This document shows positions 1-64,000 of a DNA stretch of 64,000 nucleotides, in pieces. Below the pieces are notes generated by a model, which saw only the letters and a list, made by a program, of their open reading frames with translations, did not search any database and was not told where the DNA came from. The stretch covers positions 558,001-622,000 of the forward strand of contig NZ_AUHA01000003.1 of assembly GCF_000422945.1 (NCBI RefSeq), written 5' to 3'. The DNA is from Daejeonella oryzae DSM 19973. Lineage in GTDB: Bacteria > Bacteroidota > Bacteroidia > Sphingobacteriales > Sphingobacteriaceae. The translations under genes and the position numbers were made by a program. The stretch's first letter is position 1; every line of letters begins with the position of its first letter.

Positions 1-121
1 CACGTAGGGCTGCTCGTCCGATGTTAGTGGGTAGGTCGTTAGATCATATCAGCAATGATATGGCTAGATAAATGATAGAAATACTGCTTCGGCGGTAACA
101 GAACCCGGCTTACAGGCTTGC
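1..121 (+). ncRNA. rnpB: RNase P RNA (3' portion, cut by window edge)
   Basis: This is the 3' part of the catalytic RNA of ribonuclease P, which matures tRNA 5' ends. It shows the conserved GGTAG segment, a GCTAGATAAATGA segment like the E. coli GCCTAGATGAATGA, and near the end ACAGAACCCGGCTTA, the near-invariant 3' core of bacterial RNase P RNA. A T-run (122-128) follows directly and probably marks the transcript end. The 5' half lies outside the window. Confidence 0.9.
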
Positions 122-193
122 TTTTTTTGAATACTTCAACCTGATAAAGACTTAGGTTATATTTAAACAATCATTATATTCGCAAAAAAAATT

Positions 194-216
194 ATGCCTT
201 CCCCTTGGGATGGCAT
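194..216. promoter_or_regulatory. Imperfect palindrome ahead of the sigma-54 regulator
   Basis: The arms ATGCC/GGCAT and TCCC/GGGA are separated by one T-T mismatch and a 3-nt centre, giving a 23-nt inverted repeat that ends 13 nt before the start codon at 230. There is no T-run, so it does not look like a terminator. It could be an operator or a 5'-UTR hairpin. A TATATTCG sequence at 175-182 differs by one base from the Bacteroidota -7 consensus TAnnTTTG and would place the palindrome around or just downstream of the transcription start. Confidence 0.45.
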
Positions 217-229
217 ACAAATTTAATGT

Positions 230-1618
230 ATGGCAAAAATCTTAATTATTGATGATGAGCGGGCAATTCGCAATACTTTACGTGAAATTCTGGAATACGA
301 AGATTACCAGGTAGATGATATTGATAATGGAATTGAAGGATTAGAACTCATCAGGAAAAATGGTTATGATCTTGTTCTATGCGACATTAAAATGAATAAA
401 ATGGATGGAATGGAAGTGCTTACAGAAAGCATGAACATTCATCCTGATTTGCCATTTATAATGATCTCCGGACATGGAACGGTAGAAACAGCCATTGAAG
501 CCAGTAAAAAGGGCGCTTATGATTTTATATCAAAACCACCCGATCTAAACCGTTTATTAATTACTGTCCGCAACGCCCTGGAACGCGGAAACCTGGTAAC
601 TGAAACTAAGGTTTTAAAAAGAAAAGTTAGCAAAACTCGCGAAATGCTGGGTCAATCCCCTGCGATTAGCCGCATTAAGGATACCATAGAACGTGTGGCA
701 CCAACTGATGCACGTGTTTTAGTTACCGGAGCCAATGGTAGCGGTAAAGAATTGGTAGCCCGATGGCTTCATGAGAAATCAAATCGTTGCAATGCACCGT
801 TAATAGAAGTCAATTGTGCTGCCATTCCTTCAGAATTAATTGAAAGTGAATTATTCGGACATGAAAAGGGATCTTTTACTTCAGCAGTAAAACAACGTTT
901 AGGAAAATTCGAATTAGCTAACGGTGGAACTTTATTTCTTGATGAAATTGGAGATATGAGTCTTTCTGCGCAGGCAAAAGTATTACGTGCATTGCAGGAA
1001 AATAAGGTTACACGGGTTGGAGGCGAAAAAGAGATTGATGTGGATGTACGTGTAATAGCTGCAACCAATAAGGATCTTCAGAAGGAAATTGAAGCTGGTA
1101 ATTTCCGTATGGATTTGTACCACCGTTTAAGTGTAATTTTAATTCATGTCCCTCATTTAACTGAGCGACAGGATGATATTCCAATAATTGCACAAAGTTT
1201 TTGTAATGAAATTTGTGGTGATTACGGAATTCCGGTTAAGACCATCAGTGATTCTGCAATGGAAGCATTAAAAGCTATGCCATGGACCGGAAACATTCGT
1301 GAATTAAGAAATATGATTGAACGATTAATCATATTGAGTGAGAAAGTTATTACAGATGCTGATGTAAGAAATTTTGCAAATCCGGCTTCTCCTGCAACTC
1401 CTGTTGCTCCTACTAATGGAACAGCAAGTCCGCAAACAAACTTTGATCAGTTCACCAATTTTCAGGAATATAAAGATTCGGCAGAACGCGATTACATTAA
1501 ATATAAACTTGAAAAAAACAATTGGAATGTATCAAAAACGGCTGATGATATCGAAATTCAGCGTAGTCATTTATACAGTAAGATTGAAAAATACGGCTTG
1601 AAAAGAGCTGAATTATAA
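230..1618 (+). CDS. Sigma-54-dependent response regulator (NtrC/AtoC family)
   Basis: This is a DNA-binding activator that, once phosphorylated by an unidentified sensor kinase, uses ATP to open sigma-54 promoters. The receiver domain (about 1-120) has acidic pocket D8/D9, phospho-acceptor D52 and K102. The AAA+ domain (about 140-380) has Walker A GANGSGKE at 167-174 and Walker B TLFLDEIG at 234-241. A Fis-like helix-turn-helix lies at about 433-460. The sigma-54 contact loop reads GSFTSA (214-219) instead of canonical GAFTGA; the key Thr is retained, and I believe this variant is common in Bacteroidota. No histidine kinase is adjacent, so its partner and targets are unknown. Full length at 462 aa; transcribed alone and closed by a terminator. 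Confidence 0.93.
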   Translation: MAKILIIDDERAIRNTLREILEYEDYQVDDIDNGIEGLELIRKNGYDLVLCDIKMNKMDGMEVLTESMNIHPDLPFIMISGHGTVETAIEASKKGAYDFISKPPDLNRLLITVRNALERGNLVTETKVLKRKVSKTREMLGQSPAISRIKDTIERVAPTDARVLVTGANGSGKELVARWLHEKSNRCNAPLIEVNCAAIPSELIESELFGHEKGSFTSAVKQRLGKFELANGGTLFLDEIGDMSLSAQAKVLRALQENKVTRVGGEKEIDVDVRVIAATNKDLQKEIEAGNFRMDLYHRLSVILIHVPHLTERQDDIPIIAQSFCNEICGDYGIPVKTISDSAMEALKAMPWTGNIRELRNMIERLIILSEKVITDADVRNFANPASPATPVAPTNGTASPQTNFDQFTNFQEYKDSAERDYIKYKLEKNNWNVSKTADDIEIQRSHLYSKIEKYGLKRAEL

Positions 1619-1642
1619 AAAAGCTATTTATACAAATAATTA

Positions 1643-1682
1643 CAAAAAATCCCGGTCACTTTAAGTGAACCGGGATTTTTTG
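1643..1682. terminator. Bidirectional rho-independent terminator
   Basis: An ATCCCGG arm pairs with CCGGGAT, extended by an A-run on the left and a T-run on the right, with an inner CACTT/AAGTG stem. It lies between the convergent sigma-54 regulator (+) and pntB (-) and can serve both. Confidence 0.85.
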
Positions 1683-1725
1683 TAATCCGTACCGATCAAA
1701 TTATTGAAGTGGCTATATAGTAAAT

Positions 1726-3129
1726 TTATACGCTCTTAATTTCTGCAACCAACTTTTGTAATACGTCTTTAGCATCGCCAAACAGCATAGAAGTTTTAGG
1801 ATCAAAAAATAGTGCATTCTCTATTCCGGCATAACCGGGCTTCATACTACGCTTATTAACTACTACCAATTTTGCAAGCTCAACATCTAATACGGGCATG
1901 CCATATATCGGAGATGAAGGATCTGATTTCGCGGCAGGGTTTACGACATCATTTGCGCCAAGAATTAGTACTACATCAGTTGAAGGAAATTGCTCGTTCG
2001 CTTGTTCCATTTCCTGCAGTTTGGCATAATCGACATCCGCTTCGGCCAGCAACACATTCATATGACCGGGCATACGACCGGCAACAGGATGAATGGCATA
2101 ACTAACCTCCACTCCTTTTTCAGATAAAACTTTTTCAAGTTCATGACAAACATGCTGAGCCTGAGCAACAGCAAGACCATAACCGGGTACGATAATTACT
2201 TTTTTAGCATAACTCATTACCACAGCAGTATCATTAATACTTATTTCTTTAATGTTTCCCTGATCTGAGAAACTACTGCTGCCGCTTTTTTGATTTACTC
2301 CAAATGAACCAATTAAAACATTGCTTAGCGGACGATTCATCGCTTTGCACATCAGAATGGTTAAGATGGTTCCGGCAGATCCCACCAAAATTCCTCCTGT
2401 CAGCATAACCGGATTATCATACAAAAAGCCTCCGCATGCGGCCGCTACTCCTGTAAAAGAGTTAAGTAAAGAAATTACAACAGGCATATCTGCACCACCT
2501 ATCGGCAAGACAAAAAATAGCCCGTATATTAATGATAAAGCGAGTACAGCATAAAATATATATCCAAGACCGACCGGCGTACTGAATATGTAATACGCAG
2601 ATGCAAGAATTATGAAAGCCAGAATTACAAGATTAACAATGTGCTGGCCGTTAAATGAGTAATCTTTAATCCGACCGTTTAGCTTTGCCCAGGCAACCAT
2701 ACTTCCTGCGAAAGAAACTGCTCCGATAATTAGTCCGGCGAAAATGATTAGCAAAGTAATATTCCCTGCAGGTTCTCCTGAATGATTGATATGGCCAAAT
2801 TCTACAACAGAAATAAGTGCGGCACAAGCCCCTCCCATACCGTTAAATAAACTAACCATCTCTGGCATTGCCGTCATTTTTACCTTTCGGGCGGCCATCG
2901 TGCCGGCTACAGTACCAATAAACAAACCCGCAAAAATCCATGCATAATTACTAAGTTTTAGTCCGTTTTCCTGATATAAAAATATAGTTCCAAAGATGGC
3001 TATAGCCATACCTGCAGCGGCAATCAGATTACCTTTTCTTGCAGTTTCTGGATGGCTTAACATTTTTAGTCCGATTATGAAGGTTACCGAACCGATGAGG
3101 TAGCAAATTGTAAGTATGTTTATTTCCAT
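1726..3129 (-). CDS. pntB: NAD(P) transhydrogenase, beta subunit
   Basis: This is the beta subunit of the proton-translocating transhydrogenase of the inner membrane, which moves hydride between NADH and NADP+ coupled to proton flow. The first ~290 residues hold about nine hydrophobic segments. The C-terminal NADP(H)-binding domain starts near residue 310 with the GYGLAVAQAQ fingerprint and contains GANDVVNPAA. Length (467 aa) is normal for PntB. It is the last gene of the order pntA1-pntA2-pntB, the split three-gene arrangement known from Rhodospirillum rubrum, in contrast to the two-gene form of E. coli. Confidence 0.96.
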   Translation of the reverse strand: MEINILTICYLIGSVTFIIGLKMLSHPETARKGNLIAAAGMAIAIFGTIFLYQENGLKLSNYAWIFAGLFIGTVAGTMAARKVKMTAMPEMVSLFNGMGGACAALISVVEFGHINHSGEPAGNITLLIIFAGLIIGAVSFAGSMVAWAKLNGRIKDYSFNGQHIVNLVILAFIILASAYYIFSTPVGLGYIFYAVLALSLIYGLFFVLPIGGADMPVVISLLNSFTGVAAACGGFLYDNPVMLTGGILVGSAGTILTILMCKAMNRPLSNVLIGSFGVNQKSGSSSFSDQGNIKEISINDTAVVMSYAKKVIIVPGYGLAVAQAQHVCHELEKVLSEKGVEVSYAIHPVAGRMPGHMNVLLAEADVDYAKLQEMEQANEQFPSTDVVLILGANDVVNPAAKSDPSSPIYGMPVLDVELAKLVVVNKRSMKPGYAGIENALFFDPKTSMLFGDAKDVLQKLVAEIKSV

Positions 3130-3152
3130 ATTTTTTTCTTAATCGGGATGAA

Positions 3153-3461
3153 TTATTTCTTCTTTTTAAACATTTCCAACATTCTGTCGGTAACCACAAA
3201 ACCTCCCACCACATTCAGAGTTCCTAAAATCACTGCTAAAAATCCTAAAATTAAAGCCAGATAATTATCAGATTCGGCCTTGCCCATCACGATGATTGCT
3301 CCGATAATTACAACTCCGTGAATGGCATTTGCACCGCTCATTAAAGGAGTGTGCAATACACTGGGTACCCGGCCAATCACCTCTATTCCTAAAAAAATAC
3401 TGAGAATTACGATATAGATCATCTGCTGATGTATTGTAAACCAATTTAAAAGCTCTTCCAT
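3153..3461 (-). CDS. pntA2: NAD(P) transhydrogenase, alpha subunit 2 (membrane part)
   Basis: This 102-residue protein has three predicted membrane helices and corresponds to the C-terminal membrane part of E. coli PntA. It contains the HTPLMSGANAIHG segment conserved at the start of the alpha-subunit membrane domain. Only 7 nt separate it from pntA1 upstream, and 23 nt from pntB downstream, so the three genes form one transcription unit. It should assemble with PntB to form the proton channel. Confidence 0.93.
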   Translation of the reverse strand: MEELLNWFTIHQQMIYIVILSIFLGIEVIGRVPSVLHTPLMSGANAIHGVVIIGAIIVMGKAESDNYLALILGFLAVILGTLNVVGGFVVTDRMLEMFKKKK

Positions 3462-3468
3462 AGTTATT

Positions 3469-4602
3469 TTAATTTATCTGATCTTTTAGAGATTGTTTCA
3501 CTCTGTCATTTATAATCTCACCCTGGTGTGTAATACATGCACCCTTTACAAGGTCATCTTCAAAATTTAAATTAAGTAAACCATCTTTAAGAATTAATTG
3601 CAGGAAATTAAAAACATTTTTCCCGTATAATTTACTGGCATCGGCGGGCATTCCTGAAGCCAGGTTTGAATTGCCTGTAATACTAACCTGATTGAAAATA
3701 ACAGTCTCATTATTTTTGGTTTTAGCGGTATTACCACCTGTAGAAGCTGCCAGGTCAATAATTAAGGAACCGGGTTTCATTTTTTCTAGAATATCCTCAG
3801 TAATTAGTATCGGCGCTTTTCTTCCGGGTATTTGGGCAGTGGTAATGATTACATCTGCTTTAACAGATGCTTCAGAAATACGCTCCTGTTGCTTGCGCTG
3901 ATAATCTTCTGTTTGTTCTACAGCATAACCTCCAGCAGATGAGGCATCGGCGGCACCTTCTACTTCTATAAATTTGGCCCCCAAACTCATTACCTCTTCT
4001 TTAACCGTGGGCCGTGTGTCAAAAACTTCTACTACTGCTCCTAAACGGCGGGCGGTTGCAATAGCTTGTAATCCGGCAACACCGGCACCCAGAATAAGAA
4101 CTTTTGCTGGAGCAATGCTTCCGGCGGCAGTCATCAGCATGGGGAAATATTTAGGAAGATGCAATGCAGCCATTAATACGGCACGGTAACCGGCAATATT
4201 AGCCTGAGAACTTAATACATCCATTGTCTGGGCTCTGGTTGTTCTGGGCAGCATGTCTAAACTGAAAGTGCTCAAACCATTAGAAGTCCAGCTATTCACC
4301 AGATCATTCTGAGCGAGCGGAAAATAAGTACCAATAAGCACCGCATCTTTATTAAGCAGGCTGGTTTCTTCTGTGCTTAAAGGGTGTATGCAAAGCACTA
4401 TTTCACAGTTTTTTAAAATTTCCTCCCTGCTTACTATTTCAGCTCCTTCTTCCCGATACTGTTCATCAGAAACAAATGCTTTCGAACCGCTACCTGCCTC
4501 TACTGCTACATTGATATTATGTTTTTTTAGCTGGTTGATATTTCCTGGCAACAAAGAAACCCTTGATTCATAAGATGGCTCACACAAAATTCCTATAGTC
4601 AT
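3469..4602 (-). CDS. pntA1: NAD(P) transhydrogenase, alpha subunit 1 (NAD(H)-binding)
   Basis: This is the soluble NAD(H)-binding domain I of transhydrogenase, related to alanine dehydrogenase. The N-terminal half matches the AlaDh/PNT N domain. The Rossmann motif GAGVAG is at 172-177, followed by the acidic EVFDTRP strand. At 377 aa it ends where the membrane part begins in fused PntA proteins, which confirms the split. It is the first gene of the operon. The ~190 bp upstream to the divergent lepA is AT-rich, and I saw no clear promoter element on the minus strand. Confidence 0.94.
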   Translation of the reverse strand: MTIGILCEPSYESRVSLLPGNINQLKKHNINVAVEAGSGSKAFVSDEQYREEGAEIVSREEILKNCEIVLCIHPLSTEETSLLNKDAVLIGTYFPLAQNDLVNSWTSNGLSTFSLDMLPRTTRAQTMDVLSSQANIAGYRAVLMAALHLPKYFPMLMTAAGSIAPAKVLILGAGVAGLQAIATARRLGAVVEVFDTRPTVKEEVMSLGAKFIEVEGAADASSAGGYAVEQTEDYQRKQQERISEASVKADVIITTAQIPGRKAPILITEDILEKMKPGSLIIDLAASTGGNTAKTKNNETVIFNQVSITGNSNLASGMPADASKLYGKNVFNFLQLILKDGLLNLNFEDDLVKGACITHQGEIINDRVKQSLKDQIN

Positions 4603-4779
4603 TTACATTAAATGTTATGGTAAGCTTCTAAAATAATGAAAAGAATCTAGGGAGTGGTGAATAGCTGAAATATAATATGCAACAAGATGCTGAATATTAT
4701 TCATTGAGCCTGTAATTATAACTTATATAATTATTAAGCCTCCTGCAATACTTATACTGATTTTTTGACCGCAAAAAAC

Positions 4780-4787
4780 TATCTTTG
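4780..4787 (+). promoter_or_regulatory. Bacteroidota -7 element (TAnnTTTG) of lepA
   Basis: TATCTTTG matches the TAnnTTTG consensus exactly and ends only 8 nt before the lepA ATG, which implies a very short or absent 5' leader. I found no TTG at the expected -33 distance. Confidence 0.55.
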
Positions 4788-4795
4788 CGCTTCGG

Positions 4796-6583
4796 ATGAA
4801 GCATATACGTAACTTTTGCATTATTGCACACATCGATCACGGTAAGAGTACTTTAGCTGATCGATTATTAGAATACACAAATACAATTACCCAACGCGAA
4901 GCTCAGGCTCAGTTGCTGGATGATATGGATTTAGAACGCGAACGCGGAATTACCATAAAAAGCCATGCCATTCAGATGGATTATATTCAGGATGGACAGC
5001 CTTATATTTTGAATCTGATAGATACCCCGGGACACGTCGATTTTTCATATGAAGTATCCCGTTCTATTGCAGCCTGCGAAGGAGCGCTGCTAATTGTTGA
5101 TGCCTCTCAGGGAATTCAGGCGCAGACAATTTCAAATCTATATCTAGCTTTGGAGCATGATCTTGAAATAATCCCAATCCTCAATAAAATGGATCTTCCC
5201 GGTGCAATGCCAGAGGAAGTGAAAGATCAGATTATTGAACTGATTGGTTGTAAACGCGAAGATATTATTCCTGCATCCGGTAAAACCGGAATGGGTGTTC
5301 ATGATATATTAAGAGCTATCGTAGAGCGGGTTCCCGCTCCAAAAGGAAATCCGGAAGGTGAATTACAAGCTTTGATCTTTGATTCTGTATTTGATTCCTT
5401 TAGGGGAATTGTGGCCTACTTTAAGGTTTTAAACGGAGAAATCCGTAAAAAAGATAAAGTAAAATTTGTTGCTACTGGCAAAGAATATATTGCCGAAGAA
5501 GTAGGAACATTAAAGCTGAAGCAATTACCTAAGGATGTGATCAAAACCGGCGATGTTGGTTATATCATTTCAGGTATTAAAGAAGCCCGGGAAGTAAAAG
5601 TTGGAGATACAATTACTCATAAAGATCGTCCAAGTAAGGAAGCAATCAGAGGATTTGAGGAAGTTAAGCCGATGGTATTTGCAGGTATTTACCCTGTAGA
5701 TACAGATGAATATGAAGAGCTGCGTGAAGCAATGCATAAATTGCAGCTAAACGATGCTTCCATTGTTTTCGAACCCGAATCTTCTGCAGCCTTAGGATTT
5801 GGTTTCCGATGCGGTTTCCTTGGAATGCTCCACATGGAAATTATCCAGGAACGTTTAGAACGCGAATTTGACATGACGGTTATTACAACCGTACCCAACG
5901 TATCTTACAAAGCTTTTACAACGAAAGGCGAAGAAATACATGTCAATAATCCTTCTGACTTGCCTGATCCGAGTAAACTGGAGTATGTTGAAGAACCTTT
6001 TATAAAGGCAAACATTATTACCAAGTCTGAATTTGTAGGACCTGTGATGTCACTTTGTATTCAGAAAAGGGGAGCAATTGTAAACCAGTCTTATCTCACA
6101 TCCGACCGTGTAGAACTTGTTTTTGAGATTCCGATGGGTGAAATCGTTTTCGATTTTTACGATCGCTTAAAAACCATTTCCAAAGGTTACGCCTCATTTG
6201 ATTATCATCAGATAGGTTATCGCCAGTCAGATCTGGTTCGTTTGGATATTCGTTTAAACGGCGAACCTGTGGATGCATTATCCTCTTTAATTCACCGCAG
6301 TAATTCATATGATTTTGGTAAGAGAATTTGCGAAAAGTTACGTGAATTAATTCCGCGTCAGCAATTTGAGATCATTATTCAGGCATCTATTGGCGCTAAG
6401 ATCATAGCCCGCGAAACTGTTAAAGCCTTGCGGAAAGACGTTACGGCAAAATGTTATGGTGGTGATATCTCGCGTAAGCGGAAATTACTTGAAAAACAGA
6501 AAAAAGGTAAAAAACGTATGCGTCAGGTTGGTAACGTGGAAATTCCGCAATCAGCATTCATGGCGGTTTTAAAATTAGATTGA
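4796..6583 (+). CDS. lepA: Elongation factor 4 (back-translocating GTPase)
   Basis: EF4 is a ribosome-binding GTPase that acts on stalled or mistranslocated ribosomes. The G1 loop AHIDHGKST starts at residue 12, with the DTPGH and NKMD motifs following. Domain order is that of LepA: G domain, domain II, EF-G-like domains III/V and the LepA-specific C-terminal domain with its basic tail ([18 protein letters not shown]). Length (595 aa) is typical. folD follows 59 nt downstream on the same strand. Confidence 0.97.
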
Positions 6584-6642
6584 TAAATTGGAGATCAAAG
6601 AGATTATACAATCTCAAATTTCGATACTCATAATTAAAAAAA

Positions 6643-7524
6643 ATGCAACTACTCGACGGGAAATTTGTATCTGAAAAACTGAAGCAGGAAATTGCTCTTG
6701 AAGCAGCCGAAATTCTTGAAAGAACCGGACGCAAACCTCATCTGGTTGCAATTTTGGTTGGTAACGATGGTGGAAGTGAAACCTACGTAGCCAGCAAAAT
6801 GAGAAACTGCGAAAAAGTAGGCTTTAACTCTACCCTTATTTTTTATGAAAATACAGTTACCGAAGCCGAAGTATTAAATAAAATTGAAGCGATTAACGTT
6901 GATCCGGATATTGATGGATTAATTGTGCAGTTACCTCTGCCCAATCATATTGATCCTGAAAAAATTACCGAGAAAATAAATTACAGGAAGGATGTGGATG
7001 GATTTCATCCAATTAATTTGGGGCGGATGCAGCGAAATCTTCCCTCGTTCATACCGGCTACGCCTTACGGAATTACGTTGATGCTTCAGGAATACGGAAT
7101 TCAAACCGCAGGAAAGCATTGTGTTGTAATTGGAAGAAGCAATATTGTAGGTTCTCCAATGAGTATACTCATGGCTCAAAACAGCTCTACAGGTAATTGC
7201 ACCGTAACTTTGTGTCATAGTAAAACACCTGATATTAAGAAATTTACCCTTGATGCAGATATTTTGATTGTTGCTATTGGTAAGAAAAATTTTATTACTG
7301 CCGATATGGTTAAGGATGGAGCAGTTGTAATTGATGTTGGGATGAACAGAGAAATTTCTGCAACTACTAAATCAGGATACAAACTTTACGGAGATGTAGA
7401 TTTTGAAAATGTTGCCCCAAAATGTTCTTATATAACGCCTGTACCTGGTGGAGTTGGATTAATGACTATAGTCGGATTACTTAAAAATACTCTGGCATCT
7501 GCAAAAAGGGAGATTTACAAATAA
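6643..7524 (+). CDS. folD: Methylenetetrahydrofolate dehydrogenase / cyclohydrolase
   Basis: This bifunctional cytosolic enzyme interconverts 5,10-methylene-, methenyl- and 10-formyl-tetrahydrofolate using NADP+. The catalytic YVASK segment (Y48, K52), the PLPNHI loop, the KDVDGFHP motif and the Rossmann signature [11 protein letters not shown] are present, with TPVPGGVG near the C-terminus. Length (293 aa) is normal. It probably shares a transcript with lepA. Confidence 0.97.
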
Positions 7525-7549
7525 TCATATTTTGATTACAGGGTATTAT

Positions 7550-7987
7550 TTATAAATCCAGATAAGATTCCGGAATAGATAAATCCGGACTTTCATCTTT
7601 CCAGATCATAGATGTAATCAACCATTTTCCATGAACATTTAGGTATTGAATATAATTGACGCCCTGTTTCCACTTACCGTTGGAGATAGCAGATGAAGTA
7701 TATTCATATACACTTATTCTTTGAGCAATTATTCCAAATATTTCTGTTTGGTCAGATATTTCCTGCTGGGTAAAATGGGTGGCATTCCCTGATTCAATTT
7801 GCGCCATCAGCGAATGCGAAAAGGTTTGAACCGTAAAATCTAATACCTGATCGAAATTTGCATTAATAAGTTTCCCGTCTCCAAAAAACAATTCTTTAAG
7901 CTGATCTAAATTTGGGAAGTGTTCCGTATTAAAGCTGATGCTCTGATAAAAGCGTTCTGTTAAATGATCAATTTCCTGAATAGTCAT
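7550..7987 (-). CDS. NTF2/SnoaL-like hypothetical protein
   Basis: A 145-residue soluble protein without signal peptide. The pattern resembles NTF2-like/SnoaL-like small alpha+beta barrels: an N-terminal helix (MTIQEIDHLTERFYQSI), a central FGIIAQRISVYEYTS strand, and C-terminal strands with GKWLITSMIWKDE. Such folds are often small enzymes or ligand binders, but no catalytic pair can be assigned here. Its start overlaps the end of the upstream Rieske gene by 4 nt (ATGA), indicating translational coupling and perhaps a shared function. Confidence 0.6.
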   Translation of the reverse strand: MTIQEIDHLTERFYQSISFNTEHFPNLDQLKELFFGDGKLINANFDQVLDFTVQTFSHSLMAQIESGNATHFTQQEISDQTEIFGIIAQRISVYEYTSSAISNGKWKQGVNYIQYLNVHGKWLITSMIWKDESPDLSIPESYLDL

Positions 7988-8334
7988 AATCGAAATAGTT
8001 TTTTAAAAAATGTCCACTTCTCTTTAAAACCGATATAAATCCCGTCTTCCAAAACCTTAACAGGATAGGTTGTCAGATAGTCTCCCTGACCTTCTGCTCC
8101 CCGACCCGTTTCAAGGTCGTATTCATAACGATGGTAAGAGCAAATAAGTTTTTTTTCTTTACAAAAGCCTAAAGTGAGATCAGCGCCGGCATGAGGACAG
8201 CGATTCTGCACCGCAAAGAATTCCTGGTTGACTTTAACAACGCAAAATTTACGACCCTCAACTTGAAGTAGTTTAATAAAGTTGGGCTCATTTAAAACTT
8301 CTAATGAAAAAATCCGAAACCATTTAAGCGGCAT
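7984..8334 (-). CDS. Rieske [2Fe-2S] ferredoxin-type protein
   Basis: A 116-residue single-domain Rieske protein. The cluster ligands are visible as CPH (C46, H48) and CSYH (C65, H68), the CxH...CxxH arrangement of dioxygenase-type and nitrite-reductase small-subunit-like Rieske ferredoxins. There is no membrane anchor or signal peptide, so it should be a cytosolic electron carrier. Its only neighbour in the unit is the NTF2-like protein, and no oxygenase is nearby. The redox partner is unknown. Confidence 0.85.
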   Translation of the reverse strand: MPLKWFRIFSLEVLNEPNFIKLLQVEGRKFCVVKVNQEFFAVQNRCPHAGADLTLGFCKEKKLICSYHRYEYDLETGRGAEGQGDYLTTYPVKVLEDGIYIGFKEKWTFFKKLFRL

Positions 8335-8446
8335 AACCTGATAGTTAATCTGTAATTCTGAATTGTCAGTTCCATCAAACCTGGATTAAACTGTCAAAAC
8401 CGTGTCTCAATTAAGTAATTGGCGTACACCATTCTATTAATGTACC

Positions 8447-8454
8447 TATATTTG
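8447..8454 (+). promoter_or_regulatory. Bacteroidota -7 element (TAnnTTTG) of queE
   Basis: TATATTTG is an exact match 16 nt before the queE ATG. A TTG at 8419-8421 lies 25 nt upstream, slightly more than the usual 17-23 nt. No preQ1-riboswitch-like structure was recognised in the leader. Confidence 0.55.
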
Positions 8455-8470
8455 CAGCCTAAATTACACA

Positions 8471-9094
8471 ATGGCACATCAAATCCCAGCAGACGGCACT
8501 TTATTACCTTTAATGGAAGAATTTTACACAATTCAGGGTGAAGGATTTCATTCAGGTAAAGCAGCATATTTTATTCGCCTTGGCGGATGCGATGTAGGCT
8601 GTCATTGGTGTGATGTAAAGGAAAGCTGGGATGCAGAACTTCATCCGCTAACATCTGCAGATCAAATCATAGAAAATGCGGGCATGTATCCCGGAAAAGC
8701 GGTTGTTATTACAGGTGGCGAGCCTTTAATCTACAATTTGGATTATCTTACAAAAGGCTTGCAGCAAAGAGGTATTAAAACTTTTATTGAAACGTCGGGA
8801 GCCTACCCTCTTTCCGGATCATGGGACTGGATCTGTTTATCCCCCAAAAAATTTAAAGGTCCAAAAGCAGAAGTTGCCCAGGTTGCCGGAGAATTAAAGG
8901 TAATTATTTTTAATAAAAGTGATTTTGCCTGGGCAGAGGAAAATTCAAAACTAGTTTCGGAAGACTGTAAACTATATTTACAGCCTGAATGGTCAAAGGC
9001 AGATATCATTACTCCCTTGATTATAGACTACGTTAAAAATAATCCCAGATGGGAAATATCATTGCAAACTCATAAGTATTTGAACATTCCCTGA
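8471..9094 (+). CDS. queE: 7-carboxy-7-deazaguanine synthase
   Basis: This radical-SAM enzyme converts 6-carboxytetrahydropterin to 7-carboxy-7-deazaguanine in queuosine biosynthesis. The cluster-binding motif is C40-x3-C44-x2-C47 (CDVGCHWC), as in Bacteroidota QueE proteins. Other QueE hallmarks are the N-terminal EEFYTIQGEGFHSGKAAYF segment and VVITGGEPL. Length (207 aa) is typical. No other queuosine genes are nearby. Confidence 0.93.
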   Translation: MAHQIPADGTLLPLMEEFYTIQGEGFHSGKAAYFIRLGGCDVGCHWCDVKESWDAELHPLTSADQIIENAGMYPGKAVVITGGEPLIYNLDYLTKGLQQRGIKTFIETSGAYPLSGSWDWICLSPKKFKGPKAEVAQVAGELKVIIFNKSDFAWAEENSKLVSEDCKLYLQPEWSKADIITPLIIDYVKNNPRWEISLQTHKYLNIP

Positions 9095-9123
9095 TATTAG
9101 TTGTTACAACTTATATTTAAAGA

Positions 9124-9915
9124 ATGAATCAAGTACATATGAAAACTTCTCTATTATTTTTAGCAATTATTGCTTCCCTTTTGCTGGGAAAGCACACATA
9201 CGCTCAAAGAATTAATACCAATTATTCTGACGGAGCTACCAAACTCCAGGGATATTTTGCAAAGGCAAAAACGAACCAAAATAAAGCTCCGGGTGTGGTA
9301 ATTATTCCGCAGTGGATGGGTTTATCAGATCATGAAAAAAAATCTGCCGATAAACTGGCCTTACTGGGATACCATGCTCTTGCTGCCGATATTTATGGTG
9401 AAGGTGTAAAACCGAAAGATGCAAAAGAAGCTGGTGAGAAATCTGGCTATTACAAAAATAATTACAAGGTCTACCAATCACGAATTAAAGCGGCAATTGA
9501 TGAGCTTATTAAAAAAGGTGCTAACCCGGATAAAATAGCTGTTATTGGTTATTGTTTTGGTGGCGGAGGTGCTATTGAAGCAGCCCGTGCAGATTTTCCG
9601 GTTAAAGGGGTTGTATCTTTTCACGGTAGTTTAGGAAAAGATAGCAGCAGAGTAAATGATGCGATTAAGACTAAAGTTCTGGTATTGCATGGAGCGGATG
9701 ATCCATTCATTTCCTCAGATGAAATCAAGAATTTTCAAAAGGAAATGAGAGATGGAAAAGCAGATTGGCAAATGATTTATTACGCAAATGCTGTACACGC
9801 ATTTACTCAACCGGAAGCAGGAAATGATAACTCCAAAGGTGCCGCTTATAATGAGCTTGCCGCCAAGAGATCATGGGAACATTTAAAATTATTTCTGACA
9901 GAAATTTTTCAATAG
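9124..9915 (+). CDS. Secreted dienelactone hydrolase-family protein
   Basis: An alpha/beta hydrolase of the dienelactone hydrolase family with a Cys-Asp-His triad: nucleophile C144 in GYCFGG, acid D193 in GADDPF, and H225 in NAVHAFT. A signal peptide precedes residue ~29 (cleavage near TYA-QR), so it acts in the periplasm or at the surface. An in-frame ATG at 9139 would give a more compact signal peptide and may be the true start. The natural substrate cannot be predicted; many relatives are broad carboxylesterases. It ends shortly before a strong terminator. Confidence 0.87.
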   Translation: MNQVHMKTSLLFLAIIASLLLGKHTYAQRINTNYSDGATKLQGYFAKAKTNQNKAPGVVIIPQWMGLSDHEKKSADKLALLGYHALAADIYGEGVKPKDAKEAGEKSGYYKNNYKVYQSRIKAAIDELIKKGANPDKIAVIGYCFGGGGAIEAARADFPVKGVVSFHGSLGKDSSRVNDAIKTKVLVLHGADDPFISSDEIKNFQKEMRDGKADWQMIYYANAVHAFTQPEAGNDNSKGAAYNELAAKRSWEHLKLFLTEIFQ

Positions 9916-9929
9916 ATTTTTGCCGGATC

Positions 9930-9970
9930 AATATTCAGGATTAATAGATTATTAGTCCTGAATATTTTTT
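9930..9970 (+). terminator. Rho-independent terminator after the hydrolase gene
   Basis: An 11-bp stem (AATATTCAGGA / TCCTGAATATT), continued by an inner TAATA/TATTA stem, is followed by a run of T. It lies 15 nt past the hydrolase stop codon. Confidence 0.85.
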
Positions 9971-10007
9971 AACTTCATCACCTGTATAATATATGGGTTT
10001 AATCTGC

Positions 10008-11909
10008 ATGAAATCAACTTTTCTTCTTTCTATACTCCTGCTTTTTGCCCTTTCTGCTTTTAGTCAAAAAAAGACCTCTGATAATAAACAAGCTCAGAAA
10101 GCTTATGCTATAGCAAATCAGAATATTTCATACAAATTTTATGATAAAGCACTTGCCTCTTTAAAAGAAGCGGTGTCTTTGGATGAAAAATTTACCGCTG
10201 CCTTCCAGCAAATGGCCGACATATACAGAAAGCTATCTGATCCCAAAAATGCAAAAATTAATTATCTTAAAGTAATAGAAATTGATCCTGAATTCCTCCC
10301 CTTAACTTATTATGGTCTTGCTGAATCTGAATTGAATACCGGAGATTATTCGAATGCCTTAAATCATTTTGAAAAATATATTTCCTATCCCGGACTATCA
10401 GAAACCAGCAAAAAAACGGTATTAAAATATATAGAAGATTGTCGCTTTAGCCTGGAAGCTATTAAAAATCCTGTAAATTTTAAGCCGGTAAATCTTGGAA
10501 ATTCAATAAATACCAAAGAACAGGAATATCTGCCGGTTGTAACTGCCGATGAAGAAACGCTGATATTTACTCGTCAGGCAAACCGCAATGAAGATTTTTA
10601 TAGAAGCATTAAGAAGGATGGCTCCTGGACTATTTCTGAAAATCTAAGCAGGAATATTAATACTGCGATTTACAACGAAGGAGCGCAAAGCATTTCGCCT
10701 GATGGATTGTATATGTTTTTTACAATTTGTAATCGACCTGATGGTTTAGGCAGGTGCGATATCTACTTATCTAAAAGAGATGGAAAAAACTGGAGTACAC
10801 CATTTAATATCGGAGCTCCTATTAATACTCCCGGCTGGGAATCTCAGCCATCTATTAGTGCCGATGGCAAAACGCTTTATTTTGTTAGTACCCGGCCCGG
10901 CGGTGTAGGAGGTTATGATATTTATAAATCTGATTTGAAGGAAGGAGGATCCTGGTCAGTTCCTGAAAATTTAGGTCCTAATGTTAATACCGTTTACGAT
11001 GAGCAATCCCCTTTTATACATCCCGATGATGAGACCTTATATTTTTCTTCTAACGGTTGGCCAGGCCTCGGAAATAAAGACTTATTTATAAGCCGCAAGA
11101 ACAGTAAGAATAAAACCTGGCAAAAGCCACAAAATTTGGGATATCCCATCAATACTTTTGGTGAAGAAAGTGGGTTGATAATAAGCAGCAATGGGAAAAC
11201 CGCTTTTTTCGCATCAGATAATAAACAAGGCTTTGGAGGTTTGGATATCTACTCATTTGATCTTCCTGCTAATTTAAGACCTCTTGAAGTAACCTACGTT
11301 AAGGGGTCCGTATTTGACAAAACCTCGAAAAAAGTTTTAGATGCGAAAGTCCAGATCATAAACCTCTCATCAAATACTTCGGTCTACAATGAAATTTCAG
11401 ATGTCGAAACCGGAGAATTTATGGCCACCATGGCTGCCGGTAAAACCTATGCATTAAATGTTTCGAAAGATGGGTATTTATTTTACTCAAAGAATTTTTC
11501 ACTTAAAAACAGTGAACTCAACAAACCCTATAATATTCAAATTCCACTTCAAAAAATAGAAGTTGGAGGTATGGTAACTCTCAATAACATATTTTTTGAA
11601 ACCAATAAATTTTACTTACTCCCGGAATCTAAAGTAGAATTGCAGGATCTGATTAATTTCTTAAACGACAATCCAAAAATATCAGTTGAAATTGCGGGAC
11701 ATACAGACAATTTAGGTGATGAAAAGATGAATCTTACTTTATCGGAAAGCAGAGCTAAAACTGTTTATAACTATTTGATAAATAATAAAATATCTGCTAC
11801 CAGATTAACTTATAAAGGATATGGAAAATCAAAACCTGTAGCAGATAATTCCACCGAAGAAGGGCGCAAAAACAACCGAAGAACAGAATTTAAAATCACT
11901 AAAAATTAA
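10008..11909 (+). CDS. TPR / PD40 beta-propeller / OmpA-C protein (PorE-like architecture)
   Basis: A large cell-envelope protein. A signal peptide (MKSTFLL...ALSAFSQ) is followed by TPR-like helices (about 25-140) and a PD40 beta-propeller with repeated DxxxLYFxSxxxGGxGxxDIY signatures (about 165-410). Then come a carboxypeptidase-regulatory-like domain (about 425-515) and a C-terminal OmpA peptidoglycan-binding domain with GHTDNLGDEKMNLTLSESRA. This is the domain order described for PorE of the type IX secretion apparatus. Bacteroidota have many paralogues, so the T9SS role is only a possibility. An upstream ATG at 9993 adds five non-polar residues and is less convincing. Confidence 0.9.
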   Translation: MKSTFLLSILLLFALSAFSQKKTSDNKQAQKAYAIANQNISYKFYDKALASLKEAVSLDEKFTAAFQQMADIYRKLSDPKNAKINYLKVIEIDPEFLPLTYYGLAESELNTGDYSNALNHFEKYISYPGLSETSKKTVLKYIEDCRFSLEAIKNPVNFKPVNLGNSINTKEQEYLPVVTADEETLIFTRQANRNEDFYRSIKKDGSWTISENLSRNINTAIYNEGAQSISPDGLYMFFTICNRPDGLGRCDIYLSKRDGKNWSTPFNIGAPINTPGWESQPSISADGKTLYFVSTRPGGVGGYDIYKSDLKEGGSWSVPENLGPNVNTVYDEQSPFIHPDDETLYFSSNGWPGLGNKDLFISRKNSKNKTWQKPQNLGYPINTFGEESGLIISSNGKTAFFASDNKQGFGGLDIYSFDLPANLRPLEVTYVKGSVFDKTSKKVLDAKVQIINLSSNTSVYNEISDVETGEFMATMAAGKTYALNVSKDGYLFYSKNFSLKNSELNKPYNIQIPLQKIEVGGMVTLNNIFFETNKFYLLPESKVELQDLINFLNDNPKISVEIAGHTDNLGDEKMNLTLSESRAKTVYNYLINNKISATRLTYKGYGKSKPVADNSTEEGRKNNRRTEFKITKN

Positions 11910-12337
11910 TGACACAGAACTACAAAAACCACTCACGTCTGGTTACAGGCTATCACAAAATTTTAGGTCCGCTATTGCTTGCAGGCCTTATCGGATCAAT
12001 TGTTAATCTTGTTAAAAAGATAGATAGTGGAGATGTTTATTCAGCCAGTTTATTGTTCTTACTTTTTATTTGTGGCTTATTATTATACTGGTATACTCGT
12101 GCATTTCCTTTAAAAGCACAGGACCGTGCCATAAGATCTGAAGAAAATTTCAGGTATTATATTCTTACCGGTAAACCACTTCCGGAAGCATTGCGCATGA
12201 GCCAAATAATAGCACTTCGCTTTGCTTCTGATGCTGAATTCCCCGAACTCGTTCAATCTGCTATACAGAATAATTTAAGCGGAAAAGCTATAAAAGAATC
12301 AATAAAACTCTGGAAGGAAGATAACTACCGGGTTTAA
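11909..12337 (+). CDS. DUF6526 family membrane protein
   Basis: A 142-residue protein that I recognise as the Bacteroidota family DUF6526. The start MTQNYKNHSR and the ALRFASDAEFPELV segment are typical. Two membrane helices lie at about 19-38 and 45-66, followed by a soluble helical C-terminal half. The function is unknown. Its ATG overlaps the stop of the OmpA-family gene (TAATG), so translation is probably coupled. It ends directly against the convergent kdsA. Confidence 0.75.
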   Translation: MTQNYKNHSRLVTGYHKILGPLLLAGLIGSIVNLVKKIDSGDVYSASLLFLLFICGLLLYWYTRAFPLKAQDRAIRSEENFRYYILTGKPLPEALRMSQIIALRFASDAEFPELVQSAIQNNLSGKAIKESIKLWKEDNYRV

Positions 12338-13159
12338 TTACAAGATTGCTTCTCTGATTCGCACCAGCTTAACAAGCAATTCTTCTAAATTATTTAACTG
12401 CAGCATATTTGCCCCATCTGATTTGGCATTAGCGGGATCAGGATGGGTTTCAATAAACAATCCATCTGCGCCTACTGCAATGGCAGCTTTTGCTATTGTT
12501 GTAATCAATTCAGGCTTACCACCGGTTACCCCGCTAACCTGATTGGGCTGCTGCAAAGAATGAGTACAATCCATTACAACAGGTACATTAAAAGCTCTCA
12601 TCTCCGGTATGCCCCGATAATCTACGATAATATCCTGGTAACCAAAAGTATTGCCGCGATCTGTAAGTATTACATTGGGGTTGCCCGATTCCTGTATTTT
12701 ATCGACAGCAAATTTCATGGATAAAGCCGAGAGAAATTGTCCTTTCTTAACATTCACCACTTTACCGGTTTTTGCAGCTGCGATTAGTAATTCTGTTTGA
12801 CGGCATAAAAATGCAGGAATTTGAAGAATATCAACATATTCTGCAGCAATTGAAGCTTCAACACTTTCATGAATATCCGTTACCACCGGAACGCCAAATT
12901 CACGGCTAACTTTAGCTAAAATTTTTAAAGCTTTTTCATCACCAATACCGGTAAAAGAATCTAAACGCGAACGATTAGCTTTGCGGTAAGAGCCTTTGAA
13001 AACAAACGGTATTTTTAATTTATTAGTAATTCCAATAATTTTTTCTGCGATCCTTAAGGCGATTTCTTCGCCTTCAATTACACATGGGCCTGCCATTAAG
13101 AAAAAATTAGTTGAATCTGTATGCTGAATTTTAGGAATATTATGAATTATTCTCGTCAT
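12338..13159 (-). CDS. kdsA: 2-dehydro-3-deoxyphosphooctonate aldolase (Kdo-8-P synthase)
   Basis: The enzyme condenses phosphoenolpyruvate with D-arabinose 5-phosphate to Kdo-8-phosphate, a precursor of the LPS inner core. Diagnostic segments are MAGPCVIEGEE, FKGSYRKANRSR, GVPVVTDIHE and FIETHPDPANAKSDG. Length (273 aa) is normal. The gene starts inside the 3' end of the small membrane-protein gene (20-nt overlap), which in turn overlaps recQ. The arabinose-5-phosphate isomerase that supplies its substrate is encoded just beyond recQ on the other strand. Confidence 0.96.
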   Translation of the reverse strand: MTRIIHNIPKIQHTDSTNFFLMAGPCVIEGEEIALRIAEKIIGITNKLKIPFVFKGSYRKANRSRLDSFTGIGDEKALKILAKVSREFGVPVVTDIHESVEASIAAEYVDILQIPAFLCRQTELLIAAAKTGKVVNVKKGQFLSALSMKFAVDKIQESGNPNVILTDRGNTFGYQDIIVDYRGIPEMRAFNVPVVMDCTHSLQQPNQVSGVTGGKPELITTIAKAAIAVGADGLFIETHPDPANAKSDGANMLQLNNLEELLVKLVRIREAIL

Positions 13160-13373
13160 TTTTTCTTTTTAACTGGATATAAAAAAGTGTTTCGATCATT
13201 AAATAAAGAATGAACAAAAAGCTGAATATAATTACGCTGTAAGAAACTACGAAATAAGAGTCGTAGATATTAATATCAATAGATTCTAAGGAATAAAAGC
13301 TGCTTAGGGCTATGGATAACAATGACAGAAAAATAACCATTATTACAAGCCTCGATCGGAATCCTTTTAACAT
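13140..13373 (-). CDS. Small two-helix membrane protein with COX1-like segment
   Basis: A 77-residue protein with two hydrophobic helices (about 8-25 and 40-65) and a charged KRKNDENNS tail. Between and into the second helix it reads SIDINIYDSYFVVSY, resembling the SLDVVLHDTYYVVAH segment of cytochrome c oxidase subunit I, but without the heme-ligand histidines. The ATG overlaps the recQ stop (TAATG) and the 3' end overlaps kdsA by 20 nt, so translation is likely coupled on both sides. It is supported mainly by this tight packing; no function is assigned. Confidence 0.62.
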   Translation of the reverse strand: MLKGFRSRLVIMVIFLSLLSIALSSFYSLESIDINIYDSYFVVSYSVIIFSFLFILYLMIETLFYIQLKRKNDENNS

Positions 13374-15559
13374 TAATTGCCCATTTCAGATAAAAATTTG
13401 ATGCGCATAAGCTGAATCTCTTCGAATGAATAATCCTCGTCGCCCAGCTCATTTAATGCGTTATCTATAGAATCAACCTCGGTAGTTCTAAAATAGTCAT
13501 AGACTTCTTCCTGGCGATCCTCATCAATAATATCGTCAATATAATAATTCAGGTTAAGTTTTGTTCCCGAATTAACAATTGTTTCAACTTCTTTAAGAAT
13601 CTCTTCGTACGACATTCCTTTTGATGAAGCAATATCTTCAAGTGCAATTTGCCGGTCAATATTTTGGATGATAGAAACCTTTAAAGCTGATTTATTGGCT
13701 GCAGATTTAATAACCAGGTCATTTGGCCGGTCAATGTCATTCTCCTCTACATAAAATTTAATGAGCTCTATAAAAGGCTGACCAAATTTTGATGCTTTGC
13801 CGGCTCCAACTCCCTGAATTTGCTTTAATTCCTCAATGCTAATTGGGAAATGAGTGCACATCTCTTCTAAAGATGGATCCTGGAAAATTACGAAAGGCGG
13901 CAGATTTTTTTGCTTGGCAATCTTTTTTCGAAGATCCTTAATCATCATTAATAAATGAGTATCCAGGGCTCCAAACTGCTGCTGGCCATCTTCCGAATCA
14001 TCCTGAGCAGTTTCAACAAAATAATTTAAAATGAATTTAACGGCATGAGGAGATTCAATAAATGCACGTCCCGACTTTGTAAGTTTTAATAAACCGTAAT
14101 TATCAACGTCTTTCGACAGATAATTATTAAGAACAGCTTGCCGCATTAAAGATTTCCAGAGAATTTCGCCTTCCTCCTGCCCGGATTTAAATTCAGGTAA
14201 CTGATTGTGCTTGTAGGATAAAATCTGAGCATTTTCAATCCCCAGCATAATGTTGATCATATACTGATCATCAAACTTCTCCCCAAGCTGCTCAGTTAAT
14301 TTTAAAACACGCAGCAATGGTTCTTCTGCCGCGAAATATTTCTTTGGATGGCGGCAATTGTCGCACATATTATTGCAGCCCGCTTCATTAAAGTTTTCGC
14401 CAAAATAATGAAGTATTTGCTTTCTTCTGCATACCGATGATTCTGCATAATCAATTACTTCTTTCAAAATTTGCGTACCGATCTCTCGTTCAGAAACCGG
14501 CTTATCTTTCATAAACTTTGTGAGCTTATCGATATCTTTCTGAGAATAGAATGCTATACAAACTCCTTCGCCCCCGTCCCGGCCGGATCTTCCGGTTTCC
14601 TGATAATATCCCTCCATGCTTTTTGGAATGTCATGGTGGATTACATAGCGAACATCGGGTTTATCAATTCCCATTCCGAATGCTATAGTCGCAACGATCA
14701 CATCAACATCCTGCATCAAAAAATTATCCTGAGTTTCAGAACGTGTTTTTGGATCTAAACCTGCGTGATAAGGCAAGGCCTTTATACCATTTAATCGTAA
14801 TGCTTCTGCAACTTCTTCAACTTTCTTACGACTTAGGCAATATACTATGCCTGATTTTCCTTCCTGACTTTTAACATAGCGTACAATCTCTTTAATGACG
14901 TCACGTTTTGCCCGTACTTCATAATATAGATTCGGCCTGTTAAATGATGATTTAAAAAGCACCGCACTGTTCATCTGCAAAGTTTTTTGAATATCCTGCT
15001 GAACTTTAGGAGTGGCTGTTGCAGTTAAAGCAATTATTGGAATATTATCACCAATATTATTTATAACCTGGCGGATTTTCCGGTATTCGGGTCTGAAATC
15101 ATGGCCCCATTCAGAAATACAATGGGCTTCATCAACGGCTACAAAAGAAACAGTTATGGACTGAAGAAACTCAACATTTTCTAATTTAGTGAGTGACTCG
15201 GGAGCTACGTATAATAGTTTAGTATCGCCATTGCTGACATCCTGTTTTACTTTGGCAATCTCTGCTTTATTTAATGATGAATTTAAAAAATGGGCAATGC
15301 TTTCTGTACCTCCAAAAGCCCTTAACTGATCTACCTGATTTTTCATCAGAGCAATAAGAGGAGAAATCACCAAAGCAGTACCATCACTCATTAAGGCTGG
15401 CAATTGGTAACAAATAGATTTGCCTCCGCCGGTAGGCATAATAACAAACGTATCTTTTTTCTGAAGAATACTTGTTATGATGGCCTCCTGGTCACCTTTA
15501 AAATTATCAAAGCCAAAGAAATTTTGTAAATTATCAAATAATGATTTGTTGATCTCCAT
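13373..15559 (-). CDS. recQ: ATP-dependent DNA helicase RecQ
   Basis: A 3'-5' DNA helicase for recombination and replication-fork repair. Walker A is MPTGGGKS (41-48), the Walker B box is DEAH (143-146) within the RecQ signature DEAHCISEWGHDFRP, and helicase motif VI is YYQETGRSGRDG. Zinc ligands C377, C395, C399 and C402 follow in the RecQ-C region. An HRDC domain lies at about 525-600, followed by ~120 further residues. The total of 728 aa is the long form common in Bacteroidota. It is the first gene of the recQ-small ORF-kdsA unit. Confidence 0.96.
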   Translation of the reverse strand: MEINKSLFDNLQNFFGFDNFKGDQEAIITSILQKKDTFVIMPTGGGKSICYQLPALMSDGTALVISPLIALMKNQVDQLRAFGGTESIAHFLNSSLNKAEIAKVKQDVSNGDTKLLYVAPESLTKLENVEFLQSITVSFVAVDEAHCISEWGHDFRPEYRKIRQVINNIGDNIPIIALTATATPKVQQDIQKTLQMNSAVLFKSSFNRPNLYYEVRAKRDVIKEIVRYVKSQEGKSGIVYCLSRKKVEEVAEALRLNGIKALPYHAGLDPKTRSETQDNFLMQDVDVIVATIAFGMGIDKPDVRYVIHHDIPKSMEGYYQETGRSGRDGGEGVCIAFYSQKDIDKLTKFMKDKPVSEREIGTQILKEVIDYAESSVCRRKQILHYFGENFNEAGCNNMCDNCRHPKKYFAAEEPLLRVLKLTEQLGEKFDDQYMINIMLGIENAQILSYKHNQLPEFKSGQEEGEILWKSLMRQAVLNNYLSKDVDNYGLLKLTKSGRAFIESPHAVKFILNYFVETAQDDSEDGQQQFGALDTHLLMMIKDLRKKIAKQKNLPPFVIFQDPSLEEMCTHFPISIEELKQIQGVGAGKASKFGQPFIELIKFYVEENDIDRPNDLVIKSAANKSALKVSIIQNIDRQIALEDIASSKGMSYEEILKEVETIVNSGTKLNLNYYIDDIIDEDRQEEVYDYFRTTEVDSIDNALNELGDEDYSFEEIQLMRIKFLSEMGN

Positions 15560-15628
15560 CGTCCTACTGGAAAAAATTGGAAAGGGTATTAATAAATATA
15601 AAAGGTTAAAATTATATATAAAATAACA

Positions 15629-15636
15629 TAGTTTTG
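15629..15636 (+). promoter_or_regulatory. Bacteroidota -7 element (TAnnTTTG) of kdsD
   Basis: TAGTTTTG matches the consensus and lies 32 nt before the TTG start codon of kdsD in the recQ/kdsD divergent gap. No clear -33 TTG was found. Confidence 0.5.
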
Positions 15637-15668
15637 CGGTTTAATCGCATTTAATTAAATATTTCTGC

Positions 15669-16637
15669 TTGAAAACAAATACAGAAATTCTTCAAATAGC
15701 ACAAAATACACTTCGCATCGAGGCTGATGGACTTACGCGTCTTTCAACGCAATTAAACGAAGACTTTGCTATAGTAGTACACCGCATTTTATACTTAAAC
15801 GGCCGTGTTATAGTTACAGGAATAGGTAAAAGCGCCATTATTGCTCAAAAAATAGTAGCTACCCTAAATTCTACCGGTACTCCATCCATTTTTATGCATG
15901 CCGCAGATGCCATTCACGGAGATCTGGGAATGATTCAGAAGAATGATTTGGTTATATGTATTTCTAAAAGTGGCAACACTCCTGAAATTAAAGTGCTGAT
16001 TCCGCTTTTAAAACTTTCCGGCAATACTTTAGTAGGAATGGTGGGTGATATTAATTCCTTTCTGGCCAAACAGGCAGATTTTATTCTTGACACAACAATT
16101 GATTTAGAGGCTTGTCCGCATAATCTTGCTCCAACAACCAGTACAACCGCACAGTTGGCCATGGGCGACGCCCTTGCGGTTTGTCTTTTAGAAAGCAGAG
16201 AATTTACAAGTGCTGATTTTGCCAAATATCATCCCGGAGGATCTTTAGGAAAACGTTTGTATTTAAAAGTCGGGGATTTGGCCATACAAAATGAAAAACC
16301 ACGCGTTTCTCGTGACACTCCGGTTCGTGAAGTTTTAATTGAGATAACAAAAAACAGACTTGGTGCGGTAGCGGTTATTGAAAATGAATATATTGCGGGA
16401 ATAATTACTGATGGTGATATCCGGAGAATGATGGAAAATCATAGCAACATTGAAGGATTAAAGGCTCAGGATATAATGGCTTATTCACCCAAATTCATTT
16501 TAAAAGATGAGTTGGCTGTAACCGCTTTAGAAATTCTTAAAAGCAATAATATTTCGCAACTTTTAGTAATTAACGAGGATAAAAAATATACCGGCTTTAT
16601 ACATATTCATGATCTATTAAAAGAAGGGATCATTTAA
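15669..16637 (+). CDS. kdsD: Arabinose-5-phosphate isomerase (KpsF/GutQ family)
   Basis: The enzyme isomerises ribulose 5-phosphate to arabinose 5-phosphate, the substrate of KdsA. The N-terminal SIS domain (about 1-190) shows GIGKSAIIAQK, HAADAIHGDLGM and SKSGNTPE. Two CBS domains occupy about 205-322. Length (322 aa) is typical. The reading frame opens with TTG, and no in-frame ATG precedes the SIS domain, so the TTG at 15669 is the likely start. manC follows after 11 nt, probably in the same operon, linking Kdo and GDP-sugar synthesis. Confidence 0.94.
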   Translation: MKTNTEILQIAQNTLRIEADGLTRLSTQLNEDFAIVVHRILYLNGRVIVTGIGKSAIIAQKIVATLNSTGTPSIFMHAADAIHGDLGMIQKNDLVICISKSGNTPEIKVLIPLLKLSGNTLVGMVGDINSFLAKQADFILDTTIDLEACPHNLAPTTSTTAQLAMGDALAVCLLESREFTSADFAKYHPGGSLGKRLYLKVGDLAIQNEKPRVSRDTPVREVLIEITKNRLGAVAVIENEYIAGIITDGDIRRMMENHSNIEGLKAQDIMAYSPKFILKDELAVTALEILKSNNISQLLVINEDKKYTGFIHIHDLLKEGII

Positions 16638-16648
16638 AAACTGAATTG

Positions 16649-17734
16649 ATGAATAAAAACAACTATGCCTTAATAATGGCTGGTGGAATTGGCAGCCGTT
16701 TTTGGCCAATCAGCCGGACAGCTTTTCCGAAACAATTTATTGACATCCTGGGTACAGGAAAAACTTTAATACAACATACTTACGATCGTTTTCTTAAAAT
16801 TGTACCGAAAGAAAACATTTTTATTGTAACCAATGAATCCTACACAGATTTGGTTAAAGAGCAGTTGCCGGATCTTGAGGATCAGCAAATTTTAGGTGAG
16901 CCTATAATGCGTAATACTGCGCCATGCATTGCCTATGGATGTCATAAAATTAATCAGCTTAATCCAGATGCGTGTATTGTTGTAGCTCCTTCAGATCATC
17001 TGATTGTTGATACCGAAGGATTTGTTAAATATATTAATCAATCCCTGGATACTGCTGCAAACAACGATTGCTTAATCACTTTAGGAATTAAACCATCCCG
17101 GCCTGATACAGGCTACGGTTACATTCAATTTAATTCTTCAACGTTAAATGAAGATTTTTATAAAGTAAAAACCTTTACCGAAAAGCCTAACCTGGAACTT
17201 GCCAAAACTTTTGTTCAGAGCGGGGAGTTTTTATGGAACGCGGGAATTTTTGTCTGGTCTTCCAGAAACATCCTGAAAGCATTTACCAGTTATCTTCCTG
17301 AAATAAATGACATTTTTAAAGAGGGAGATTCTTTGTTTAACACTTCAAAGGAAAAGGAATTTATTCAATCTGCATATTATCAGTGTACCAATATTTCTAT
17401 TGATTATGGTATTATGGAGAAGGCAGATAACGTATACGTTCTTCCCTCCGAATTTGGATGGTCTGATCTGGGTACCTGGGCCTCTGTTTATGAACTGGCA
17501 GAGAAAGATTATGTTGGAAATGCGGTGATACCATCTAAGAAAGTAATTATGTACGATTCTTCCAACTGCATGGTAAACATGCCCGAAGATAAACTGGTTA
17601 TCATTCAGGGCCTGCATGATTTTATTGTGGTAGAAGATAATAACACCCTACTTATTTGCCCTCGTGATCAGGAACAAAACGTCAAAAAAGTAGTTGCTGA
17701 TGTAAAACAGCATTTCGGACCGGAATTTATTTAA
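16649..17734 (+). CDS. manC: Mannose-1-phosphate guanylyltransferase
   Basis: The enzyme makes GDP-mannose from mannose 1-phosphate and GTP for surface polysaccharides or fucose precursors. The nucleotidyltransferase signature MAGGIGSRFWPISR is at 10-23, followed by FPKQF, and later VAPSDHLI, FTEKP and SIDYGIMEK. It lacks the C-terminal phosphomannose-isomerase domain of bifunctional ManC proteins, which fits the 361-aa length. An in-frame TTG three bases upstream is a less likely start than this ATG. Its 3' end overlaps the convergent rlmB by 8 nt. Confidence 0.95.
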   Translation: MNKNNYALIMAGGIGSRFWPISRTAFPKQFIDILGTGKTLIQHTYDRFLKIVPKENIFIVTNESYTDLVKEQLPDLEDQQILGEPIMRNTAPCIAYGCHKINQLNPDACIVVAPSDHLIVDTEGFVKYINQSLDTAANNDCLITLGIKPSRPDTGYGYIQFNSSTLNEDFYKVKTFTEKPNLELAKTFVQSGEFLWNAGIFVWSSRNILKAFTSYLPEINDIFKEGDSLFNTSKEKEFIQSAYYQCTNISIDYGIMEKADNVYVLPSEFGWSDLGTWASVYELAEKDYVGNAVIPSKKVIMYDSSNCMVNMPEDKLVIIQGLHDFIVVEDNNTLLICPRDQEQNVKKVVADVKQHFGPEFI

Positions 17735-18512
17735 GGGTCATACGTTGTCGAATCGCTTCATAGATCAGAATCCCGGCAGAAACTGAAACATTGAGCGATT
17801 CGATTTCACCAAACATGGGTATTTTTGCAAGATGATCAGCAATGCGGATCAAATCGTTGGATATACCATCTTCTTCTGAACCCATAATAATTGCAGTAGG
17901 TCCGGTATAATCAGGCTGATAAAGAAATTCATTGGTTTTTTCTGTACAAGCAATTAATTGTAGGCCTGATTCCTGGAGAAATTTAGCTGTTTTCAACAAA
18001 CTGTCATGACGGCAAACCGGAATTTTATATAATGCACCGGCCGAAGTTTTAATAGCATCCGGATTTATCTGGGCCGAACCTTTTGACGGTACTATGATGG
18101 CATGAACTCCGGCACATTCAGCCGTACGGGCAATTGCTCCCATATTTCTCACATCAGTAATACCGTCCAATATCAAAATTAAAGGTGTTTCTCCCCTTTC
18201 GAACACAGCCGGAATTACATTCTCGATCTTTTCGTAAACTATTGGTGATATAAATGCAATAACTCCCTGGTGGTTTTTAGTGGTTATACGATTTAGTTTT
18301 TCGACAGGAACCTGCTGAAAAGTTAAATCGTATTCTTTAATCAGAGCTCTTAACTCTAAAAATATCCCGCCAGTCAATCCCCTTTGTAAGTATAAGCTTT
18401 CAATTTCCTTGCCGCTCTTAACAGCTTCTATTACTGCCCTAATTCCAAATACCATTTGATTTGATTCACGCGGAGAAGAGTCTCTTTTAGCTTTAAAGGA
18501 GTTAGTGTTCAT
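17727..18512 (-). CDS. rlmB: 23S rRNA (guanosine-2'-O)-methyltransferase RlmB-like (TrmH/SPOUT family)
   Basis: A SPOUT methyltransferase. The N-terminal substrate-binding region (about 20-95) contains VFGIRAVIEAVKSG and NHQGVIAF. The C-terminal knotted domain has motifs DVRNMGAIARTAE, IMGSEEDGIS and SLNVSVSAGI that bind S-adenosylmethionine. By family it 2'-O-methylates a guanosine of 23S rRNA (G2251 in E. coli). Related TrmH-family enzymes act on other sites, so the exact nucleotide is inferred. Length is 261 aa. Confidence 0.9.
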   Translation of the reverse strand: MNTNSFKAKRDSSPRESNQMVFGIRAVIEAVKSGKEIESLYLQRGLTGGIFLELRALIKEYDLTFQQVPVEKLNRITTKNHQGVIAFISPIVYEKIENVIPAVFERGETPLILILDGITDVRNMGAIARTAECAGVHAIIVPSKGSAQINPDAIKTSAGALYKIPVCRHDSLLKTAKFLQESGLQLIACTEKTNEFLYQPDYTGPTAIIMGSEEDGISNDLIRIADHLAKIPMFGEIESLNVSVSAGILIYEAIRQRMTLK

Positions 18513-18595
18513 CTGTAATTTTTAATGAGCCGCCAAGTTAGCTATTATTTACATTTTCCATTAATTTAACTGTTATAGCCTTTCATGCAGAACAA

Positions 18596-18757
18596 TTGTT
18601 AACATCTCAAAAAGTTATTAACACCTGCTTTAAGTTATTTTAAAGGCATAATTAAATTGTTACATACACGTTTTCCACATTGGGTGTGAATAAGAATAAA
18701 CCTTAGGCCCATGAATATCAGTTAGTGTAAAATGCTAATTTTATTGGTTGTGAAGAA
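18596..18757. promoter_or_regulatory. Cluster of DnaA-box-like 9-mers upstream of dnaB
   Basis: Within the 287-bp AT-rich gap between rlmB and dnaB there is a perfect E. coli-type box TTATTCACA on the minus strand (18685-18693). Three one-mismatch boxes accompany it: TTATTAACA at 18615-18623, TTTTCCACA at 18671-18679, and TTCTTCACA on the minus strand at 18749-18757. TTGTTAACA at 18596-18604 is weaker. The two best sites face each other 5 bp apart. This could be a replication origin element, a DnaA-titration site, or DnaA control of dnaB. Confidence 0.5.
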
Positions 18758-18786
18758 CTTCAAAAATACGCATGTGATATTTGTTA

Positions 18787-18794
18787 TATTTTTG
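18787..18794 (+). promoter_or_regulatory. Bacteroidota -7 element (TAnnTTTG) of dnaB
   Basis: TATTTTTG ends 5 nt before the dnaB ATG, so transcription would begin at or next to the start codon (leaderless mRNA). Confidence 0.5.
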
Positions 18795-18799
18795 TTGCT

Positions 18800-20368
18800 A
18801 TGAGTTTAGAAAAAGATCAGGATTTTAGCCGAAGCACCAAACCCTCTTTTTCCACTGACAGAAGAAGCCGATTAAGCGGAATTCCAAGTGGATTAGGTAA
18901 ATTACCTCCCCAGGCAGTTGATCTAGAAGAAGCAGTTTTAGGGGCTTTAATGCTTGAAAAAGATGCTTTATCTGCCGTTATTGATATTTTAAAGCCTGAA
19001 ATTTTTTATAAAGACAGTCATCAGAAAATTTTTGAAGCTATTCATACATTATTTCAAAAATCTTCCCCTGTAGATATTTTAACAGTTACAGCTCAGCTTC
19101 GTCAGCAGGGTAATCTGGAAATGATTGGCGGGGCATATTATATTACCGAACTAACAAACCGTGTAGCTTCTGCAGCTAATATTGAATATCATGCACGTAT
19201 AATCTCCCAAAAATTTATTCAGCGGGAGTTGATTCGTATTTCTACAGAAATTATAAGCAATGCTTATGAAGACACTACAGACATTTTTGATTTGCTGGAC
19301 AATGCCGAAAAGAATCTTTTCGATATAGCTCAAAATAATTTGCGTAGGGACTCCAGAAAGATGGATGATATTATACGTGAATCATTAGATAATTTAGAGA
19401 AGATTAAAGACCGGGTTGATGGATTAACTGGTGTGGCATCCGGATTTACCGCCCTGGACAGAATGACGTCAGGCTGGCAGCCTTCAGATCTTATTATTAT
19501 TGCTGCCCGTCCGGCAATGGGTAAAACAGCATTTGTATTAACCTGCGCCCGCAATGCTGCAGTACAATTTAATAAACCTGTGGTTGTTTTCTCATTAGAG
19601 ATGTCGTCGGTGCAACTCGTTAATCGTTTGATTTCCGGAGAAACCGAAATTGAGCAGGAAAAAATCCGTAAAGGAAATTTAGCAGAGTGGGAATGGCAAC
19701 AGCTACATTCCAAAATTGGAAAACTTACTGAAGCTCCACTTTTTATTGATGATACACCTGCATTAAATATATTTGAATTTAGGGCCAAATGCCGTCGTCT
19801 AAAAGCACAGTATGACATACAGATGGTCATTGTAGATTACTTACAGCTGATGCACGGAAAGGGCGAAGGAAAAGGTGGTAATCGTGAACAGGAGATCGGT
19901 AGTATTTCCAGAGCACTTAAATCAGTTGCAAAAGAGTTGAATGTTCCTGTAATTGCTCTTTCTCAGTTAAGTCGTGCGGTTGAAACCCGGCCGGGAGCTC
20001 AGAAAAAACCAATGCTCTCCGATTTAAGGGAGTCGGGATCAATAGAGCAGGACGCAGATATGGTATTGTTCTTATATCGCCCGGAATATTACGGATTGAC
20101 GGAAGATGAGGAAGGACGGTCGACAATCGGGATTGGTGAAGTTATTATTGCCAAGCACCGAAACGGTGAAACAGGAACGGTTCCTTTACGATTTATTGGC
20201 AAATTTGTAAAATTTGCTGATTTGGAAGAGGATTTTTCAAGCCCTTCATCATTTAGTAATCCTGATCCTTTTGCCGGAATGGCCCCATCAAAAGATTTTG
20301 AAAAATCAAGTGAATTCATAATCAGACCATCAAGAATGGATGATATGGATGATGAACCTCCTTTTTAA
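18800..20368 (+). CDS. dnaB: Replicative DNA helicase DnaB
   Basis: The hexameric 5'-3' helicase of the replication fork. A ~30-residue Ser/Arg-rich leader precedes the DnaB N domain (PPQAVDLEEAVLGALMLEKDA onward, about 35-135). The RecA-like C domain (about 200-460) has Walker A ARPAMGKTA, SLEMSSVQL, the Walker B region IVDYLQLM, and SDLRESGSIEQDAD with its arginine finger region. There is no intein. A ~60-residue acidic/Ser-rich tail ends in DDMDDEPPF. Length (522 aa) is normal. It has its own probable promoter. Confidence 0.97.
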   Translation: MSLEKDQDFSRSTKPSFSTDRRSRLSGIPSGLGKLPPQAVDLEEAVLGALMLEKDALSAVIDILKPEIFYKDSHQKIFEAIHTLFQKSSPVDILTVTAQLRQQGNLEMIGGAYYITELTNRVASAANIEYHARIISQKFIQRELIRISTEIISNAYEDTTDIFDLLDNAEKNLFDIAQNNLRRDSRKMDDIIRESLDNLEKIKDRVDGLTGVASGFTALDRMTSGWQPSDLIIIAARPAMGKTAFVLTCARNAAVQFNKPVVVFSLEMSSVQLVNRLISGETEIEQEKIRKGNLAEWEWQQLHSKIGKLTEAPLFIDDTPALNIFEFRAKCRRLKAQYDIQMVIVDYLQLMHGKGEGKGGNREQEIGSISRALKSVAKELNVPVIALSQLSRAVETRPGAQKKPMLSDLRESGSIEQDADMVLFLYRPEYYGLTEDEEGRSTIGIGEVIIAKHRNGETGTVPLRFIGKFVKFADLEEDFSSPSSFSNPDPFAGMAPSKDFEKSSEFIIRPSRMDDMDDEPPF

Positions 20369-20390
20369 AAAAAGGATTATAAAAATTAGT

Positions 20391-21590
20391 TTAGAATAAG
20401 ATGCCTAATAAAACCCCTGCAAAAATCAAAGCAGGGGTTTTTATTTTGGTATAAAGGAGTAAAAAAAATGTTGCTGCAACAATACTAATTGACAGGAAAT
20501 TTATGCCCATTGGCTGCAACAGCAACACAAAGGCTGCCACCATAAACCCAACTGACACTGCATTAATTCCTGAAAGAGAGTTTTTAATCCTGGTGATTTT
20601 TTTAAGATCATTCCAAAAAGGGACAATGAACAGGACTAGTATTATTCCCGGTAAATTAATTCCCAGAACTGCAACTATGCTTCCAAGTATTTGTCCCAAA
20701 GAACCATAACCGGAATTTTTCATAGTCATGGTACCAATGTAAGATGTAAAAGAAAAAGTGGGACCCGGTATCGCCTGTTGCAAGGCAAATCCTGCAATGA
20801 ATTCTTTAGAAGTAATGTATTGCTTCATCTCCACAAATTCGGTAAACATAAATGGCACTAACACCTGCCCGCCTCCAAAAATCATAATCCCGTTACGGTA
20901 AAAATTCTCGAATAAACGGATAGGCAAACTAAAAGGCGATGTTCTGTTTATTAACGCTCCCAAAGCGGCAAATAGCAATAAGATTCCAATGAAATAGCTA
21001 ATCTTCTGCGGATTGATTTTTGAAAATAATTTAAATCTTAACTCACTCTCTTCTAATGGAGTATCAATTGATGATGAAATAATTCCTCCAAGTAAAATTA
21101 GTATGGGAAATATATATGCATTAGACAATATGAGTGTGGCAATGACTGAAGCTACTGCAAGCCAAATTTTAATTTTAGAATTTAAAACCGTTTTCCCTAA
21201 ACTGAATGCAGCATAGGCTACAATACCCACGGCCACTGGTTGAATGAATTTTAAAACAGAGTCAAATTTATCTTTTTGGCCCAGCATAGTATAACTTATG
21301 GCCGCAAAGCACATGATTGCGGCTGATGGGAAGATCCAGATTAAAAAAGTTATAAGCGCAATTGGTAAGCCTCCTACTTTGTATCCAACTCCAACAAGGG
21401 TTTGTGTGGAAGAAGGACCAGGTAAAATTTGAGTCAGGGCATTTAATTCTAAAAGTTCTTCTTTAGAAATATAATGCCGCTTTTGAACAAAACTACTAAG
21501 CATCATTCCGATATGAGCCTGTGCACCGCCAAAAGCTGTACATGTAAACCAAATCACATCTTTCAGGAATAGTAAATGACGTTTGTTCAC
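20391..21590 (-). CDS. chrA: Chromate transporter family protein (ChrA/CHR)
   Basis: An inner-membrane CHR-superfamily protein with two homologous halves. The first (about 10-180) has FTCTAFGGAQAHIGMM and TQILPGPSSTQT. The second (about 215-399) has IMIFGGGQVLVPF and QQAIPGPTFSFTSY. Members export chromate, or in some cases take part in sulfate or other anion handling; the physiological substrate here is unproven. Length (399 aa) is that of long-chain ChrA. It lies 10 nt after the TPR gene, probably co-transcribed. Its 3' end contains a hairpin that probably terminates dnaB. Confidence 0.9.
   Translation of the reverse strand: MNKRHLLFLKDVIWFTCTAFGGAQAHIGMMLSSFVQKRHYISKEELLELNALTQILPGPSSTQTLVGVGYKVGGLPIALITFLIWIFPSAAIMCFAAISYTMLGQKDKFDSVLKFIQPVAVGIVAYAAFSLGKTVLNSKIKIWLAVASVIATLILSNAYIFPILILLGGIISSSIDTPLEESELRFKLFSKINPQKISYFIGILLLFAALGALINRTSPFSLPIRLFENFYRNGIMIFGGGQVLVPFMFTEFVEMKQYITSKEFIAGFALQQAIPGPTFSFTSYIGTMTMKNSGYGSLGQILGSIVAVLGINLPGIILVLFIVPFWNDLKKITRIKNSLSGINAVSVGFMVAAFVLLLQPMGINFLSISIVAATFFLLLYTKIKTPALIFAGVLLGILF
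20410..20447 (+). terminator. Terminator of dnaB lying inside the 3' coding end of chrA
   Basis: A perfect 10-bp stem (AAACCCCTGC / GCAGGGGTTT) with a 10-nt loop is followed by a T-rich tract on the + strand, 42 nt past the dnaB stop. The same bases encode the last ~13 residues of chrA on the minus strand. Confidence 0.75.
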
Positions 21591-21600
21591 GGTCTATTAC

Positions 21601-21936
21601 TTAATCATCTTCGTAATCCAAACCTATAGCAGAATTGTAAATAGCCTGTAATTCAGAAAAGGCGTGCATATCTTTGGAATTTCTGGCTACTTTCATTCCA
21701 TCCTGATACGTTTTTACAGCATCGTTCTTACGATCCAATGCTTCATATAATTTACCAAGATGATAATAGGTGCCAACGTAATCTGCATGATTTGTAATTA
21801 GATCTTCATAATATTCAAGCGCTTTTTCAAGCTCATTTGAGTTTAAATATTCCGTTGCAAGGGCATATTTTAAAAAAGGATCATTAGGTTCGTTCTGGAG
21901 AAAATCCAAAAGCTTCTGTAATCGGTTTCGGTGCAT
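21601..21936 (-). CDS. Small TPR-repeat protein
   Basis: A 111-residue cytosolic protein made of about three tetratricopeptide units: FLKYALATEYLNSNELEKALEYYEDL, then YVGTYYHLGKLYEALDRKNDAVKTY. It ends in an acidic DYEDD tail. TPRs mediate protein-protein contacts; the partner is unknown. It is divergent from etfB and lies just upstream of chrA on the same strand. Confidence 0.8.
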   Translation of the reverse strand: MHRNRLQKLLDFLQNEPNDPFLKYALATEYLNSNELEKALEYYEDLITNHADYVGTYYHLGKLYEALDRKNDAVKTYQDGMKVARNSKDMHAFSELQAIYNSAIGLDYEDD

Positions 21937-21957
21937 TTTAAATTTGGCTTTTTTAGT

Positions 21958-21965
21958 TAGATTTG
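21958..21965 (+). promoter_or_regulatory. Bacteroidota -7 element (TAnnTTTG) of etfBA
   Basis: TAGATTTG matches the consensus 16 nt before the etfB ATG. A TTG at 21944-21946 is too close to serve as the -33 element. Confidence 0.5.
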
Positions 21966-21981
21966 CAAAAACAGAATTTAT

Positions 21982-22719
21982 ATGAAAATATTAGTTTGTG
22001 TCAGTAACGTTCCGGATACGACAACAAAAATAACTTTTACCAACGATAATACGCAATTTAACACTGCAGGTGTTCAGTACATCCTAAATCCGTATGATGA
22101 GATTGCTTTAGCCCGTGCTATAGAACTTTGTGAAGGTGGAAAAGGGAGTATTACCATTATCAATGTTGGAGAATCTTCAACAGAACCTACAATCCGAAAA
22201 GCTTTGGCTATTGGAGCTGATGATGCCGTAAGAATTAATGCTGCACCACGTGATGCGTATTTTGTGGCTTATCAAATTGCGCAATATGCTAAACAAAATG
22301 CATTCGACATTATTTTAACCGGTAGAGAATCTATTGATTACAATGGTTCTCAGGTTGCAGCAATGATTGGTGAATTTTTAGATATCCCATCTATTTCTAT
22401 CATTAAAAAACTAGACTTAGAAGGTTCAAATGCTATTATTCAAAGAGAAATTGAAGGCGGTAAAGAAATTTTAACGGTTCAGTTACCTTTTGTAGCAAGT
22501 TGCGCAGAAGGTGTTGCTGAAGCTAAAATTCCAAATATGCGGGGTATTATGTCTGCCAGGACAAAACCATTGCAAGTTATAGATGCTCAGCAAATAGAAC
22601 AGGTTTCAGAATTTAAAAAATATGAAACTCCTGCCCCACGCGGTGCTGTCACGATGGTGGATTCTGCAGAAGCGGAAAAGCTTATAAATTTATTACACAC
22701 AGAAGCAAAAGTTATATAG
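21982..22719 (+). CDS. etfB: Electron transfer flavoprotein, beta subunit
   Basis: The AMP-binding subunit of ETF, which carries electrons from acyl-CoA dehydrogenases to the respiratory chain. It begins KILVCVSNVPDT and contains LNPYDEIALARAIEL, ILTGRESIDYNGSQVAAMIGE and the C-terminal recognition-loop region. Length (245 aa) is typical. etfA follows 24 nt downstream. An acyl-CoA dehydrogenase gene that may use this ETF begins at the right edge of the window. Confidence 0.95.
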   Translation: MKILVCVSNVPDTTTKITFTNDNTQFNTAGVQYILNPYDEIALARAIELCEGGKGSITIINVGESSTEPTIRKALAIGADDAVRINAAPRDAYFVAYQIAQYAKQNAFDIILTGRESIDYNGSQVAAMIGEFLDIPSISIIKKLDLEGSNAIIQREIEGGKEILTVQLPFVASCAEGVAEAKIPNMRGIMSARTKPLQVIDAQQIEQVSEFKKYETPAPRGAVTMVDSAEAEKLINLLHTEAKVI

Positions 22720-22743
22720 TCACTTACAGAAGAAAGATCAAAT

Positions 22744-23721
22744 ATGTCAGTTTTAGTATATGTAGAGAATGCAGACGGCAAGTTCAAGAAATCAACTTAT
22801 GAAGTAATTTCTTACGCCAAAACTGTAGCCGATCAATTAAATACACACTTAACCGCAATTTCTATAGGTGATGTTAGTCATGAAGATCTTGAAAGCTTAG
22901 GCAAATATGGTTCTGCTAAAGTTTTAAATGTTTCGGATGAGCAGTTAAAAACTTTTGTTAACCAAGCTTATGCATCTGTAATAGCCGAAGCGGCTTCAAA
23001 GGAAGGTGCTAAAGTTGTAGTATTAGCCAATTCATTTACCGGAAAAGGTTTGGCGCCACGTATTGCAGTTAAATTGCAGGCTGGTTTAGCAGACAGCGCT
23101 GTCGAATTACCTTCAACAGATGACGGTAAATTTATTGTAAAGAAAACAGCATTTTCAGGTAAAGCATTTGCATTTATTGAGTTAACATCTGATGTTAAAA
23201 TAATCGCTTTAAATCCTAACTCATATAAAGTTGTAGAAAACGGATCTCCTGCAACGGTAGTAGATTTTGCTTCAGACTCAAATGAGTCTGATTTTAAAAC
23301 CATGGTTAAAGAAATTGTGAGAGCTACCGATAAGGTTTCACTACCGGAGGCAGAATTAGTGGTTTCGGCAGGCCGTGGAATGAAAGGCCCGGAAAACTGG
23401 GCTATGATTGAAGAACTTGCCGACCTTTTAGGAGCTGCTACTGCCTGTTCAAAGCCGGTTTCTGATGCAGGATGGCGCCCTCATGAGGAACATGTCGGAC
23501 AAACAGGAATTGCTGTAAGTCCTAATTTATATATTGCAATAGGTATATCCGGAGCCATCCAACATTTAGCAGGAGTTAGTTCATCAAAAACAATTGTTGT
23601 CATTAATAAGGATCCGGAAGCCCCGTTTTTTAAAGTTGCTGATTACGGAATTGTTGGAGATGCGTTTGAAATTGTTCCTAAATTAATTGAAGCAGTTAAG
23701 AGTTATAAGTCAAATTCTTAA
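22744..23721 (+). CDS. etfA: Electron transfer flavoprotein, alpha subunit
   Basis: The FAD-binding subunit of ETF. The C-terminal FAD domain carries [48 protein letters not shown] and [16 protein letters not shown], the signature of EtfA. The N-terminal half is the ETF-fold domain shared with EtfB. Length (325 aa) is normal. It is the second gene of the etfBA operon. Confidence 0.96.
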
Positions 23722-23879
23722 TAGCTAATTATGCCAATCATTTAAGCAATAGGAAATTCTTAACTTTATTAGAACAGACTATTGCTTATTTGCATTTGTA
23801 ATCGTTTATAAATAAACCAGCTTAAAATTGAATACAACTGGTTCTTGTAGCTTTACCAGCAATAAAAATAACTAACGGG

Positions 23880-24476
23880 ATGAAAAAAATTAAACTGGAT
23901 ATTGTTGGTTTATCATATAGTCAAACACAATCCGGGGCTTACGCCTTGGTTTTAGGAGAAGTAAGCGGACGAAGAAGATTACCAATAATCATTGGTGGTT
24001 TTGAAGCTCAGGCCATAGCTATCGAAATCGAGAAAATGACCCCTAGCCGTCCTTTAACACATGATTTATTTAAATCTTTTGCAGAAGCCTATCATGTAGT
24101 CATTCAGGAAGTGATTATTTACAACCTGGTAGATGGTATTTTTTACGCCAAGCTTTTATGTAATGATGGAAAAAAGACTGTGGAGATCGATGCCCGTACA
24201 TCAGATGCTATAGCATTGGCGGTACGATTTGAATGTGCTATTTACACATACGAATTCATTTTGGCTACTGCAGGTATTGTTATCGAAGGAAACGATTTTG
24301 TATTTCTTGAGAATATCGAAGCGACTCCCGAAGAAAAAACAGGCTCTACTCCTGTTAACCTGGCATCATTAAGTGATGAAGAACTTAAAACTAAACTTCA
24401 GGAAGCCCTTACTGAAGAAGCTTACGAAAAAGCAGCTCGCATCAGAGACGAATTATCAAGAAGAAAATCCTCATGA
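23880..24476 (+). CDS. Bifunctional nuclease (BFN/DUF151) domain protein with UVR motif
   Basis: Residues 1-140 match the bifunctional nuclease family (DUF151), with LPIIIGGFEAQAIAIEIE, RPLTHDLF and EIDARTSDAIALAVR. Plant and thermophile members cleave RNA and DNA. Residues ~158-195 (LSDEELKTKLQEALTEEAYEKAARIRDEL) form a UvrB/UvrC-type UVR motif, as in many Bacteroidota homologues, suggesting protein contact or stress-linked regulation. It stands alone between etfA and nupC. A TTG-N17-TAGCTTTA arrangement at 23828-23855 is a one-mismatch promoter candidate. Confidence 0.87.
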   Translation: MKKIKLDIVGLSYSQTQSGAYALVLGEVSGRRRLPIIIGGFEAQAIAIEIEKMTPSRPLTHDLFKSFAEAYHVVIQEVIIYNLVDGIFYAKLLCNDGKKTVEIDARTSDAIALAVRFECAIYTYEFILATAGIVIEGNDFVFLENIEATPEEKTGSTPVNLASLSDEELKTKLQEALTEEAYEKAARIRDELSRRKSS

Positions 24477-24602
24477 TAAATGTTCTTTTTATCAGAAATA
24501 ACCGAAATATCTTTAATAAAAATTTTAATTCACATATTAAAGTTTAGTATTACCAATCTTATTTATAATTTTCACGCTTAATACAGAAGTACATTCGTTT
24601 TT

Positions 24603-25877
24603 ATGGAAAGATTTACCGGTCTAATTGGCATTATACTGATTTTTGCTATTGCCTTCTTAATGTCAAATAACCGAAAAGCTATTAATTATCGTCTGGTCCT
24701 CACCGGATTAGCCATTCAAATTGTATTAGCCATATTCATTCTCAAAGTCCCTATTGGTAAAGAAATTTTTGGTTGGTTAGGTGCTGCGGTTACCAAGGTG
24801 CTCGATTTTTCCCAGGCGGGTGCTGCATTTGTTTTTGGAGCTTTGGTTAATAAAGGCTTTATGGATAAAGCATTTGGAGCAGGTAACGACTTTATTTTCT
24901 TTTTTAAAATTATACCAACAATTATTTTCGTTGCCGTTCTGGTTAGCGTAGCCTATTATTTGGGAATAATGCAGCGGATCGTAAAGTTCTTTGCATTAAT
25001 AGTATATAAATTAATGGGCGTTTCAGGCTCAGAAGCTGTATCAAATGTTGCAAGTGCATTCGTAGGCCAGGTTGAAGCGCAAATCATGATCAAACCTTAT
25101 TTAAAAGGGATGACGATGTCAGAGCTTCTTGCATCAATGACCGGTAGCATGGCATGTATAGCAGGCGGTGTTATGGCAGTTTATATTGCACTCGGTGTTC
25201 CAGCAGAATATTTGATAGCAGCCAGCATAATGGCGGCTCCGGGAGCTCTGGTTATATCTAAAATTGTGTGGCCAGAAACTGAGGTTTCTGAAACTAAGGG
25301 TAAAGTATCCCTTGAAATTAAAAAAACCAATGCCAACCTGGTGGATGCAATATCTCACGGAGCCAGCGACGGACTAAAAGTCGGTTTAAACGTTGTTGCC
25401 ATGTTAATAGGATTTATTGCCATTATAGCATTATTGGATTATGTATTAGGCAAAATTGGCGCAGGTTTAGGCAACATTGGTTTATCTCTTGCATTTATAG
25501 GAATAGATATAAACACGCTTAGTTTAAATCAAATATTAGGTTCTTTATTTTCAGTATTTGCTTACGCGATGGGTGTTCCGGCAAAAGATATTCAGGTTGC
25601 CGGATCTTTAATGGGCACAAAAATGGTTATAAACGAATTTGTAGCCTACCTTGATCTGGCGAAAATCAAATCAACGTTAGATCATAAAACATTGTTAATT
25701 ACCAGTTTCGCTTTGTGCGGATTTGCAAACTTTAGTTCTATCGCAATCCAGGTTGGTGGTATAGGCGAGCTTGCACCAGAACGCAGAACCGATCTTGCAA
25801 AACTTGGAGTTAGAGCCCTAATCTGCGGAACGCTGGCATCTTATTTATCAGCTACTATCGCCGGAATCCTACTTTAA
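24603..25877 (+). CDS. nupC: Concentrative nucleoside transporter (NupC/CNT family)
   Basis: An inner-membrane cation-coupled nucleoside importer. The CNT layout is clear: an N-terminal helix bundle ending in FVFGALVNKG, the gate domain, the core QVEAQIMIKPYL and MTGSMACIAGGVMAVYIALG segments, ISHGASDGLKVGLNV, and MGTKMVINEFVAYLDL. Length (424 aa) is typical. The DUF3667 gene starts 4 nt after its stop, so the two are probably co-transcribed. Proton or sodium coupling cannot be decided from sequence by eye. Confidence 0.93.
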   Translation: MERFTGLIGIILIFAIAFLMSNNRKAINYRLVLTGLAIQIVLAIFILKVPIGKEIFGWLGAAVTKVLDFSQAGAAFVFGALVNKGFMDKAFGAGNDFIFFFKIIPTIIFVAVLVSVAYYLGIMQRIVKFFALIVYKLMGVSGSEAVSNVASAFVGQVEAQIMIKPYLKGMTMSELLASMTGSMACIAGGVMAVYIALGVPAEYLIAASIMAAPGALVISKIVWPETEVSETKGKVSLEIKKTNANLVDAISHGASDGLKVGLNVVAMLIGFIAIIALLDYVLGKIGAGLGNIGLSLAFIGIDINTLSLNQILGSLFSVFAYAMGVPAKDIQVAGSLMGTKMVINEFVAYLDLAKIKSTLDHKTLLITSFALCGFANFSSIAIQVGGIGELAPERRTDLAKLGVRALICGTLASYLSATIAGILL

Positions 25878-25881
25878 AATA

Positions 25882-26877
25882 ATGAAAAAAAATTACCGGG
25901 CAGAAACCGACTGCCTGAATTGCGGAGCAGTTGTGCAGGGAAATTACTGTAGTGTCTGTGGACAGCAAAATATAGAGGTAATTGAAAAATTCTGGCCTAT
26001 GATTACCCATAGCATCGGCCACTATTTTCATTTCGATTCAAAACTCACTAATACCATTGGTCCTCTTCTTACCAAGCCGGGCTATCTAACTAATTATTAT
26101 ATTTCGGGTAAGCGTAATTCTTACCTGCATCCTATTCAAACTTATCTCTTTATTAGTATAGTTTTCTTCCTGCTTATGCCAATAGGTAATGATGTAAACA
26201 TTAAGGATAAAAAATTAGCATCAAAAATTAAGGAGGAGCAAATTTCAGAAAAGAAACTCTTGGAATCAGCGGCGAAAGATGCAAATTCGGCAGGTATCAC
26301 TATAGGCAAATCCACCGCGGGCAAAGAAAAGCACGTAATTTTCAATGGCTGGCAACTGGACCAGGATTCGACTATTGAGGCTTATGAAAAAAGACAAAAT
26401 GCACTACCACCTTCAAAGCGGGATAACTTTTTTAGCCATTATGCCAATAAACAACTTTTAAAAATCACAGGCAAAGACAGCGAGAAATACGTTGATAAAT
26501 TCATCCAGAATTTGCCAAAGCTGATGTTTATTCTCCTCCCCTTATTTGCGGTAATACTCAAACTGGTATTCTGGCGAAACAGGAAATATTACATCGAGCA
26601 TTTTGTGTATTCGCTGCATTTACATTCTTTTTTGTTTATTCTTTTTATTATTCTCCTGATATTAGATTTTATAAGCCTCGGATTTATTTCCGGTGGAGTG
26701 ATTACTTTAATTGCTATTCTGCTTATTATATGGTATGTGTACAGGTCATTAAGGGTAGTATATATTAATAGTCGATGGAGGATTATTGGAAAGATGCTCC
26801 TCCTCTCTCTGAGTTATATGACCGTTTTCTTCTTCTCCTTGTTAATGATTGTTTTTATACTCTTTTTTACAATTTAA
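25882..26877 (+). CDS. DUF3667 membrane protein with N-terminal zinc ribbon
   Basis: I recognise the Bacteroidota DUF3667 family. A short zinc-ribbon-like motif has C11, C14, C23 and C26 (CLNCG...CSVCG). It is followed by ITHSIGHYFHFDSKLTNT and the KPGYLTNYYISGKRNSYLHPI segment typical of the family. A helix near 90-105, a charged cytosolic loop (about 110-210) and four C-terminal membrane helices follow. The function is unknown. Its tight coupling to nupC suggests shared expression only. Confidence 0.85.
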   Translation: MKKNYRAETDCLNCGAVVQGNYCSVCGQQNIEVIEKFWPMITHSIGHYFHFDSKLTNTIGPLLTKPGYLTNYYISGKRNSYLHPIQTYLFISIVFFLLMPIGNDVNIKDKKLASKIKEEQISEKKLLESAAKDANSAGITIGKSTAGKEKHVIFNGWQLDQDSTIEAYEKRQNALPPSKRDNFFSHYANKQLLKITGKDSEKYVDKFIQNLPKLMFILLPLFAVILKLVFWRNRKYYIEHFVYSLHLHSFLFILFIILLILDFISLGFISGGVITLIAILLIIWYVYRSLRVVYINSRWRIIGKMLLLSLSYMTVFFFSLLMIVFILFFTI

Positions 26878-26935
26878 TTTACCTAACAAGTCTGATTAAG
26901 GTATTTGCCAATCTTTATGAAAATATTTATATACT

Positions 26936-26971
26936 AAAACGCCCTCATTCGCAATTGAATGAGGGCGTTTT
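26936..26971. terminator. Bidirectional rho-independent terminator
   Basis: A 15-bp stem (AAAACGCCCTCATTC / GAATGAGGGCGTTTT) with a 6-nt loop lies between the convergent DUF3667 gene (+) and gltA (-), with an A-run and a T-run on the respective flanks. Confidence 0.9.
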
Positions 26972-26991
26972 GTTAGTATTGTTACTGGTTA

Positions 26992-28278
26992 TTATCGTTT
27001 ATCAATATCAACAAATTCGCGATAAACCTCTCCTACATAAACCTGACGAGGTCTTCCAATTGGTTCTTTGTTCTCACGCATTTCTTTCCATTGAGCTATC
27101 CATCCCGGAAGGCGACCCAAAGCAAATAAAACTGTAAACATATCGGTAGGAAAACCTAAAGCACGATAAATAATTCCAGAATAGAAATCGACATTAGGAT
27201 ACAATTTGCGTTCAACAAAATATGGATCATTTAATGCAGCTTCTTCAAGTTTTTTAGCAATATCTAAAATAGGGTCATCTATACCTAATTTATCTAAAAC
27301 ATCATCACATGCTTTTTTAATGATTTTTGCTCTGGGGTCGAAGTTTTTATAAACCCTATGACCAAAACCCATTAAGCGAAATCCATCATTCTTATCCTTT
27401 GCCTTATTAATCCACTTATCGGTATCGCCACCATCTTCCTTAATCTGCTCAAGCATTTCGATTACAGCCTGGTTTGCACCGCCGTGCAGCGGTCCCCACA
27501 GCGCAGAAATACCAGCCGAAATAGATGCATACAAATTACAGTCAGATGATCCTACCATTCTTACAGTAGATGTAGAACAATTTTGTTCATGATCTGCATG
27601 AAGAATCAATAAAACATTCATTGCAGAAACAACTACCGGATCAATTTCCACATCTTCAGTTCTTTGACCAAAGGTCATGTTCAGGAAGTTTGAAACATAA
27701 TCCAAATTATTTCTTGGGTAAATTATAGGATGACCCAATGATTTTTTATAGATCCAGGATACAACCGTTGCCATTTTGGCAAGCAGCTTAATCATTGTTA
27801 AATTCTGTTCATCAGCGGTTTGCTTTGAATTTAAAGATTCAGGGTAAAATGAAGAAAGTGAACAGATTAATGAGGAAAGTTGTCCCATCGGATGGGATTT
27901 GGAAGGAAATCCATCAAAAAACTTTTTCATGTCCTCATGAACCAGCGTATGCCGGGATATGGTTGACTGAAATTCTTCGATTTGGCTTTTAGACGGCAAG
28001 TCACCGTATATAAGCAAATAAGCTACTTCGAGAAATGAAGATTTTTCTGCTAACTGTTCAATTGAATAGCCGCGATATTTCAATATTCCTTCTTCACCAT
28101 CCAGAAAAGTGATTGCACTTTTAGTTGCTCCAGTATTTTTATAACCCGAATCAATAGTTATATAACCGGTTTGATCACGAAGTTTAGAAATATCTATCGC
28201 TTTTTCATTTTCAGTACCTGTAATAACAGGAAGGTCGTATGTATTATCGCCTAATTTTAAGGTTGCTGCTTCTGACAT
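26992..28278 (-). CDS. gltA: Citrate synthase
   Basis: Type II citrate synthase of the TCA cycle (oxaloacetate + acetyl-CoA). It shows YRGYSIEQLAEKSSFLEVAYLL, the catalytic-region histidines in HADHEQNCSTSTVR and GPLHGGANQAV, and GFGHRVYKNFDPRA. Length from this ATG is 428 aa, normal for the family. A start at 28299 is possible in frame, but it would lie inside the probable -7 promoter element (28297-28304), so the MSEAATLKLG start at 28278 is preferred. Confidence 0.96.
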   Translation of the reverse strand: MSEAATLKLGDNTYDLPVITGTENEKAIDISKLRDQTGYITIDSGYKNTGATKSAITFLDGEEGILKYRGYSIEQLAEKSSFLEVAYLLIYGDLPSKSQIEEFQSTISRHTLVHEDMKKFFDGFPSKSHPMGQLSSLICSLSSFYPESLNSKQTADEQNLTMIKLLAKMATVVSWIYKKSLGHPIIYPRNNLDYVSNFLNMTFGQRTEDVEIDPVVVSAMNVLLILHADHEQNCSTSTVRMVGSSDCNLYASISAGISALWGPLHGGANQAVIEMLEQIKEDGGDTDKWINKAKDKNDGFRLMGFGHRVYKNFDPRAKIIKKACDDVLDKLGIDDPILDIAKKLEEAALNDPYFVERKLYPNVDFYSGIIYRALGFPTDMFTVLFALGRLPGWIAQWKEMRENKEPIGRPRQVYVGEVYREFVDIDKR

Positions 28279-28296
28279 ATTTAATGCGTTATGAAA

Positions 28297-28304
28297 CAAA
28301 ATTA
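28297..28304 (-). promoter_or_regulatory. Bacteroidota -7 element (TAnnTTTG) of gltA
   Basis: On the minus strand the sequence reads TAATTTTG, an exact consensus match 18 nt before the preferred gltA start at 28278. Its position excludes the upstream in-frame ATG at 28299 as the start if this promoter is used. Confidence 0.55.
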
Positions 28305-28552
28305 GTTAAATCTGTCTCTTTTGGAACTAATATTTCATAATGCTTTTGCAATTTTTCTATAAGGCAAAAAAGCATGAAATTTTAATTCAATGAATTTGGA
28401 ATAATAGCTTTAAAAATTTCTATATAAAAGACTGTTAATCTACAGTCGCATAGGTAGCTACAAATAATTTAAACATTTTTAAACCGTGCTAATAATTTTA
28501 AAACTGTTTATTTTACGTATCTACTGCTTTCAGTTTAAAACAAAAAATCAAA

Positions 28553-29092
28553 TTATTTCTTTTTAAATTCTTCCTTAACTTCTCCGCAGTTCATCATTTC
28601 ATCTCCAAAATATGGATTTCTGATTTCACTGTTTGATGCCAACCATGAGCCTCCATTACCAGAATTAGCCATCGGACAATATTGAACATATAGTGTTCCG
28701 CTCTCAATTTCAGAATTCTTCATTAATGCGATAATGTCAGCACTAAGAACAGTAAAATCTGAACGTTGTGATTTTAAGTCTGAAGAAGCCGATATTTTTC
28801 CTGCCAATTCAGAAGTTGTTTCGCACCCTTTGATTTTCAATAAAGCATCAGACAACTTGGCAGAAGCAGTTTGCGCCTCTGAACTTTTTGCAGATACGAG
28901 TGCATTCTTTAAATCAATATAGTTTGAATACACAGAATTTACATCAGAATCTTTTAAAACTGCTTTTTGAGGAACGGCTTCAATTGAATCGGGTGTAGAA
29001 GAATCGTTTTGACTGCTAGAGTTTGACTGTGTACAGGCTGAGATTAAAGCTCCAAAAGAGCATACAGCAAACATTATTTTTATAGATTTCAT
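28553..29092 (-). CDS. DUF3347 lipoprotein
   Basis: A lipoprotein of 179 aa with lipobox LISAC (C20) and a Ser/Asp-rich linker. The C-terminal DUF3347 signature contains YVQYCPMAN, WLASNSEIRNPYFGDEMMNCGEVKE. DUF3347 occurs alone or next to heavy-metal efflux components, and its conserved Cys/Met residues (C-P-M, MMNCG) suggest copper or other soft-metal binding. This is inferred from the family; no metal operon adjoins. It should be anchored in the periplasm or outer membrane. Confidence 0.82.
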   Translation of the reverse strand: MKSIKIMFAVCSFGALISACTQSNSSSQNDSSTPDSIEAVPQKAVLKDSDVNSVYSNYIDLKNALVSAKSSEAQTASAKLSDALLKIKGCETTSELAGKISASSDLKSQRSDFTVLSADIIALMKNSEIESGTLYVQYCPMANSGNGGSWLASNSEIRNPYFGDEMMNCGEVKEEFKKK

Positions 29093-29142
29093 ATTATTTT
29101 TTGGTGTAAATATCGCTTTTTGAGTCTTAAATTTTAAATAAA

Positions 29143-29170
29143 AAAAAATCCCGCCTAAGCGGGATTTTTT
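29143..29170 (-). terminator. Terminator of the outer-membrane barrel gene
   Basis: A stem AATCCCGC / GCGGGATT with a CTAA loop, extended by A- and T-runs, lies 17 nt past the stop of the 29187-29741 gene on the minus strand. Confidence 0.85.
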
Positions 29171-29186
29171 AAAACTGATTTTAAAA

Positions 29187-29741
29187 TTATTTATTCAAAT
29201 TAAAACCATAAGCCAGTCTTAAAGCAACCTGACCTAAATTACTTCCGCTTCTTGGGAAATTGATATTGTCTTTTGCAAGTCCTTCATAGCGTAAACCAAT
29301 GTCAAGACCTGTGTTTGTACCAACACCAATGCCTGGAGCATAAACTAATGCAGTTCCCTGACCTTTATCAGTTCCGAAAGCAGCACCAACTTCTCCTGAA
29401 ATATAGAAACGACTTACAGGAAAAATTTTGATTCCAGCTTTAACCGGGATCCATCCCTGGCTATCGTATCCTAATGCAGATTTTGATTCATCTTTCACAG
29501 AAAAGTTAGTATAACCTGCAGATAATGTACCTGAGATATTGCTAAAGAAATCTTTCTGCAAACGAAGGTCTCCGCCTAAAGCGATATTGTAATCGTCGTT
29601 GGTAGGAATACCGGCACTAACACCAACACCTAAACGAAGGGCTTTCGAATCGCCATCATTTGTTTGTGCACTTGCGTTCATTCCTATAAATAATGCCACC
29701 GCAGCTACTGCAGAAGCAACAAATTTTGTAGATTTTTTCAT
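29187..29741 (-). CDS. Small outer-membrane beta-barrel protein
   Basis: A signal peptide (MKKSTKFVASAVAAVALFIGMNASA-Q) is followed by ~160 residues of alternating hydrophobic/polar strands (LRLGVGVSAGIPT, LSAGYTNFSV, FYISGEVGAAFG, GLDIGLRYEGLA, QVALRLAYGFNL). The chain ends in an aromatic/hydrophobic strand, the pattern of an eight-stranded OmpX/OMP_b-brl-type barrel. No function can be assigned. An ATG two codons upstream (29747) is in frame. It has its own terminator. Confidence 0.82.
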   Translation of the reverse strand: MKKSTKFVASAVAAVALFIGMNASAQTNDGDSKALRLGVGVSAGIPTNDDYNIALGGDLRLQKDFFSNISGTLSAGYTNFSVKDESKSALGYDSQGWIPVKAGIKIFPVSRFYISGEVGAAFGTDKGQGTALVYAPGIGVGTNTGLDIGLRYEGLAKDNINFPRSGSNLGQVALRLAYGFNLNK

Positions 29742-29894
29742 GATCATTCTTTTTGTTTGAATTTTAAATTAATTCAAGACCCATTAAACAAGGTTTGTGC
29801 CAAAAGAATGGATATATTGATAATATATACCACGAAAGGTATGATAAAATTTAGCAGGAAGTATTGTTAACTGATTATTAGACCAATACTATCA

Positions 29895-30410
29895 TTATTT
29901 TTTTATTTGCAGATAGAGTTCAATTTTCAGGTTTTTCCCTATCGCAGGCCCTTTTGTCTGAGTTTGGATGTTAATAGAACGAATGATGCCTACATTATGC
30001 TGGTTTTGAACTCTGCGAATAAATTTTACTATAGAATAGTAGTCTCCTTCAAAATCAATTTTTTGAACGAGAAAATTTTCAGTGCTGTAAAAAGGGTCTA
30101 AAGGGGCAATTTCTAAAAGCTTTAAATTCTCTGCTTCAGCAATTGAAGCAACCTCGCCAATAGATTTGCTTCTAAAAATCAGGGAGTCTACAGAATATTT
30201 TTCCAGAACCTTATCCAGATTTCTACTTTTTCTTAATAAAAAATCCTGCGGCAATGATTCCAATGAATTATTTTTTAGGGTATTTTTTAATTGCTCATTT
30301 GTTTGATAAGCCACAATTGTATTTTTAATTCCAAACTGATAAAATAAAAAGGTTAGAACAACAGCCCCAATAACTAAAAGAATATCTCCCCTATTTTTTA
30401 ATTCCTTCAT
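29895..30410 (-). CDS. GspM/PilO-like assembly platform protein
   Basis: A 171-residue bitopic protein with a short cytosolic N-terminus and one membrane helix (about 10-28). A coiled-coil-like helix (about 30-60) and a ferredoxin-like periplasmic domain containing FEGDYYSIVKFIRRVQ, a hallmark-like segment of PilO/GspM, follow. It is the last gene of the secretion locus, 7 nt after the GspL-like gene. The partners by analogy are GspL and GspC. Assignment rests on topology, the short motif and gene order. Confidence 0.72.
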   Translation of the reverse strand: MKELKNRGDILLVIGAVVLTFLFYQFGIKNTIVAYQTNEQLKNTLKNNSLESLPQDFLLRKSRNLDKVLEKYSVDSLIFRSKSIGEVASIAEAENLKLLEIAPLDPFYSTENFLVQKIDFEGDYYSIVKFIRRVQNQHNVGIIRSINIQTQTKGPAIGKNLKIELYLQIKK

Positions 30411-30417
30411 AATAATG

Positions 30418-31629
30418 CTAGTACTTAATCATTAAAATAAACTTGCCTTTATTTATTTCCTGATCTATGATATAACTTTGAAGCTGAACATTTTTAACCC
30501 ATTCGTATTCACTGATATCTGCAATCCAGTTATTTACCGGAACTATTTTATCTGAAAAACCTGACAAAATAATAGTTCTGTCCAGTAATTTTATAGAGCC
30601 TGAATTTCTGCTTTGTAAAAGATCAACAGGATTAATTTCTAAAGAATTCCATGAAATTTGTTCGGGAAGATTCATTGCCAGCTGATCAATAAAATAGGCT
30701 TTGTCCAAATCGTCATCCCACCCTAACAGTTTAAGATCATTTTCTTTAGTTTCAACAGATTTCTGAATGGTTTTTGTATCCAGGTTGCCATTTGATATTT
30801 GACCCAATTTTGATGAAATAGCCTGATTGGAGGAATTAAGAGACCAAAAGATCAGAAAATTTACAAGCAGAATAATGAAGAAGAATATCAACATTCCCAC
30901 AGCCAGGAATTTTGTTCGTTTATTAGCGGTAATGCTGCGAAGCTGATCTTCAAGATACATTACATGGGCTTCAATGCTTTCTGAGAATCCAGCAAAAACT
31001 GCCTGGAAAGCTGCACTGTAGCTAATTAATAGTTTCTCGTCAATCGGTTCATTTTCCAGCTTCACCGGAAACGGTGACTTTTTATACTCATCATAAGTAT
31101 AGGTTTCCCATTCGTTTTGAATGTTCAGACCTATGACATGTCCATCAAAAATTATTGAATTGTCATATGTGTTTATTTGGGGAAGAATACTATTTACAGG
31201 GAATGGACCTAAACTTAACATTACAGGTATAAAGCCCATATTTTTAATTGAGCTTAACCATTTTTCTGCTTCGGTTTTCCGGATTACAGATACAAATGAG
31301 TGTTTGCCTGAAATAAAATTCTGAATATAAAAGTCGTTGAAAACTGCATTGGGTAAAATTGATTCGAAATTAGATGAGTTTATTTCATCAATTCTATCAA
31401 TTCTTTTATGCAAAATCCCCTTGCCTGTCAGATTAACAGAGAGATAATCTTTTGAAATAAATTCATTATTAAATTCTTCTAAAGTGTTTAAGTCTAAAGC
31501 CTTTTTCTCGAAATCAAGTTGGTTTTTTGAAGTATGAATTTTACAGGCCTGAATAGTTGTTGAATTATCAGAGTTAATTTTAATACTTATACCAATAACT
31601 GTATTTAATCTTAAATACTGTTTTAACAT
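30418..31629 (-). CDS. GspL-like (PilM/PilN-type) assembly platform protein
   Basis: A 403-residue bitopic protein. The cytosolic part of ~240 residues is a degenerate actin-like (PilM/GspL cytoplasmic) domain, followed by a single membrane helix at about 241-263. A periplasmic PilN/GspL-like domain contains FIDQLAMNLPEQISWNSLEI and a ferredoxin-like C-terminus. By family it links the ATPase GspE to the inner-membrane platform. It stands between the secretin and GspM-like genes, as in gspL-gspM order. Sequence divergence is high, so the assignment relies on topology and context. Confidence 0.7.
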   Translation of the reverse strand: MLKQYLRLNTVIGISIKINSDNSTTIQACKIHTSKNQLDFEKKALDLNTLEEFNNEFISKDYLSVNLTGKGILHKRIDRIDEINSSNFESILPNAVFNDFYIQNFISGKHSFVSVIRKTEAEKWLSSIKNMGFIPVMLSLGPFPVNSILPQINTYDNSIIFDGHVIGLNIQNEWETYTYDEYKKSPFPVKLENEPIDEKLLISYSAAFQAVFAGFSESIEAHVMYLEDQLRSITANKRTKFLAVGMLIFFFIILLVNFLIFWSLNSSNQAISSKLGQISNGNLDTKTIQKSVETKENDLKLLGWDDDLDKAYFIDQLAMNLPEQISWNSLEINPVDLLQSRNSGSIKLLDRTIILSGFSDKIVPVNNWIADISEYEWVKNVQLQSYIIDQEINKGKFILMIKY

Positions 31630-31669
31630 ATATAGTCAGGTTTCGTAATCTTTAAATTATACAGAACGT

Positions 31670-33595
31670 TTACCGGATAATTGTTGGTTTTATAAATACA
31701 ATGGTCACTACTTTTGAATTAGTTTTGCTCCGGCTGCTGAACAACCATTTTAAAACAGGAATTCGGGATAAAAACGGAGTTCCGGAGCCATCTTCGCTTT
31801 TTTCGGTTCTTTCCAGCCCCCCCAGAACAATCATATCTTCATTTCGGGCTCTGATAATTGATTCAAACTTACTTGTAGAAGTTGGCGGAGGAGCATTATC
31901 GGGTGGAATTCCAATAAAATCAGAAATATCAACTTTTATATTTAAAGTTACCTGATCATCTCCCGAAACAATAGGCCTTATAGAAATGGCAAGGTTTGCT
32001 TCCACTTTATTAAACTGCTCTGTAAAAATACTTTGCGGAGTGGTGAGTGAGGGAAATACATTTTGGGTCCGGGTTACATAATACCTTGTTGAGCCTATAC
32101 TCAATGTAGCCGAATGACCGTTAAGCGTTGATAATTTAGGAACTGACCTTACATCCACATTATTATTTTGTTCGAGAGCGCTCAACCCAACATAAAAATT
32201 AGGGGTTACACGTCCCAGATTTACAGAACCAATACTACCTATTCGGGATAAGAAGTCATTAATAGATCTGGACCCTAACGTATAATCAATCCCGGGCAAA
32301 ATCGTCCCCCCGGTTTTTATACTATCTGAAACTCCGGCTCTGATACCCGTTTTTATATTTCTTATTTTTCGAACATCAATCAGTGTAACCTCAATTAAAA
32401 TCAATGGAACCAGTTGATCTAATTGTTTGATATATGATTCAATCTCTTGTATCTGAGGCCCGGATCCTGAAAGAAGAATTGTATTCTGCTCTCTGAATTC
32501 GCGAATTTCTACTCCATTTCTCCACTCATTAGGAATCATTGCTCTGATTGTATCAATTGATCGGTTCTGTAATTGGATTACCTTATTAGTTCTCAAACCT
32601 TCCAGCTTGCGCTCACCAATTAAATAAATTCCATTTTCCAGCTTATAAGTATAATCCGTTCCCTGGAAAAGAGATCCCAGGAAATTATCGTAAGAAATAT
32701 CTTTAACCCGGGTAGATATAAATCCTTTTATATCTGAATAGAGAAAATAATTTTTATTTACTTCCTGAGATGCCGACCGCACCAGATCAATTATTTGTGC
32801 ATTTGTTGCATCCACAGAAATCAGTTGCTGTCCGCCCGGGACTGTGCGACTGCTAATTCCAATATTACCATCGTTTAAACTATCGGATTTAAAAGTTTTA
32901 CGTACACCTATATTTTTTTCAGAGTTGATATAAACTTCTTCTCCTTCGGCGAGGGATTGAAATATGTACATATTATCACTCGTTTTTACGAGTTTGATAT
33001 TATTAGAAAATGCCAGTTTCTCAAGAACTGTTTCCAGGGAAGCACTGGTGAAAAAACCGCTTACTCGTTTCTCGAACAGGGAGGATGTAATTACAATATT
33101 TTTATTGCTTATCTGAGAAATTCTTCTGGCAACTTTAGAAAGCAGATCATCATTCAGCTCAAGACTTATAGTATTATCAGTAGCATTAAAAGTGGCTTTT
33201 ATTTCATCGGACAAGCCATTTTGTATACCGTTTTGAAGTGGAGTAATAGTAAGAATAGAACCTACAAATGAAATATCTAAATTATATTCTTTAGCCAGAA
33301 ACACTAAAATATTTAAAGCAGTTTCGTTGGTAAAATTATTATAAATCTTAAAATTAAGATTAGGATCAATGTTAATATTGAGTCGGTTAGATTGGGCCAG
33401 GGCTCTTAGAAATTCCTGTACGCTTGCTCCTGTTACAGATAATTGAACTTTTTGGTTTAGTCCGGGAACTGTTTCTGAAAGGTTGTTCAGGCGATCTTGC
33501 AATGCTTCAATCCGATCCTGCTGCTGGGAATAAGCCGGAGAAAAGGACAGAATACTAACAAATAAAAAAATGTTTACAAGGTAGATTCTTATCAT
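31670..33595 (-). CDS. Secretin (GspD/PilQ family outer-membrane channel)
   Basis: The outer-membrane gate of the locus. A signal peptide (about 1-24) and an STN-like N0 domain (FLRALAQSNRLNINIDPNLN) come first. N-domain repeats follow (IQLQNRSIDTIRAMIP, ILLSGSGPQIQEIESYIKQLDQLVPLILIEVTLIDV). The C-terminal secretin barrel (about 400-641) has VPKLSTLNGHSATLSIGS and PFLSRIPVLKWLFSSR before VVTIVFIKPTII. Length (641 aa) suits GspD. It sits between the GspE ATPase and GspL-like genes, with 10-nt spacing to gspE. Confidence 0.9.
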   Translation of the reverse strand: MIRIYLVNIFLFVSILSFSPAYSQQQDRIEALQDRLNNLSETVPGLNQKVQLSVTGASVQEFLRALAQSNRLNINIDPNLNFKIYNNFTNETALNILVFLAKEYNLDISFVGSILTITPLQNGIQNGLSDEIKATFNATDNTISLELNDDLLSKVARRISQISNKNIVITSSLFEKRVSGFFTSASLETVLEKLAFSNNIKLVKTSDNMYIFQSLAEGEEVYINSEKNIGVRKTFKSDSLNDGNIGISSRTVPGGQQLISVDATNAQIIDLVRSASQEVNKNYFLYSDIKGFISTRVKDISYDNFLGSLFQGTDYTYKLENGIYLIGERKLEGLRTNKVIQLQNRSIDTIRAMIPNEWRNGVEIREFREQNTILLSGSGPQIQEIESYIKQLDQLVPLILIEVTLIDVRKIRNIKTGIRAGVSDSIKTGGTILPGIDYTLGSRSINDFLSRIGSIGSVNLGRVTPNFYVGLSALEQNNNVDVRSVPKLSTLNGHSATLSIGSTRYYVTRTQNVFPSLTTPQSIFTEQFNKVEANLAISIRPIVSGDDQVTLNIKVDISDFIGIPPDNAPPPTSTSKFESIIRARNEDMIVLGGLERTEKSEDGSGTPFLSRIPVLKWLFSSRSKTNSKVVTIVFIKPTIIR

Positions 33596-33605
33596 GGAGT
33601 CCTAC

Positions 33606-35039
33606 TTAATAATTAAACAGCAACGGATAAATTTCTTCTAAAGAGGTTTTTCCCTCTTCAAAAAGAGCAAATGCATTTTCTGCAAGGCTTTTAACTCCTC
33701 TATCTTTTAATATATTTTGAATATACATATTTTCATTCTTGATTTCTAATGCCAGTTCATGGTCTATAGATATCACTTCATAAACTGCTTTTCGTCCCTT
33801 GTATCCGGTGTAAAAACAGTTTTCGCATCCATTGGCCACAAAATGTGATGTAAGATTTTTGTAGGGTTTAAACTGTTTTGGATAGAGATCAGAAGTAAAT
33901 ACCTGATTTGTTTTGCAATGCGGACAAAGTAATCTGATAAGTCTTTGGGCAGCGGTTGTATTTAAGGTACTGGCTACTAAAAACGGCGGAATCTTCATGT
34001 CAATTAAACGGGAAACTGTGCCCCAAGCTGAATTTGTATGAATAGTTGACAAAACCAAATGACCGGTTAAGGCAGCACGAATAGTCATATTAGCGGTTTC
34101 AGTGTCCCGGATTTCTCCAACCATAATCACATCCGGGTCCTGGCGTAAGAATGTTCTTAAGGCGGCAGAAAAGGTAAGACCTATTGACTCTTTCAACTGA
34201 ACCTGGTTAATTCCTTCCAAAGTATATTCAACAGGGTCTTCGATGGTTAAGATATTTCGTGTTTCTTTATTTAATAGTTTTAAAGTGGCATACAATGTAG
34301 TAGTCTTTCCGGATCCGGTGGGACCGCTTAAAAGAATAATACCATTGGGGCGCTTTACACCCTCCAGATAACTATTCATGTCATTAGCAGAAAAGCCAAG
34401 GTTATTGAGATCAATATCTGCGGCATCATTACTAAGCAACCTCAAAACAACTTTCTCGCCATGTAAAGTTGGAAGTACTGAAACACGTATATCAAACTGT
34501 TTATCAGAATGCTTAAAGTTTATCCGGCCATCTTGCGGGAGACGCTTTTCGGCAATATCGAGATTAGACAATATTTTGATTTTATTAATCAGAGCCGGAT
34601 ACTGATCTGAATGCAATAAATATCTTTCAACCATTAAGCCATCAATCCTTATTCTTACCCGGCATCTGCTTTCATATTTTTCGATATGAATATCACTGCT
34701 CTTTAAGCTTTGAGCTTCGCTAATTAAATTTAACAGAAAGTCATCTGCATCATATTGATGGAGTATGTGATTAGCCCTCGAATCAGAATTGTCTTTTATA
34801 TAGTAGGTGGATAATAATTTGGCGATGTGGATATTCGGTATTGGCTCAAGTGCTACGTTAACACCGAGAAGAATTTCAATTTCACCGGATAGATTATTTA
34901 AGTCTGCTGATTCTTCACAATAAAACAAATATTGATTATCGCTTTTATGTTTAGGTAAAATTCGATAATGCCAGGCCTGTTCCCTTGTAATCAAGTGAAT
35001 ATTTTCCGTCAATAGCTTAATATCTCCTTCCAGACTCAT
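33606..35039 (-). CDS. GspE/PilB-type secretion ATPase
   Basis: The cytosolic assembly ATPase of type II secretion/type IV filaments. An N1-like domain is followed by the PAS-like segment SSDIHIEKYESRCRVRIRIDG. Walker A is GPTGSGKT (239-246), the Asp box is near IEDPVEY, and Walker B is DVIMVGEIRD (303-312). The zinc-binding tetracysteine is C372, C375, C405 and C408, typical of GspE/PilB and absent in PilT. No PilT retraction ATPase is in the window, which favours a secretion pseudopilus over a twitching pilus. The start overlaps the prepilin peptidase stop by 4 nt. Confidence 0.93.
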   Translation of the reverse strand: MSLEGDIKLLTENIHLITREQAWHYRILPKHKSDNQYLFYCEESADLNNLSGEIEILLGVNVALEPIPNIHIAKLLSTYYIKDNSDSRANHILHQYDADDFLLNLISEAQSLKSSDIHIEKYESRCRVRIRIDGLMVERYLLHSDQYPALINKIKILSNLDIAEKRLPQDGRINFKHSDKQFDIRVSVLPTLHGEKVVLRLLSNDAADIDLNNLGFSANDMNSYLEGVKRPNGIILLSGPTGSGKTTTLYATLKLLNKETRNILTIEDPVEYTLEGINQVQLKESIGLTFSAALRTFLRQDPDVIMVGEIRDTETANMTIRAALTGHLVLSTIHTNSAWGTVSRLIDMKIPPFLVASTLNTTAAQRLIRLLCPHCKTNQVFTSDLYPKQFKPYKNLTSHFVANGCENCFYTGYKGRKAVYEVISIDHELALEIKNENMYIQNILKDRGVKSLAENAFALFEEGKTSLEEIYPLLFNY

Positions 35040-35551
35040 ATTAAATATTTATAGATCCAATTATCAGATGTAAGATTTATTGTAAAACTTAACCAGTCTC
35101 CAAAAACAAAAACAATGAAAAACATAGCCTGCAATCCGGCAAGGGGAATTCTAATATCTTTTTTTCTGCTTATCAGCAACCATAATGTCCAGCTGATTAT
35201 AGCATAAATCAGGCTTGAAATGTAAAAAAGGAAGAAATTAAGGACTGAGAAATAAAAGGCAATACTTATAAGAAAAAGAACATCGCCAAGCCCCAATAAA
35301 CTATTAAATATGTTTATCCATTTCTTTCTTTTTAGGGAAAAGTAAATTGAAATCAGTAAAAACTGAGTAATAAGGAACAGAAGATTAAAAAAAATAGAAT
35401 TTGTTGCGTCCTGAAAATTATTCTGAGAATGAAGGATGATAAATGCCGCAATTAGTACGGGAAACCAAAATACGTAAACCATCCGGTGACTGAGATCCTG
35501 AATTATTATTCCTAAAATAGAAATTAGTATAGCGAGCCAAATCAAAAACAT
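35036..35551 (-). CDS. Prepilin peptidase (A24 family), short form
   Basis: A polytopic membrane protein of 171 aa with about six helices. The two catalytic aspartates of A24 aspartyl peptidases are visible: D19 in IIQDLSHRMVY and D90 in the GLGD motif. The N-terminal Cys-rich methyltransferase domain of GspO/PilD is missing, so it probably cleaves pseudopilin leaders without methylating them, as known for other short A24 enzymes. It is coupled to gspE (4-nt overlap) and lies one base after the GspG-like gene. Confidence 0.85.
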   Translation of the reverse strand: MFLIWLAILISILGIIIQDLSHRMVYVFWFPVLIAAFIILHSQNNFQDATNSIFFNLLFLITQFLLISIYFSLKRKKWINIFNSLLGLGDVLFLISIAFYFSVLNFFLFYISSLIYAIISWTLWLLISRKKDIRIPLAGLQAMFFIVFVFGDWLSFTINLTSDNWIYKYLI

Positions 35552-35552
35552 T

Positions 35553-35969
35553 TTAATCAGGAGTTACTTCCCTTAAATTTTTATCCTGGTCTATTTCCCA
35601 AACGTTGTAAGTTCCGTTGCCGTTAAAATCTACCACAGCAGTTGCCCGGGCTACAAATCCAGTATTTGAAGCTTGAACAACTTCAATACGATAATTTGCT
35701 CTTCCATCCTGTCCATCAGTAGTTAATTTTTCCTGAATAAATCCCAGTTCATTAAAGTCGGTACTGTATTTAGATTTTTCATAGAAATAGTTTTTTTCCT
35801 GAGTATGAAGATGCTCCAATTGAACTTTAGCCTCTGTGCTTTTTGCTTTTGTTATTAATGGAAGCAAATTTGGTAAGGCCAACAGAACTAAAATTCCTAT
35901 AATCACCAATACCACTAATATTTCTGTTAGTGTATACCCCGGAATTTTTTTATTGATATTAAACTTCAT
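35553..35969 (-). CDS. Major pseudopilin (GspG-like)
   Basis: A 138-residue class III signal-bearing pilin. The leader MKFNINKKIPG is cleaved before YTLTEILVVLVIIGILVLLA, with the conserved Glu at +5. A long N-terminal helix and a small C-terminal domain follow. The C-terminus contains DFNGNGTYNVWEID, resembling the calcium-binding loop that stabilises GspG proteins; this is inferred from the D-x-N-x-N pattern. It is probably the most abundant subunit of the pseudopilus. It lies between gspF and the prepilin peptidase. Confidence 0.9.
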   Translation of the reverse strand: MKFNINKKIPGYTLTEILVVLVIIGILVLLALPNLLPLITKAKSTEAKVQLEHLHTQEKNYFYEKSKYSTDFNELGFIQEKLTTDGQDGRANYRIEVVQASNTGFVARATAVVDFNGNGTYNVWEIDQDKNLREVTPD

Positions 35970-36036
35970 ATGGCTGATAAATAAACTTTATTAAACTTAA
36001 AACGCCTTATCTATATTAATCAATTTTTTCGATTTA

Positions 36037-37179
36037 CTAAAAACTATTGCTCATTTTAAATAATGGAAGGTACATTGCTATAAGAATTAAACCTACAATA
36101 ATTCCCAGAAAAATAATGATCAGAGGCTCCATTAAACTGCTAATAGTGGAGGTTTTATATTCAACCTCTTCTATATATTGTTCAGATAATTTTCCGAAAA
36201 AATAATCTAACTGGTTGGTCTCCTCTCCCACTTTAATCAGCATAGCCATTTTAGAGGGATAAATGTCGAATAATTGAAGGCTCTGATTTAAAGATTTGCC
36301 TTTTAAAATATCATCTTCAATTTTAGAAAGAGAATTTTCGATAGGATAATATCCAATCATTTGTTTTGTTAAGCTTATAGCTCTAAGCAATGGTAAGCGT
36401 GCATTTATCAATAAACGCATAGAATTACAAAACCGGGCCAGATATATTTTTTGAACCAAATTCCCTATTACCGGAATTTTTAGAATGATCAGCGATGAAA
36501 TTTTTCTGAACAGAATTGAATTTCGGGAAAAAGAAGTTAATACAGCTATGCAAATAACAAAAAATAAAAAATAGTAAAAGTAGCTTTGCATCCATTCTGA
36601 AAATGCAATAATTTTCGCAGTTATCCAGGGGAGTTCTCCTCCAAATCTTAGAAAAACATCACCAAACATCGGGACTACAAATTTTAGCATAAAAAAAACT
36701 GCGCCTAAGGATGTAGCTAAAACTACAATTGGATACGTAAGTGCCGCAACAATTTTTCTTCTCTGCTTCATTTTATTTTGATAAAATGTTGCCAGATCTG
36801 TCAAAATTTCAATAATCTTTCCAGTTTCTTCTCCAATCTGAATGCTAAAAATTTCATAAAGAGAAAATTTCCCTGATTCCTGCAAAGCTTGCGAAAAGCT
36901 GGATCCATTGAGTACTTTAGATTGAATGGATATCAACAGCTTTTTATCTTTGCTGTTTTTTTGATCTGCTGTTATCAAATCCAGGCTGCTTTTGAGATCA
37001 ATCCCTGCCTCCAGTAATGAACTTAACTCCAGATATAGGTATTCCTTTTTTTTATCACTTAGCTCTTTTCGGCCGAAAGTGATATCCCGATTTAAAAACT
37101 CATTTAAGCCTGGTCGTTCAACCGTTGACTTAGCTTTACGGGCCTTAGGTTCATATCGACTTAAATCAATTGAAGGCAT
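36037..37179 (-). CDS. GspF/PilC-type inner-membrane platform protein
   Basis: A 380-residue polytopic protein with two T2SSF domains (about 45-170 and 245-375). Recognisable segments are FSQALQESGKFSLYEIFSIQIGEETGKIIEILTDLA, membrane helix AALTYPIVVLATSLGAVFFM, KIYLARFCNSMRLLINARLPLL and MLIKVGEETNQLD. The C-terminal membrane helix is LMEPLIIIFLGIIVGLILIAMYLPLF. It overlaps the GspJ-like gene by 14 nt. By family it is turned by GspE to add pilin subunits. Confidence 0.92.
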   Translation of the reverse strand: MPSIDLSRYEPKARKAKSTVERPGLNEFLNRDITFGRKELSDKKKEYLYLELSSLLEAGIDLKSSLDLITADQKNSKDKKLLISIQSKVLNGSSFSQALQESGKFSLYEIFSIQIGEETGKIIEILTDLATFYQNKMKQRRKIVAALTYPIVVLATSLGAVFFMLKFVVPMFGDVFLRFGGELPWITAKIIAFSEWMQSYFYYFLFFVICIAVLTSFSRNSILFRKISSLIILKIPVIGNLVQKIYLARFCNSMRLLINARLPLLRAISLTKQMIGYYPIENSLSKIEDDILKGKSLNQSLQLFDIYPSKMAMLIKVGEETNQLDYFFGKLSEQYIEEVEYKTSTISSLMEPLIIIFLGIIVGLILIAMYLPLFKMSNSF

Positions 37180-37723
37180 GAACTTTTCTGTTTAAAAGAT
37201 TGGAGGAACTGTAGGATTTAAAATATGATAATGGAATTAATTCACCCCTAAAAAGAATGGTCATTTGAATTTTATCAATTCTCTGATTTTCAATACTTTC
37301 TAAATTATTTATTAACTCCATTTCATTAATATTTTGATGCTGAATATATACAGGAGAGGATTCAAAAGAAAATTCCTTCTGACTAACTCTAACTTTAAAG
37401 GTATCAACATCGTTTGATTTTCGTATTATTTCATCCTTATTAATAATGTAAAGGATAGTTTCATTCCTAGTTTTAATTGAAACACCCTGATCTGTTAAAA
37501 CGATTAATTCCGCTTTTGAGAAATCCCGGTTTATGAGTTCATCTGCACGCATAAGTGATGAAAATTCTTGATTTATTACATTAAAATCAAGATAACCTTT
37601 ACTTACTATATTGTAAACTGTATACGCCATCATAATAACAATAGCAGAAATAGCCATAGAAACACTCAGCTCCATTATTGTAAAAGCTTTTACTTTATAT
37701 ATATAGTTTTGATTAGGGCTCAT
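37166..37723 (-). CDS. Minor pseudopilin (GspJ/GspH-like)
   Basis: A 185-residue prepilin. The leader ends KVKA, and the mature N-terminus FTIMELSVSMAISAIVIMMA has Glu at +5, so it should be processed by the A24 peptidase. The C-terminal part is beta-rich, without disulfides. Size and position after GspI suggest GspJ, though GspH is possible. It overlaps both neighbours (11 nt with GspI-like, 14 nt with GspF). Confidence 0.78.
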   Translation of the reverse strand: MSPNQNYIYKVKAFTIMELSVSMAISAIVIMMAYTVYNIVSKGYLDFNVINQEFSSLMRADELINRDFSKAELIVLTDQGVSIKTRNETILYIINKDEIIRKSNDVDTFKVRVSQKEFSFESSPVYIQHQNINEMELINNLESIENQRIDKIQMTILFRGELIPLSYFKSYSSSNLLNRKVHAFN

Positions 37724-38075
37724 AAATCACTTTTCGTATTTCCGCTAATTTTTCCTTATTCTGATTAAATGCTGCTAAATGTATTTCCAGTAAATTTGTG
37801 TGATTTCTGTAAGGACTTATTTTTCTGCTAATTTGAAAATCATTTAAATTAAACGTCTGATTCATTGTTTTGGGCGATTTTTCTGATTGATTCATAAGCT
37901 TATTTAGAGTTTCCTGCGCCTGATATTTTTTAACAGAAAGTGAGGACCTTAAAATATTCGCATAAATCCCCATGGCAATGGTAAAAATCACAACAATTAT
38001 GACCATAGAAATTACAACTTCTATGAGGGTGGAACCCTTAACTTTATAAGTTGATTTTATTTTTATTCCAGCCAT
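37713..38075 (-). CDS. Minor pseudopilin (GspI-like)
   Basis: A 120-residue prepilin with leader ...TYKVKG cleaved before STLIEVVISMVIIVVIFTIA, with Glu at +5. The short soluble domain and position between GspK-like and GspJ-like genes match GspI, the first minor pseudopilin of the tip complex. It overlaps the GspK-like gene by 13 nt and the GspJ-like gene by 11 nt. Confidence 0.77.
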   Translation of the reverse strand: MAGIKIKSTYKVKGSTLIEVVISMVIIVVIFTIAMGIYANILRSSLSVKKYQAQETLNKLMNQSEKSPKTMNQTFNLNDFQISRKISPYRNHTNLLEIHLAAFNQNKEKLAEIRKVIYEP

Positions 38076-39316
38076 TCTAAAATGCTCCTTTTCTGATTTT
38101 TGTTATAGAAAATTGGACTTGTAAGATAATACGGCGATAATGCTTCTGAATTTAATGTCGTGTTAACCAGATAATTCTCAAACAAAGTCGCATTAGTTTC
38201 ATAAATTACCCTGTTTGCCGTAATTCCTCCATTAATTGTTGCACCATCTTTAAACCGGATCATTCCTTTAGAAAAAACCTCACCTTCTACCAAAACATTT
38301 CCACCAATATCAATCAAAGTCTGCGCATCACTTTTATCTTTTTCATATGAAAAAAGGATGCCTTTTAAAACACTATTATCCCCCAAACTTATTCTGGGCT
38401 GATTGTTAGATTCCGAATCAGGTTTAATAACGCACATTGTGGATGGATAATTAAACACACAGTTTTTTTCTGTAATGATAGATTCCATCGCAAACATTTG
38501 AGCCCTACCCTTAAATCCACTTTTTATATATATTGATTTTGCAAAAATCAGCACATTGTCTAATATAGAAGTACTGTCAATGGTGATTAAGCCCGTTGAT
38601 AATATAATTATATTCCCTTTTAGATTAATCTGATTAATTGTAAAAGCCGGTTTCTTAAAATAAAATCTCCTAACAGGATTAAAAAACGAATTTTCAACTG
38701 TACTTGATCCATTAAAGCTTGTATCGCTTCTATAAAATAAAGTAGGGTTCACTTTGAGATTATTTAAAATGGATTTATTTATTCCGGGTAATGTTGATTT
38801 GCTGGTTCTCTTTTCTCCAACAACCAAACGCTTATCGCCTTCATATGAATTTCCATCCACATATGATTCTACAATACCAGATTTAGGAAGATAGGCATTC
38901 CCTTTAATAGTAGTTTTTCCGCTAATATAAAGAGGCCTTTCCTCATCCGTCAGGTAAATTACTCTTGACTTGAGAGAATCGGCAATAGAAGCCAATGAAA
39001 AACTTTTAAACAATGTATCATGTTGAAAGTAAGATTTAACAATTCCTATATCATAAAAACCCCAGGATATTTTTTGAATTGAAATGCTGTCTTCCTGATT
39101 ATTAAACAAGTCAATAGTTTTTTGGAAATTGGTCTGAGAATCAGTGCCTAATACTATATTAATTCCAGATTTTAAATTATTCTCCAGCTTCTCAAATCTA
39201 AATTTTCTTTGATATTGCAAACGGTAAAAATAAGCCACAACGATTAAGGACGAACATAACGTAGCGATTACCAGGGCAATAATTATCACCATATACAGAG
39301 CAGAGGCTCTAATCAT
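38063..39316 (-). CDS. GspK-like tip protein with bactofilin/beta-helix-like domain
   Basis: A 417-residue protein. Its N-terminus, RASALYMVIIIALVIATLCSS, resembles GspK/PilX: a pilin-like helix without the +5 Glu and with a very short leader. The rest is not the usual GspK helical domain. It shows stacked short hydrophobic strands with Gly turns (PLYISGKTTIKGNAYL; NVLVEGEVFSKGMIRFKDGATINGG), suggesting a bactofilin-like or right-handed beta-helix. By position it should cap the pseudopilus. The unusual domain may determine substrate or surface contacts. Assignment to GspK is tentative. Confidence 0.68.
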   Translation of the reverse strand: MIRASALYMVIIIALVIATLCSSLIVVAYFYRLQYQRKFRFEKLENNLKSGINIVLGTDSQTNFQKTIDLFNNQEDSISIQKISWGFYDIGIVKSYFQHDTLFKSFSLASIADSLKSRVIYLTDEERPLYISGKTTIKGNAYLPKSGIVESYVDGNSYEGDKRLVVGEKRTSKSTLPGINKSILNNLKVNPTLFYRSDTSFNGSSTVENSFFNPVRRFYFKKPAFTINQINLKGNIIILSTGLITIDSTSILDNVLIFAKSIYIKSGFKGRAQMFAMESIITEKNCVFNYPSTMCVIKPDSESNNQPRISLGDNSVLKGILFSYEKDKSDAQTLIDIGGNVLVEGEVFSKGMIRFKDGATINGGITANRVIYETNATLFENYLVNTTLNSEALSPYYLTSPIFYNKNQKRSILEWLE

Positions 39317-39374
39317 TTTTTACGAATTTTAGTAAAAACAAACTCTTTAATTCAAATACGCATATAAGTCTCAA

Positions 39375-39953
39375 TTACAGAGAATCCTTTTTACTTGTAA
39401 AAAATAGCTGCTTACCTTTAATTTTGCCTTTTACTTCTATACCCTTATTAAAATATCTGTATTCAGGCTCACCAGAGGCCCTGTGATATTTAATCCACCC
39501 GTTTAAAAGATCTTTATGATATACACCCTGTTCCTGAATATTTCCCGATTCACTATAATACATGTATCGACCGTTTTTATGACCGTTGCTCCATGTAACA
39601 TATGCATTCAATTTTCCGCAGCTATTCCAGCTTTTCCACACACCATTTTTTAAGCCATTTCTATAATATCCATAAACTCTAAGATTTTTGTTTGGGAAAT
39701 ATTCAATATAAGTACCGTTGAGTAACTTTCCTCCAAATCCACCCTGTGTAGAATGAATTTCATTTGCACTACACCAGTAATAATCTCTATCAGTATAAAT
39801 CTGACCCATACTTTTTATGGGATGAATTTCAGCCAGAATTGATAGATCACTTTCATATATTCTCACTTTATTTAATCCTAAGTCGATTTTTTGTTGGGAA
39901 TAAACTGAGTTGATTGTAAAAATTAGAAAAACATAAACTATTGCAAATTTCAT
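39375..39953 (-). CDS. Secreted MORN-repeat (YwqK-like) protein
   Basis: A signal peptide (about 1-19, ending VYSQQ) is followed by MORN-type repeats between about 70 and 170: LNGTYIEYFPNKNLRVYGYY, KNGVWKSWNSCGKLNAYVTW, KNGRYMYYSESGNIQEQGVY and LNGWIKYHRASGEPEYRYF. These repeats form an open beta-meander. In bacteria they appear in YwqK-like proteins, mostly of unknown role. It lies inside the secretion gene cluster between the GspC-like and GspK-like genes, so it may be an accessory factor or secreted substrate. Confidence 0.8.
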   Translation of the reverse strand: MKFAIVYVFLIFTINSVYSQQKIDLGLNKVRIYESDLSILAEIHPIKSMGQIYTDRDYYWCSANEIHSTQGGFGGKLLNGTYIEYFPNKNLRVYGYYRNGLKNGVWKSWNSCGKLNAYVTWSNGHKNGRYMYYSESGNIQEQGVYHKDLLNGWIKYHRASGEPEYRYFNKGIEVKGKIKGKQLFFTSKKDSL

Positions 39954-39989
39954 TTTGAGCTAATTTAGTATTGATTGTAAGCGTAAAGG

Positions 39990-40475
39990 CTATTGAAGTT
40001 TTATAAAAGATACTAAACCTTGATATGAAATTTTAATAGAATCCTTATAATTTTTAACAAGTTTCACTTCATCAAAAACCTCACCCTCTTTCATAATTGC
40101 ACTTTTTCCATTGATATTTATCATTGTTGAATAATTAGAGGAACCAGAATTTTTAATATATCCGCTATAAATAATGTTTGGTTCTGGATAATCCGACCTG
40201 ATTGTAGTATTAGATTTTCTCATTTTATGAGATCGGACCACATTTTCTGTTTTTTCCTTATAAACAGTTAATCTAAAAGGATCTTTATAATTTAATAATA
40301 AAGGAATACTGGCTTTAGGTTGGTAATTATTCAGATCCTCCTTTGGAATGTTTGGTATATTCAAATCAGTATTAACTTGATCATCATTTACTGAAAATAA
40401 TATTTTATTAAAGATTAAGCCCCACACCACTAAAACAATCAGGCCCAAAAAATAGGTAAACCACTTATTTTTCAT
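39990..40475 (-). CDS. GspC/PilP-like periplasmic connector
   Basis: A 161-residue bitopic protein. A short N-terminus and one membrane helix (about 7-27) precede a linker and a small beta-domain containing PNIIYSGYIKNSGSSNYSTMININGKSAIMKEGEVFDEVKLV. This matches the homology region of GspC/PilP, which binds the secretin N0 domain and the GspL-GspM platform. The sequence is short (no PDZ domain). Assigned from topology, the IIYSGYI...INGK...KEGE pattern and context. Confidence 0.7.
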   Translation of the reverse strand: MKNKWFTYFLGLIVLVVWGLIFNKILFSVNDDQVNTDLNIPNIPKEDLNNYQPKASIPLLLNYKDPFRLTVYKEKTENVVRSHKMRKSNTTIRSDYPEPNIIYSGYIKNSGSSNYSTMININGKSAIMKEGEVFDEVKLVKNYKDSIKISYQGLVSFIKLQ

Positions 40476-40488
40476 GATGCCTGAAATA

Positions 40489-41436
40489 TTAGTTAATAAT
40501 AAAACTCCTTAATTCGCTTGCTTCACCCTCATTGCCAGCTTCATCAACGGCACTAACTTTCCAATAAATTCTTTCGCTGGTAAGTCCTTTATTAAAACTA
40601 TAACTTGTAGAAGTCAATAAGACAGGAAAGGTGCTGTCATACAAAGTTGTAGAGTCACTTTTATATATATATAATTTATAATTCCTAGCTGTTGAAACCG
40701 AATTCCATTGCAAAGAAACCGGCAATACTACCTGTTGATCTTTTACGGGATTAACTAATATGACTTTTAAAGGTGGAGTATGATCAAATTTGAATGAATT
40801 AATATCAGACCATTTGGATTGTTCGGTGGTGCTTTCTGCTCTTACCCTCCATTGATAATTTTTATCGGAATTAAAAGTTAATATTGATTGAAAACCTGGT
40901 ATAGACTGATTGTAATACAGCTTTGTTTCATCGATAAAATTCGCAGTATCTATTTGTAACCTGTAGTTATCAGCACCAAAAATCCTGTCCCATTTAAACG
41001 TTATTGAACTTTGATTAGTAATTAAATTATTAGCCGGGGATTTAATTTGAACTTTTTGAGCTGTAATAGATGAAAGCAGGATATTAAATGACCATGCGCT
41101 GGAGAAATTTGTTCGGCTGCTTCCGTTTTCTGCCCTTGCCCTCCATTGATAAGTGCCTGGGTCTATATTCAATGAGAATTTATTAGAAGTAATTAATGTA
41201 TCAGCAATTAATTTATTTATACTATCAAAATTAGGCGATACAATCTGAAACCGGTAATATAAAGCATCTTCTAAAGGTTCAATCCAAAAATTAACCTGAT
41301 ATTGATTACTTTCGGACTTGTTTGAAGGAGCTAATAGTTGAGTCGTTTTATTTTCAATCGAAGGCTCAATTATATCCTTACAAGAAGAAAAAATCCAAAT
41401 AAAGAAGACAATAAACAGGGGTTTGAAGTTAGACAT
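40489..41436 (-). CDS. Fibronectin type III-repeat lipoprotein
   Basis: A lipoprotein (lipobox IFSSC, C19) of 315 aa with three FnIII-like beta-sandwich units. Each carries a YxLxI...YxWRVRAE or similar strand pair (YQWRARAENGSS, YQWRVRAESTTE, IYWKVSAVDEAGNEGEAS). It lies 13 nt before the GspC-like gene, at the head of the secretion genes. It could be an outer-membrane-attached accessory protein, perhaps a secretin pilotin analogue or a surface adhesion/scaffold protein. No family name beyond FnIII is justified. Confidence 0.8.
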   Translation of the reverse strand: MSNFKPLFIVFFIWIFSSCKDIIEPSIENKTTQLLAPSNKSESNQYQVNFWIEPLEDALYYRFQIVSPNFDSINKLIADTLITSNKFSLNIDPGTYQWRARAENGSSRTNFSSAWSFNILLSSITAQKVQIKSPANNLITNQSSITFKWDRIFGADNYRLQIDTANFIDETKLYYNQSIPGFQSILTFNSDKNYQWRVRAESTTEQSKWSDINSFKFDHTPPLKVILVNPVKDQQVVLPVSLQWNSVSTARNYKLYIYKSDSTTLYDSTFPVLLTSTSYSFNKGLTSERIYWKVSAVDEAGNEGEASELRSFIIN

Positions 41437-41555
41437 AAGCAGTTCATAGTTAATTAAATTTACAAATTTAATTGAGCTTATTATAGAAATTTAACTTCTT
41501 ATGAAGCTATTTACTAGAGTCCATCCCTTATCCAAATCACACTTATATTATATTT

Positions 41556-42938
41556 TTATTGAATTTCTTTTAAAAGAACATTAAAGTCTTCAATTATACT
41601 ATTATCCTCCCAGACGCTATTATCATAGACTTTAGCTACTCGGCCTTTTTTATCAAATAGGTACAACTGAGTACCATGATTATTTACCAATCCTTTTCCA
41701 TAATTAACAAGTACCCCTAATTCATGTATTAATTCATCATGAACTTTAGTATCCATGGTTAAAAATTTAGAGTTGCCTTCGAAATCAATACCTCTGCTTT
41801 TGCCATAAACACTAATTTGGACTGGTACATCATAAGTTGGTTCCAGAGTTACTCCATAAAGTTCAATTTTATTTTCAAGGCCTTCACTTTTGATATCTTT
41901 TTGAAGTTTCGCCAAATTCTCAATCGTGGAGGAGCACTTTTCCGGGTTATCACATCGGGTATAAAAGAAAGTCATAGCAAATGGTTTTCCTATCGTGTTA
42001 CTAAATTTGAAATCATTACCATTTTGATCTTTTGCTTGAATGTTATTTATCTGTAATTTCCTTTTATCAGAACTTATCCAATATGCAGAAGCGGTTTTTG
42101 ATTCAGCACTGCAACATGTATGAGGATTAATGGAAGATTCCGGCAAAGAAAACTTGGGATAGTTTAATTTAGATAAAATTACATTTTTTGCCAGAACAGC
42201 TTCCTTGTTCAGATTGGAATCAAGAGATAAAAAATACTTTTTATTAATATCCGTAATTTCATTTAAACCTTTAATTGCTAAGTCACTATTAACAGACCCG
42301 ATTTTGGCAAGAGATTTTATTACTTCCCTCCTAACCGAAGTTGGATGTTTTAATGGCCAGTTTAATTCATAATTATCCAGATCAACATAATCATCTTTAT
42401 AAGATTGTGACAGATATTTATTCAGCAAAGGAATTAATTTTACATTATTAATCAATCCAGCTGAGCGAGCTGCTGCTGCTGCTAAATACGGATGATACCC
42501 GAAAGATAATTCAGCAATAACTATGGATTCAATCTTTTCATTTATTCCGATTTCGCTGATTGATGCAAGCATGTATCCTCTTAATCTTTCAACTTCCTTA
42601 GGGCCTCTTCCATTATATATCGGATCATTTTCCATTAATTTTAATGAAACCTGTTCTATTACAGGATGTGAAGATTTACCATATAATTTGAATACATCTA
42701 ATAATCCTGCTATATAATTCTGATCACTTTGGCTATCTGTATTTTTAAATAATTCTAAAGCATAATTCAATTTAGATGTTCCATCCTTATACTTATTTAA
42801 ATGCTTAGAAAGCTCCGGAATTAAAATACTATCCCCATGTATTTTAGAAAATCCAGATATTTTAGCATTCACATTCAGTGAAAAACCGAATGTAGCACAA
42901 CAAATAAGCATTACGCGAAAAAGCTCTTTAATGTCCAT
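41556..42938 (-). CDS. HEAT-like / SCO1-type copper chaperone fusion
   Basis: Numbered from this start, a signal peptide (about 1-25) precedes an alpha-helical HEAT-like region (about 45-260) and a thioredoxin-fold SCO1/SenC domain (about 295-460). The SCO copper site is C329 and C335 (TRCDNPEKC, a Cx5C spacing instead of the usual Cx3C) and H421 in NNHGTQLYLFD. Another CC pair lies at 275-276. By family it delivers copper in the periplasm. It follows the HEAT-like gene by 4 nt and the tyrosinase genes upstream, suggesting it loads copper into them. A start at 42962 would overlap the upstream gene by 20 nt. Confidence 0.83.
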   Translation of the reverse strand: MDIKELFRVMLICCATFGFSLNVNAKISGFSKIHGDSILIPELSKHLNKYKDGTSKLNYALELFKNTDSQSDQNYIAGLLDVFKLYGKSSHPVIEQVSLKLMENDPIYNGRGPKEVERLRGYMLASISEIGINEKIESIVIAELSFGYHPYLAAAAARSAGLINNVKLIPLLNKYLSQSYKDDYVDLDNYELNWPLKHPTSVRREVIKSLAKIGSVNSDLAIKGLNEITDINKKYFLSLDSNLNKEAVLAKNVILSKLNYPKFSLPESSINPHTCCSAESKTASAYWISSDKRKLQINNIQAKDQNGNDFKFSNTIGKPFAMTFFYTRCDNPEKCSSTIENLAKLQKDIKSEGLENKIELYGVTLEPTYDVPVQISVYGKSRGIDFEGNSKFLTMDTKVHDELIHELGVLVNYGKGLVNNHGTQLYLFDKKGRVAKVYDNSVWEDNSIIEDFNVLLKEIQ

Positions 42939-42942
42939 TATC

Positions 42943-43995
42943 TTAAAATTTTGGCTCAACACTTTCTAAATACGCCTTACCTGCCTTTTTAATATTTATG
43001 GATTTACCAGATTCGGCTAATTTTTTAACATTGGTATCAAAAGTATCGGGAGATAATCTCGACTTCCTTTGCTGATTAGATTTTCTTCTATACATTTCCA
43101 TGTATACAGCTGTAACTTTTAAATTCTCAGCTTCTGTGTCATCAATTAACATTTTTTCAGTAACCTTAGAAAACTCAGCAGGGTAACTGGAATTGAGCGT
43201 TCCCATGGCAATCAACCGCATATCGTTCGGTTGTTTCTTGTCTTTTAAAATTGCAATGATTAAATCTTTTGCTGGTAAATAATTACCCAGAATTGTCATA
43301 GCTTCTATTTTAGACTCTTTATTGGGTGGACTTTTAAATACCTTAAAAACGGTTGGTAAGAAATCACCATGCGGATTTAAAGCAAGTAATCGCAATATAT
43401 CAACGGTTGGCAGGAGATCAGATTTTCCTCTATCCAATTGAGTAATCAATAGCCCCTGAGCGAAACTATCTCCATGGGCCATCAAATAATCAAAAGCTAA
43501 ACGTCTGAAATTTATATCCGGATCAGAAGTCAGATTTCTGGCGGTTGTCAAAAATTGCTGATTTTTAGTGAACATGGCAAAGCCGGAAAAGGATAAAATT
43601 TTAAGAGTATTGAGCGATTCAAAACGAAGTTCTTTTGCAGTCGCTTTATCTTCAACCCATTTAAATACAGAGGTAATCAGTTCATCATCATCAGGCATTT
43701 GGTTTATTAGCTTACTTAAACCAGTTGATCTCAAAATAGGATTTGCTGTTGCATTTAAAACAATACTCCTCACTTTTACAATTTGTTGTGGATCGTAAAT
43801 GAAGGGATATTTGGAAATGGCAGAAACACGGGTTGTTACATCATTCTGAGTATTTAAGTATACTTCTACAGCATTAAATACTTCATTTCTGAATGACTGA
43901 ATTTCCTGATTAAGTTTTTCTTTGGTATCCGTTTGCCCGAAGCCCGACAAGCTTATGAACTGAAGTAAGGACAGAATGATTATGAGTTTTTTCAT
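42943..43995 (-). CDS. Secreted HEAT-like repeat protein
   Basis: A signal peptide (MKKLIIILSLLQFISLSGFG-Q) is followed by ~325 residues of helical pairs resembling HEAT/armadillo repeats (LRSTGLSKLINQMPDDDELITSVFKWV, FRRLAFDYLMAHGDSFAQGLLITQL, IEAMTILGNYLPAKDLIIAILKD). No catalytic residues are evident. Similar helical repeats form the first part of the downstream SCO fusion protein, so the two probably work together. It lies 29 nt after the first tyrosinase gene and 4 nt before the SCO fusion. Confidence 0.72.
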   Translation of the reverse strand: MKKLIIILSLLQFISLSGFGQTDTKEKLNQEIQSFRNEVFNAVEVYLNTQNDVTTRVSAISKYPFIYDPQQIVKVRSIVLNATANPILRSTGLSKLINQMPDDDELITSVFKWVEDKATAKELRFESLNTLKILSFSGFAMFTKNQQFLTTARNLTSDPDINFRRLAFDYLMAHGDSFAQGLLITQLDRGKSDLLPTVDILRLLALNPHGDFLPTVFKVFKSPPNKESKIEAMTILGNYLPAKDLIIAILKDKKQPNDMRLIAMGTLNSSYPAEFSKVTEKMLIDDTEAENLKVTAVYMEMYRRKSNQQRKSRLSPDTFDTNVKKLAESGKSINIKKAGKAYLESVEPKF

Positions 43996-44024
43996 GACAT
44001 TAATTTTAATTACTTGTTCATCTA

Positions 44025-45812
44025 TTATTGAAAAGGAATATCATCATAGCAAAAACCTAATCCGCTATTGGTAATTGAAGATAACCTATTGTTTTTATAA
44101 TCAATCATTTGATAAGGTTGTGGAAAACTAGTTGGAGCAGTCGGCAATGAAAGTGTCGAAGGGAAACTTCCACCAGGTGCAGTGGTTGGTCTTACACCAG
44201 GATAAATAGTTCCTGATCCTGTATATGAACCGGTAATTCCATTCCAGGGCCACATAGTATCATTTAAATAATGACCAATATGTATTGTGCCTGAATCAGG
44301 ATATTCACCTTGAGGAGAATATGTGTTAACATCCAAAGGATTAAATAAGCTGTTAGCCCATTGCCATTTGGCCCATAATCTATCAACGTTTGCGTGAACC
44401 AGAAAAAATAGAGGATCCTGAACTGCGGTCTGCAGGGACCTTAGCCAATCACCGGAAACACTCGCTGCCAAATTATGTGCAGTTCCATGAGGATTGCTTT
44501 CCATTGATTTAAATAATGTATAGGTAGATCCTAAAGAAAGAGTTGAAATTTCACTTCTTATTGTAGTTGAACCTGTAGATGGATCAGCGTTATCTGCAAA
44601 ACTAGTTGTCCGCCTGATACCTATTCCTCCAGCCATATTCCAAACACTCATTGGATTACTACTATAAAAATCAGCAAATGCATCGGTAGAAGTCAAAGGC
44701 TTACTTCCCATAAAATCTCCTGAAAAAACCGATGGTGCGGCTACATCAAATTTCCAGTATGGTAAAGCGACTCCAGGATCAACAGCTTGTAATTTTCTTT
44801 CGAGATTTAATACAAAAGCCCTATGCCATGGAAGAAAACCAGGGCCATTATGACCTTCCGGAATACCGGGTCTTGTATGCATCTCAACAAATGTCATAAA
44901 TTCATTATTCGAATTATTCAGGGTGACTATAGCATTCAAAAATCTCTCTCTTTCTAAAACAGATAAATTATTTGCATTCTTTCGAACTCTAACCATAAGT
45001 GCTTCTCTGGAATATATTGCACCATTACTTGGGTTTAGTATTTCAATAACTGCATCTTTATCCGTTACACTAGGGTTATTAAATCTGCCTGCAATAAAAA
45101 AATTTACCCAAGTACCGGAATTTGGAAGTGATAAATTTAATGTGGTATTACTTGCAGTTGAATTAATGGCGAGATCACTGTTTGTAAAATTTACTTTTCC
45201 GGTAGAATTACTCATGTTTCTTAACTGCACACTAATTGATGAAGAAAAGCTAGAATAATTTGCCAGTCGAATGCTGCAAAACGTAGGTGACCATGTAACA
45301 TAATCATCTAAGGTAGATGCAGAGTTAATTTTTATTTCAATTCGTGGTGAAGTTGATGGTAAAGGAGTTGAAGGTATTACCATAAAGGCTTTTCTTGCCA
45401 AAACAGAATGATTGAATCCACTTCTATCATCAAGAACTTCTACAGCTGCATCCTTATCAATTTTACTGTTAATATTGTCACGGCATTTAATGTAAAATGT
45501 TTTAGATAGATTATCCCGAGTAAGAGTAAGATCTAATGAAATACTGCCCCTCGACTTTCCTCCAGTTGAAGAAAATGTAACTCTACCACCATTTGTTAAA
45601 CTCATATTTCTAAGAGTAACCGGAATATTCGATGTAAAACTTGTTCCGTTAATTAGGCCAATCGTGCATTTAATGTATTTTGAACCTATATAATCATCCT
45701 TTGAAGTTTCAGTTGAATTAATTTGAACTGAAATAACCGGTATTTCCTGAGCTACAATATTCGTGGCTGAATGAAATAAAATCATCGAAGTTATAAATAA
45801 CAGTAATTTCAT
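44025..45812 (-). CDS. Secreted tyrosinase-family copper protein (paralogue 1)
   Basis: A type-3 copper protein that by family oxidises phenols or catechols with O2. From the chosen start it has a signal peptide (about 1-22), then two homologous ~125-residue beta-rich repeats, each with DDY, a C-x-I region, LRNM and DKDA(V/A)EV. The tyrosinase domain follows from about 280. CuA ligands are H312, H321 and H330 (EMH, GHNGPGF, WHR); CuB ligands are H442, H446 and H473 (NPHGTAH, LVHANVDRLWAKW). It ends GLGFCYDDIPFQ like its paralogues, and no T9SS sorting domain was seen. An in-frame ATG at 45845 adds 11 polar residues. Confidence 0.9.
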   Translation of the reverse strand: MKLLLFITSMILFHSATNIVAQEIPVISVQINSTETSKDDYIGSKYIKCTIGLINGTSFTSNIPVTLRNMSLTNGGRVTFSSTGGKSRGSISLDLTLTRDNLSKTFYIKCRDNINSKIDKDAAVEVLDDRSGFNHSVLARKAFMVIPSTPLPSTSPRIEIKINSASTLDDYVTWSPTFCSIRLANYSSFSSSISVQLRNMSNSTGKVNFTNSDLAINSTASNTTLNLSLPNSGTWVNFFIAGRFNNPSVTDKDAVIEILNPSNGAIYSREALMVRVRKNANNLSVLERERFLNAIVTLNNSNNEFMTFVEMHTRPGIPEGHNGPGFLPWHRAFVLNLERKLQAVDPGVALPYWKFDVAAPSVFSGDFMGSKPLTSTDAFADFYSSNPMSVWNMAGGIGIRRTTSFADNADPSTGSTTIRSEISTLSLGSTYTLFKSMESNPHGTAHNLAASVSGDWLRSLQTAVQDPLFFLVHANVDRLWAKWQWANSLFNPLDVNTYSPQGEYPDSGTIHIGHYLNDTMWPWNGITGSYTGSGTIYPGVRPTTAPGGSFPSTLSLPTAPTSFPQPYQMIDYKNNRLSSITNSGLGFCYDDIPFQ

Positions 45813-45968
45813 TTTCTTAGAATTAATGACCATTAATGAACACATACCAATCTGCCTATAATTGTTGTCCTCTATTAATTGTTAAAAATCCAATTGCTAT
45901 GTATACTTAGAATTATAGCTATATATGATTAAGAGTAAATAATACATTGTGCAAATTTTTTATATTAA

Positions 45969-48182
45969 TTATTGAAAAGGTACGTCATCATAGCAAAAAC
46001 CTAATCCACTATTAATTGAAGTGATTGTACTTACATTTCTATAGTTTATCATATCAAAAGGTTTGGGGTTTGCCACCGGAGCTAAAGGATAAGATAAAGC
46101 ATTTGGAAATGCTCCACCAGGAGCTGTAGTAGGTCTGTTACCGGACAATACTGTTCCAGATCCAGTATAAGTTCCTGTAATCCCGTTCCAGGGCCACATT
46201 GTATCATTTAAATAATGACCTATATGTATGGTTCCCGAACCAGGATAAGATCCTAACCTGGAATAAGTCAAAGTACTCTGAGTATCAAAACGATTGTTGA
46301 TCCATTGCCATTTTGCCCAAAGCCGATCCACATTGCTATGTAAAAGAAAGAATATTGGATCCTTTACTGCAGTAGCAACCGATCTCATCCAATCACCGGA
46401 TACTCCCCCAGTTAGATTATGCAGGCTACCATGCGGATTAATTTCCAAAGCCCTGAAAGCTTCGTAATTTGTTCCCAATGCTAATGTAGAAACTTCATTT
46501 CTTAACGTTGATTGCGCACTTGAAGGAGCAGCATCATTATTAAAGGAAGTTGATCTTCTAATCCCTGGGCCTCCCTCCACATTCCACTCGTTCAAAGGAT
46601 TATTAATATTAAAATCTACAAATGCATCCGCTGATGTTATAGGTTTAGAACCCAAAAAATCAAGCGAAAAGATATTAGGGGCTGGATTGCCCGATTCCCA
46701 ATACGGTAGAGTTACCCCCGGATCAATAGTTTGGAATTCTCTTTCCAGATCTAAGATATATGCCCGATGCCAGGCTAAAAAACCTGGGCCGTTATGTTCT
46801 TCCGGATTCCCAGCTTTACTGTGGATGTCAATAAAGTTTTTATACCCATTAAACGTATTATTAAAAGTTACAAAAGCATTTAATAAACGTTGTCGCTCCT
46901 CTGCTGAAATATTATTTGCATTCTTTCTTACCCTAACCATTAATCCTTCTCTTGAAAGTATTTTTGATCCTGCTAACAATGTATCCCGGTTGGTAATTAT
47001 AGTATCGGTAATTGCATATAATGAATCTCTGATAGTTATAATAGTGTCTCTTAAAGCTATAATACTATCTCTTAACGAGGTAACAGTATCCATTACGGTA
47101 ATAATTGTCCCTCTTACTGAAATAAAAGTATCGCGAACTGCTATAACTGTTCCTTTTATTGCAATCAATAAGTCAGTTCCAGTAATGGTTGTATCTCTGG
47201 TAATATTCGCAGAATTCAGAGTTTCCCTGATTGAAACAACTGTATCGCGAACCGTTATTAATTGCTCGATCGGTGTAATGGTAGTATCCATAATTGAAAT
47301 AATACTATCCCTCTGCACAAAGCTTGTATCTGGCTTTGAAACGGTTGTATCTCTTTGAATTATGGATGTATCAGTTATAGTTGTTAAAACTCCACCACTA
47401 CCACTAATAACTTCTATCACAGCATCTTTATCTCTTAAACTCGCATTATTAAACTTCCCGGCAATATAAAAATTAACCCAGGTGCCCGAATTTGGAAGAG
47501 AAAGTTCTAAAATAGAGTCTGTTGCAGTTGTGTTATTTGCTAAGCTCGATGAAGCAAAATTAATTTTCCCTGTAGAACCTGTCATATTGCTCAATTTGAC
47601 TGAAACAGGTGAAGTAAATTCAGCATGATTTGTTAATCTGATACTACACAAAGTGGGCGACCAGGTGACGTAGTCGTCCAATGTAGAAGCGGAGTTAATT
47701 TGAATTTCTACATTAGGAAGCGTACTTGGAAGTATTTCATTTTGGGTAACCATTAATGCTTTTCTTCCCAATACAATTAAATTGGAAGTAATACGGGTAT
47801 CGCAAACTTCAATTATGGCATCTTTATCAATTAAACTTGGATTTTCAACTTTACCCTTTACATAAAAAGTAGTAAAACTGTTATCCTGATTAATTATTAA
47901 ATCTAAGGTTGAAGATCCGGGACTGGTTCCACCTGTTGAAGAAAAGACTAACTGGCCTCCGCCACTGAATGGAATGTTTCTTAATAAAACCGGAATATTT
48001 TGATTTATTTGGGAACCATTAAACATTCTTATGGAACATTCGATGTAATTATTGCTTGACGCATAATCGTCCTTGGAAGTCTGGGTATTATTTATCCGTA
48101 TCTCTAATATTGGAATTTCCTGAGAAAAAAGATTACTACATATCCCAATTATAAAGCAAACTATTAAACCAATCTTTTTCAT
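45969..48182 (-). CDS. Secreted tyrosinase-family copper protein with heptad-repeat insert (paralogue 2)
   Basis: The same architecture as its neighbours: signal peptide (about 1-20), two beta-rich repeats (about 22-145 and 156-262) and a tyrosinase domain (about 410-737). CuA ligands are H454, H463 and H472; CuB ligands are H584, H588 and H615. It is ~130 residues longer because residues ~265-405 hold tandem heptads of the type RDTIITI / RDSIIAL between the second repeat and the tyrosinase domain. These may form an extended stalk. Ends GLGFCYDDVPFQ. Its relatives on both sides lack the insert. Confidence 0.9.
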   Translation of the reverse strand: MKKIGLIVCFIIGICSNLFSQEIPILEIRINNTQTSKDDYASSNNYIECSIRMFNGSQINQNIPVLLRNIPFSGGGQLVFSSTGGTSPGSSTLDLIINQDNSFTTFYVKGKVENPSLIDKDAIIEVCDTRITSNLIVLGRKALMVTQNEILPSTLPNVEIQINSASTLDDYVTWSPTLCSIRLTNHAEFTSPVSVKLSNMTGSTGKINFASSSLANNTTATDSILELSLPNSGTWVNFYIAGKFNNASLRDKDAVIEVISGSGGVLTTITDTSIIQRDTTVSKPDTSFVQRDSIISIMDTTITPIEQLITVRDTVVSIRETLNSANITRDTTITGTDLLIAIKGTVIAVRDTFISVRGTIITVMDTVTSLRDSIIALRDTIITIRDSLYAITDTIITNRDTLLAGSKILSREGLMVRVRKNANNISAEERQRLLNAFVTFNNTFNGYKNFIDIHSKAGNPEEHNGPGFLAWHRAYILDLEREFQTIDPGVTLPYWESGNPAPNIFSLDFLGSKPITSADAFVDFNINNPLNEWNVEGGPGIRRSTSFNNDAAPSSAQSTLRNEVSTLALGTNYEAFRALEINPHGSLHNLTGGVSGDWMRSVATAVKDPIFFLLHSNVDRLWAKWQWINNRFDTQSTLTYSRLGSYPGSGTIHIGHYLNDTMWPWNGITGTYTGSGTVLSGNRPTTAPGGAFPNALSYPLAPVANPKPFDMINYRNVSTITSINSGLGFCYDDVPFQ
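46968..47390 (-). repeat. Imperfect 21-bp tandem repeats encoding heptads
   Basis: About twenty degenerate 21-bp units within the second tyrosinase gene encode heptads with the pattern (R/x)-D-(T/S)-hydrophobic-I-x-hydrophobic. The units are diverged at DNA level but in phase. The region also leaves a long open frame on the opposite strand, a by-product of the periodic sequence. Confidence 0.85.
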
Positions 48183-48513
48183 GATTAAATATTTTTTAGA
48201 TATTAATAACAGAAGAAGAATTCTTTAATAATGAATCAGTTCGGAAACCTTTCAAAATTCTGGATTTGATGCGAACTAGCTAATTATTGTTATTGAGGAG
48301 AGATTCTTGAACACAATTCAAACACACAGGATTATAAAAAGATTAATTAGAACTCAAATCAAATTGTAAAGTGTATTTTAATAACAACACAATTCCTTTT
48401 CGGTATCTAATTTACAAAATCGAACTTTACCATTAATTAAAGATTTTAGATTGATAGTTTATTTTACATATTTCACACTTGCTACACAATTATGATGCAA
48501 TCAGCTCCAATTG
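48183..48513. other. 331-bp gene-free gap between two tyrosinase genes
   Basis: AT-rich DNA between the third and second tyrosinase genes. I found no open frame of note, no terminator hairpin with T-run, no tRNA and no TAnnTTTG element in a convincing position. It may hold an independent promoter for the second tyrosinase gene, but none can be pinpointed. Confidence 0.5.
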
Positions 48514-50298
48514 TTATTGGAATGGAACATCATCATAGCAAAATCCTAAACCTGCATTTGTTGAAGAAATAGATCTGTTGTTCCTATAATCAATCATATT
48601 AAATAACTGAGGCTTTTCAGGTGGACTATTCGTATAAAATATAGCTTCTGGGAAAATTCCTCCGGGGGCAGTTGTAGGACGCTGATTTATAGGAGCTGTT
48701 CCGGATCCTGTAAATGTGCCGGTTATCCCATTCCAGGGCCACATAGAATCGTTCAAATAATGCCCGATATGAATTGTTCCTGAATTAGGGAAAGACCCTT
48801 GCGGAGAATAAGTTAGAGGATTTTGAGAATCAAAACGGGTATTTAAGACCTGCCATTTGGCCCATAGCCTGTCTAAATTAGTATGCAGAAAGAAGAACAA
48901 TGGATCTTTAACCGCTGCCGCTAAAATCGACATCCAGTCACCCGTTACTCCACCTGCAAGGACATGTGAAGCTGCATGCGGATTAGGGTCAATTGCTTTA
49001 AATAAATTAAAATCATTTCCTAATGCTAAAGCTGCAGTTTCCTTACGAAGATTAACATTTACTGTGGAGGGACTGGCATTATTTGCAAATTTAGTAGTCC
49101 TTCTAACTCCTGGTCCACCGGGTACATTCCATGCTATTAATGGATTAGTTAAATTAAAATCGGCGAATGCATCAGTAGAAACTGTGGGCTTTGAACCTAA
49201 AAAATCAAGTGAAAATATATTTGGAGCCGGATTATCTGAATTCCAGTATAAAAGAGCTACACTGGGATCAATACGTTGTAATTCACGTTCAAGATCAAAA
49301 ATGAAAGCACGATGCCAGGGTAAAAATCCAGGTCCTGAATGACCTTCAGGTACGCCTGCTTTATCATGTATATTAATAAAATTAAGATACCCATTAAATG
49401 TATTGTTAAAAGTTACGATTGCATTCAGATAACGGTTTCTTTCTTCCTCAGAAATGTTATTACCATTTTTTCTAACTCTAACCATCAGGGCCTCTCGTGT
49501 TAAAATAGTATCGGTGTTTGCCTTTAACACTTCAATAACTGCATCTTTATCTTTTAGGCTTGGACTACCAAATTTTCCGGCTATATAAAATTTCACCCAG
49601 GTCCCTGAGTTTGGCAGGCTTAAATTTAATGTAGGATTTACTGCCGTACTATTATTAGGTAAAGTGCTAGATGCAAAATTAAGCTTACCTTTTGAAACGA
49701 GCATATTGCGTAATGAAACATTTAAGTTCCCTACAGTAGTACCAGATCCCAGTACTCTAATTAAACATGTGGTTGGTGACCAGGTTACATAATCATCAAT
49801 GGAACTTACAGAACCCAATATCATTTCTATTCTTAATGGAGAAACCGGTAATGGTTTTATGGCTGTAACCATTAGGGCTTTACGTGCTAAAATAATACCA
49901 TTTGAATTAGAAGCATTTCCTAGCACCTCAATAACAGCATCCTTATCAATCAAGCTGTTAAAACCTGTCCTTGCTTTAATAAAAAATTTAGTAACGGTAT
50001 TATCTTTTTTAACAGTCAGGTTTATACTTTCTGATCCGGTACTTGTACCTCCCGTGCTTGAAAGCAGAAACTTTCCACCGGAGCCAAATTGAATGTTTCT
50101 AATCACAACCGGCAGATCAGTGCTAAAACTGGTTCCGTTGAAAAGTCTTATATCACAGGTTACATATGAAGTACCTACATAATCATCCTTTGCTGTTTCT
50201 GAACTATTAATACGAATGCCAATCACAGGGATAGGTTGTGCAGATAATGATTGAACTAAAATTACAGCTACAATCATAATAGATAAAAACCTTGTCAT
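48514..50298 (-). CDS. Secreted tyrosinase-family copper protein (paralogue 3)
   Basis: The first gene of the minus-strand run. Signal peptide (about 1-20, ending SLSA-Q), two beta-rich repeats (about 22-143 and 155-258) and a tyrosinase domain. CuA ligands are H311, H320 and H329; CuB ligands are H441, H445 and H472. The repeat hallmarks DDYV, LRN, LPNSGTWVKFYIAGKF and DKDAVIEV are present. Ends GLGFCYDDVPFQ. All six ligands are intact, so it should bind a dicopper centre. The substrate is unknown: tyrosine in proteins, small phenols or polymers are all possible. Confidence 0.9.
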   Translation of the reverse strand: MTRFLSIMIVAVILVQSLSAQPIPVIGIRINSSETAKDDYVGTSYVTCDIRLFNGTSFSTDLPVVIRNIQFGSGGKFLLSSTGGTSTGSESINLTVKKDNTVTKFFIKARTGFNSLIDKDAVIEVLGNASNSNGIILARKALMVTAIKPLPVSPLRIEMILGSVSSIDDYVTWSPTTCLIRVLGSGTTVGNLNVSLRNMLVSKGKLNFASSTLPNNSTAVNPTLNLSLPNSGTWVKFYIAGKFGSPSLKDKDAVIEVLKANTDTILTREALMVRVRKNGNNISEEERNRYLNAIVTFNNTFNGYLNFINIHDKAGVPEGHSGPGFLPWHRAFIFDLERELQRIDPSVALLYWNSDNPAPNIFSLDFLGSKPTVSTDAFADFNLTNPLIAWNVPGGPGVRRTTKFANNASPSTVNVNLRKETAALALGNDFNLFKAIDPNPHAASHVLAGGVTGDWMSILAAAVKDPLFFFLHTNLDRLWAKWQVLNTRFDSQNPLTYSPQGSFPNSGTIHIGHYLNDSMWPWNGITGTFTGSGTAPINQRPTTAPGGIFPEAIFYTNSPPEKPQLFNMIDYRNNRSISSTNAGLGFCYDDVPFQ

Positions 50299-50551
50299 GA
50301 TAATTAGATTTAAGAAAAATTGAGGTGTAGAAACTAATTAAATTAGTGGTTTGATTTTTCCATATAAATTTATCGTTAATTGATTAGTTAGTTATTGGAA
50401 AGATTAAAACTGTACATAAGTTCATATATTTCTCATTATTACTTCACAGAATTAGTTTTCATCAAGATCAATTATTTACCCTGTCAAGTTGACATTTATT
50501 TCCCTTTGGAATAGCTCTTGTTGATCAATGGAAACTATAATTTTATTTACC

Positions 50552-52438
50552 ATGCAAGAAAAAGGAACTATTTCAATCCATACGGAAAACATTTTTCCAA
50601 TTATTAAGAAATTTTTATACTCTGATCATGAGATATTTCTTCGCGAGCTTGTTTCAAATGCAGTTGATGCAACTCAAAAAATTAAAAGGCTTGCTTCAAT
50701 CGGACAGTTTAACGGCCAATTGGGCGATTTAAAAGTTGAAGTATCTTTTAACGAAACGGCAAAAACACTCACAATTTCTGACAAAGGATTAGGGATGACT
50801 GCCGAAGAAATTAAAAAATATATCAATCAGGTCGCTTTTTCAGGTGCTGAAGAATTTGTTGAGAAATTCAAAGATTCTAAAGATGCCAATGAAATCATTG
50901 GAAAATTTGGAATGGGTTTCTATTCTGCGTTTATGGTTGCGGATCATGTAGAAATTCAAACATTATCTTATCAGGATGGAGCAGAACCCGCACGCTGGAT
51001 ATGTGATGGTAGTACAGAGTTTGAAATAAGTACTGGTAATAAGACCGAAAGAGGAACTGATATTATTCTTCACATCAATAAAGATTCTGAAGAGTTCTTA
51101 AATCAGAATAAATTGCAGGAAATTCTGGATAAATATGGCAGATTTTTGCCGGTACCTATAAAATTGGGAAATAAAACTACGCAGGAACCAGATGGCGATG
51201 ATGAAAACGGTAAACCTAAGTATAAATCGGTTGAAGTTGATAATATAATTAATAACACCAGCCCAATCTGGACTAAGGCCCCTTCTGAATTAAAAGACGA
51301 AGATTATCTGAATTTTTACAAGGAACTTTATCCGTTTTCTGAAGATCCATTATTCTGGATTCATTTAAACGTAGATTATCCTTTTAATCTTACGGGCGTA
51401 CTCTATTTCCCGAAATTGAAAAATGATTTTGAAATGCAGCGGAATAAAATTAAACTATTCTCCCGCCAGGTTTTTATTACTGATGAAGTTAAAGATGTTG
51501 TTCCTGAGTTTTTAATGTTACTACATGGAGTTATCGATTCTCCGGATATTCCATTAAATGTTTCCAGAAGCTTTTTGCAGGCTGATAGTGCCGTTAAAAA
51601 GATAAATAGTTACATCACAAAAAAAGTTGCTGATAAACTGGCAGATCTTTTCAGAAATGACCGGAAGGCTTTCGAAAGTAAATGGACAGATATAGGTCTA
51701 TTTGTGAAGTACGGAATGATAAGTGAAGAAAAATTCTATGATAAAGCAAAAGATTTTGCACTGTTAACCAATACTAAATCTGAATATTTTACACTTGAAG
51801 AATATCGCGAGAAAGTTAAACCGGTTCAAACGGATAAAGAAGATAACGTTGTTTATTTATATTCTACCGATATAAATAAACAAGATGGTTTTATTCAGTC
51901 AGCAAACAAGAAAAATTACGATGTCCTGCTGATGAATTCTCCTATCGACACTCATTTCATCAGCCAGTTGGAGCAAAAATTAGAAAAAACCTCTTTAAAG
52001 AGAGTAGATTCGGATGTTGCCGACAAACTGATTAAGAAAGAAGATGCGCCAGCTCATATTTTAAACGAGGAAGAATCCGGAAAAGTAAAAGCAATTTTTG
52101 AAAAAGCTATTACAAAACCTAATATGCAGGTTGAGATAGAAAGTTTAAATCCTGATGAACTTCCGGTAATTGTTACTATGGATGAGTTTATGAGAAGAAT
52201 GAAAGATATGGCACAGATGGGTGGCGGAGGAATGAGTTTTTATGGGGCGATGCCTGATAATTACAAAGTTGCTGTCAACGGAAATCATAAATTAATCAGT
52301 AAAATTCTTAAATCTGATAACGAAGAAGAGCAGATAAAATTAGCCCGCCAGGCTTTTGACCTTGCTTTAATTTCTCAGGGATTGCTGAATGGTGCTGAAC
52401 TGACTGATTTTGTGAATAGAAGTGTAGAGTTAATTTAA
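50552..52438 (+). CDS. htpG: Molecular chaperone HtpG (Hsp90)
   Basis: Bacterial Hsp90, an ATP-dependent cytosolic chaperone. The GHKL ATPase motifs are clear: FLRELVSNAVDA, DKGLGMT, GKFGMGFYSAFMVADHV and the GTDI box. The middle domain has PLFWIHLNVDYPFNLTGVLYFPK and LNVSRSFLQAD. Length from this ATG is 628 aa. The frame extends to an ATG at 50528, but family members begin with MxEKGTISIHTENIFPIIK, so the MQEKG start is preferred. It has its own terminator. Confidence 0.96.
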   Translation: MQEKGTISIHTENIFPIIKKFLYSDHEIFLRELVSNAVDATQKIKRLASIGQFNGQLGDLKVEVSFNETAKTLTISDKGLGMTAEEIKKYINQVAFSGAEEFVEKFKDSKDANEIIGKFGMGFYSAFMVADHVEIQTLSYQDGAEPARWICDGSTEFEISTGNKTERGTDIILHINKDSEEFLNQNKLQEILDKYGRFLPVPIKLGNKTTQEPDGDDENGKPKYKSVEVDNIINNTSPIWTKAPSELKDEDYLNFYKELYPFSEDPLFWIHLNVDYPFNLTGVLYFPKLKNDFEMQRNKIKLFSRQVFITDEVKDVVPEFLMLLHGVIDSPDIPLNVSRSFLQADSAVKKINSYITKKVADKLADLFRNDRKAFESKWTDIGLFVKYGMISEEKFYDKAKDFALLTNTKSEYFTLEEYREKVKPVQTDKEDNVVYLYSTDINKQDGFIQSANKKNYDVLLMNSPIDTHFISQLEQKLEKTSLKRVDSDVADKLIKKEDAPAHILNEEESGKVKAIFEKAITKPNMQVEIESLNPDELPVIVTMDEFMRRMKDMAQMGGGGMSFYGAMPDNYKVAVNGNHKLISKILKSDNEEEQIKLARQAFDLALISQGLLNGAELTDFVNRSVELI

Positions 52439-52447
52439 TTATGTTTT

Positions 52448-52480
52448 AACCGGTTTCGCAGCCGCGAAACCGGTTTTAAT
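52448..52480 (+). terminator. Rho-independent terminator of htpG
   Basis: An 11-bp stem AACCGGTTTCG / CGAAACCGGTT with a small loop is followed by TTTTAAT, 9 nt after the htpG stop. Confidence 0.8.
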
Positions 52481-52605
52481 CCATTTCCTGCCGGTGGTGG
52501 TCTCATATTTTTAAATTCTGGTAATAATTATTAAAACTATCTCAATAAGCTATTAAAGGCACAATTGTTGACTTATCATACCTGTTAAATCTAATCAACT
52601 AAAGC

Positions 52606-52920
52606 ATGAAAATTCAAATCAACACAGACAATAATATTGTTGGCCGCGAACAAATGGTAAATCATTATGAAACTGTTTTAACGGATGCCCTAAGTCGTTT
52701 CAGTGATCATATTACTCGTTTGGAAGTACATTTAAGTGATGAAAATAGTCATAAAGAAGGAACAGAAGATAAGCGTTGCTTACTTGAAGCTCGAATTGAA
52801 AACTTAAAACCCCTTGCAGTATCACACAATGCTCCTTCATTACATGAGGCGGTAAGCGGATCAATAGAAAAATTGAAAAAATCTATGGATAGTGCCTTGG
52901 GAAAACTTCGGAATTATTAA
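52606..52920 (+). CDS. HPF/RaiA-family ribosome-associated protein
   Basis: A 104-residue protein of the hibernation-promoting factor/YfiA-like fold. It has a beta-strand start (MKIQINTDNNIVG) and the RFSDHITRLEVHLSDEN segment. It then reads RCLLEARIENLKPLAVSHNAPSLHEAVSGSIEKLKKSMDSALGKLR, the alpha2 region of the family. It lacks the long-HPF C-terminal dimerisation domain. By family it binds the small subunit of idle ribosomes under stress. It lies alone between two terminators. Confidence 0.8.
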   Translation: MKIQINTDNNIVGREQMVNHYETVLTDALSRFSDHITRLEVHLSDENSHKEGTEDKRCLLEARIENLKPLAVSHNAPSLHEAVSGSIEKLKKSMDSALGKLRNY

Positions 52921-52940
52921 GGAATTTTAATCATATACTT

Positions 52941-52979
52941 AAAAAGGTTCTTTATCATTAAGATAAAGAACCTTTTTTT
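52941..52979. terminator. Bidirectional rho-independent terminator
   Basis: A long stem (AAGGTTCTTTATC / GATAAAGAACCTT), flanked by an A-run on the left and a T-run on the right, lies between the convergent HPF-like gene (+) and the glycosyltransferase gene (-). Confidence 0.9.
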
Positions 52980-53003
52980 ATTTTACAGGTAGATGGATTT
53001 ATA

Positions 53004-54290
53004 TTAAGCAACCATAATTTTTCTGGTTTCTTTAGAATTTACTATAACTGTTTGTCTTTTAGAAAGCATCAGTTTTTCATAAAGACCCGTCATCTGAATG
53101 GCAACATGCTCCCAGGTAAAATTTGAATTTACCCTCTCAATAGCCTTTTGACTCATAGCCTTCAATAGATTTTCATTGGATAGCAGGTGTATAATTTTTT
53201 CTGCTAAACTATCAGAATTTCTGGTGGGAGTTAATAGACCAGTAATCCCATCCAAAACACTATATTTTATTCCACCAACATTAGAACCAATAACGGGAGT
53301 ACCGCACGCCATAGCTTCTAAAGGAGTAATGCCAAAGGTTTCAAACCATGGAGTTGTAATAAAAACATCAGCAGCTGAGTAATAGTATTTAAGCATTTCC
53401 CTGCTTTTCTTACCCACAAAAGTTACAAATTGAGCCACTCCAATTTCTTCAGCAATCCGATGTAACCTGTTTATTTCAGAATTAGAATGAAGGTCATCGT
53501 CAACAGTTTCTCCGCCAACAATAATCAACCGAAAAGTTCTTTTTAATTTCTTGAGACGTGATAAAGAACGAATAATTGTATCAATTCCCTTATGTTCTTC
53601 CATTCTACCTAACTGAAGTAAAATGTATTCATCCTGGTGGAGATTCAGAACATTTCTAGCCATTATTTTATTTACCGGATAGAATTCGTCCGGATTAAAA
53701 CCGCAGGGAATTGTAGTTATTTTGAATGCAGGAACATAATAATAATTCATAAGATCCAGCTTATCCTGAGGACATTCGGCTATTACATGATCGGCCTTCT
53801 TAATTACATCCAGTTCTATGGAGATTCTCGTTTGCAGAGAAGGGTCCGGATTCTCAAGATGCATACGACTGATATGTCCAAGTTCATGGAATGTAACAAC
53901 AAATGGAATTCCTAAAATTTCTTTAAGCTGACATGCAACTAATGCAGAGAGCCAGTAATTTGCATGAATTACATCATAATTTATCTTCCTGGCATGAATA
54001 AATGAAAGCATACTCTCCCTGAATTCGGGCATGAACGGCAGCAGGTTTTCAGTGTCAATTTCTTCAACTGGTCCGGCTTTTACATTAATAACTCTAACTC
54101 CAGGTTTTAACATGGTAATATGGGGCAATTCCTTGTTTTCCCAGCGGGTATAGATATCAACTTCATAACCGGAGCTAGCCAGAAATTTAGATAATTCTGC
54201 AACATATACATTTTGGCCTGCGGTATCTTTTCCTCCTAAAATAGATAAGGGAGAAGCATGTTCACTTATAACAGCAATTTTTCTTTTCAT
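53004..54290 (-). CDS. GT4-family glycosyltransferase (sucrose-phosphate-synthase-like)
   Basis: A GT-B fold glycosyltransferase. The N-terminal acceptor domain contains EHASPLSILGGKDTAGQNVYVAELSKFLASSGYEVDIYTR, typical of sucrose-synthase/MshA-like GT4 enzymes. The C-terminal donor domain has LGRMEEHKGIDTIIRSL, the EX7E-like PWFETFGITPLEAMACGTPVIGS, and GGIKYSVLDGITGLL. The sugar and acceptor are not predictable. The ATG at 54290 (MKRKIAVISEH) fits the family better than 54302. It is monocistronic as far as can be seen. Confidence 0.88.
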   Translation of the reverse strand: MKRKIAVISEHASPLSILGGKDTAGQNVYVAELSKFLASSGYEVDIYTRWENKELPHITMLKPGVRVINVKAGPVEEIDTENLLPFMPEFRESMLSFIHARKINYDVIHANYWLSALVACQLKEILGIPFVVTFHELGHISRMHLENPDPSLQTRISIELDVIKKADHVIAECPQDKLDLMNYYYVPAFKITTIPCGFNPDEFYPVNKIMARNVLNLHQDEYILLQLGRMEEHKGIDTIIRSLSRLKKLKRTFRLIIVGGETVDDDLHSNSEINRLHRIAEEIGVAQFVTFVGKKSREMLKYYYSAADVFITTPWFETFGITPLEAMACGTPVIGSNVGGIKYSVLDGITGLLTPTRNSDSLAEKIIHLLSNENLLKAMSQKAIERVNSNFTWEHVAIQMTGLYEKLMLSKRQTVIVNSKETRKIMVA

Positions 54291-54535
54291 AGGATAAATC
54301 AATTAATGTTATCAGGACCAAGACTTATCAATACGTAGAAATACACCTTTATAGTATTCAATAAAATCTTTCAATTATTCCTTATAATCTATAAGTTAAC
54401 AATAAAGAAATCAAAAGAGTTTATAAATCAGAAAATTGTTACATTAATTCATAAAACTATATGAATAGATTATAAATCACTGTTTAATAGCGCTTTCAGG
54501 AATTTTATGTAACTTTTATTTAATTAAAAATAAAT

Positions 54536-55426
54536 TTATAGTTTATTTGGTGATAGATTTTTTTCAATTAGTAATTGAATTATTCCATCAACCAAACCAA
54601 CGCGTGGTACAAAAATATTTTTAACTCCCGCCCATTTCATAACTGTCAAATAAATTTCTGAAGCAGGAATAATTACATCCGCCCTATCGTTATTTAGTCC
54701 CAAAACTTTTATTCGATCTTTTAATGAGTACGATATAAGGTATGTGTGCAAATCCTTTAATTTAGTAAACGTCAAAGGGGTTCCGTCTTTTTCATCGGAC
54801 ATTTTAAATAATTTATTAATGTTACCACCGGTACCTATTCCTAATAAATTTTTATAAGTTTTGGCTTGTTCTTTAACCCACTCTTTCATTTCAGCCCATG
54901 TTTCATCTTTATCCTGATTGTCAAGAATCCGAATTCCACCCAGATTAAATGAACGGGAAGAAATCATCTCGCCATCACAAAAAACAGATAATTCGGTACT
55001 TCCCCCACCAACATCAATATAGAGGTAATTTTTTTTCCTTTCCAGATGCTGTTCTATATGGCTAGAATAAATGATATTTGCTTCTCTTTGCCCCTCAACT
55101 ATTTCAAGATTAAGGTTGGCCATTTCTTTAATTTGACTTACTAATTCCGCACCATTTCTTGCTTCCCGCATTGCTGAGGTTGCACACGCCATATAATCTT
55201 CAACTTTATAAACATCCATCAGATGCTTGAAAGCCGTCATGGTTTTAACCAAATCTTCTGATTTTTTAACAGAAATACGTTTATCCAAAAAAGCATCATC
55301 GCCCAATCTCAATGGAACTCTTATTAGAGTATTTTTTTTGAATGTAATTTCATCATCATTCTTGATAATATCTGCGATAAGTAATCTTACTGCGTTAGAC
55401 CCAATATCGATGGCTGCGTATCTCAA
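54536..55426 (-). CDS. ppx: Exopolyphosphatase / guanosine pentaphosphatase (Ppx/GppA)
   Basis: An ASKHA-fold phosphatase that removes terminal phosphates from polyphosphate (and possibly pppGpp). The phosphate-1 motif DIGSNAVRLLIADI starts near residue 6 and the phosphate-2 motif YIDVGGGSTELSVF is near 138. TSAMREARN and GTGGNINKL are also present. At 296 aa it is the short form without the C-terminal HD-like domains of E. coli Ppx. It lies 5 nt after ppk1 in a classic ppk-ppx pair. Confidence 0.93.
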   Translation of the reverse strand: MRYAAIDIGSNAVRLLIADIIKNDDEITFKKNTLIRVPLRLGDDAFLDKRISVKKSEDLVKTMTAFKHLMDVYKVEDYMACATSAMREARNGAELVSQIKEMANLNLEIVEGQREANIIYSSHIEQHLERKKNYLYIDVGGGSTELSVFCDGEMISSRSFNLGGIRILDNQDKDETWAEMKEWVKEQAKTYKNLLGIGTGGNINKLFKMSDEKDGTPLTFTKLKDLHTYLISYSLKDRIKVLGLNNDRADVIIPASEIYLTVMKWAGVKNIFVPRVGLVDGIIQLLIEKNLSPNKL

Positions 55427-55431
55427 TGTAT

Positions 55432-57483
55432 TTAGCTTTTATATTTTAAATAGGAATAAATGTCATCCTGAGCCCGATAAGAAATTTTACTCCGGCTACG
55501 GATATATTTATTGTTATTGACCGCGTTTATTTCCCGGGCTTTTGTGTTGTCTTTTAACTGAATATCAATTGCGTCCCTTATTTCAGTTTTGATATTTGGA
55601 TCTAAAATTGGAAATCCAACTTCTACCCTATGATCCAGATTTCGGGTCATCATATCTGCAGATGTTAAAAACATTCTTTCATCTCCATTATTGGCAAAAA
55701 TCCAAATACGGGCATGCTCCAGATATTTATCTATAATACTAATTACCTGAATGTTCTCACTATACCCAATAACACCCGGAACCAGACAACACATTCCCCT
55801 GATAATCATTTGAATTTTAACACCTGCATTACTTGCATCGTATAATTTAGATATGATGTCTTCATCACTGAGACTATTCATTTTCAAAATCATATACGCC
55901 GGCTTACCAGCTTTTGCATTCGCAATTTCTGTATCAATTAACTCATAGATCTTATTTCTGCTTTCTAACGGAGACACAATTAAATGCTTATATCCGCGAT
56001 AAAAAACTTTTTTCTGCAGTCCTTCAAATAATTTAGCAAGTTCGCCTGTAATGTCTTTATTAGTGGTAAATAAACTATAATCACAGTACAGTAGAGCTGT
56101 TTTTTCGTTAAAATTTCCTGTGGCGAGATTAGCATAGTAAACATCCTTCCCTTTTTCCAGTCTTTTTACAAGGCATATCTTAGAATGAACTTTATAATCC
56201 AGAATTCCGTAATTCACAGTAAGCCCTTCTTCTTCAAGTCTGTTGGTCCAATAGATATTAGCTTGCTCATCAAAACGAGCTTTTAACTCAAGGAGGCAAT
56301 TAACTTTTTTACCATTTTTGGCAGCGTTTATCAGGGCATTTATAACTCTGGAATTTTCTGCAAGCCTGTAGAGAGTGATATTGATTTCCGTTACCTTAGG
56401 ATCAATAGCTGCTTCCCGTAAAAAGTGGATGATATAATCAAATGATTGGTAAGGTAAATTAATGAGGTAATCTTTTTTAGCAATTTGTGCAAAGATGCTG
56501 CGGCCCGCCGTTAAATCTTTAATAGGTAATGGCGAAACTTTGGGATATTCCAGCTCCGGCCCTCCCACGTTAGGGAAATTAATAAAATCTTTAAAATTAT
56601 GATATCTGTTTCCTGGAATTAATCCCTCTGCGGTTAAATCCAGCTTAGCCACAAGATAGGTAAGCATATCCATGGGCATGTCAGTATCATAAAGCAATCT
56701 CATAGGCTTACCCCGGCTTCTTTTTTGCAAACTTTTAGTTAGCGCATCTATAAACTTTTCACTTACCTGCTTATCCAAATCAAGCTCTGCATCGCGGGTT
56801 AACTGAATTGAATAAGCTTCGATATTATCATAATCAAAAATGAAAAATATATCATCTAAGCAATAGCGTATAATATCATCTATTAATATTACAAACTTCA
56901 GATTGTGGGTTTCAGGGAGTACTATGAATCGATCTAATCCGTCTGTTGGAATCTCAATTAAAGCATATCTGATTTTTTCTTTGTTTTTGAGTTTTGTAAG
57001 CTTTACCAGAAAATATATCGCCCGATCTTTTAATTCGGGAAAAGAATCATCGGTAAGCATCACCGGCACCAGGGTGCTTAATATTTTATCACGAAAATAT
57101 TTTCTAACAAACTGCCCCCTAGAAACATTTAGTTGTAGCTCATTAATAATAAATATTTTCTGACGCTCCAGTTCTTTAATAATCTCATCTTCAAAAAGGT
57201 GATTAAATTTCCTTTCCTGGCGGACTACAATGCTTTTTATTTCAGTCAGGGTTTTTTTGGGATTATATCCAAAAAGCTCCTTAACTTTTGTATTTAAATT
57301 TGATAAGCGATTTAATGTGGCAACCCTAACCCTGTAAAATTCATCCAGATTTGATGAAAAAATTGCTAAAAAACGAATTCGTTCAACAAGAGGAACCGTT
57401 TTATCCGCTGCCTCCTGCAATACCCGATCGTTGAATGATAACCAGCTAATTTCCCGGTTAATAAGAGGTATATTTTTTGGCAT
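55432..57483 (-). CDS. ppk1: Polyphosphate kinase 1
   Basis: The enzyme reversibly polymerises the gamma-phosphate of ATP into polyphosphate at the inner membrane. N-domain REISWLSFNDRVLQEAAD and RIRFLAIFSSNLDEFYRVRV lead into the head domain. The phospholipase-D-like catalytic halves contain VHSKICLVKR with the catalytic His, then LATGNFNEKTALLYCDYSLFT. Also present are MIIRGMCCLVPGV and SADMMTRNLDHRVEVGFPI. Length (683 aa) is typical. First gene of the ppk1-ppx operon. Confidence 0.96.
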   Translation of the reverse strand: MPKNIPLINREISWLSFNDRVLQEAADKTVPLVERIRFLAIFSSNLDEFYRVRVATLNRLSNLNTKVKELFGYNPKKTLTEIKSIVVRQERKFNHLFEDEIIKELERQKIFIINELQLNVSRGQFVRKYFRDKILSTLVPVMLTDDSFPELKDRAIYFLVKLTKLKNKEKIRYALIEIPTDGLDRFIVLPETHNLKFVILIDDIIRYCLDDIFFIFDYDNIEAYSIQLTRDAELDLDKQVSEKFIDALTKSLQKRSRGKPMRLLYDTDMPMDMLTYLVAKLDLTAEGLIPGNRYHNFKDFINFPNVGGPELEYPKVSPLPIKDLTAGRSIFAQIAKKDYLINLPYQSFDYIIHFLREAAIDPKVTEINITLYRLAENSRVINALINAAKNGKKVNCLLELKARFDEQANIYWTNRLEEEGLTVNYGILDYKVHSKICLVKRLEKGKDVYYANLATGNFNEKTALLYCDYSLFTTNKDITGELAKLFEGLQKKVFYRGYKHLIVSPLESRNKIYELIDTEIANAKAGKPAYMILKMNSLSDEDIISKLYDASNAGVKIQMIIRGMCCLVPGVIGYSENIQVISIIDKYLEHARIWIFANNGDERMFLTSADMMTRNLDHRVEVGFPILDPNIKTEIRDAIDIQLKDNTKAREINAVNNNKYIRSRSKISYRAQDDIYSYLKYKS

Positions 57484-57499
57484 TTAATTTAAAACTAAA

Positions 57500-57527
57500 C
57501 AGTCCCAACTTTTAAAGGTCAGGACTG
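57500..57527 (-). terminator. Hairpin between histone-like gene and ppk1
   Basis: Stem CAGTCC/GGACTG, a symmetric 2-nt internal loop, then a second six-pair stem (ACTTTT/AAAGGT with one wobble pair). On the minus strand it is followed by TTTAGTTTT. It lies 64 nt past the histone-like gene stop and 17 nt before the ppk1 ATG. It may be a weak terminator or a structured ppk1 leader. Confidence 0.5.
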
Positions 57528-57590
57528 CAAAACTGTATATTATTTATTAATTTAATATTAAGAGAGTATTACCTTTATCATTAAAAATGA

Positions 57591-58226
57591 TTAATTAACA
57601 CTTTCCTGATTGCTCTGCTCCTGGCCTATCACTGAATCGATTTCAGGGGAAATTATTTCTTCAGCAACAACGGGTGTAGATTCTGCTCTTATTGTTCTTG
57701 CAGGCTTTGATGTAGCTGAATTCGTTTTCCTTGTAGTGCGTGCTTTAGTTGTAGCAGTGCCTGTTGGATTTGCTGTTCTTTTTCTACCAGAAACTGCAGT
57801 AGAGGCCGACTGAGCATCTTTGCTGGCAGTACGACGGGTATATGTTCTCTTTGCTACCGGCTGTTCAATAACTTTAACTGATTTAGATGCTTTCGCAATT
57901 TCTTTCTCAGCTTTAGCAATTTCTTTTTGAGTTTGCTTTGGCGAAGTTACAGGCTTTTTAATGACTTTAGATTTTGCCTTTTTTAATTTAGTGGCTGGTT
58001 CAGAATCTAAAGATCCCTTTAATTCCTGTATTTTACCTGCAAGTTTCCCAGCAAGTTCTTTACTCGCTTTTTTAATATCCTTACCAAGCTGTCCTGCATC
58101 ATGCCCCAAGCCTTTTAAAACTTCCACAAACTTTTCAGTAAGTGTGGCTTCCAATTCTTTTTTAGCAACACGTTTAGTAATTTTTTTTGTGGCTTTCTTA
58201 GAGCTTTTTGCTTTATTTGCTTTCAT
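57591..58226 (-). CDS. Histone-H1-like basic, low-complexity protein
   Basis: A 211-residue protein rich in Lys, Ala, Ser, Thr and Arg. The N-terminal part (about 1-110) contains KKATKKITKRVAKKE and an amphipathic helical region (LTEKFVEVLKGLGHDAGQLGKDIKKASKELAGKL). The tail is disordered with KRTYTRR, GRKRTAN and TKARTTRKT clusters that suit DNA-backbone binding, ending in an acidic ~30-residue stretch. It resembles bacterial H1/HU-extension-like nucleoid proteins by composition only. Monocistronic, upstream of ppk1 on the same strand. Confidence 0.7.
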   Translation of the reverse strand: MKANKAKSSKKATKKITKRVAKKELEATLTEKFVEVLKGLGHDAGQLGKDIKKASKELAGKLAGKIQELKGSLDSEPATKLKKAKSKVIKKPVTSPKQTQKEIAKAEKEIAKASKSVKVIEQPVAKRTYTRRTASKDAQSASTAVSGRKRTANPTGTATTKARTTRKTNSATSKPARTIRAESTPVVAEEIISPEIDSVIGQEQSNQESVN

Positions 58227-58317
58227 AATAAGGTTACCTAAATTAAAAGATTAGAGCTAAATTCGTTAAAAATTAAATATATCAACAATAATTTAATTTC
58301 CCAATAGAATAAAGATT

Positions 58318-58809
58318 ATGCCAACATTTGATATTGTAAGTAAAGTAGATGGTCAGACATTAGATAATGCCATTAATACTGCAAAAAAGGAAATTCTAAA
58401 TCGCTACGATTTTAACGATTCAAAAAGTTCAATTGAATTGGATAAAAAAACCAATGAAATTACAATTGTTACAGAGAATGACATGCGGTTAAAAGCAATT
58501 CAGGATTGCATCATTTCCCGAATGGTAAAACAGCATTTAGATCCCAATAGTATGGATATGGGAAAGGAATATTATGCTTCCGGAAACATGCTCCGTAAAG
58601 AAATAAAAATCAAAGAAGGGCTGGATAAAGAAACCGCAAAAAAAATTGTCAAAAAAATTAAAGACAGCGGCTTAAAAGTACAAGCTTCAATTATGGATGA
58701 ACAAGTGCGGGTTCAGGCTAAAAAAATAGATGATCTTCAGGCTGTAATTGCATTATGCCGTAAAGAAGATTTCGACCAGCCACTGCAGTACATTAATATG
58801 CGGGATTAA
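58318..58809 (+). CDS. yajQ: YajQ-family nucleotide-binding protein
   Basis: A 163-residue two-domain protein of the YajQ family (UPF0234). The start MPTFDIVSKVDGQTLDNAINTAKKEI, the NRYDFNDS segment, and QASIMDEQVRVQAKKIDDLQAVIALCR are diagnostic. Some members bind cyclic-di-GMP, and others have been linked to RNA or protein binding; the ligand here is not shown. Monocistronic and divergent from the histone-like gene. Confidence 0.93.
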   Translation: MPTFDIVSKVDGQTLDNAINTAKKEILNRYDFNDSKSSIELDKKTNEITIVTENDMRLKAIQDCIISRMVKQHLDPNSMDMGKEYYASGNMLRKEIKIKEGLDKETAKKIVKKIKDSGLKVQASIMDEQVRVQAKKIDDLQAVIALCRKEDFDQPLQYINMRD

Positions 58810-58813
58810 TAAT

Positions 58814-60124
58814 TTAAACCGTTTTTACATATTTAGTATCGTAATTGTCTATATCAGTGATGTAACCATTTTGAATCAAAAATTCAAACAATGGTTTTGC
58901 TTCTGAGGATACAGGCATATTTCTGGTGGTTATAATCTCATTAGTAGTTTTATTCAAATAAGGATAGGCAAACAGCTTTACATTCTTACTGAAAAGATCG
59001 TTTGTATATGCAAGCAATTCATCAGTGTAATTTTCGCCATAATTAGCCGAGTTAAATATGTTTTTAAGGTTGGATATATTTGTTGAAATGCCTACACTAT
59101 TAGGTTTGCATAATGACAAATACTGAGCAAGTTTATGGTTCCGGGTAAAATTTGAAACGATAACGTTATTTCCTGTAGCACACAATTCTTCGGCCCTTTT
59201 TGCAAATACTTCTAAGTCCTCATTATTTATCTCTGCGTTATCCTGCATCAAGTTAGTCATGAGTACTTCTATAAGCACATGTATATTTTTATCATCAATT
59301 TTTTGAGAGCGTTTAAACTGCTCAACAGCCTTATTAAATAAATCAAAATTGGGTGTGGATTTTTGACCGAATTTGGTTCGCAGAATCATTACATCCTTTT
59401 TATAAAGCAGGTCTTTACTTTGTCTTACGCGACCTTCTTCATCAAAAATTGCCGCACTTGAAAAACCTTTAGCTATTAAATAAAGATTTACCAATCGATC
59501 ATTGGCATTCTTAAAAATCGGACCTTTTATACTTACCAAATCAATTTCTACCGAACCTACAGACAAATTATCTGCTAACGATTCAATCATGGTCTGCACG
59601 TCACCGTTGTAATAATAAGCCGCATAAACCAGATTAACGCCTAAAATCCCCAGTACATTCTGTTGCAGATTGGTATCACTATCTAACAGTCGAACGTGAA
59701 AGACAATATCATTCGGTTCTCCTCCAGGCGTTACCTGGAACCGGATACCCAGCCATCCATGCGGATCATTTGTTTTATTAAAATTTAAAGTTGTAACGGT
59801 ATCTGCAAAGGCAAAAAATGTTTTAGAATGATAATTAGACCCGATTAATCTTTCGGATAACAAATCGAACTCTATGCCTATCATTTTATTTAAGCGGGAT
59901 TTGCTTACATATCTTCCGGATTGCTCAGCACCGTAAATGGAATTACTAAAAACCATATCATATGCCGACATCGTTTTCGCAATGGTTCCGGAAGCGGCAC
60001 CAGCTGTAAAGAAATTGCGGGCTACTTCCTGACCTGCACCAATTTCTGCAAATGTTCCATAAATAGAATGATCGAGGTTAATTTTTAAAGCTTTTCGTTT
60101 TGTTTCTAATATTTCTCTTGCCAT
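58814..60124 (-). CDS. Conserved protein of unknown function
   Basis: A 436-residue cytosolic-looking protein without signal peptide or membrane helices. I recognise a conserved Bacteroidota family beginning ILETKRKALKINLDHSIYGTFAEIGAGQEVARNFF and AGAASGTIAKTMSAYDM, with HGWLGIRFQ and SNFTRNHKLAQYLSL. Database names for this family (TonB-dependent receptor, nicotinate-nucleotide adenylyltransferase) do not fit: I see no barrel pattern and no HxGH nucleotidyltransferase motif. The AEIGAGQEVAR stretch is glycine-rich and could bind a nucleotide, but this is speculation. Confidence 0.72.
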   Translation of the reverse strand: MAREILETKRKALKINLDHSIYGTFAEIGAGQEVARNFFTAGAASGTIAKTMSAYDMVFSNSIYGAEQSGRYVSKSRLNKMIGIEFDLLSERLIGSNYHSKTFFAFADTVTTLNFNKTNDPHGWLGIRFQVTPGGEPNDIVFHVRLLDSDTNLQQNVLGILGVNLVYAAYYYNGDVQTMIESLADNLSVGSVEIDLVSIKGPIFKNANDRLVNLYLIAKGFSSAAIFDEEGRVRQSKDLLYKKDVMILRTKFGQKSTPNFDLFNKAVEQFKRSQKIDDKNIHVLIEVLMTNLMQDNAEINNEDLEVFAKRAEELCATGNNVIVSNFTRNHKLAQYLSLCKPNSVGISTNISNLKNIFNSANYGENYTDELLAYTNDLFSKNVKLFAYPYLNKTTNEIITTRNMPVSSEAKPLFEFLIQNGYITDIDNYDTKYVKTV

Positions 60125-60170
60125 GCGGGTAAAATTACAAACATTTGGGTTTGTGTAATCATAAAAAAGA

Positions 60171-60201
60171 AAAGGTGTTACCTTAAAAACGTAACACCTT
60201 T
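60171..60201 (-). terminator. Rho-independent terminator of hsp20
   Basis: An 11-bp stem AAAGGTGTTAC / GTAACACCTTT with a 9-nt loop. On the minus strand it is followed by a T-rich tract (complement of AAAAAAGA) and lies 35 nt past the hsp20 stop. Confidence 0.82.
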
Positions 60202-60236
60202 ATTGATACAATCAAAAACTGAAATCTTTTACGTCA

Positions 60237-60686
60237 TTATTGAATAGAAATCTCTCTTGACTGCATTTTGGCCTCCTCTTTTTTAGAAACTTTTATTTTC
60301 AAAATACCGTCAACGTATTCTGCGGAAATTTTAGATAAATCAGAGCTTTGAGGAAGGGTAAAACTTCTTACGAAAGAACTGAAACTATACTCCTTTCTAT
60401 TGTACCTTTTAGATTCATCAATTTCTGAATTCTCAGATTTTGTATCTGATGAAATACTTAATAAGTTTTTATCAAGACTGATTTTAAAATCATCCTTTCT
60501 CATTCCCGGTACTGCCAGCTCAATAATAAACTCCACGTCAGTTTCAGCTATATTCGCTGCTGGAACTCTTAAACTCATACGGTCTGAGACAAAGGGATCG
60601 GAATGAAGCATTGTCTCAAAAAAATCATTAAATAAAGGACTTAATGCATTTCCTTTACTTCCATTAGAAAATTTCACTAGTGTCAT
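60237..60686 (-). CDS. Small heat-shock protein (Hsp20/IbpA family)
   Basis: A 149-residue alpha-crystallin-domain chaperone that holds unfolding proteins. The domain (about 40-149) shows NIAETDVEFIIELAVPGMRKDDFKISLDKNLLSIS, the ARSFTLP-like FVRSFTLPQSSD, and AEYVDGILKIKVSKKE. A usual C-terminal IxI-like tail appears as SREISIQ. An unusually strong Shine-Dalgarno sequence precedes the start. Transcribed alone and closed by its own terminator. Confidence 0.94.
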   Translation of the reverse strand: MTLVKFSNGSKGNALSPLFNDFFETMLHSDPFVSDRMSLRVPAANIAETDVEFIIELAVPGMRKDDFKISLDKNLLSISSDTKSENSEIDESKRYNRKEYSFSSFVRSFTLPQSSDLSKISAEYVDGILKIKVSKKEEAKMQSREISIQ

Positions 60687-60694
60687 TTTTTATT

Positions 60695-60701
60695 TCCTCC
60701 T
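60695..60701 (-). promoter_or_regulatory. Canonical Shine-Dalgarno sequence of hsp20
   Basis: On the minus strand AGGAGGA lies 8 nt before the hsp20 ATG. Such strong ribosome-binding sites are rare in this window, where most genes have none, so it may mark high-level translation. Confidence 0.7.
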
Positions 60702-60819
60702 ATATTTTTAGATATGTTTTAAACAATCTGCATACCATTCAGTTTATTGAATACCAGTACACTTTTTAATAAGACAATATGACTGTGAATTAATCTTACA
60801 GAACGACAAATTGACTCAA

Positions 60820-61248
60820 ATGACTACTATAACTGACTATAATTATAAAACAAGTATATCAATTAGATTTTCTGATATTGATGCTTTCGGTCATGTAAAC
60901 AATGCTGTTTACTTAACCTATTTTGAAATTGCCCGATCCAGTTATTGGAATGATGTGATCAAATGGGATTGGGAAGCGATGGGTATTATCATCGGTAAAG
61001 CAGAAATTAATTATGTGAAACCAATCAATTTAAATGATGAAATTTTTGCCTACGTAAGAACTTCAAGAGTAGGTAAAAGCAGTTTTGATCTAGATTATGT
61101 GCTGGTTAGAATGAAAAATGGTATTGAAGAAATATGCACTAAAGGAAGCACCGTTTGTATTTCTTATGATTATCAAAATAACAAACCAGCTGCAATTCCA
61201 GATATTCAAAAATTTAAAATGCTCGAATTTGAAGCAATAGCTCTTTAA
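60820..61248 (+). CDS. Acyl-CoA thioesterase (YbgC/4HBT family)
   Basis: A hot-dog-fold thioesterase of 142 aa. The catalytic-loop signature is FSDIDAFGHVNNAVYLTYFEIARSSYW, with the conserved Asp and the HVNN turn of the 4-hydroxybenzoyl-CoA thioesterase family. It hydrolyses an acyl-CoA of unknown chain. A TTG at 60811 could extend it by three residues, but the ATG is preferred. Its 3' end overlaps the convergent MgtC-family gene by 4 nt. Confidence 0.87.
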   Translation: MTTITDYNYKTSISIRFSDIDAFGHVNNAVYLTYFEIARSSYWNDVIKWDWEAMGIIIGKAEINYVKPINLNDEIFAYVRTSRVGKSSFDLDYVLVRMKNGIEEICTKGSTVCISYDYQNNKPAAIPDIQKFKMLEFEAIAL

Positions 61249-61871
61249 AATTGGTAAACCTCTTCTATAGCTAACAATTCTTCAGTAAACCTTGTAATTT
61301 TATTTTTACTACCGGATACTTGTATCACGGTAAATAATCGATTATCTGTTTTTGAGAGTTGTTTAATTCTGAATTTCAATTTATCATCGGTTAACAATTT
61401 CTCTACCTTTCTCAGGTTTTCTACATCGGTATTTACAAAAGTTATCAGAAAATCGGCCTTATAATTAAGTACATATATGTAATCTTCAATGCGGGAGAAA
61501 AAAGATAGAATGATTAAAACCACCACAGAGAGAATAACTCCCATAAGGTAAAGATCGATCCCAATGATCATCCCAATTGCAGCAGTTACCCAAATCACAG
61601 CCGCTGTAGTTAGTCCTTTAACATCGTAGGTATTTTTAAAAATCACACCTGCGCCAATAAAACCAATACCTGTAATAATATTGGCAGCAATACGGTCATC
61701 ACTGCCACCCATCTTCAAAGAAACCATTGTAAAAATGGTAGATCCCATACATATTAATATAATGGTTCTCAGACCGGCAGTTTTATTATGATATTCTCTT
61801 TCAAAACCTATTATAGTGCCGCATAAAATAGCTAATAATATTTTGATCACATCTGTGTGAGGGAATTCCAT
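61245..61871 (-). CDS. MgtC/SapB-family membrane protein
   Basis: A 208-residue inner-membrane protein. The N-terminal hydrophobic domain (about 1-130, four or five helices) carries LAILCGTIIGFEREYHNKTAGLRT and TGIGFIGAGVIFKNTYDVKGLTTAAVIWVTAAIGM, the MgtC/SapB signature. The C-terminal ~75 residues form an ACT-like soluble domain. Family members affect Mg2+ homeostasis or inhibit the F-ATPase; the role here is not known. No Mg-responsive leader was recognised upstream. Confidence 0.9.
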   Translation of the reverse strand: MEFPHTDVIKILLAILCGTIIGFEREYHNKTAGLRTIILICMGSTIFTMVSLKMGGSDDRIAANIITGIGFIGAGVIFKNTYDVKGLTTAAVIWVTAAIGMIIGIDLYLMGVILSVVVLIILSFFSRIEDYIYVLNYKADFLITFVNTDVENLRKVEKLLTDDKLKFRIKQLSKTDNRLFTVIQVSGSKNKITRFTEELLAIEEVYQF

Positions 61872-61922
61872 AAAGAGGATTTAATTGGGATTTCTAAAAT
61901 AGCGATTTTTTTTCACCCTGGT

Positions 61923-63332
61923 TTAATTTACATCGGGTGTTATTTTCCCTGGATTTAGTATGCCTTTTGGATCAAAAACCTCCTTGATTCCCCTCATCAG
62001 GTTTAAATGAATTTCAGAATATTTTAAAGACATAAATTCACGCTGTACCAACCCGATTCCATGCTCGCCTGATAAAGTTCCTCCAAGTTTTACTGTTAGT
62101 TCAAAAATCTCCTGTATGCCCGATTTGAGTTTGGTGTTCCAGTCTTCATCACTCATACTGCCTTTTATAATATTTATATGAAGATTACCATCTCCGGCGT
62201 GACCATAACAAACGGATTGAAATCCATAAGATTTACCTATCTGTTTTATTCCATGCATTAAAGCCGGCAGTTCTGCTCTGGGAACTACCGTATCTTCTTC
62301 TTTATACACCGAATTAGATTTTACTGAAACTGCCATAGTTCTGCGGATTTTCCATAATTCTTCTTTTTGTGCGGATGAGTCCGCAAAAAGAACATCTGTA
62401 CATCCATTCTCTTCCAGAACCTGATTAATAATTTCGGCTTCAGCAAAAAGCGTGTCCATATTGGTGCCGTCCACTTCTATTATCAGGAAAGCCTCAACTC
62501 CATCTTTTAAATCAAATTGCAGGTGGTCAAATTCTATGACCCACTCCACTCCTCTTCTTTCCATGAATTCCAGAGCTGAGGGTGTAACGCCTGCCCTGAA
62601 AATCGCTGAAACAGCCTTACATGCATCTTCATTAGTGGGGAAAGAACCCAACAATAAAATGTTATGCAATGGTCTTGAAATTAACTTCACTACAATTTTT
62701 GTAATAATCCCCAGTGTTCCTTCAGAGCCAATCATTAATTGGGTAAGGTTATAACCTGAGGCATATTTAAGTGTATTTGCTCCTGTCCAGATGATTTCTC
62801 CTGTTGGCAAAACCACTTCAAGGTTAAGAACATATTCACGTATAGTTCCATATTTAACAACTCTGGGGCCACCGCTTCCATGCGCAATGTTTCCGCCTAT
62901 AAAACATGTTCCTTTACTCGATGGATCAACCGGATACAGCAAATTTTTATCCGCTACGGCATTCATAAACACTTCGGTTATGACACCCGGTTCTACTGTA
63001 GCCTGAAGATTTCGCTCATCAATGTCAATAATTTTATTGAATTTTTCCATGGAAATGAGCAATCCACCATGAACAGGTAAAGCTGCGCCACTTAAACCTG
63101 TGCCTCCACCCCGAGGTGTTACCGGAATAAAATGTTCATTACATAATTTCAGTAATAGAGATACTTGTTCTGAGTTTGCAGGCTTTACAACTGCTTCGGG
63201 ATAATAATGAAGATCTTCTGTTTCATCATGAGCGTATTTTTCAAGCAAATCATGTTCAATAAGCACATTTTCAATTCCGGCAATATTTCTGAACTGTTCT
63301 AAAATTTCTTCTGTAATCTTATTATAAAGCAT
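61923..63332 (-). CDS. FAD-linked oxidase (GlcD-like glycolate/D-lactate dehydrogenase)
   Basis: A flavoprotein of the PCMH/VAO family that oxidises a 2-hydroxy acid. The FAD-binding domain (about 30-215) has VTPRGGGTGLSGAALP, VEPGVITEVF and GGNIAHGSGGPR. The C-terminal FAD-oxidase domain (about 220-465) has CYGHAGDGNLHINI and GGTLSGEHGIGLVQ. At 469 aa it is the GlcD type without an attached iron-sulfur domain, and no glcE/glcF is adjacent, so the electron acceptor and exact substrate are open. It starts 1 nt after folB. Confidence 0.9.
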   Translation of the reverse strand: MLYNKITEEILEQFRNIAGIENVLIEHDLLEKYAHDETEDLHYYPEAVVKPANSEQVSLLLKLCNEHFIPVTPRGGGTGLSGAALPVHGGLLISMEKFNKIIDIDERNLQATVEPGVITEVFMNAVADKNLLYPVDPSSKGTCFIGGNIAHGSGGPRVVKYGTIREYVLNLEVVLPTGEIIWTGANTLKYASGYNLTQLMIGSEGTLGIITKIVVKLISRPLHNILLLGSFPTNEDACKAVSAIFRAGVTPSALEFMERRGVEWVIEFDHLQFDLKDGVEAFLIIEVDGTNMDTLFAEAEIINQVLEENGCTDVLFADSSAQKEELWKIRRTMAVSVKSNSVYKEEDTVVPRAELPALMHGIKQIGKSYGFQSVCYGHAGDGNLHINIIKGSMSDEDWNTKLKSGIQEIFELTVKLGGTLSGEHGIGLVQREFMSLKYSEIHLNLMRGIKEVFDPKGILNPGKITPDVN

Positions 63333-63333
63333 C

Positions 63334-63699
63334 TTATCTGTTAAATTTCAATTCTACTACTGAACTTTCTACCTCACCTGAGAGCGGCGGATGCATTTTC
63401 CTGATGCATACGCGAATATGTTTTACTGCTAAAAACTCGTGCCTGATCCTACCAAGAATACTATGAGCAACTGTTTCGAGTAATTTTCTGGGAATTTTCA
63501 TTTCTGATGTGGCGATGTCAAATAACCGTTCATAATTAACTGTTATGTTTAGCTCATCCTTTTCATGAGTAAGCACTTCCACTTCGGTTTCTATATCAAG
63601 AATGAATTCGCTGCCTAAAATTTGCTCTACAGGATAAAACCCGTGATAAGAGAAAAATCGGACGCCATGCAGTCCTACTTTTTGCTGAATAATTCCCAT
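63334..63699 (-). CDS. folB: Dihydroneopterin aldolase
   Basis: The enzyme cleaves dihydroneopterin to 6-hydroxymethyl-dihydropterin in folate synthesis. It shows VGLHGVRFFSYHGFYPVEQILG, the FolB/DHNA start with the active-site region, VNYERLFDIA, LLETVAHSI and CIRKMHPPL. Length (121 aa) is normal. The GlcD-like gene follows at once, an apparently unrelated partner. Its probable promoter lies only 5 nt from the ATG. Confidence 0.93.
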   Translation of the reverse strand: MGIIQQKVGLHGVRFFSYHGFYPVEQILGSEFILDIETEVEVLTHEKDELNITVNYERLFDIATSEMKIPRKLLETVAHSILGRIRHEFLAVKHIRVCIRKMHPPLSGEVESSVVELKFNR

Positions 63700-63704
63700 G
63701 ACAA

Positions 63705-63712
63705 CAAAATTA
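63705..63712 (-). promoter_or_regulatory. Bacteroidota -7 element (TAnnTTTG) of folB
   Basis: Read on the minus strand it is TAATTTTG, ending 5 nt before the folB ATG, so the transcript would be leaderless or nearly so. Confidence 0.5.
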
Positions 63713-63815
63713 GATTTTTACGGCATAATCTCATTACTATTGTATATCGGTTTTGATACTTCGGAAGTAATTCCTTAAAATTATCAATCTCCCTTAATCA
63801 GATAACTGATTTTGC

Positions 63816-63823
63816 TAATTTTG
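63816..63823 (+). promoter_or_regulatory. Bacteroidota -7 element (TAnnTTTG) of the acyl-CoA dehydrogenase gene
   Basis: TAATTTTG lies 14 nt before the ATG at 63838 and matches the consensus exactly. No -33 TTG was found at the expected distance. Confidence 0.5.
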
Positions 63824-63837
63824 AAAAAACAAACTTT

Positions 63838-64000
63838 ATGTTAACTACTGCAGAAAAAGAAATCCAAAAGTCTTCAAAGAAAGATCTTTACGAAGCCCCG
63901 GATTACTATTTAATGGATGAACTCTTAACTGAAGAACACAAACTAGTGCGTAACAGCGTTCGGGATTGGGTTAAAAAAGAAGTTAGTCCGATTATAGAAG
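63838..64000 (+). CDS. Acyl-CoA dehydrogenase (N-terminal part, runs off the window)
   Basis: The first 54 codons of an acyl-CoA dehydrogenase. After a ~20-residue leader it reads DLYEAPDYYLMDELLTEEHK and LVRNSVRDWVKKEVSPIIE, the N-terminal helix pattern of the glutaryl-CoA dehydrogenase subgroup. FAD and substrate residues lie beyond the edge, so the acyl specificity is not decided. It would donate electrons to an ETF such as the one encoded at 21982-23721. Confidence 0.8.
   Translation, partial: MLTTAEKEIQKSSKKDLYEAPDYYLMDELLTEEHKLVRNSVRDWVKKEVSPIIE

What the first reader, a model, noticed from the sequence alone, without database searches (positions are those of the whole stretch)
29895..50298. 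Candidate system: a type II secretion-like locus fused in context to three tyrosinases and a SCO copper chaperone
Eighteen consecutive minus-strand genes combine a nearly complete Gsp-type machine (C, D, E, F, G, I, J, K, L, M and prepilin peptidase homologues) with a HEAT-SCO copper chaperone, a HEAT-like protein and three secreted tyrosinases. Known T2SSs export folded proteins from the periplasm, which suits enzymes that must be loaded with copper first. I infer that SCO metallates the tyrosinases and the Gsp machine exports them. The absence of a visible T9SS sorting domain on the tyrosinases leaves their export route open and supports this idea. I do not know of a described system of this kind in Bacteroidota.
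Basis: partly seen in the sequence, partly recalled or inferred. Interest (0 to 1): 0.8.

Follow-up and report, generated by a model that had tools for sequence, protein, structure and literature searches.

The report
Copper oxidases beside a secretion machine
A Bacteroidota genome carries one gene block that joins a type II-like secretion machine to three exported copper oxidases and their likely copper loader; the same block is found in a second genus, but the machine's usual partners in relatives are giant RHS-repeat proteins, which gives a testable idea of what this poorly understood machine exports.

Summary
In detail: 18 minus-strand genes (29895-50298) make a T2SS-like machine (D, E, F, G, O, minor pilins, C/K/L/M-like genes) preceded by HEAT-SCO, HEAT and three exported tyrosinases with all six copper ligands.

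For it: the block (tyrosinase-HEAT-SCO-13-gene core) recurs with other flanks in Desertivirga xinjiangensis, tightly packed; SCO and GspE of the two genomes are sisters. Tyrosinase-HEAT-SCO is a module of several phyla that elsewhere mostly lacks signal peptides; here its proteins have them.

Against it: the link is rare. In 250 genomes of the order tyrosinases are independent of GspE (5 of 77 against 8 of 173) and linked only in the window's genome; five other Bacteroidota with the module show no GspE. The machine's usual partners are RHS (DUF6443) proteins: 75 of 77 GspE+ genomes against 22 of 173, with an ORF within about 10 kb of GspE in 28 of 61 loci. The window's genome has one too, on another contig.

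Best reading: a Cytophaga-type 'T2SS' with exchangeable neighbouring cargo that captured a copper-oxidase module in one lineage. Such machines are described; the tyrosinase coupling and the RHS link were not found in the papers searched.

The parts
48514..50298 (-). Tyrosinase 1 (594 aa): Sec-like leader, two beta domains, tyrosinase domain
   Evidence: PF00264 4.9e-28; hydrophobic 1-21; alignment A1; model, mean pLDDT 72
45969..48182 (-). Tyrosinase 2 (737 aa), with a low-complexity RDT-rich insertion between the beta domains and the enzyme
   Evidence: PF00264 1.8e-33; insertion seen in A1; hydrophobic 2-21
44025..45845 (-). Tyrosinase 3 (606 aa; probable start at Met 11, leader judged by eye)
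   Evidence: PF00264 1.3e-29
42943..43995 (-). HEAT-like exported protein of the tyrosinase module
   Evidence: HEAT_2 below cut-off; hydrophobic 3-20; relatives beside tyrosinases elsewhere
41556..42962 (-). HEAT-SCO copper chaperone (probable start at Met 9, leader judged by eye)
   Evidence: PF02630 4.4e-12; C337, C343 and H429 invariant in 15 of 15
40489..41436 (-). FN3-like protein with lipobox-like N-terminus, first gene of the machine core
   Evidence: Ig_Rha78A_N just under cut-off; conserved in relatives
39990..40475 (-). GspC/PilP-like by position, one N-terminal hydrophobic segment
   Evidence: conserved family A4; no PDB profile hit
39375..39953 (-). MORN-repeat protein of the core with a leader-like N-terminus
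   Evidence: MORN_2 below cut-off; conserved order
38063..39316 (-). GspK-position protein (417 aa), hydrophobic N-terminus
   Evidence: conserved family A5; no PDB profile hit
37713..38075 (-). minor pilin, GspI position
   Evidence: N_methyl 5e-05, over cut-off
37166..37723 (-). minor pilin, GspJ-like
   Evidence: N_methyl 7.2e-05, over cut-off; TIGR01711 1.3e-4, below cut-off
36037..37179 (-). GspF/PilC platform protein
   Evidence: PF00482 2e-44
35553..35969 (-). major pilin/pseudopilin (G position); PilA-Myxo 66 bits, GspG 40.8 bits
35036..35551 (-). small prepilin peptidase candidate (QD, GxGD)
   Evidence: alignment A6
33606..35039 (-). assembly ATPase, GspE/PilB type; only strong PF00437 match of the genome
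   Evidence: PF00437 1.9e-125
31670..33595 (-). secretin
   Evidence: PF00263 3.9e-35, STN
30418..31629 (-). GspL-like: one hydrophobic segment at 238-267, PilN-like end
   Evidence: PilN E 0.033, below cut-off
29895..30410 (-). GspM/PilO-like
   Evidence: PilO E 0.026

Best explanation
Two modules have been joined into one block. The 13 genes FN3-C-MORN-K-I-J-F-G-O-E-D-L-M are the Cytophaga-type 'T2SS' of Bacteroidota: an ATPase-driven pseudopilus that pushes folded periplasmic proteins through a secretin (mechanism taken from T2SS knowledge, inferred here). The five upstream genes are a tyrosinase-HEAT-SCO copper-oxidase module which in most of the other loci seen lacks signal peptides and has no such machine beside it. 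In this lineage its proteins carry Sec leaders and the module sits at the head of the machine's gene row. Proposed working: Sec exports apo-tyrosinases, HEAT and HEAT-SCO; HEAT-SCO hands copper to the six-His site (inferred from conserved linkage and Cys/His residues); the folded enzymes leave through the secretin to oxidise phenols outside (inferred). The machine is not dedicated to them: across the family its usual partners are RHS/DUF6443 proteins, often encoded beside it.
For: Core order conserved in relatives. Block intact in Desertivirga with other flanks and very short gaps; GspE sisters 0.96, SCO sisters 99/96. Module conserved without the machine, and mostly without leaders (also L109). 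Leaders here (tyrosinase 3 and SCO by eye), no T9SS tail listed. SCO Cys/Cys/His 15 of 15; tyrosinase His 19 of 19. RHS link.
Against: Only two genomes, one evolutionary event, show the coupling. Tyrosinase and GspE are independent across the order (p 0.55). The module is also exported in Chitinophagaceae UBA4407, where no GspE was found (a MAG whose completeness was not told). No shared export signal was found: the beta domain occurs in module tyrosinases only, apart from one weak unidentified hit (E 4.8e-4) in G068. No experiment.
Confidence: 0.5

Rival explanations
1. Neighbours only: the machine exports RHS-type proteins, in this genome too, and the tyrosinases act in the periplasm or leave by another route; the block is kept by co-transfer or shared regulation.
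For: RHS association far stronger than any tyrosinase association; the window's genome has a DUF6443 protein at C1:1570176; module exported without a GspE found in UBA4407; 119-bp gap between SCO and FN3 here.
Against: In Desertivirga the SCO-FN3 gap is 2 to about 38 bp and no DUF6443 protein was found at E 1e-5; the block stayed together while its proteins fell to 36-88% identity and both flanks changed.
Confidence: 0.35
2. The machine is a type IV-pilus-like appendage (adhesion or surface display), not a secretion system.
For: Denise et al. 2019 (PMC6668835, passages seen) place the Bacteroidetes 'T2SS' with T4aP; the G-position pilin scores higher with PilA (66 against 40.8 bits), and D and E score about equally with GspD/MshL and GspE/PilB.
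Against: PF00437 would also find PilT, and the window's genome has one strong match only, so no retraction ATPase was seen; the same paper calls the system one involved in protein secretion; t2s mutants of C. [quoted passage not shown]
Confidence: 0.15

Closest known systems
Putative T2SS of Cytophaga hutchinsonii chu_3191-3202 and Pedobacter heparinus Phep_1100-1112 (PMC5553014)
   Same: Same kind of machine; in C. hutchinsonii the same order platform genes-D-E-O-G-F-minor pilins; divergent C/L/M
   Different: No tyrosinase, HEAT or SCO genes named in the sections read; in P. heparinus F and the minor pilins lie apart from D-E-O-G by locus number
Type II secretion system, proteobacterial Gsp
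   Same: Secretin, ATPase, platform, major and minor pilins, prepilin peptidase; no PilT seen
   Different: D, E, F, G below NCBIfam Gsp cut-offs; reported to branch with T4aP (PMC6668835, passages)
Streptomyces tyrosinase with caddie protein (PMC9454253, passages)
   Same: Partner gene beside a tyrosinase for copper loading
   Different: SCO-type and HEAT-like proteins instead of a caddie; beta domains on the enzyme; Sec-like leader here
RHS/DUF6443 proteins of Bacteroidota
   Same: Lie beside the same machine in relatives; leader-like N-termini in the examples printed
   Different: Giant RHS proteins with variable C-terminal ends, not copper enzymes

Membership tests
Type II secretion system (Gsp) | Secretin, GspE-type ATPase, GspF platform, N-methylated pilins, prepilin peptidase in one locus | tested here: met
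   (peptidase by motif only)
Type II secretion system (Gsp) | D, E, F, G reach NCBIfam equivalog cut-offs | tested here: not met
   120.4 of 351; 478 of 630; 245 of 424; 40.8 of 88.9 bits
Type II secretion system (Gsp) | No PilT-type retraction ATPase | tested here: met
   one strong PF00437 match in G000
Type II secretion system (Gsp) | Branches with T2SS in phylogeny | not tested
   PMC6668835 reports that the Bacteroidetes system does not
Cytophaga-type Bacteroidota T2SS | Gene order D-E-O-G-F with adjoining platform and minor pilin genes | tested here: met
   window order against section 19 and Table 2 of PMC5553014
Tyrosinase (type 3 copper) | Pfam over cut-off and six copper His | tested here: met
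SCO copper chaperone | SCO1-SenC over cut-off with two Cys and one His | tested here: met
   Cys spacing is CX5C, not the CX3C recalled for SCO1
T9SS substrate | C-terminal sorting domain | tested here: not met
   no such family listed for the tyrosinases at E up to 1
Caddie (MelC1) tyrosinase operon | caddie gene beside the tyrosinase | tested here: not met
   no caddie family listed for the eight genes 39375-50298
T2SS substrate | secretion lost in a secretin mutant | not testable with these tools
   experiment needed

The most novel reading that the evidence does not exclude
The Bacteroidota 'T2SS' is a T4aP-derived secretion system of its own whose standard clients are secreted RHS/DUF6443 proteins with exchangeable C-terminal ends, encoded in a variable cargo slot beside the machine; in the window's lineage that slot was taken by a formerly cytoplasmic copper-oxidase module that was given signal peptides.
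Probability: 0.4. Interest if true: 0.8.

Novelty: new variant of a known kind. Interest (0 to 1): 0.62.

Why it matters
What the T2SS-like machine of Bacteroidota exports is largely unknown, and one survey (PMC6668835, passages) raises the possibility that it is a novel secretion system derived from type IV pili. Its close company with RHS proteins in the order, and the copper-oxidase module captured here, name concrete candidate clients that one secretin deletion and a secretome could test. The tyrosinase-HEAT-SCO module also points to SCO-type copper loading of tyrosinases in several phyla.

Tried and rejected
Rejected: T9SS export (no sorting domain listed). Rejected: the beta domain as a general export tag; in 126 genomes it hit only module tyrosinases (6 copies in G000, 1 in G040) plus one weak unidentified match in G068. 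Rejected: foreign base composition as evidence of transfer; G+C over the block is 31-37%, much like its surroundings (33-38%). Led nowhere: PDB profile searches for C, K, L and O; promoter scan (90 promoter-like sites against 92 expected) and a Bacteroidota-type promoter pattern (2 against 4.7 expected); terminator-like sites were 18 against 10.5 expected and were not followed. The PDB fold search of the tyrosinase model (mean pLDDT 72) finds tyrosinases best, at TM up to about 0.58 of the target; for the beta domains it lists RbmA, peptidylarginine deiminases and integrins at weak TM, no clear relative. The tree used a wrong row for Desertivirga (a GspD piece instead of GspE) and was replaced by a smaller one. 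The second structure job was not used.
Full report
What is there. The window lies in a 3.4-Mb genome, 99.5% complete; I did not name the organism. Desertivirga xinjiangensis and Pedobacter caeni, both listed as Sphingobacteriaceae, carry related loci. Pfam confirms secretin, ATPase, platform protein, three N-methylated pilins, SCO and three tyrosinases over cut-off. The prepilin peptidase rests on conserved QD and GxGD in 18 relatives. C, K, L and M rest on position, topology and weak PilN and PilO signals; HEAT labels rest on hits below cut-off. GspH was not found.

Where the machine ends. I fetched 60 loci (20 kb or less each) from 60 of the 76 other GspE-bearing genomes of the order sample and added Desertivirga. 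The 16 genomes left out either had GspE near a contig start, only pieces of it, or were simply beyond the three calls spent. By tblastn, G, O and E are in 61 of 61, D and L in 59, F in 27, M in 26, K, I and FN3 in 19 (in five of these FN3 lies downstream of L), J in 17, C and MORN in 14; much of the first half lies outside the stretches or elsewhere in the genome. In the 14 loci with C and MORN the order FN3-C-MORN-K-I-J-F is the same; in 10 it runs on into G-O-E, in 4 it is inverted against it. So FN3 and MORN belong to the machine, and the five genes above them do not: HEAT, SCO and the tyrosinases were found in 1 of 61 loci, Desertivirga.

The tyrosinase module. A scan of the genome collection with the tyrosinases gave 18 loci (records of the window's own genome may be left out). 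By tblastn SCO lies beside the tyrosinase in 15 and HEAT in 11, in Pseudomonadota, Bacteroidota and Acidobacteriota, in the order tyrosinase-HEAT-SCO; in P. caeni and an Amazon MAG tyrosinase and HEAT are in one frame. None of the other 17 loci shows the window's machine genes in its flanks (up to 10 kb). All six copper His are invariant in 19 of 19 sequences, two Cys and one His of SCO in 15 of 15. For the tyrosinase no hydrophobic leader is possible in L006-L009, L011, L013 and L015-L017; L010, L012 and L014 are unclear, L019 is masked there, and L018 has a leader but no HEAT or SCO. HEAT and SCO of these loci likewise start without a leader where the match reaches near the N-terminus. G040, of the window's family, has the module, also without a leader (L109), and no GspE match. 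Window and Desertivirga proteins have Sec-like leaders; UBA4407 has an apparent lipoprotein form. Leaders were judged by hydropathy and by eye; no predictor was available.

The link with the machine. Desertivirga carries tyrosinase-HEAT-SCO-FN3-...-M in one row with gaps of -4 to 25 bp from tyrosinase to K (ORFs opened at the first start codon except HEAT, so the SCO-FN3 gap is 2 to about 38 bp). Its flanks are sugar- and lactate-type genes on one side and, beyond a few genes, ribosomal genes on the other; the window has HtpG and citrate synthase (names by eye). GspE of both are sisters (0.96, FastTree, 26 rows), SCO too (99/96); the tyrosinases of both form a group at 84/98. Identities run from 36% (J) to 88% (G), tyrosinase 51%. 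This is one event kept through long divergence, not two.

Against a general rule. In 250 genomes of the order, PF00264 at E 1e-10 marks 13 and GspE (PF00437, E 1e-50 or better) 77; both occur in five, close together only in the window's genome (Fisher p 0.55). Three of the other four were read and their tyrosinases have no HEAT or SCO beside them (L105-L107); G198 was not read. Of 11 genomes of the scan searched for PF00437 (10 with the module), UBA4407, P. caeni, the Amazon MAG and Marinoscillum have no match at E 1e-10. In Bacteroidota that makes 2 exported modules with GspE, 1 exported without, 4 or 5 without leader and without GspE: suggestive, far too few for a test. In the window's genus 1 of 20 genomes has GspE, the window's own. 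In 345 genomes of the phylum only the window's genome matched the full tyrosinase profile at E 1e-15, and of 60 relatives of Desertivirga, itself included, two had the SCO profile: Desertivirga and one with the contig and place of G040.

What the machine goes with. Beside it in relatives lie RHS-like proteins and small secreted proteins with a GIGTxxP motif: single-linkage BLAST clusters in 40, 32 and 25 of 61 loci. Of eight representatives, two hit RHS_repeat over cut-off, one of them also DUF6443; two more hit RHS_repeat below cut-off; the four small ones hit nothing telling. DUF6443 is present in 75 of 77 GspE+ and 22 of 173 GspE- genomes of the order (p 7e-41, not corrected for kinship). 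Among the genus g2 rows listed it is 10 of 11 against 2 of 44. A DUF6443 ORF lies in 28 of 61 loci, all within 10.3 kb of GspE, about 24 per Mb, against very roughly 0.7 per Mb from 3.9 copies per GspE+ genome (genome size taken as about 5 Mb). In 340 genomes of the phylum, 19 of 30 with a strong GspE/PilB-type ATPase (E 1e-115 or better) have it, against 26 of 310; in 12 of the 19 it lies within 20 kb of the ATPase. Two of the 30 are also in the order sample. Against exclusivity: seven genomes of family f3 carry 2 to 8 copies without such an ATPase, and 11 of the 30 have the ATPase without DUF6443. The 27 long RHS proteins share their body and differ over about 215 residues at the C-terminus (median over 351 pairs), as polymorphic toxins do (recalled). 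The window's genome has one such protein, with another large protein with a leader before it, on another contig; in Desertivirga none was found.

Known or new. A putative T2SS of this kind is described for C. hutchinsonii, P. heparinus and others, with mutants affected in cellulose use (PMC5553014; abstract, sections 19 and 24 read). Denise et al. (PMC6668835; passages) report that it clusters with T4aP and may be a novel secretion system. Searches for tyrosinase with T2SS in Bacteroidetes or Pedobacter, for RHS with T2SS, for DUF6443 and for SCO with tyrosinase listed no paper whose title or abstract start showed either link; only open-licence papers are held, lists were capped, and of them I opened passages of PMC6769254, PMC9454253, PMC5808330 and PMC5524665. 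PMC5808330 mentions clone-specific T2SS genes in F. psychrophilum; PMC5524665 a partial T2SS and one RHS protein in F. columnare, without linking them in the passages seen. PMC4793230 was seen in passages only.

Verdict. The block is real and kept in two genera. Copper loading by SCO is likely; export of the tyrosinases by the machine is an even bet; the stronger and wider result is the company of this machine with RHS proteins.

Noticed in passing
61 T2SS-like loci, e.g. L060:4116-7637, L046, L049, L065: RHS/DUF6443 proteins and small GIGTxxP secreted proteins flank the T2SS-like machine in relatives; DUF6443 is present in 75 of 77 GspE+ genomes of the order sample.
   Followed up: partly
L103:6430-13340 (G000:C1 near 1570176): The window's genome carries a pair of large proteins with leader-like N-termini, the second with DUF6443, on another contig than its machine.
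   Followed up: partly
L104:7152-10430 (G000:C2:126681-127307): A fourth tyrosinase of another type in a 1092-aa frame without an evident signal peptide.
   Followed up: no
window 40489-41436: FN3-like protein with a lipobox-like N-terminus heads the conserved machine core; it could serve as a secretin-assisting lipoprotein.
   Followed up: no
window 45969-48182: Tyrosinase 2 holds a long RDT-rich low-complexity insertion; the Desertivirga enzyme seems to have a shorter one at the same place.
   Followed up: no
genus g1 (20 genomes): Only the window's genome has GspE; DUF6443 and tyrosinase are also missing in the seven other g1 genomes of the order sample.
   Followed up: partly
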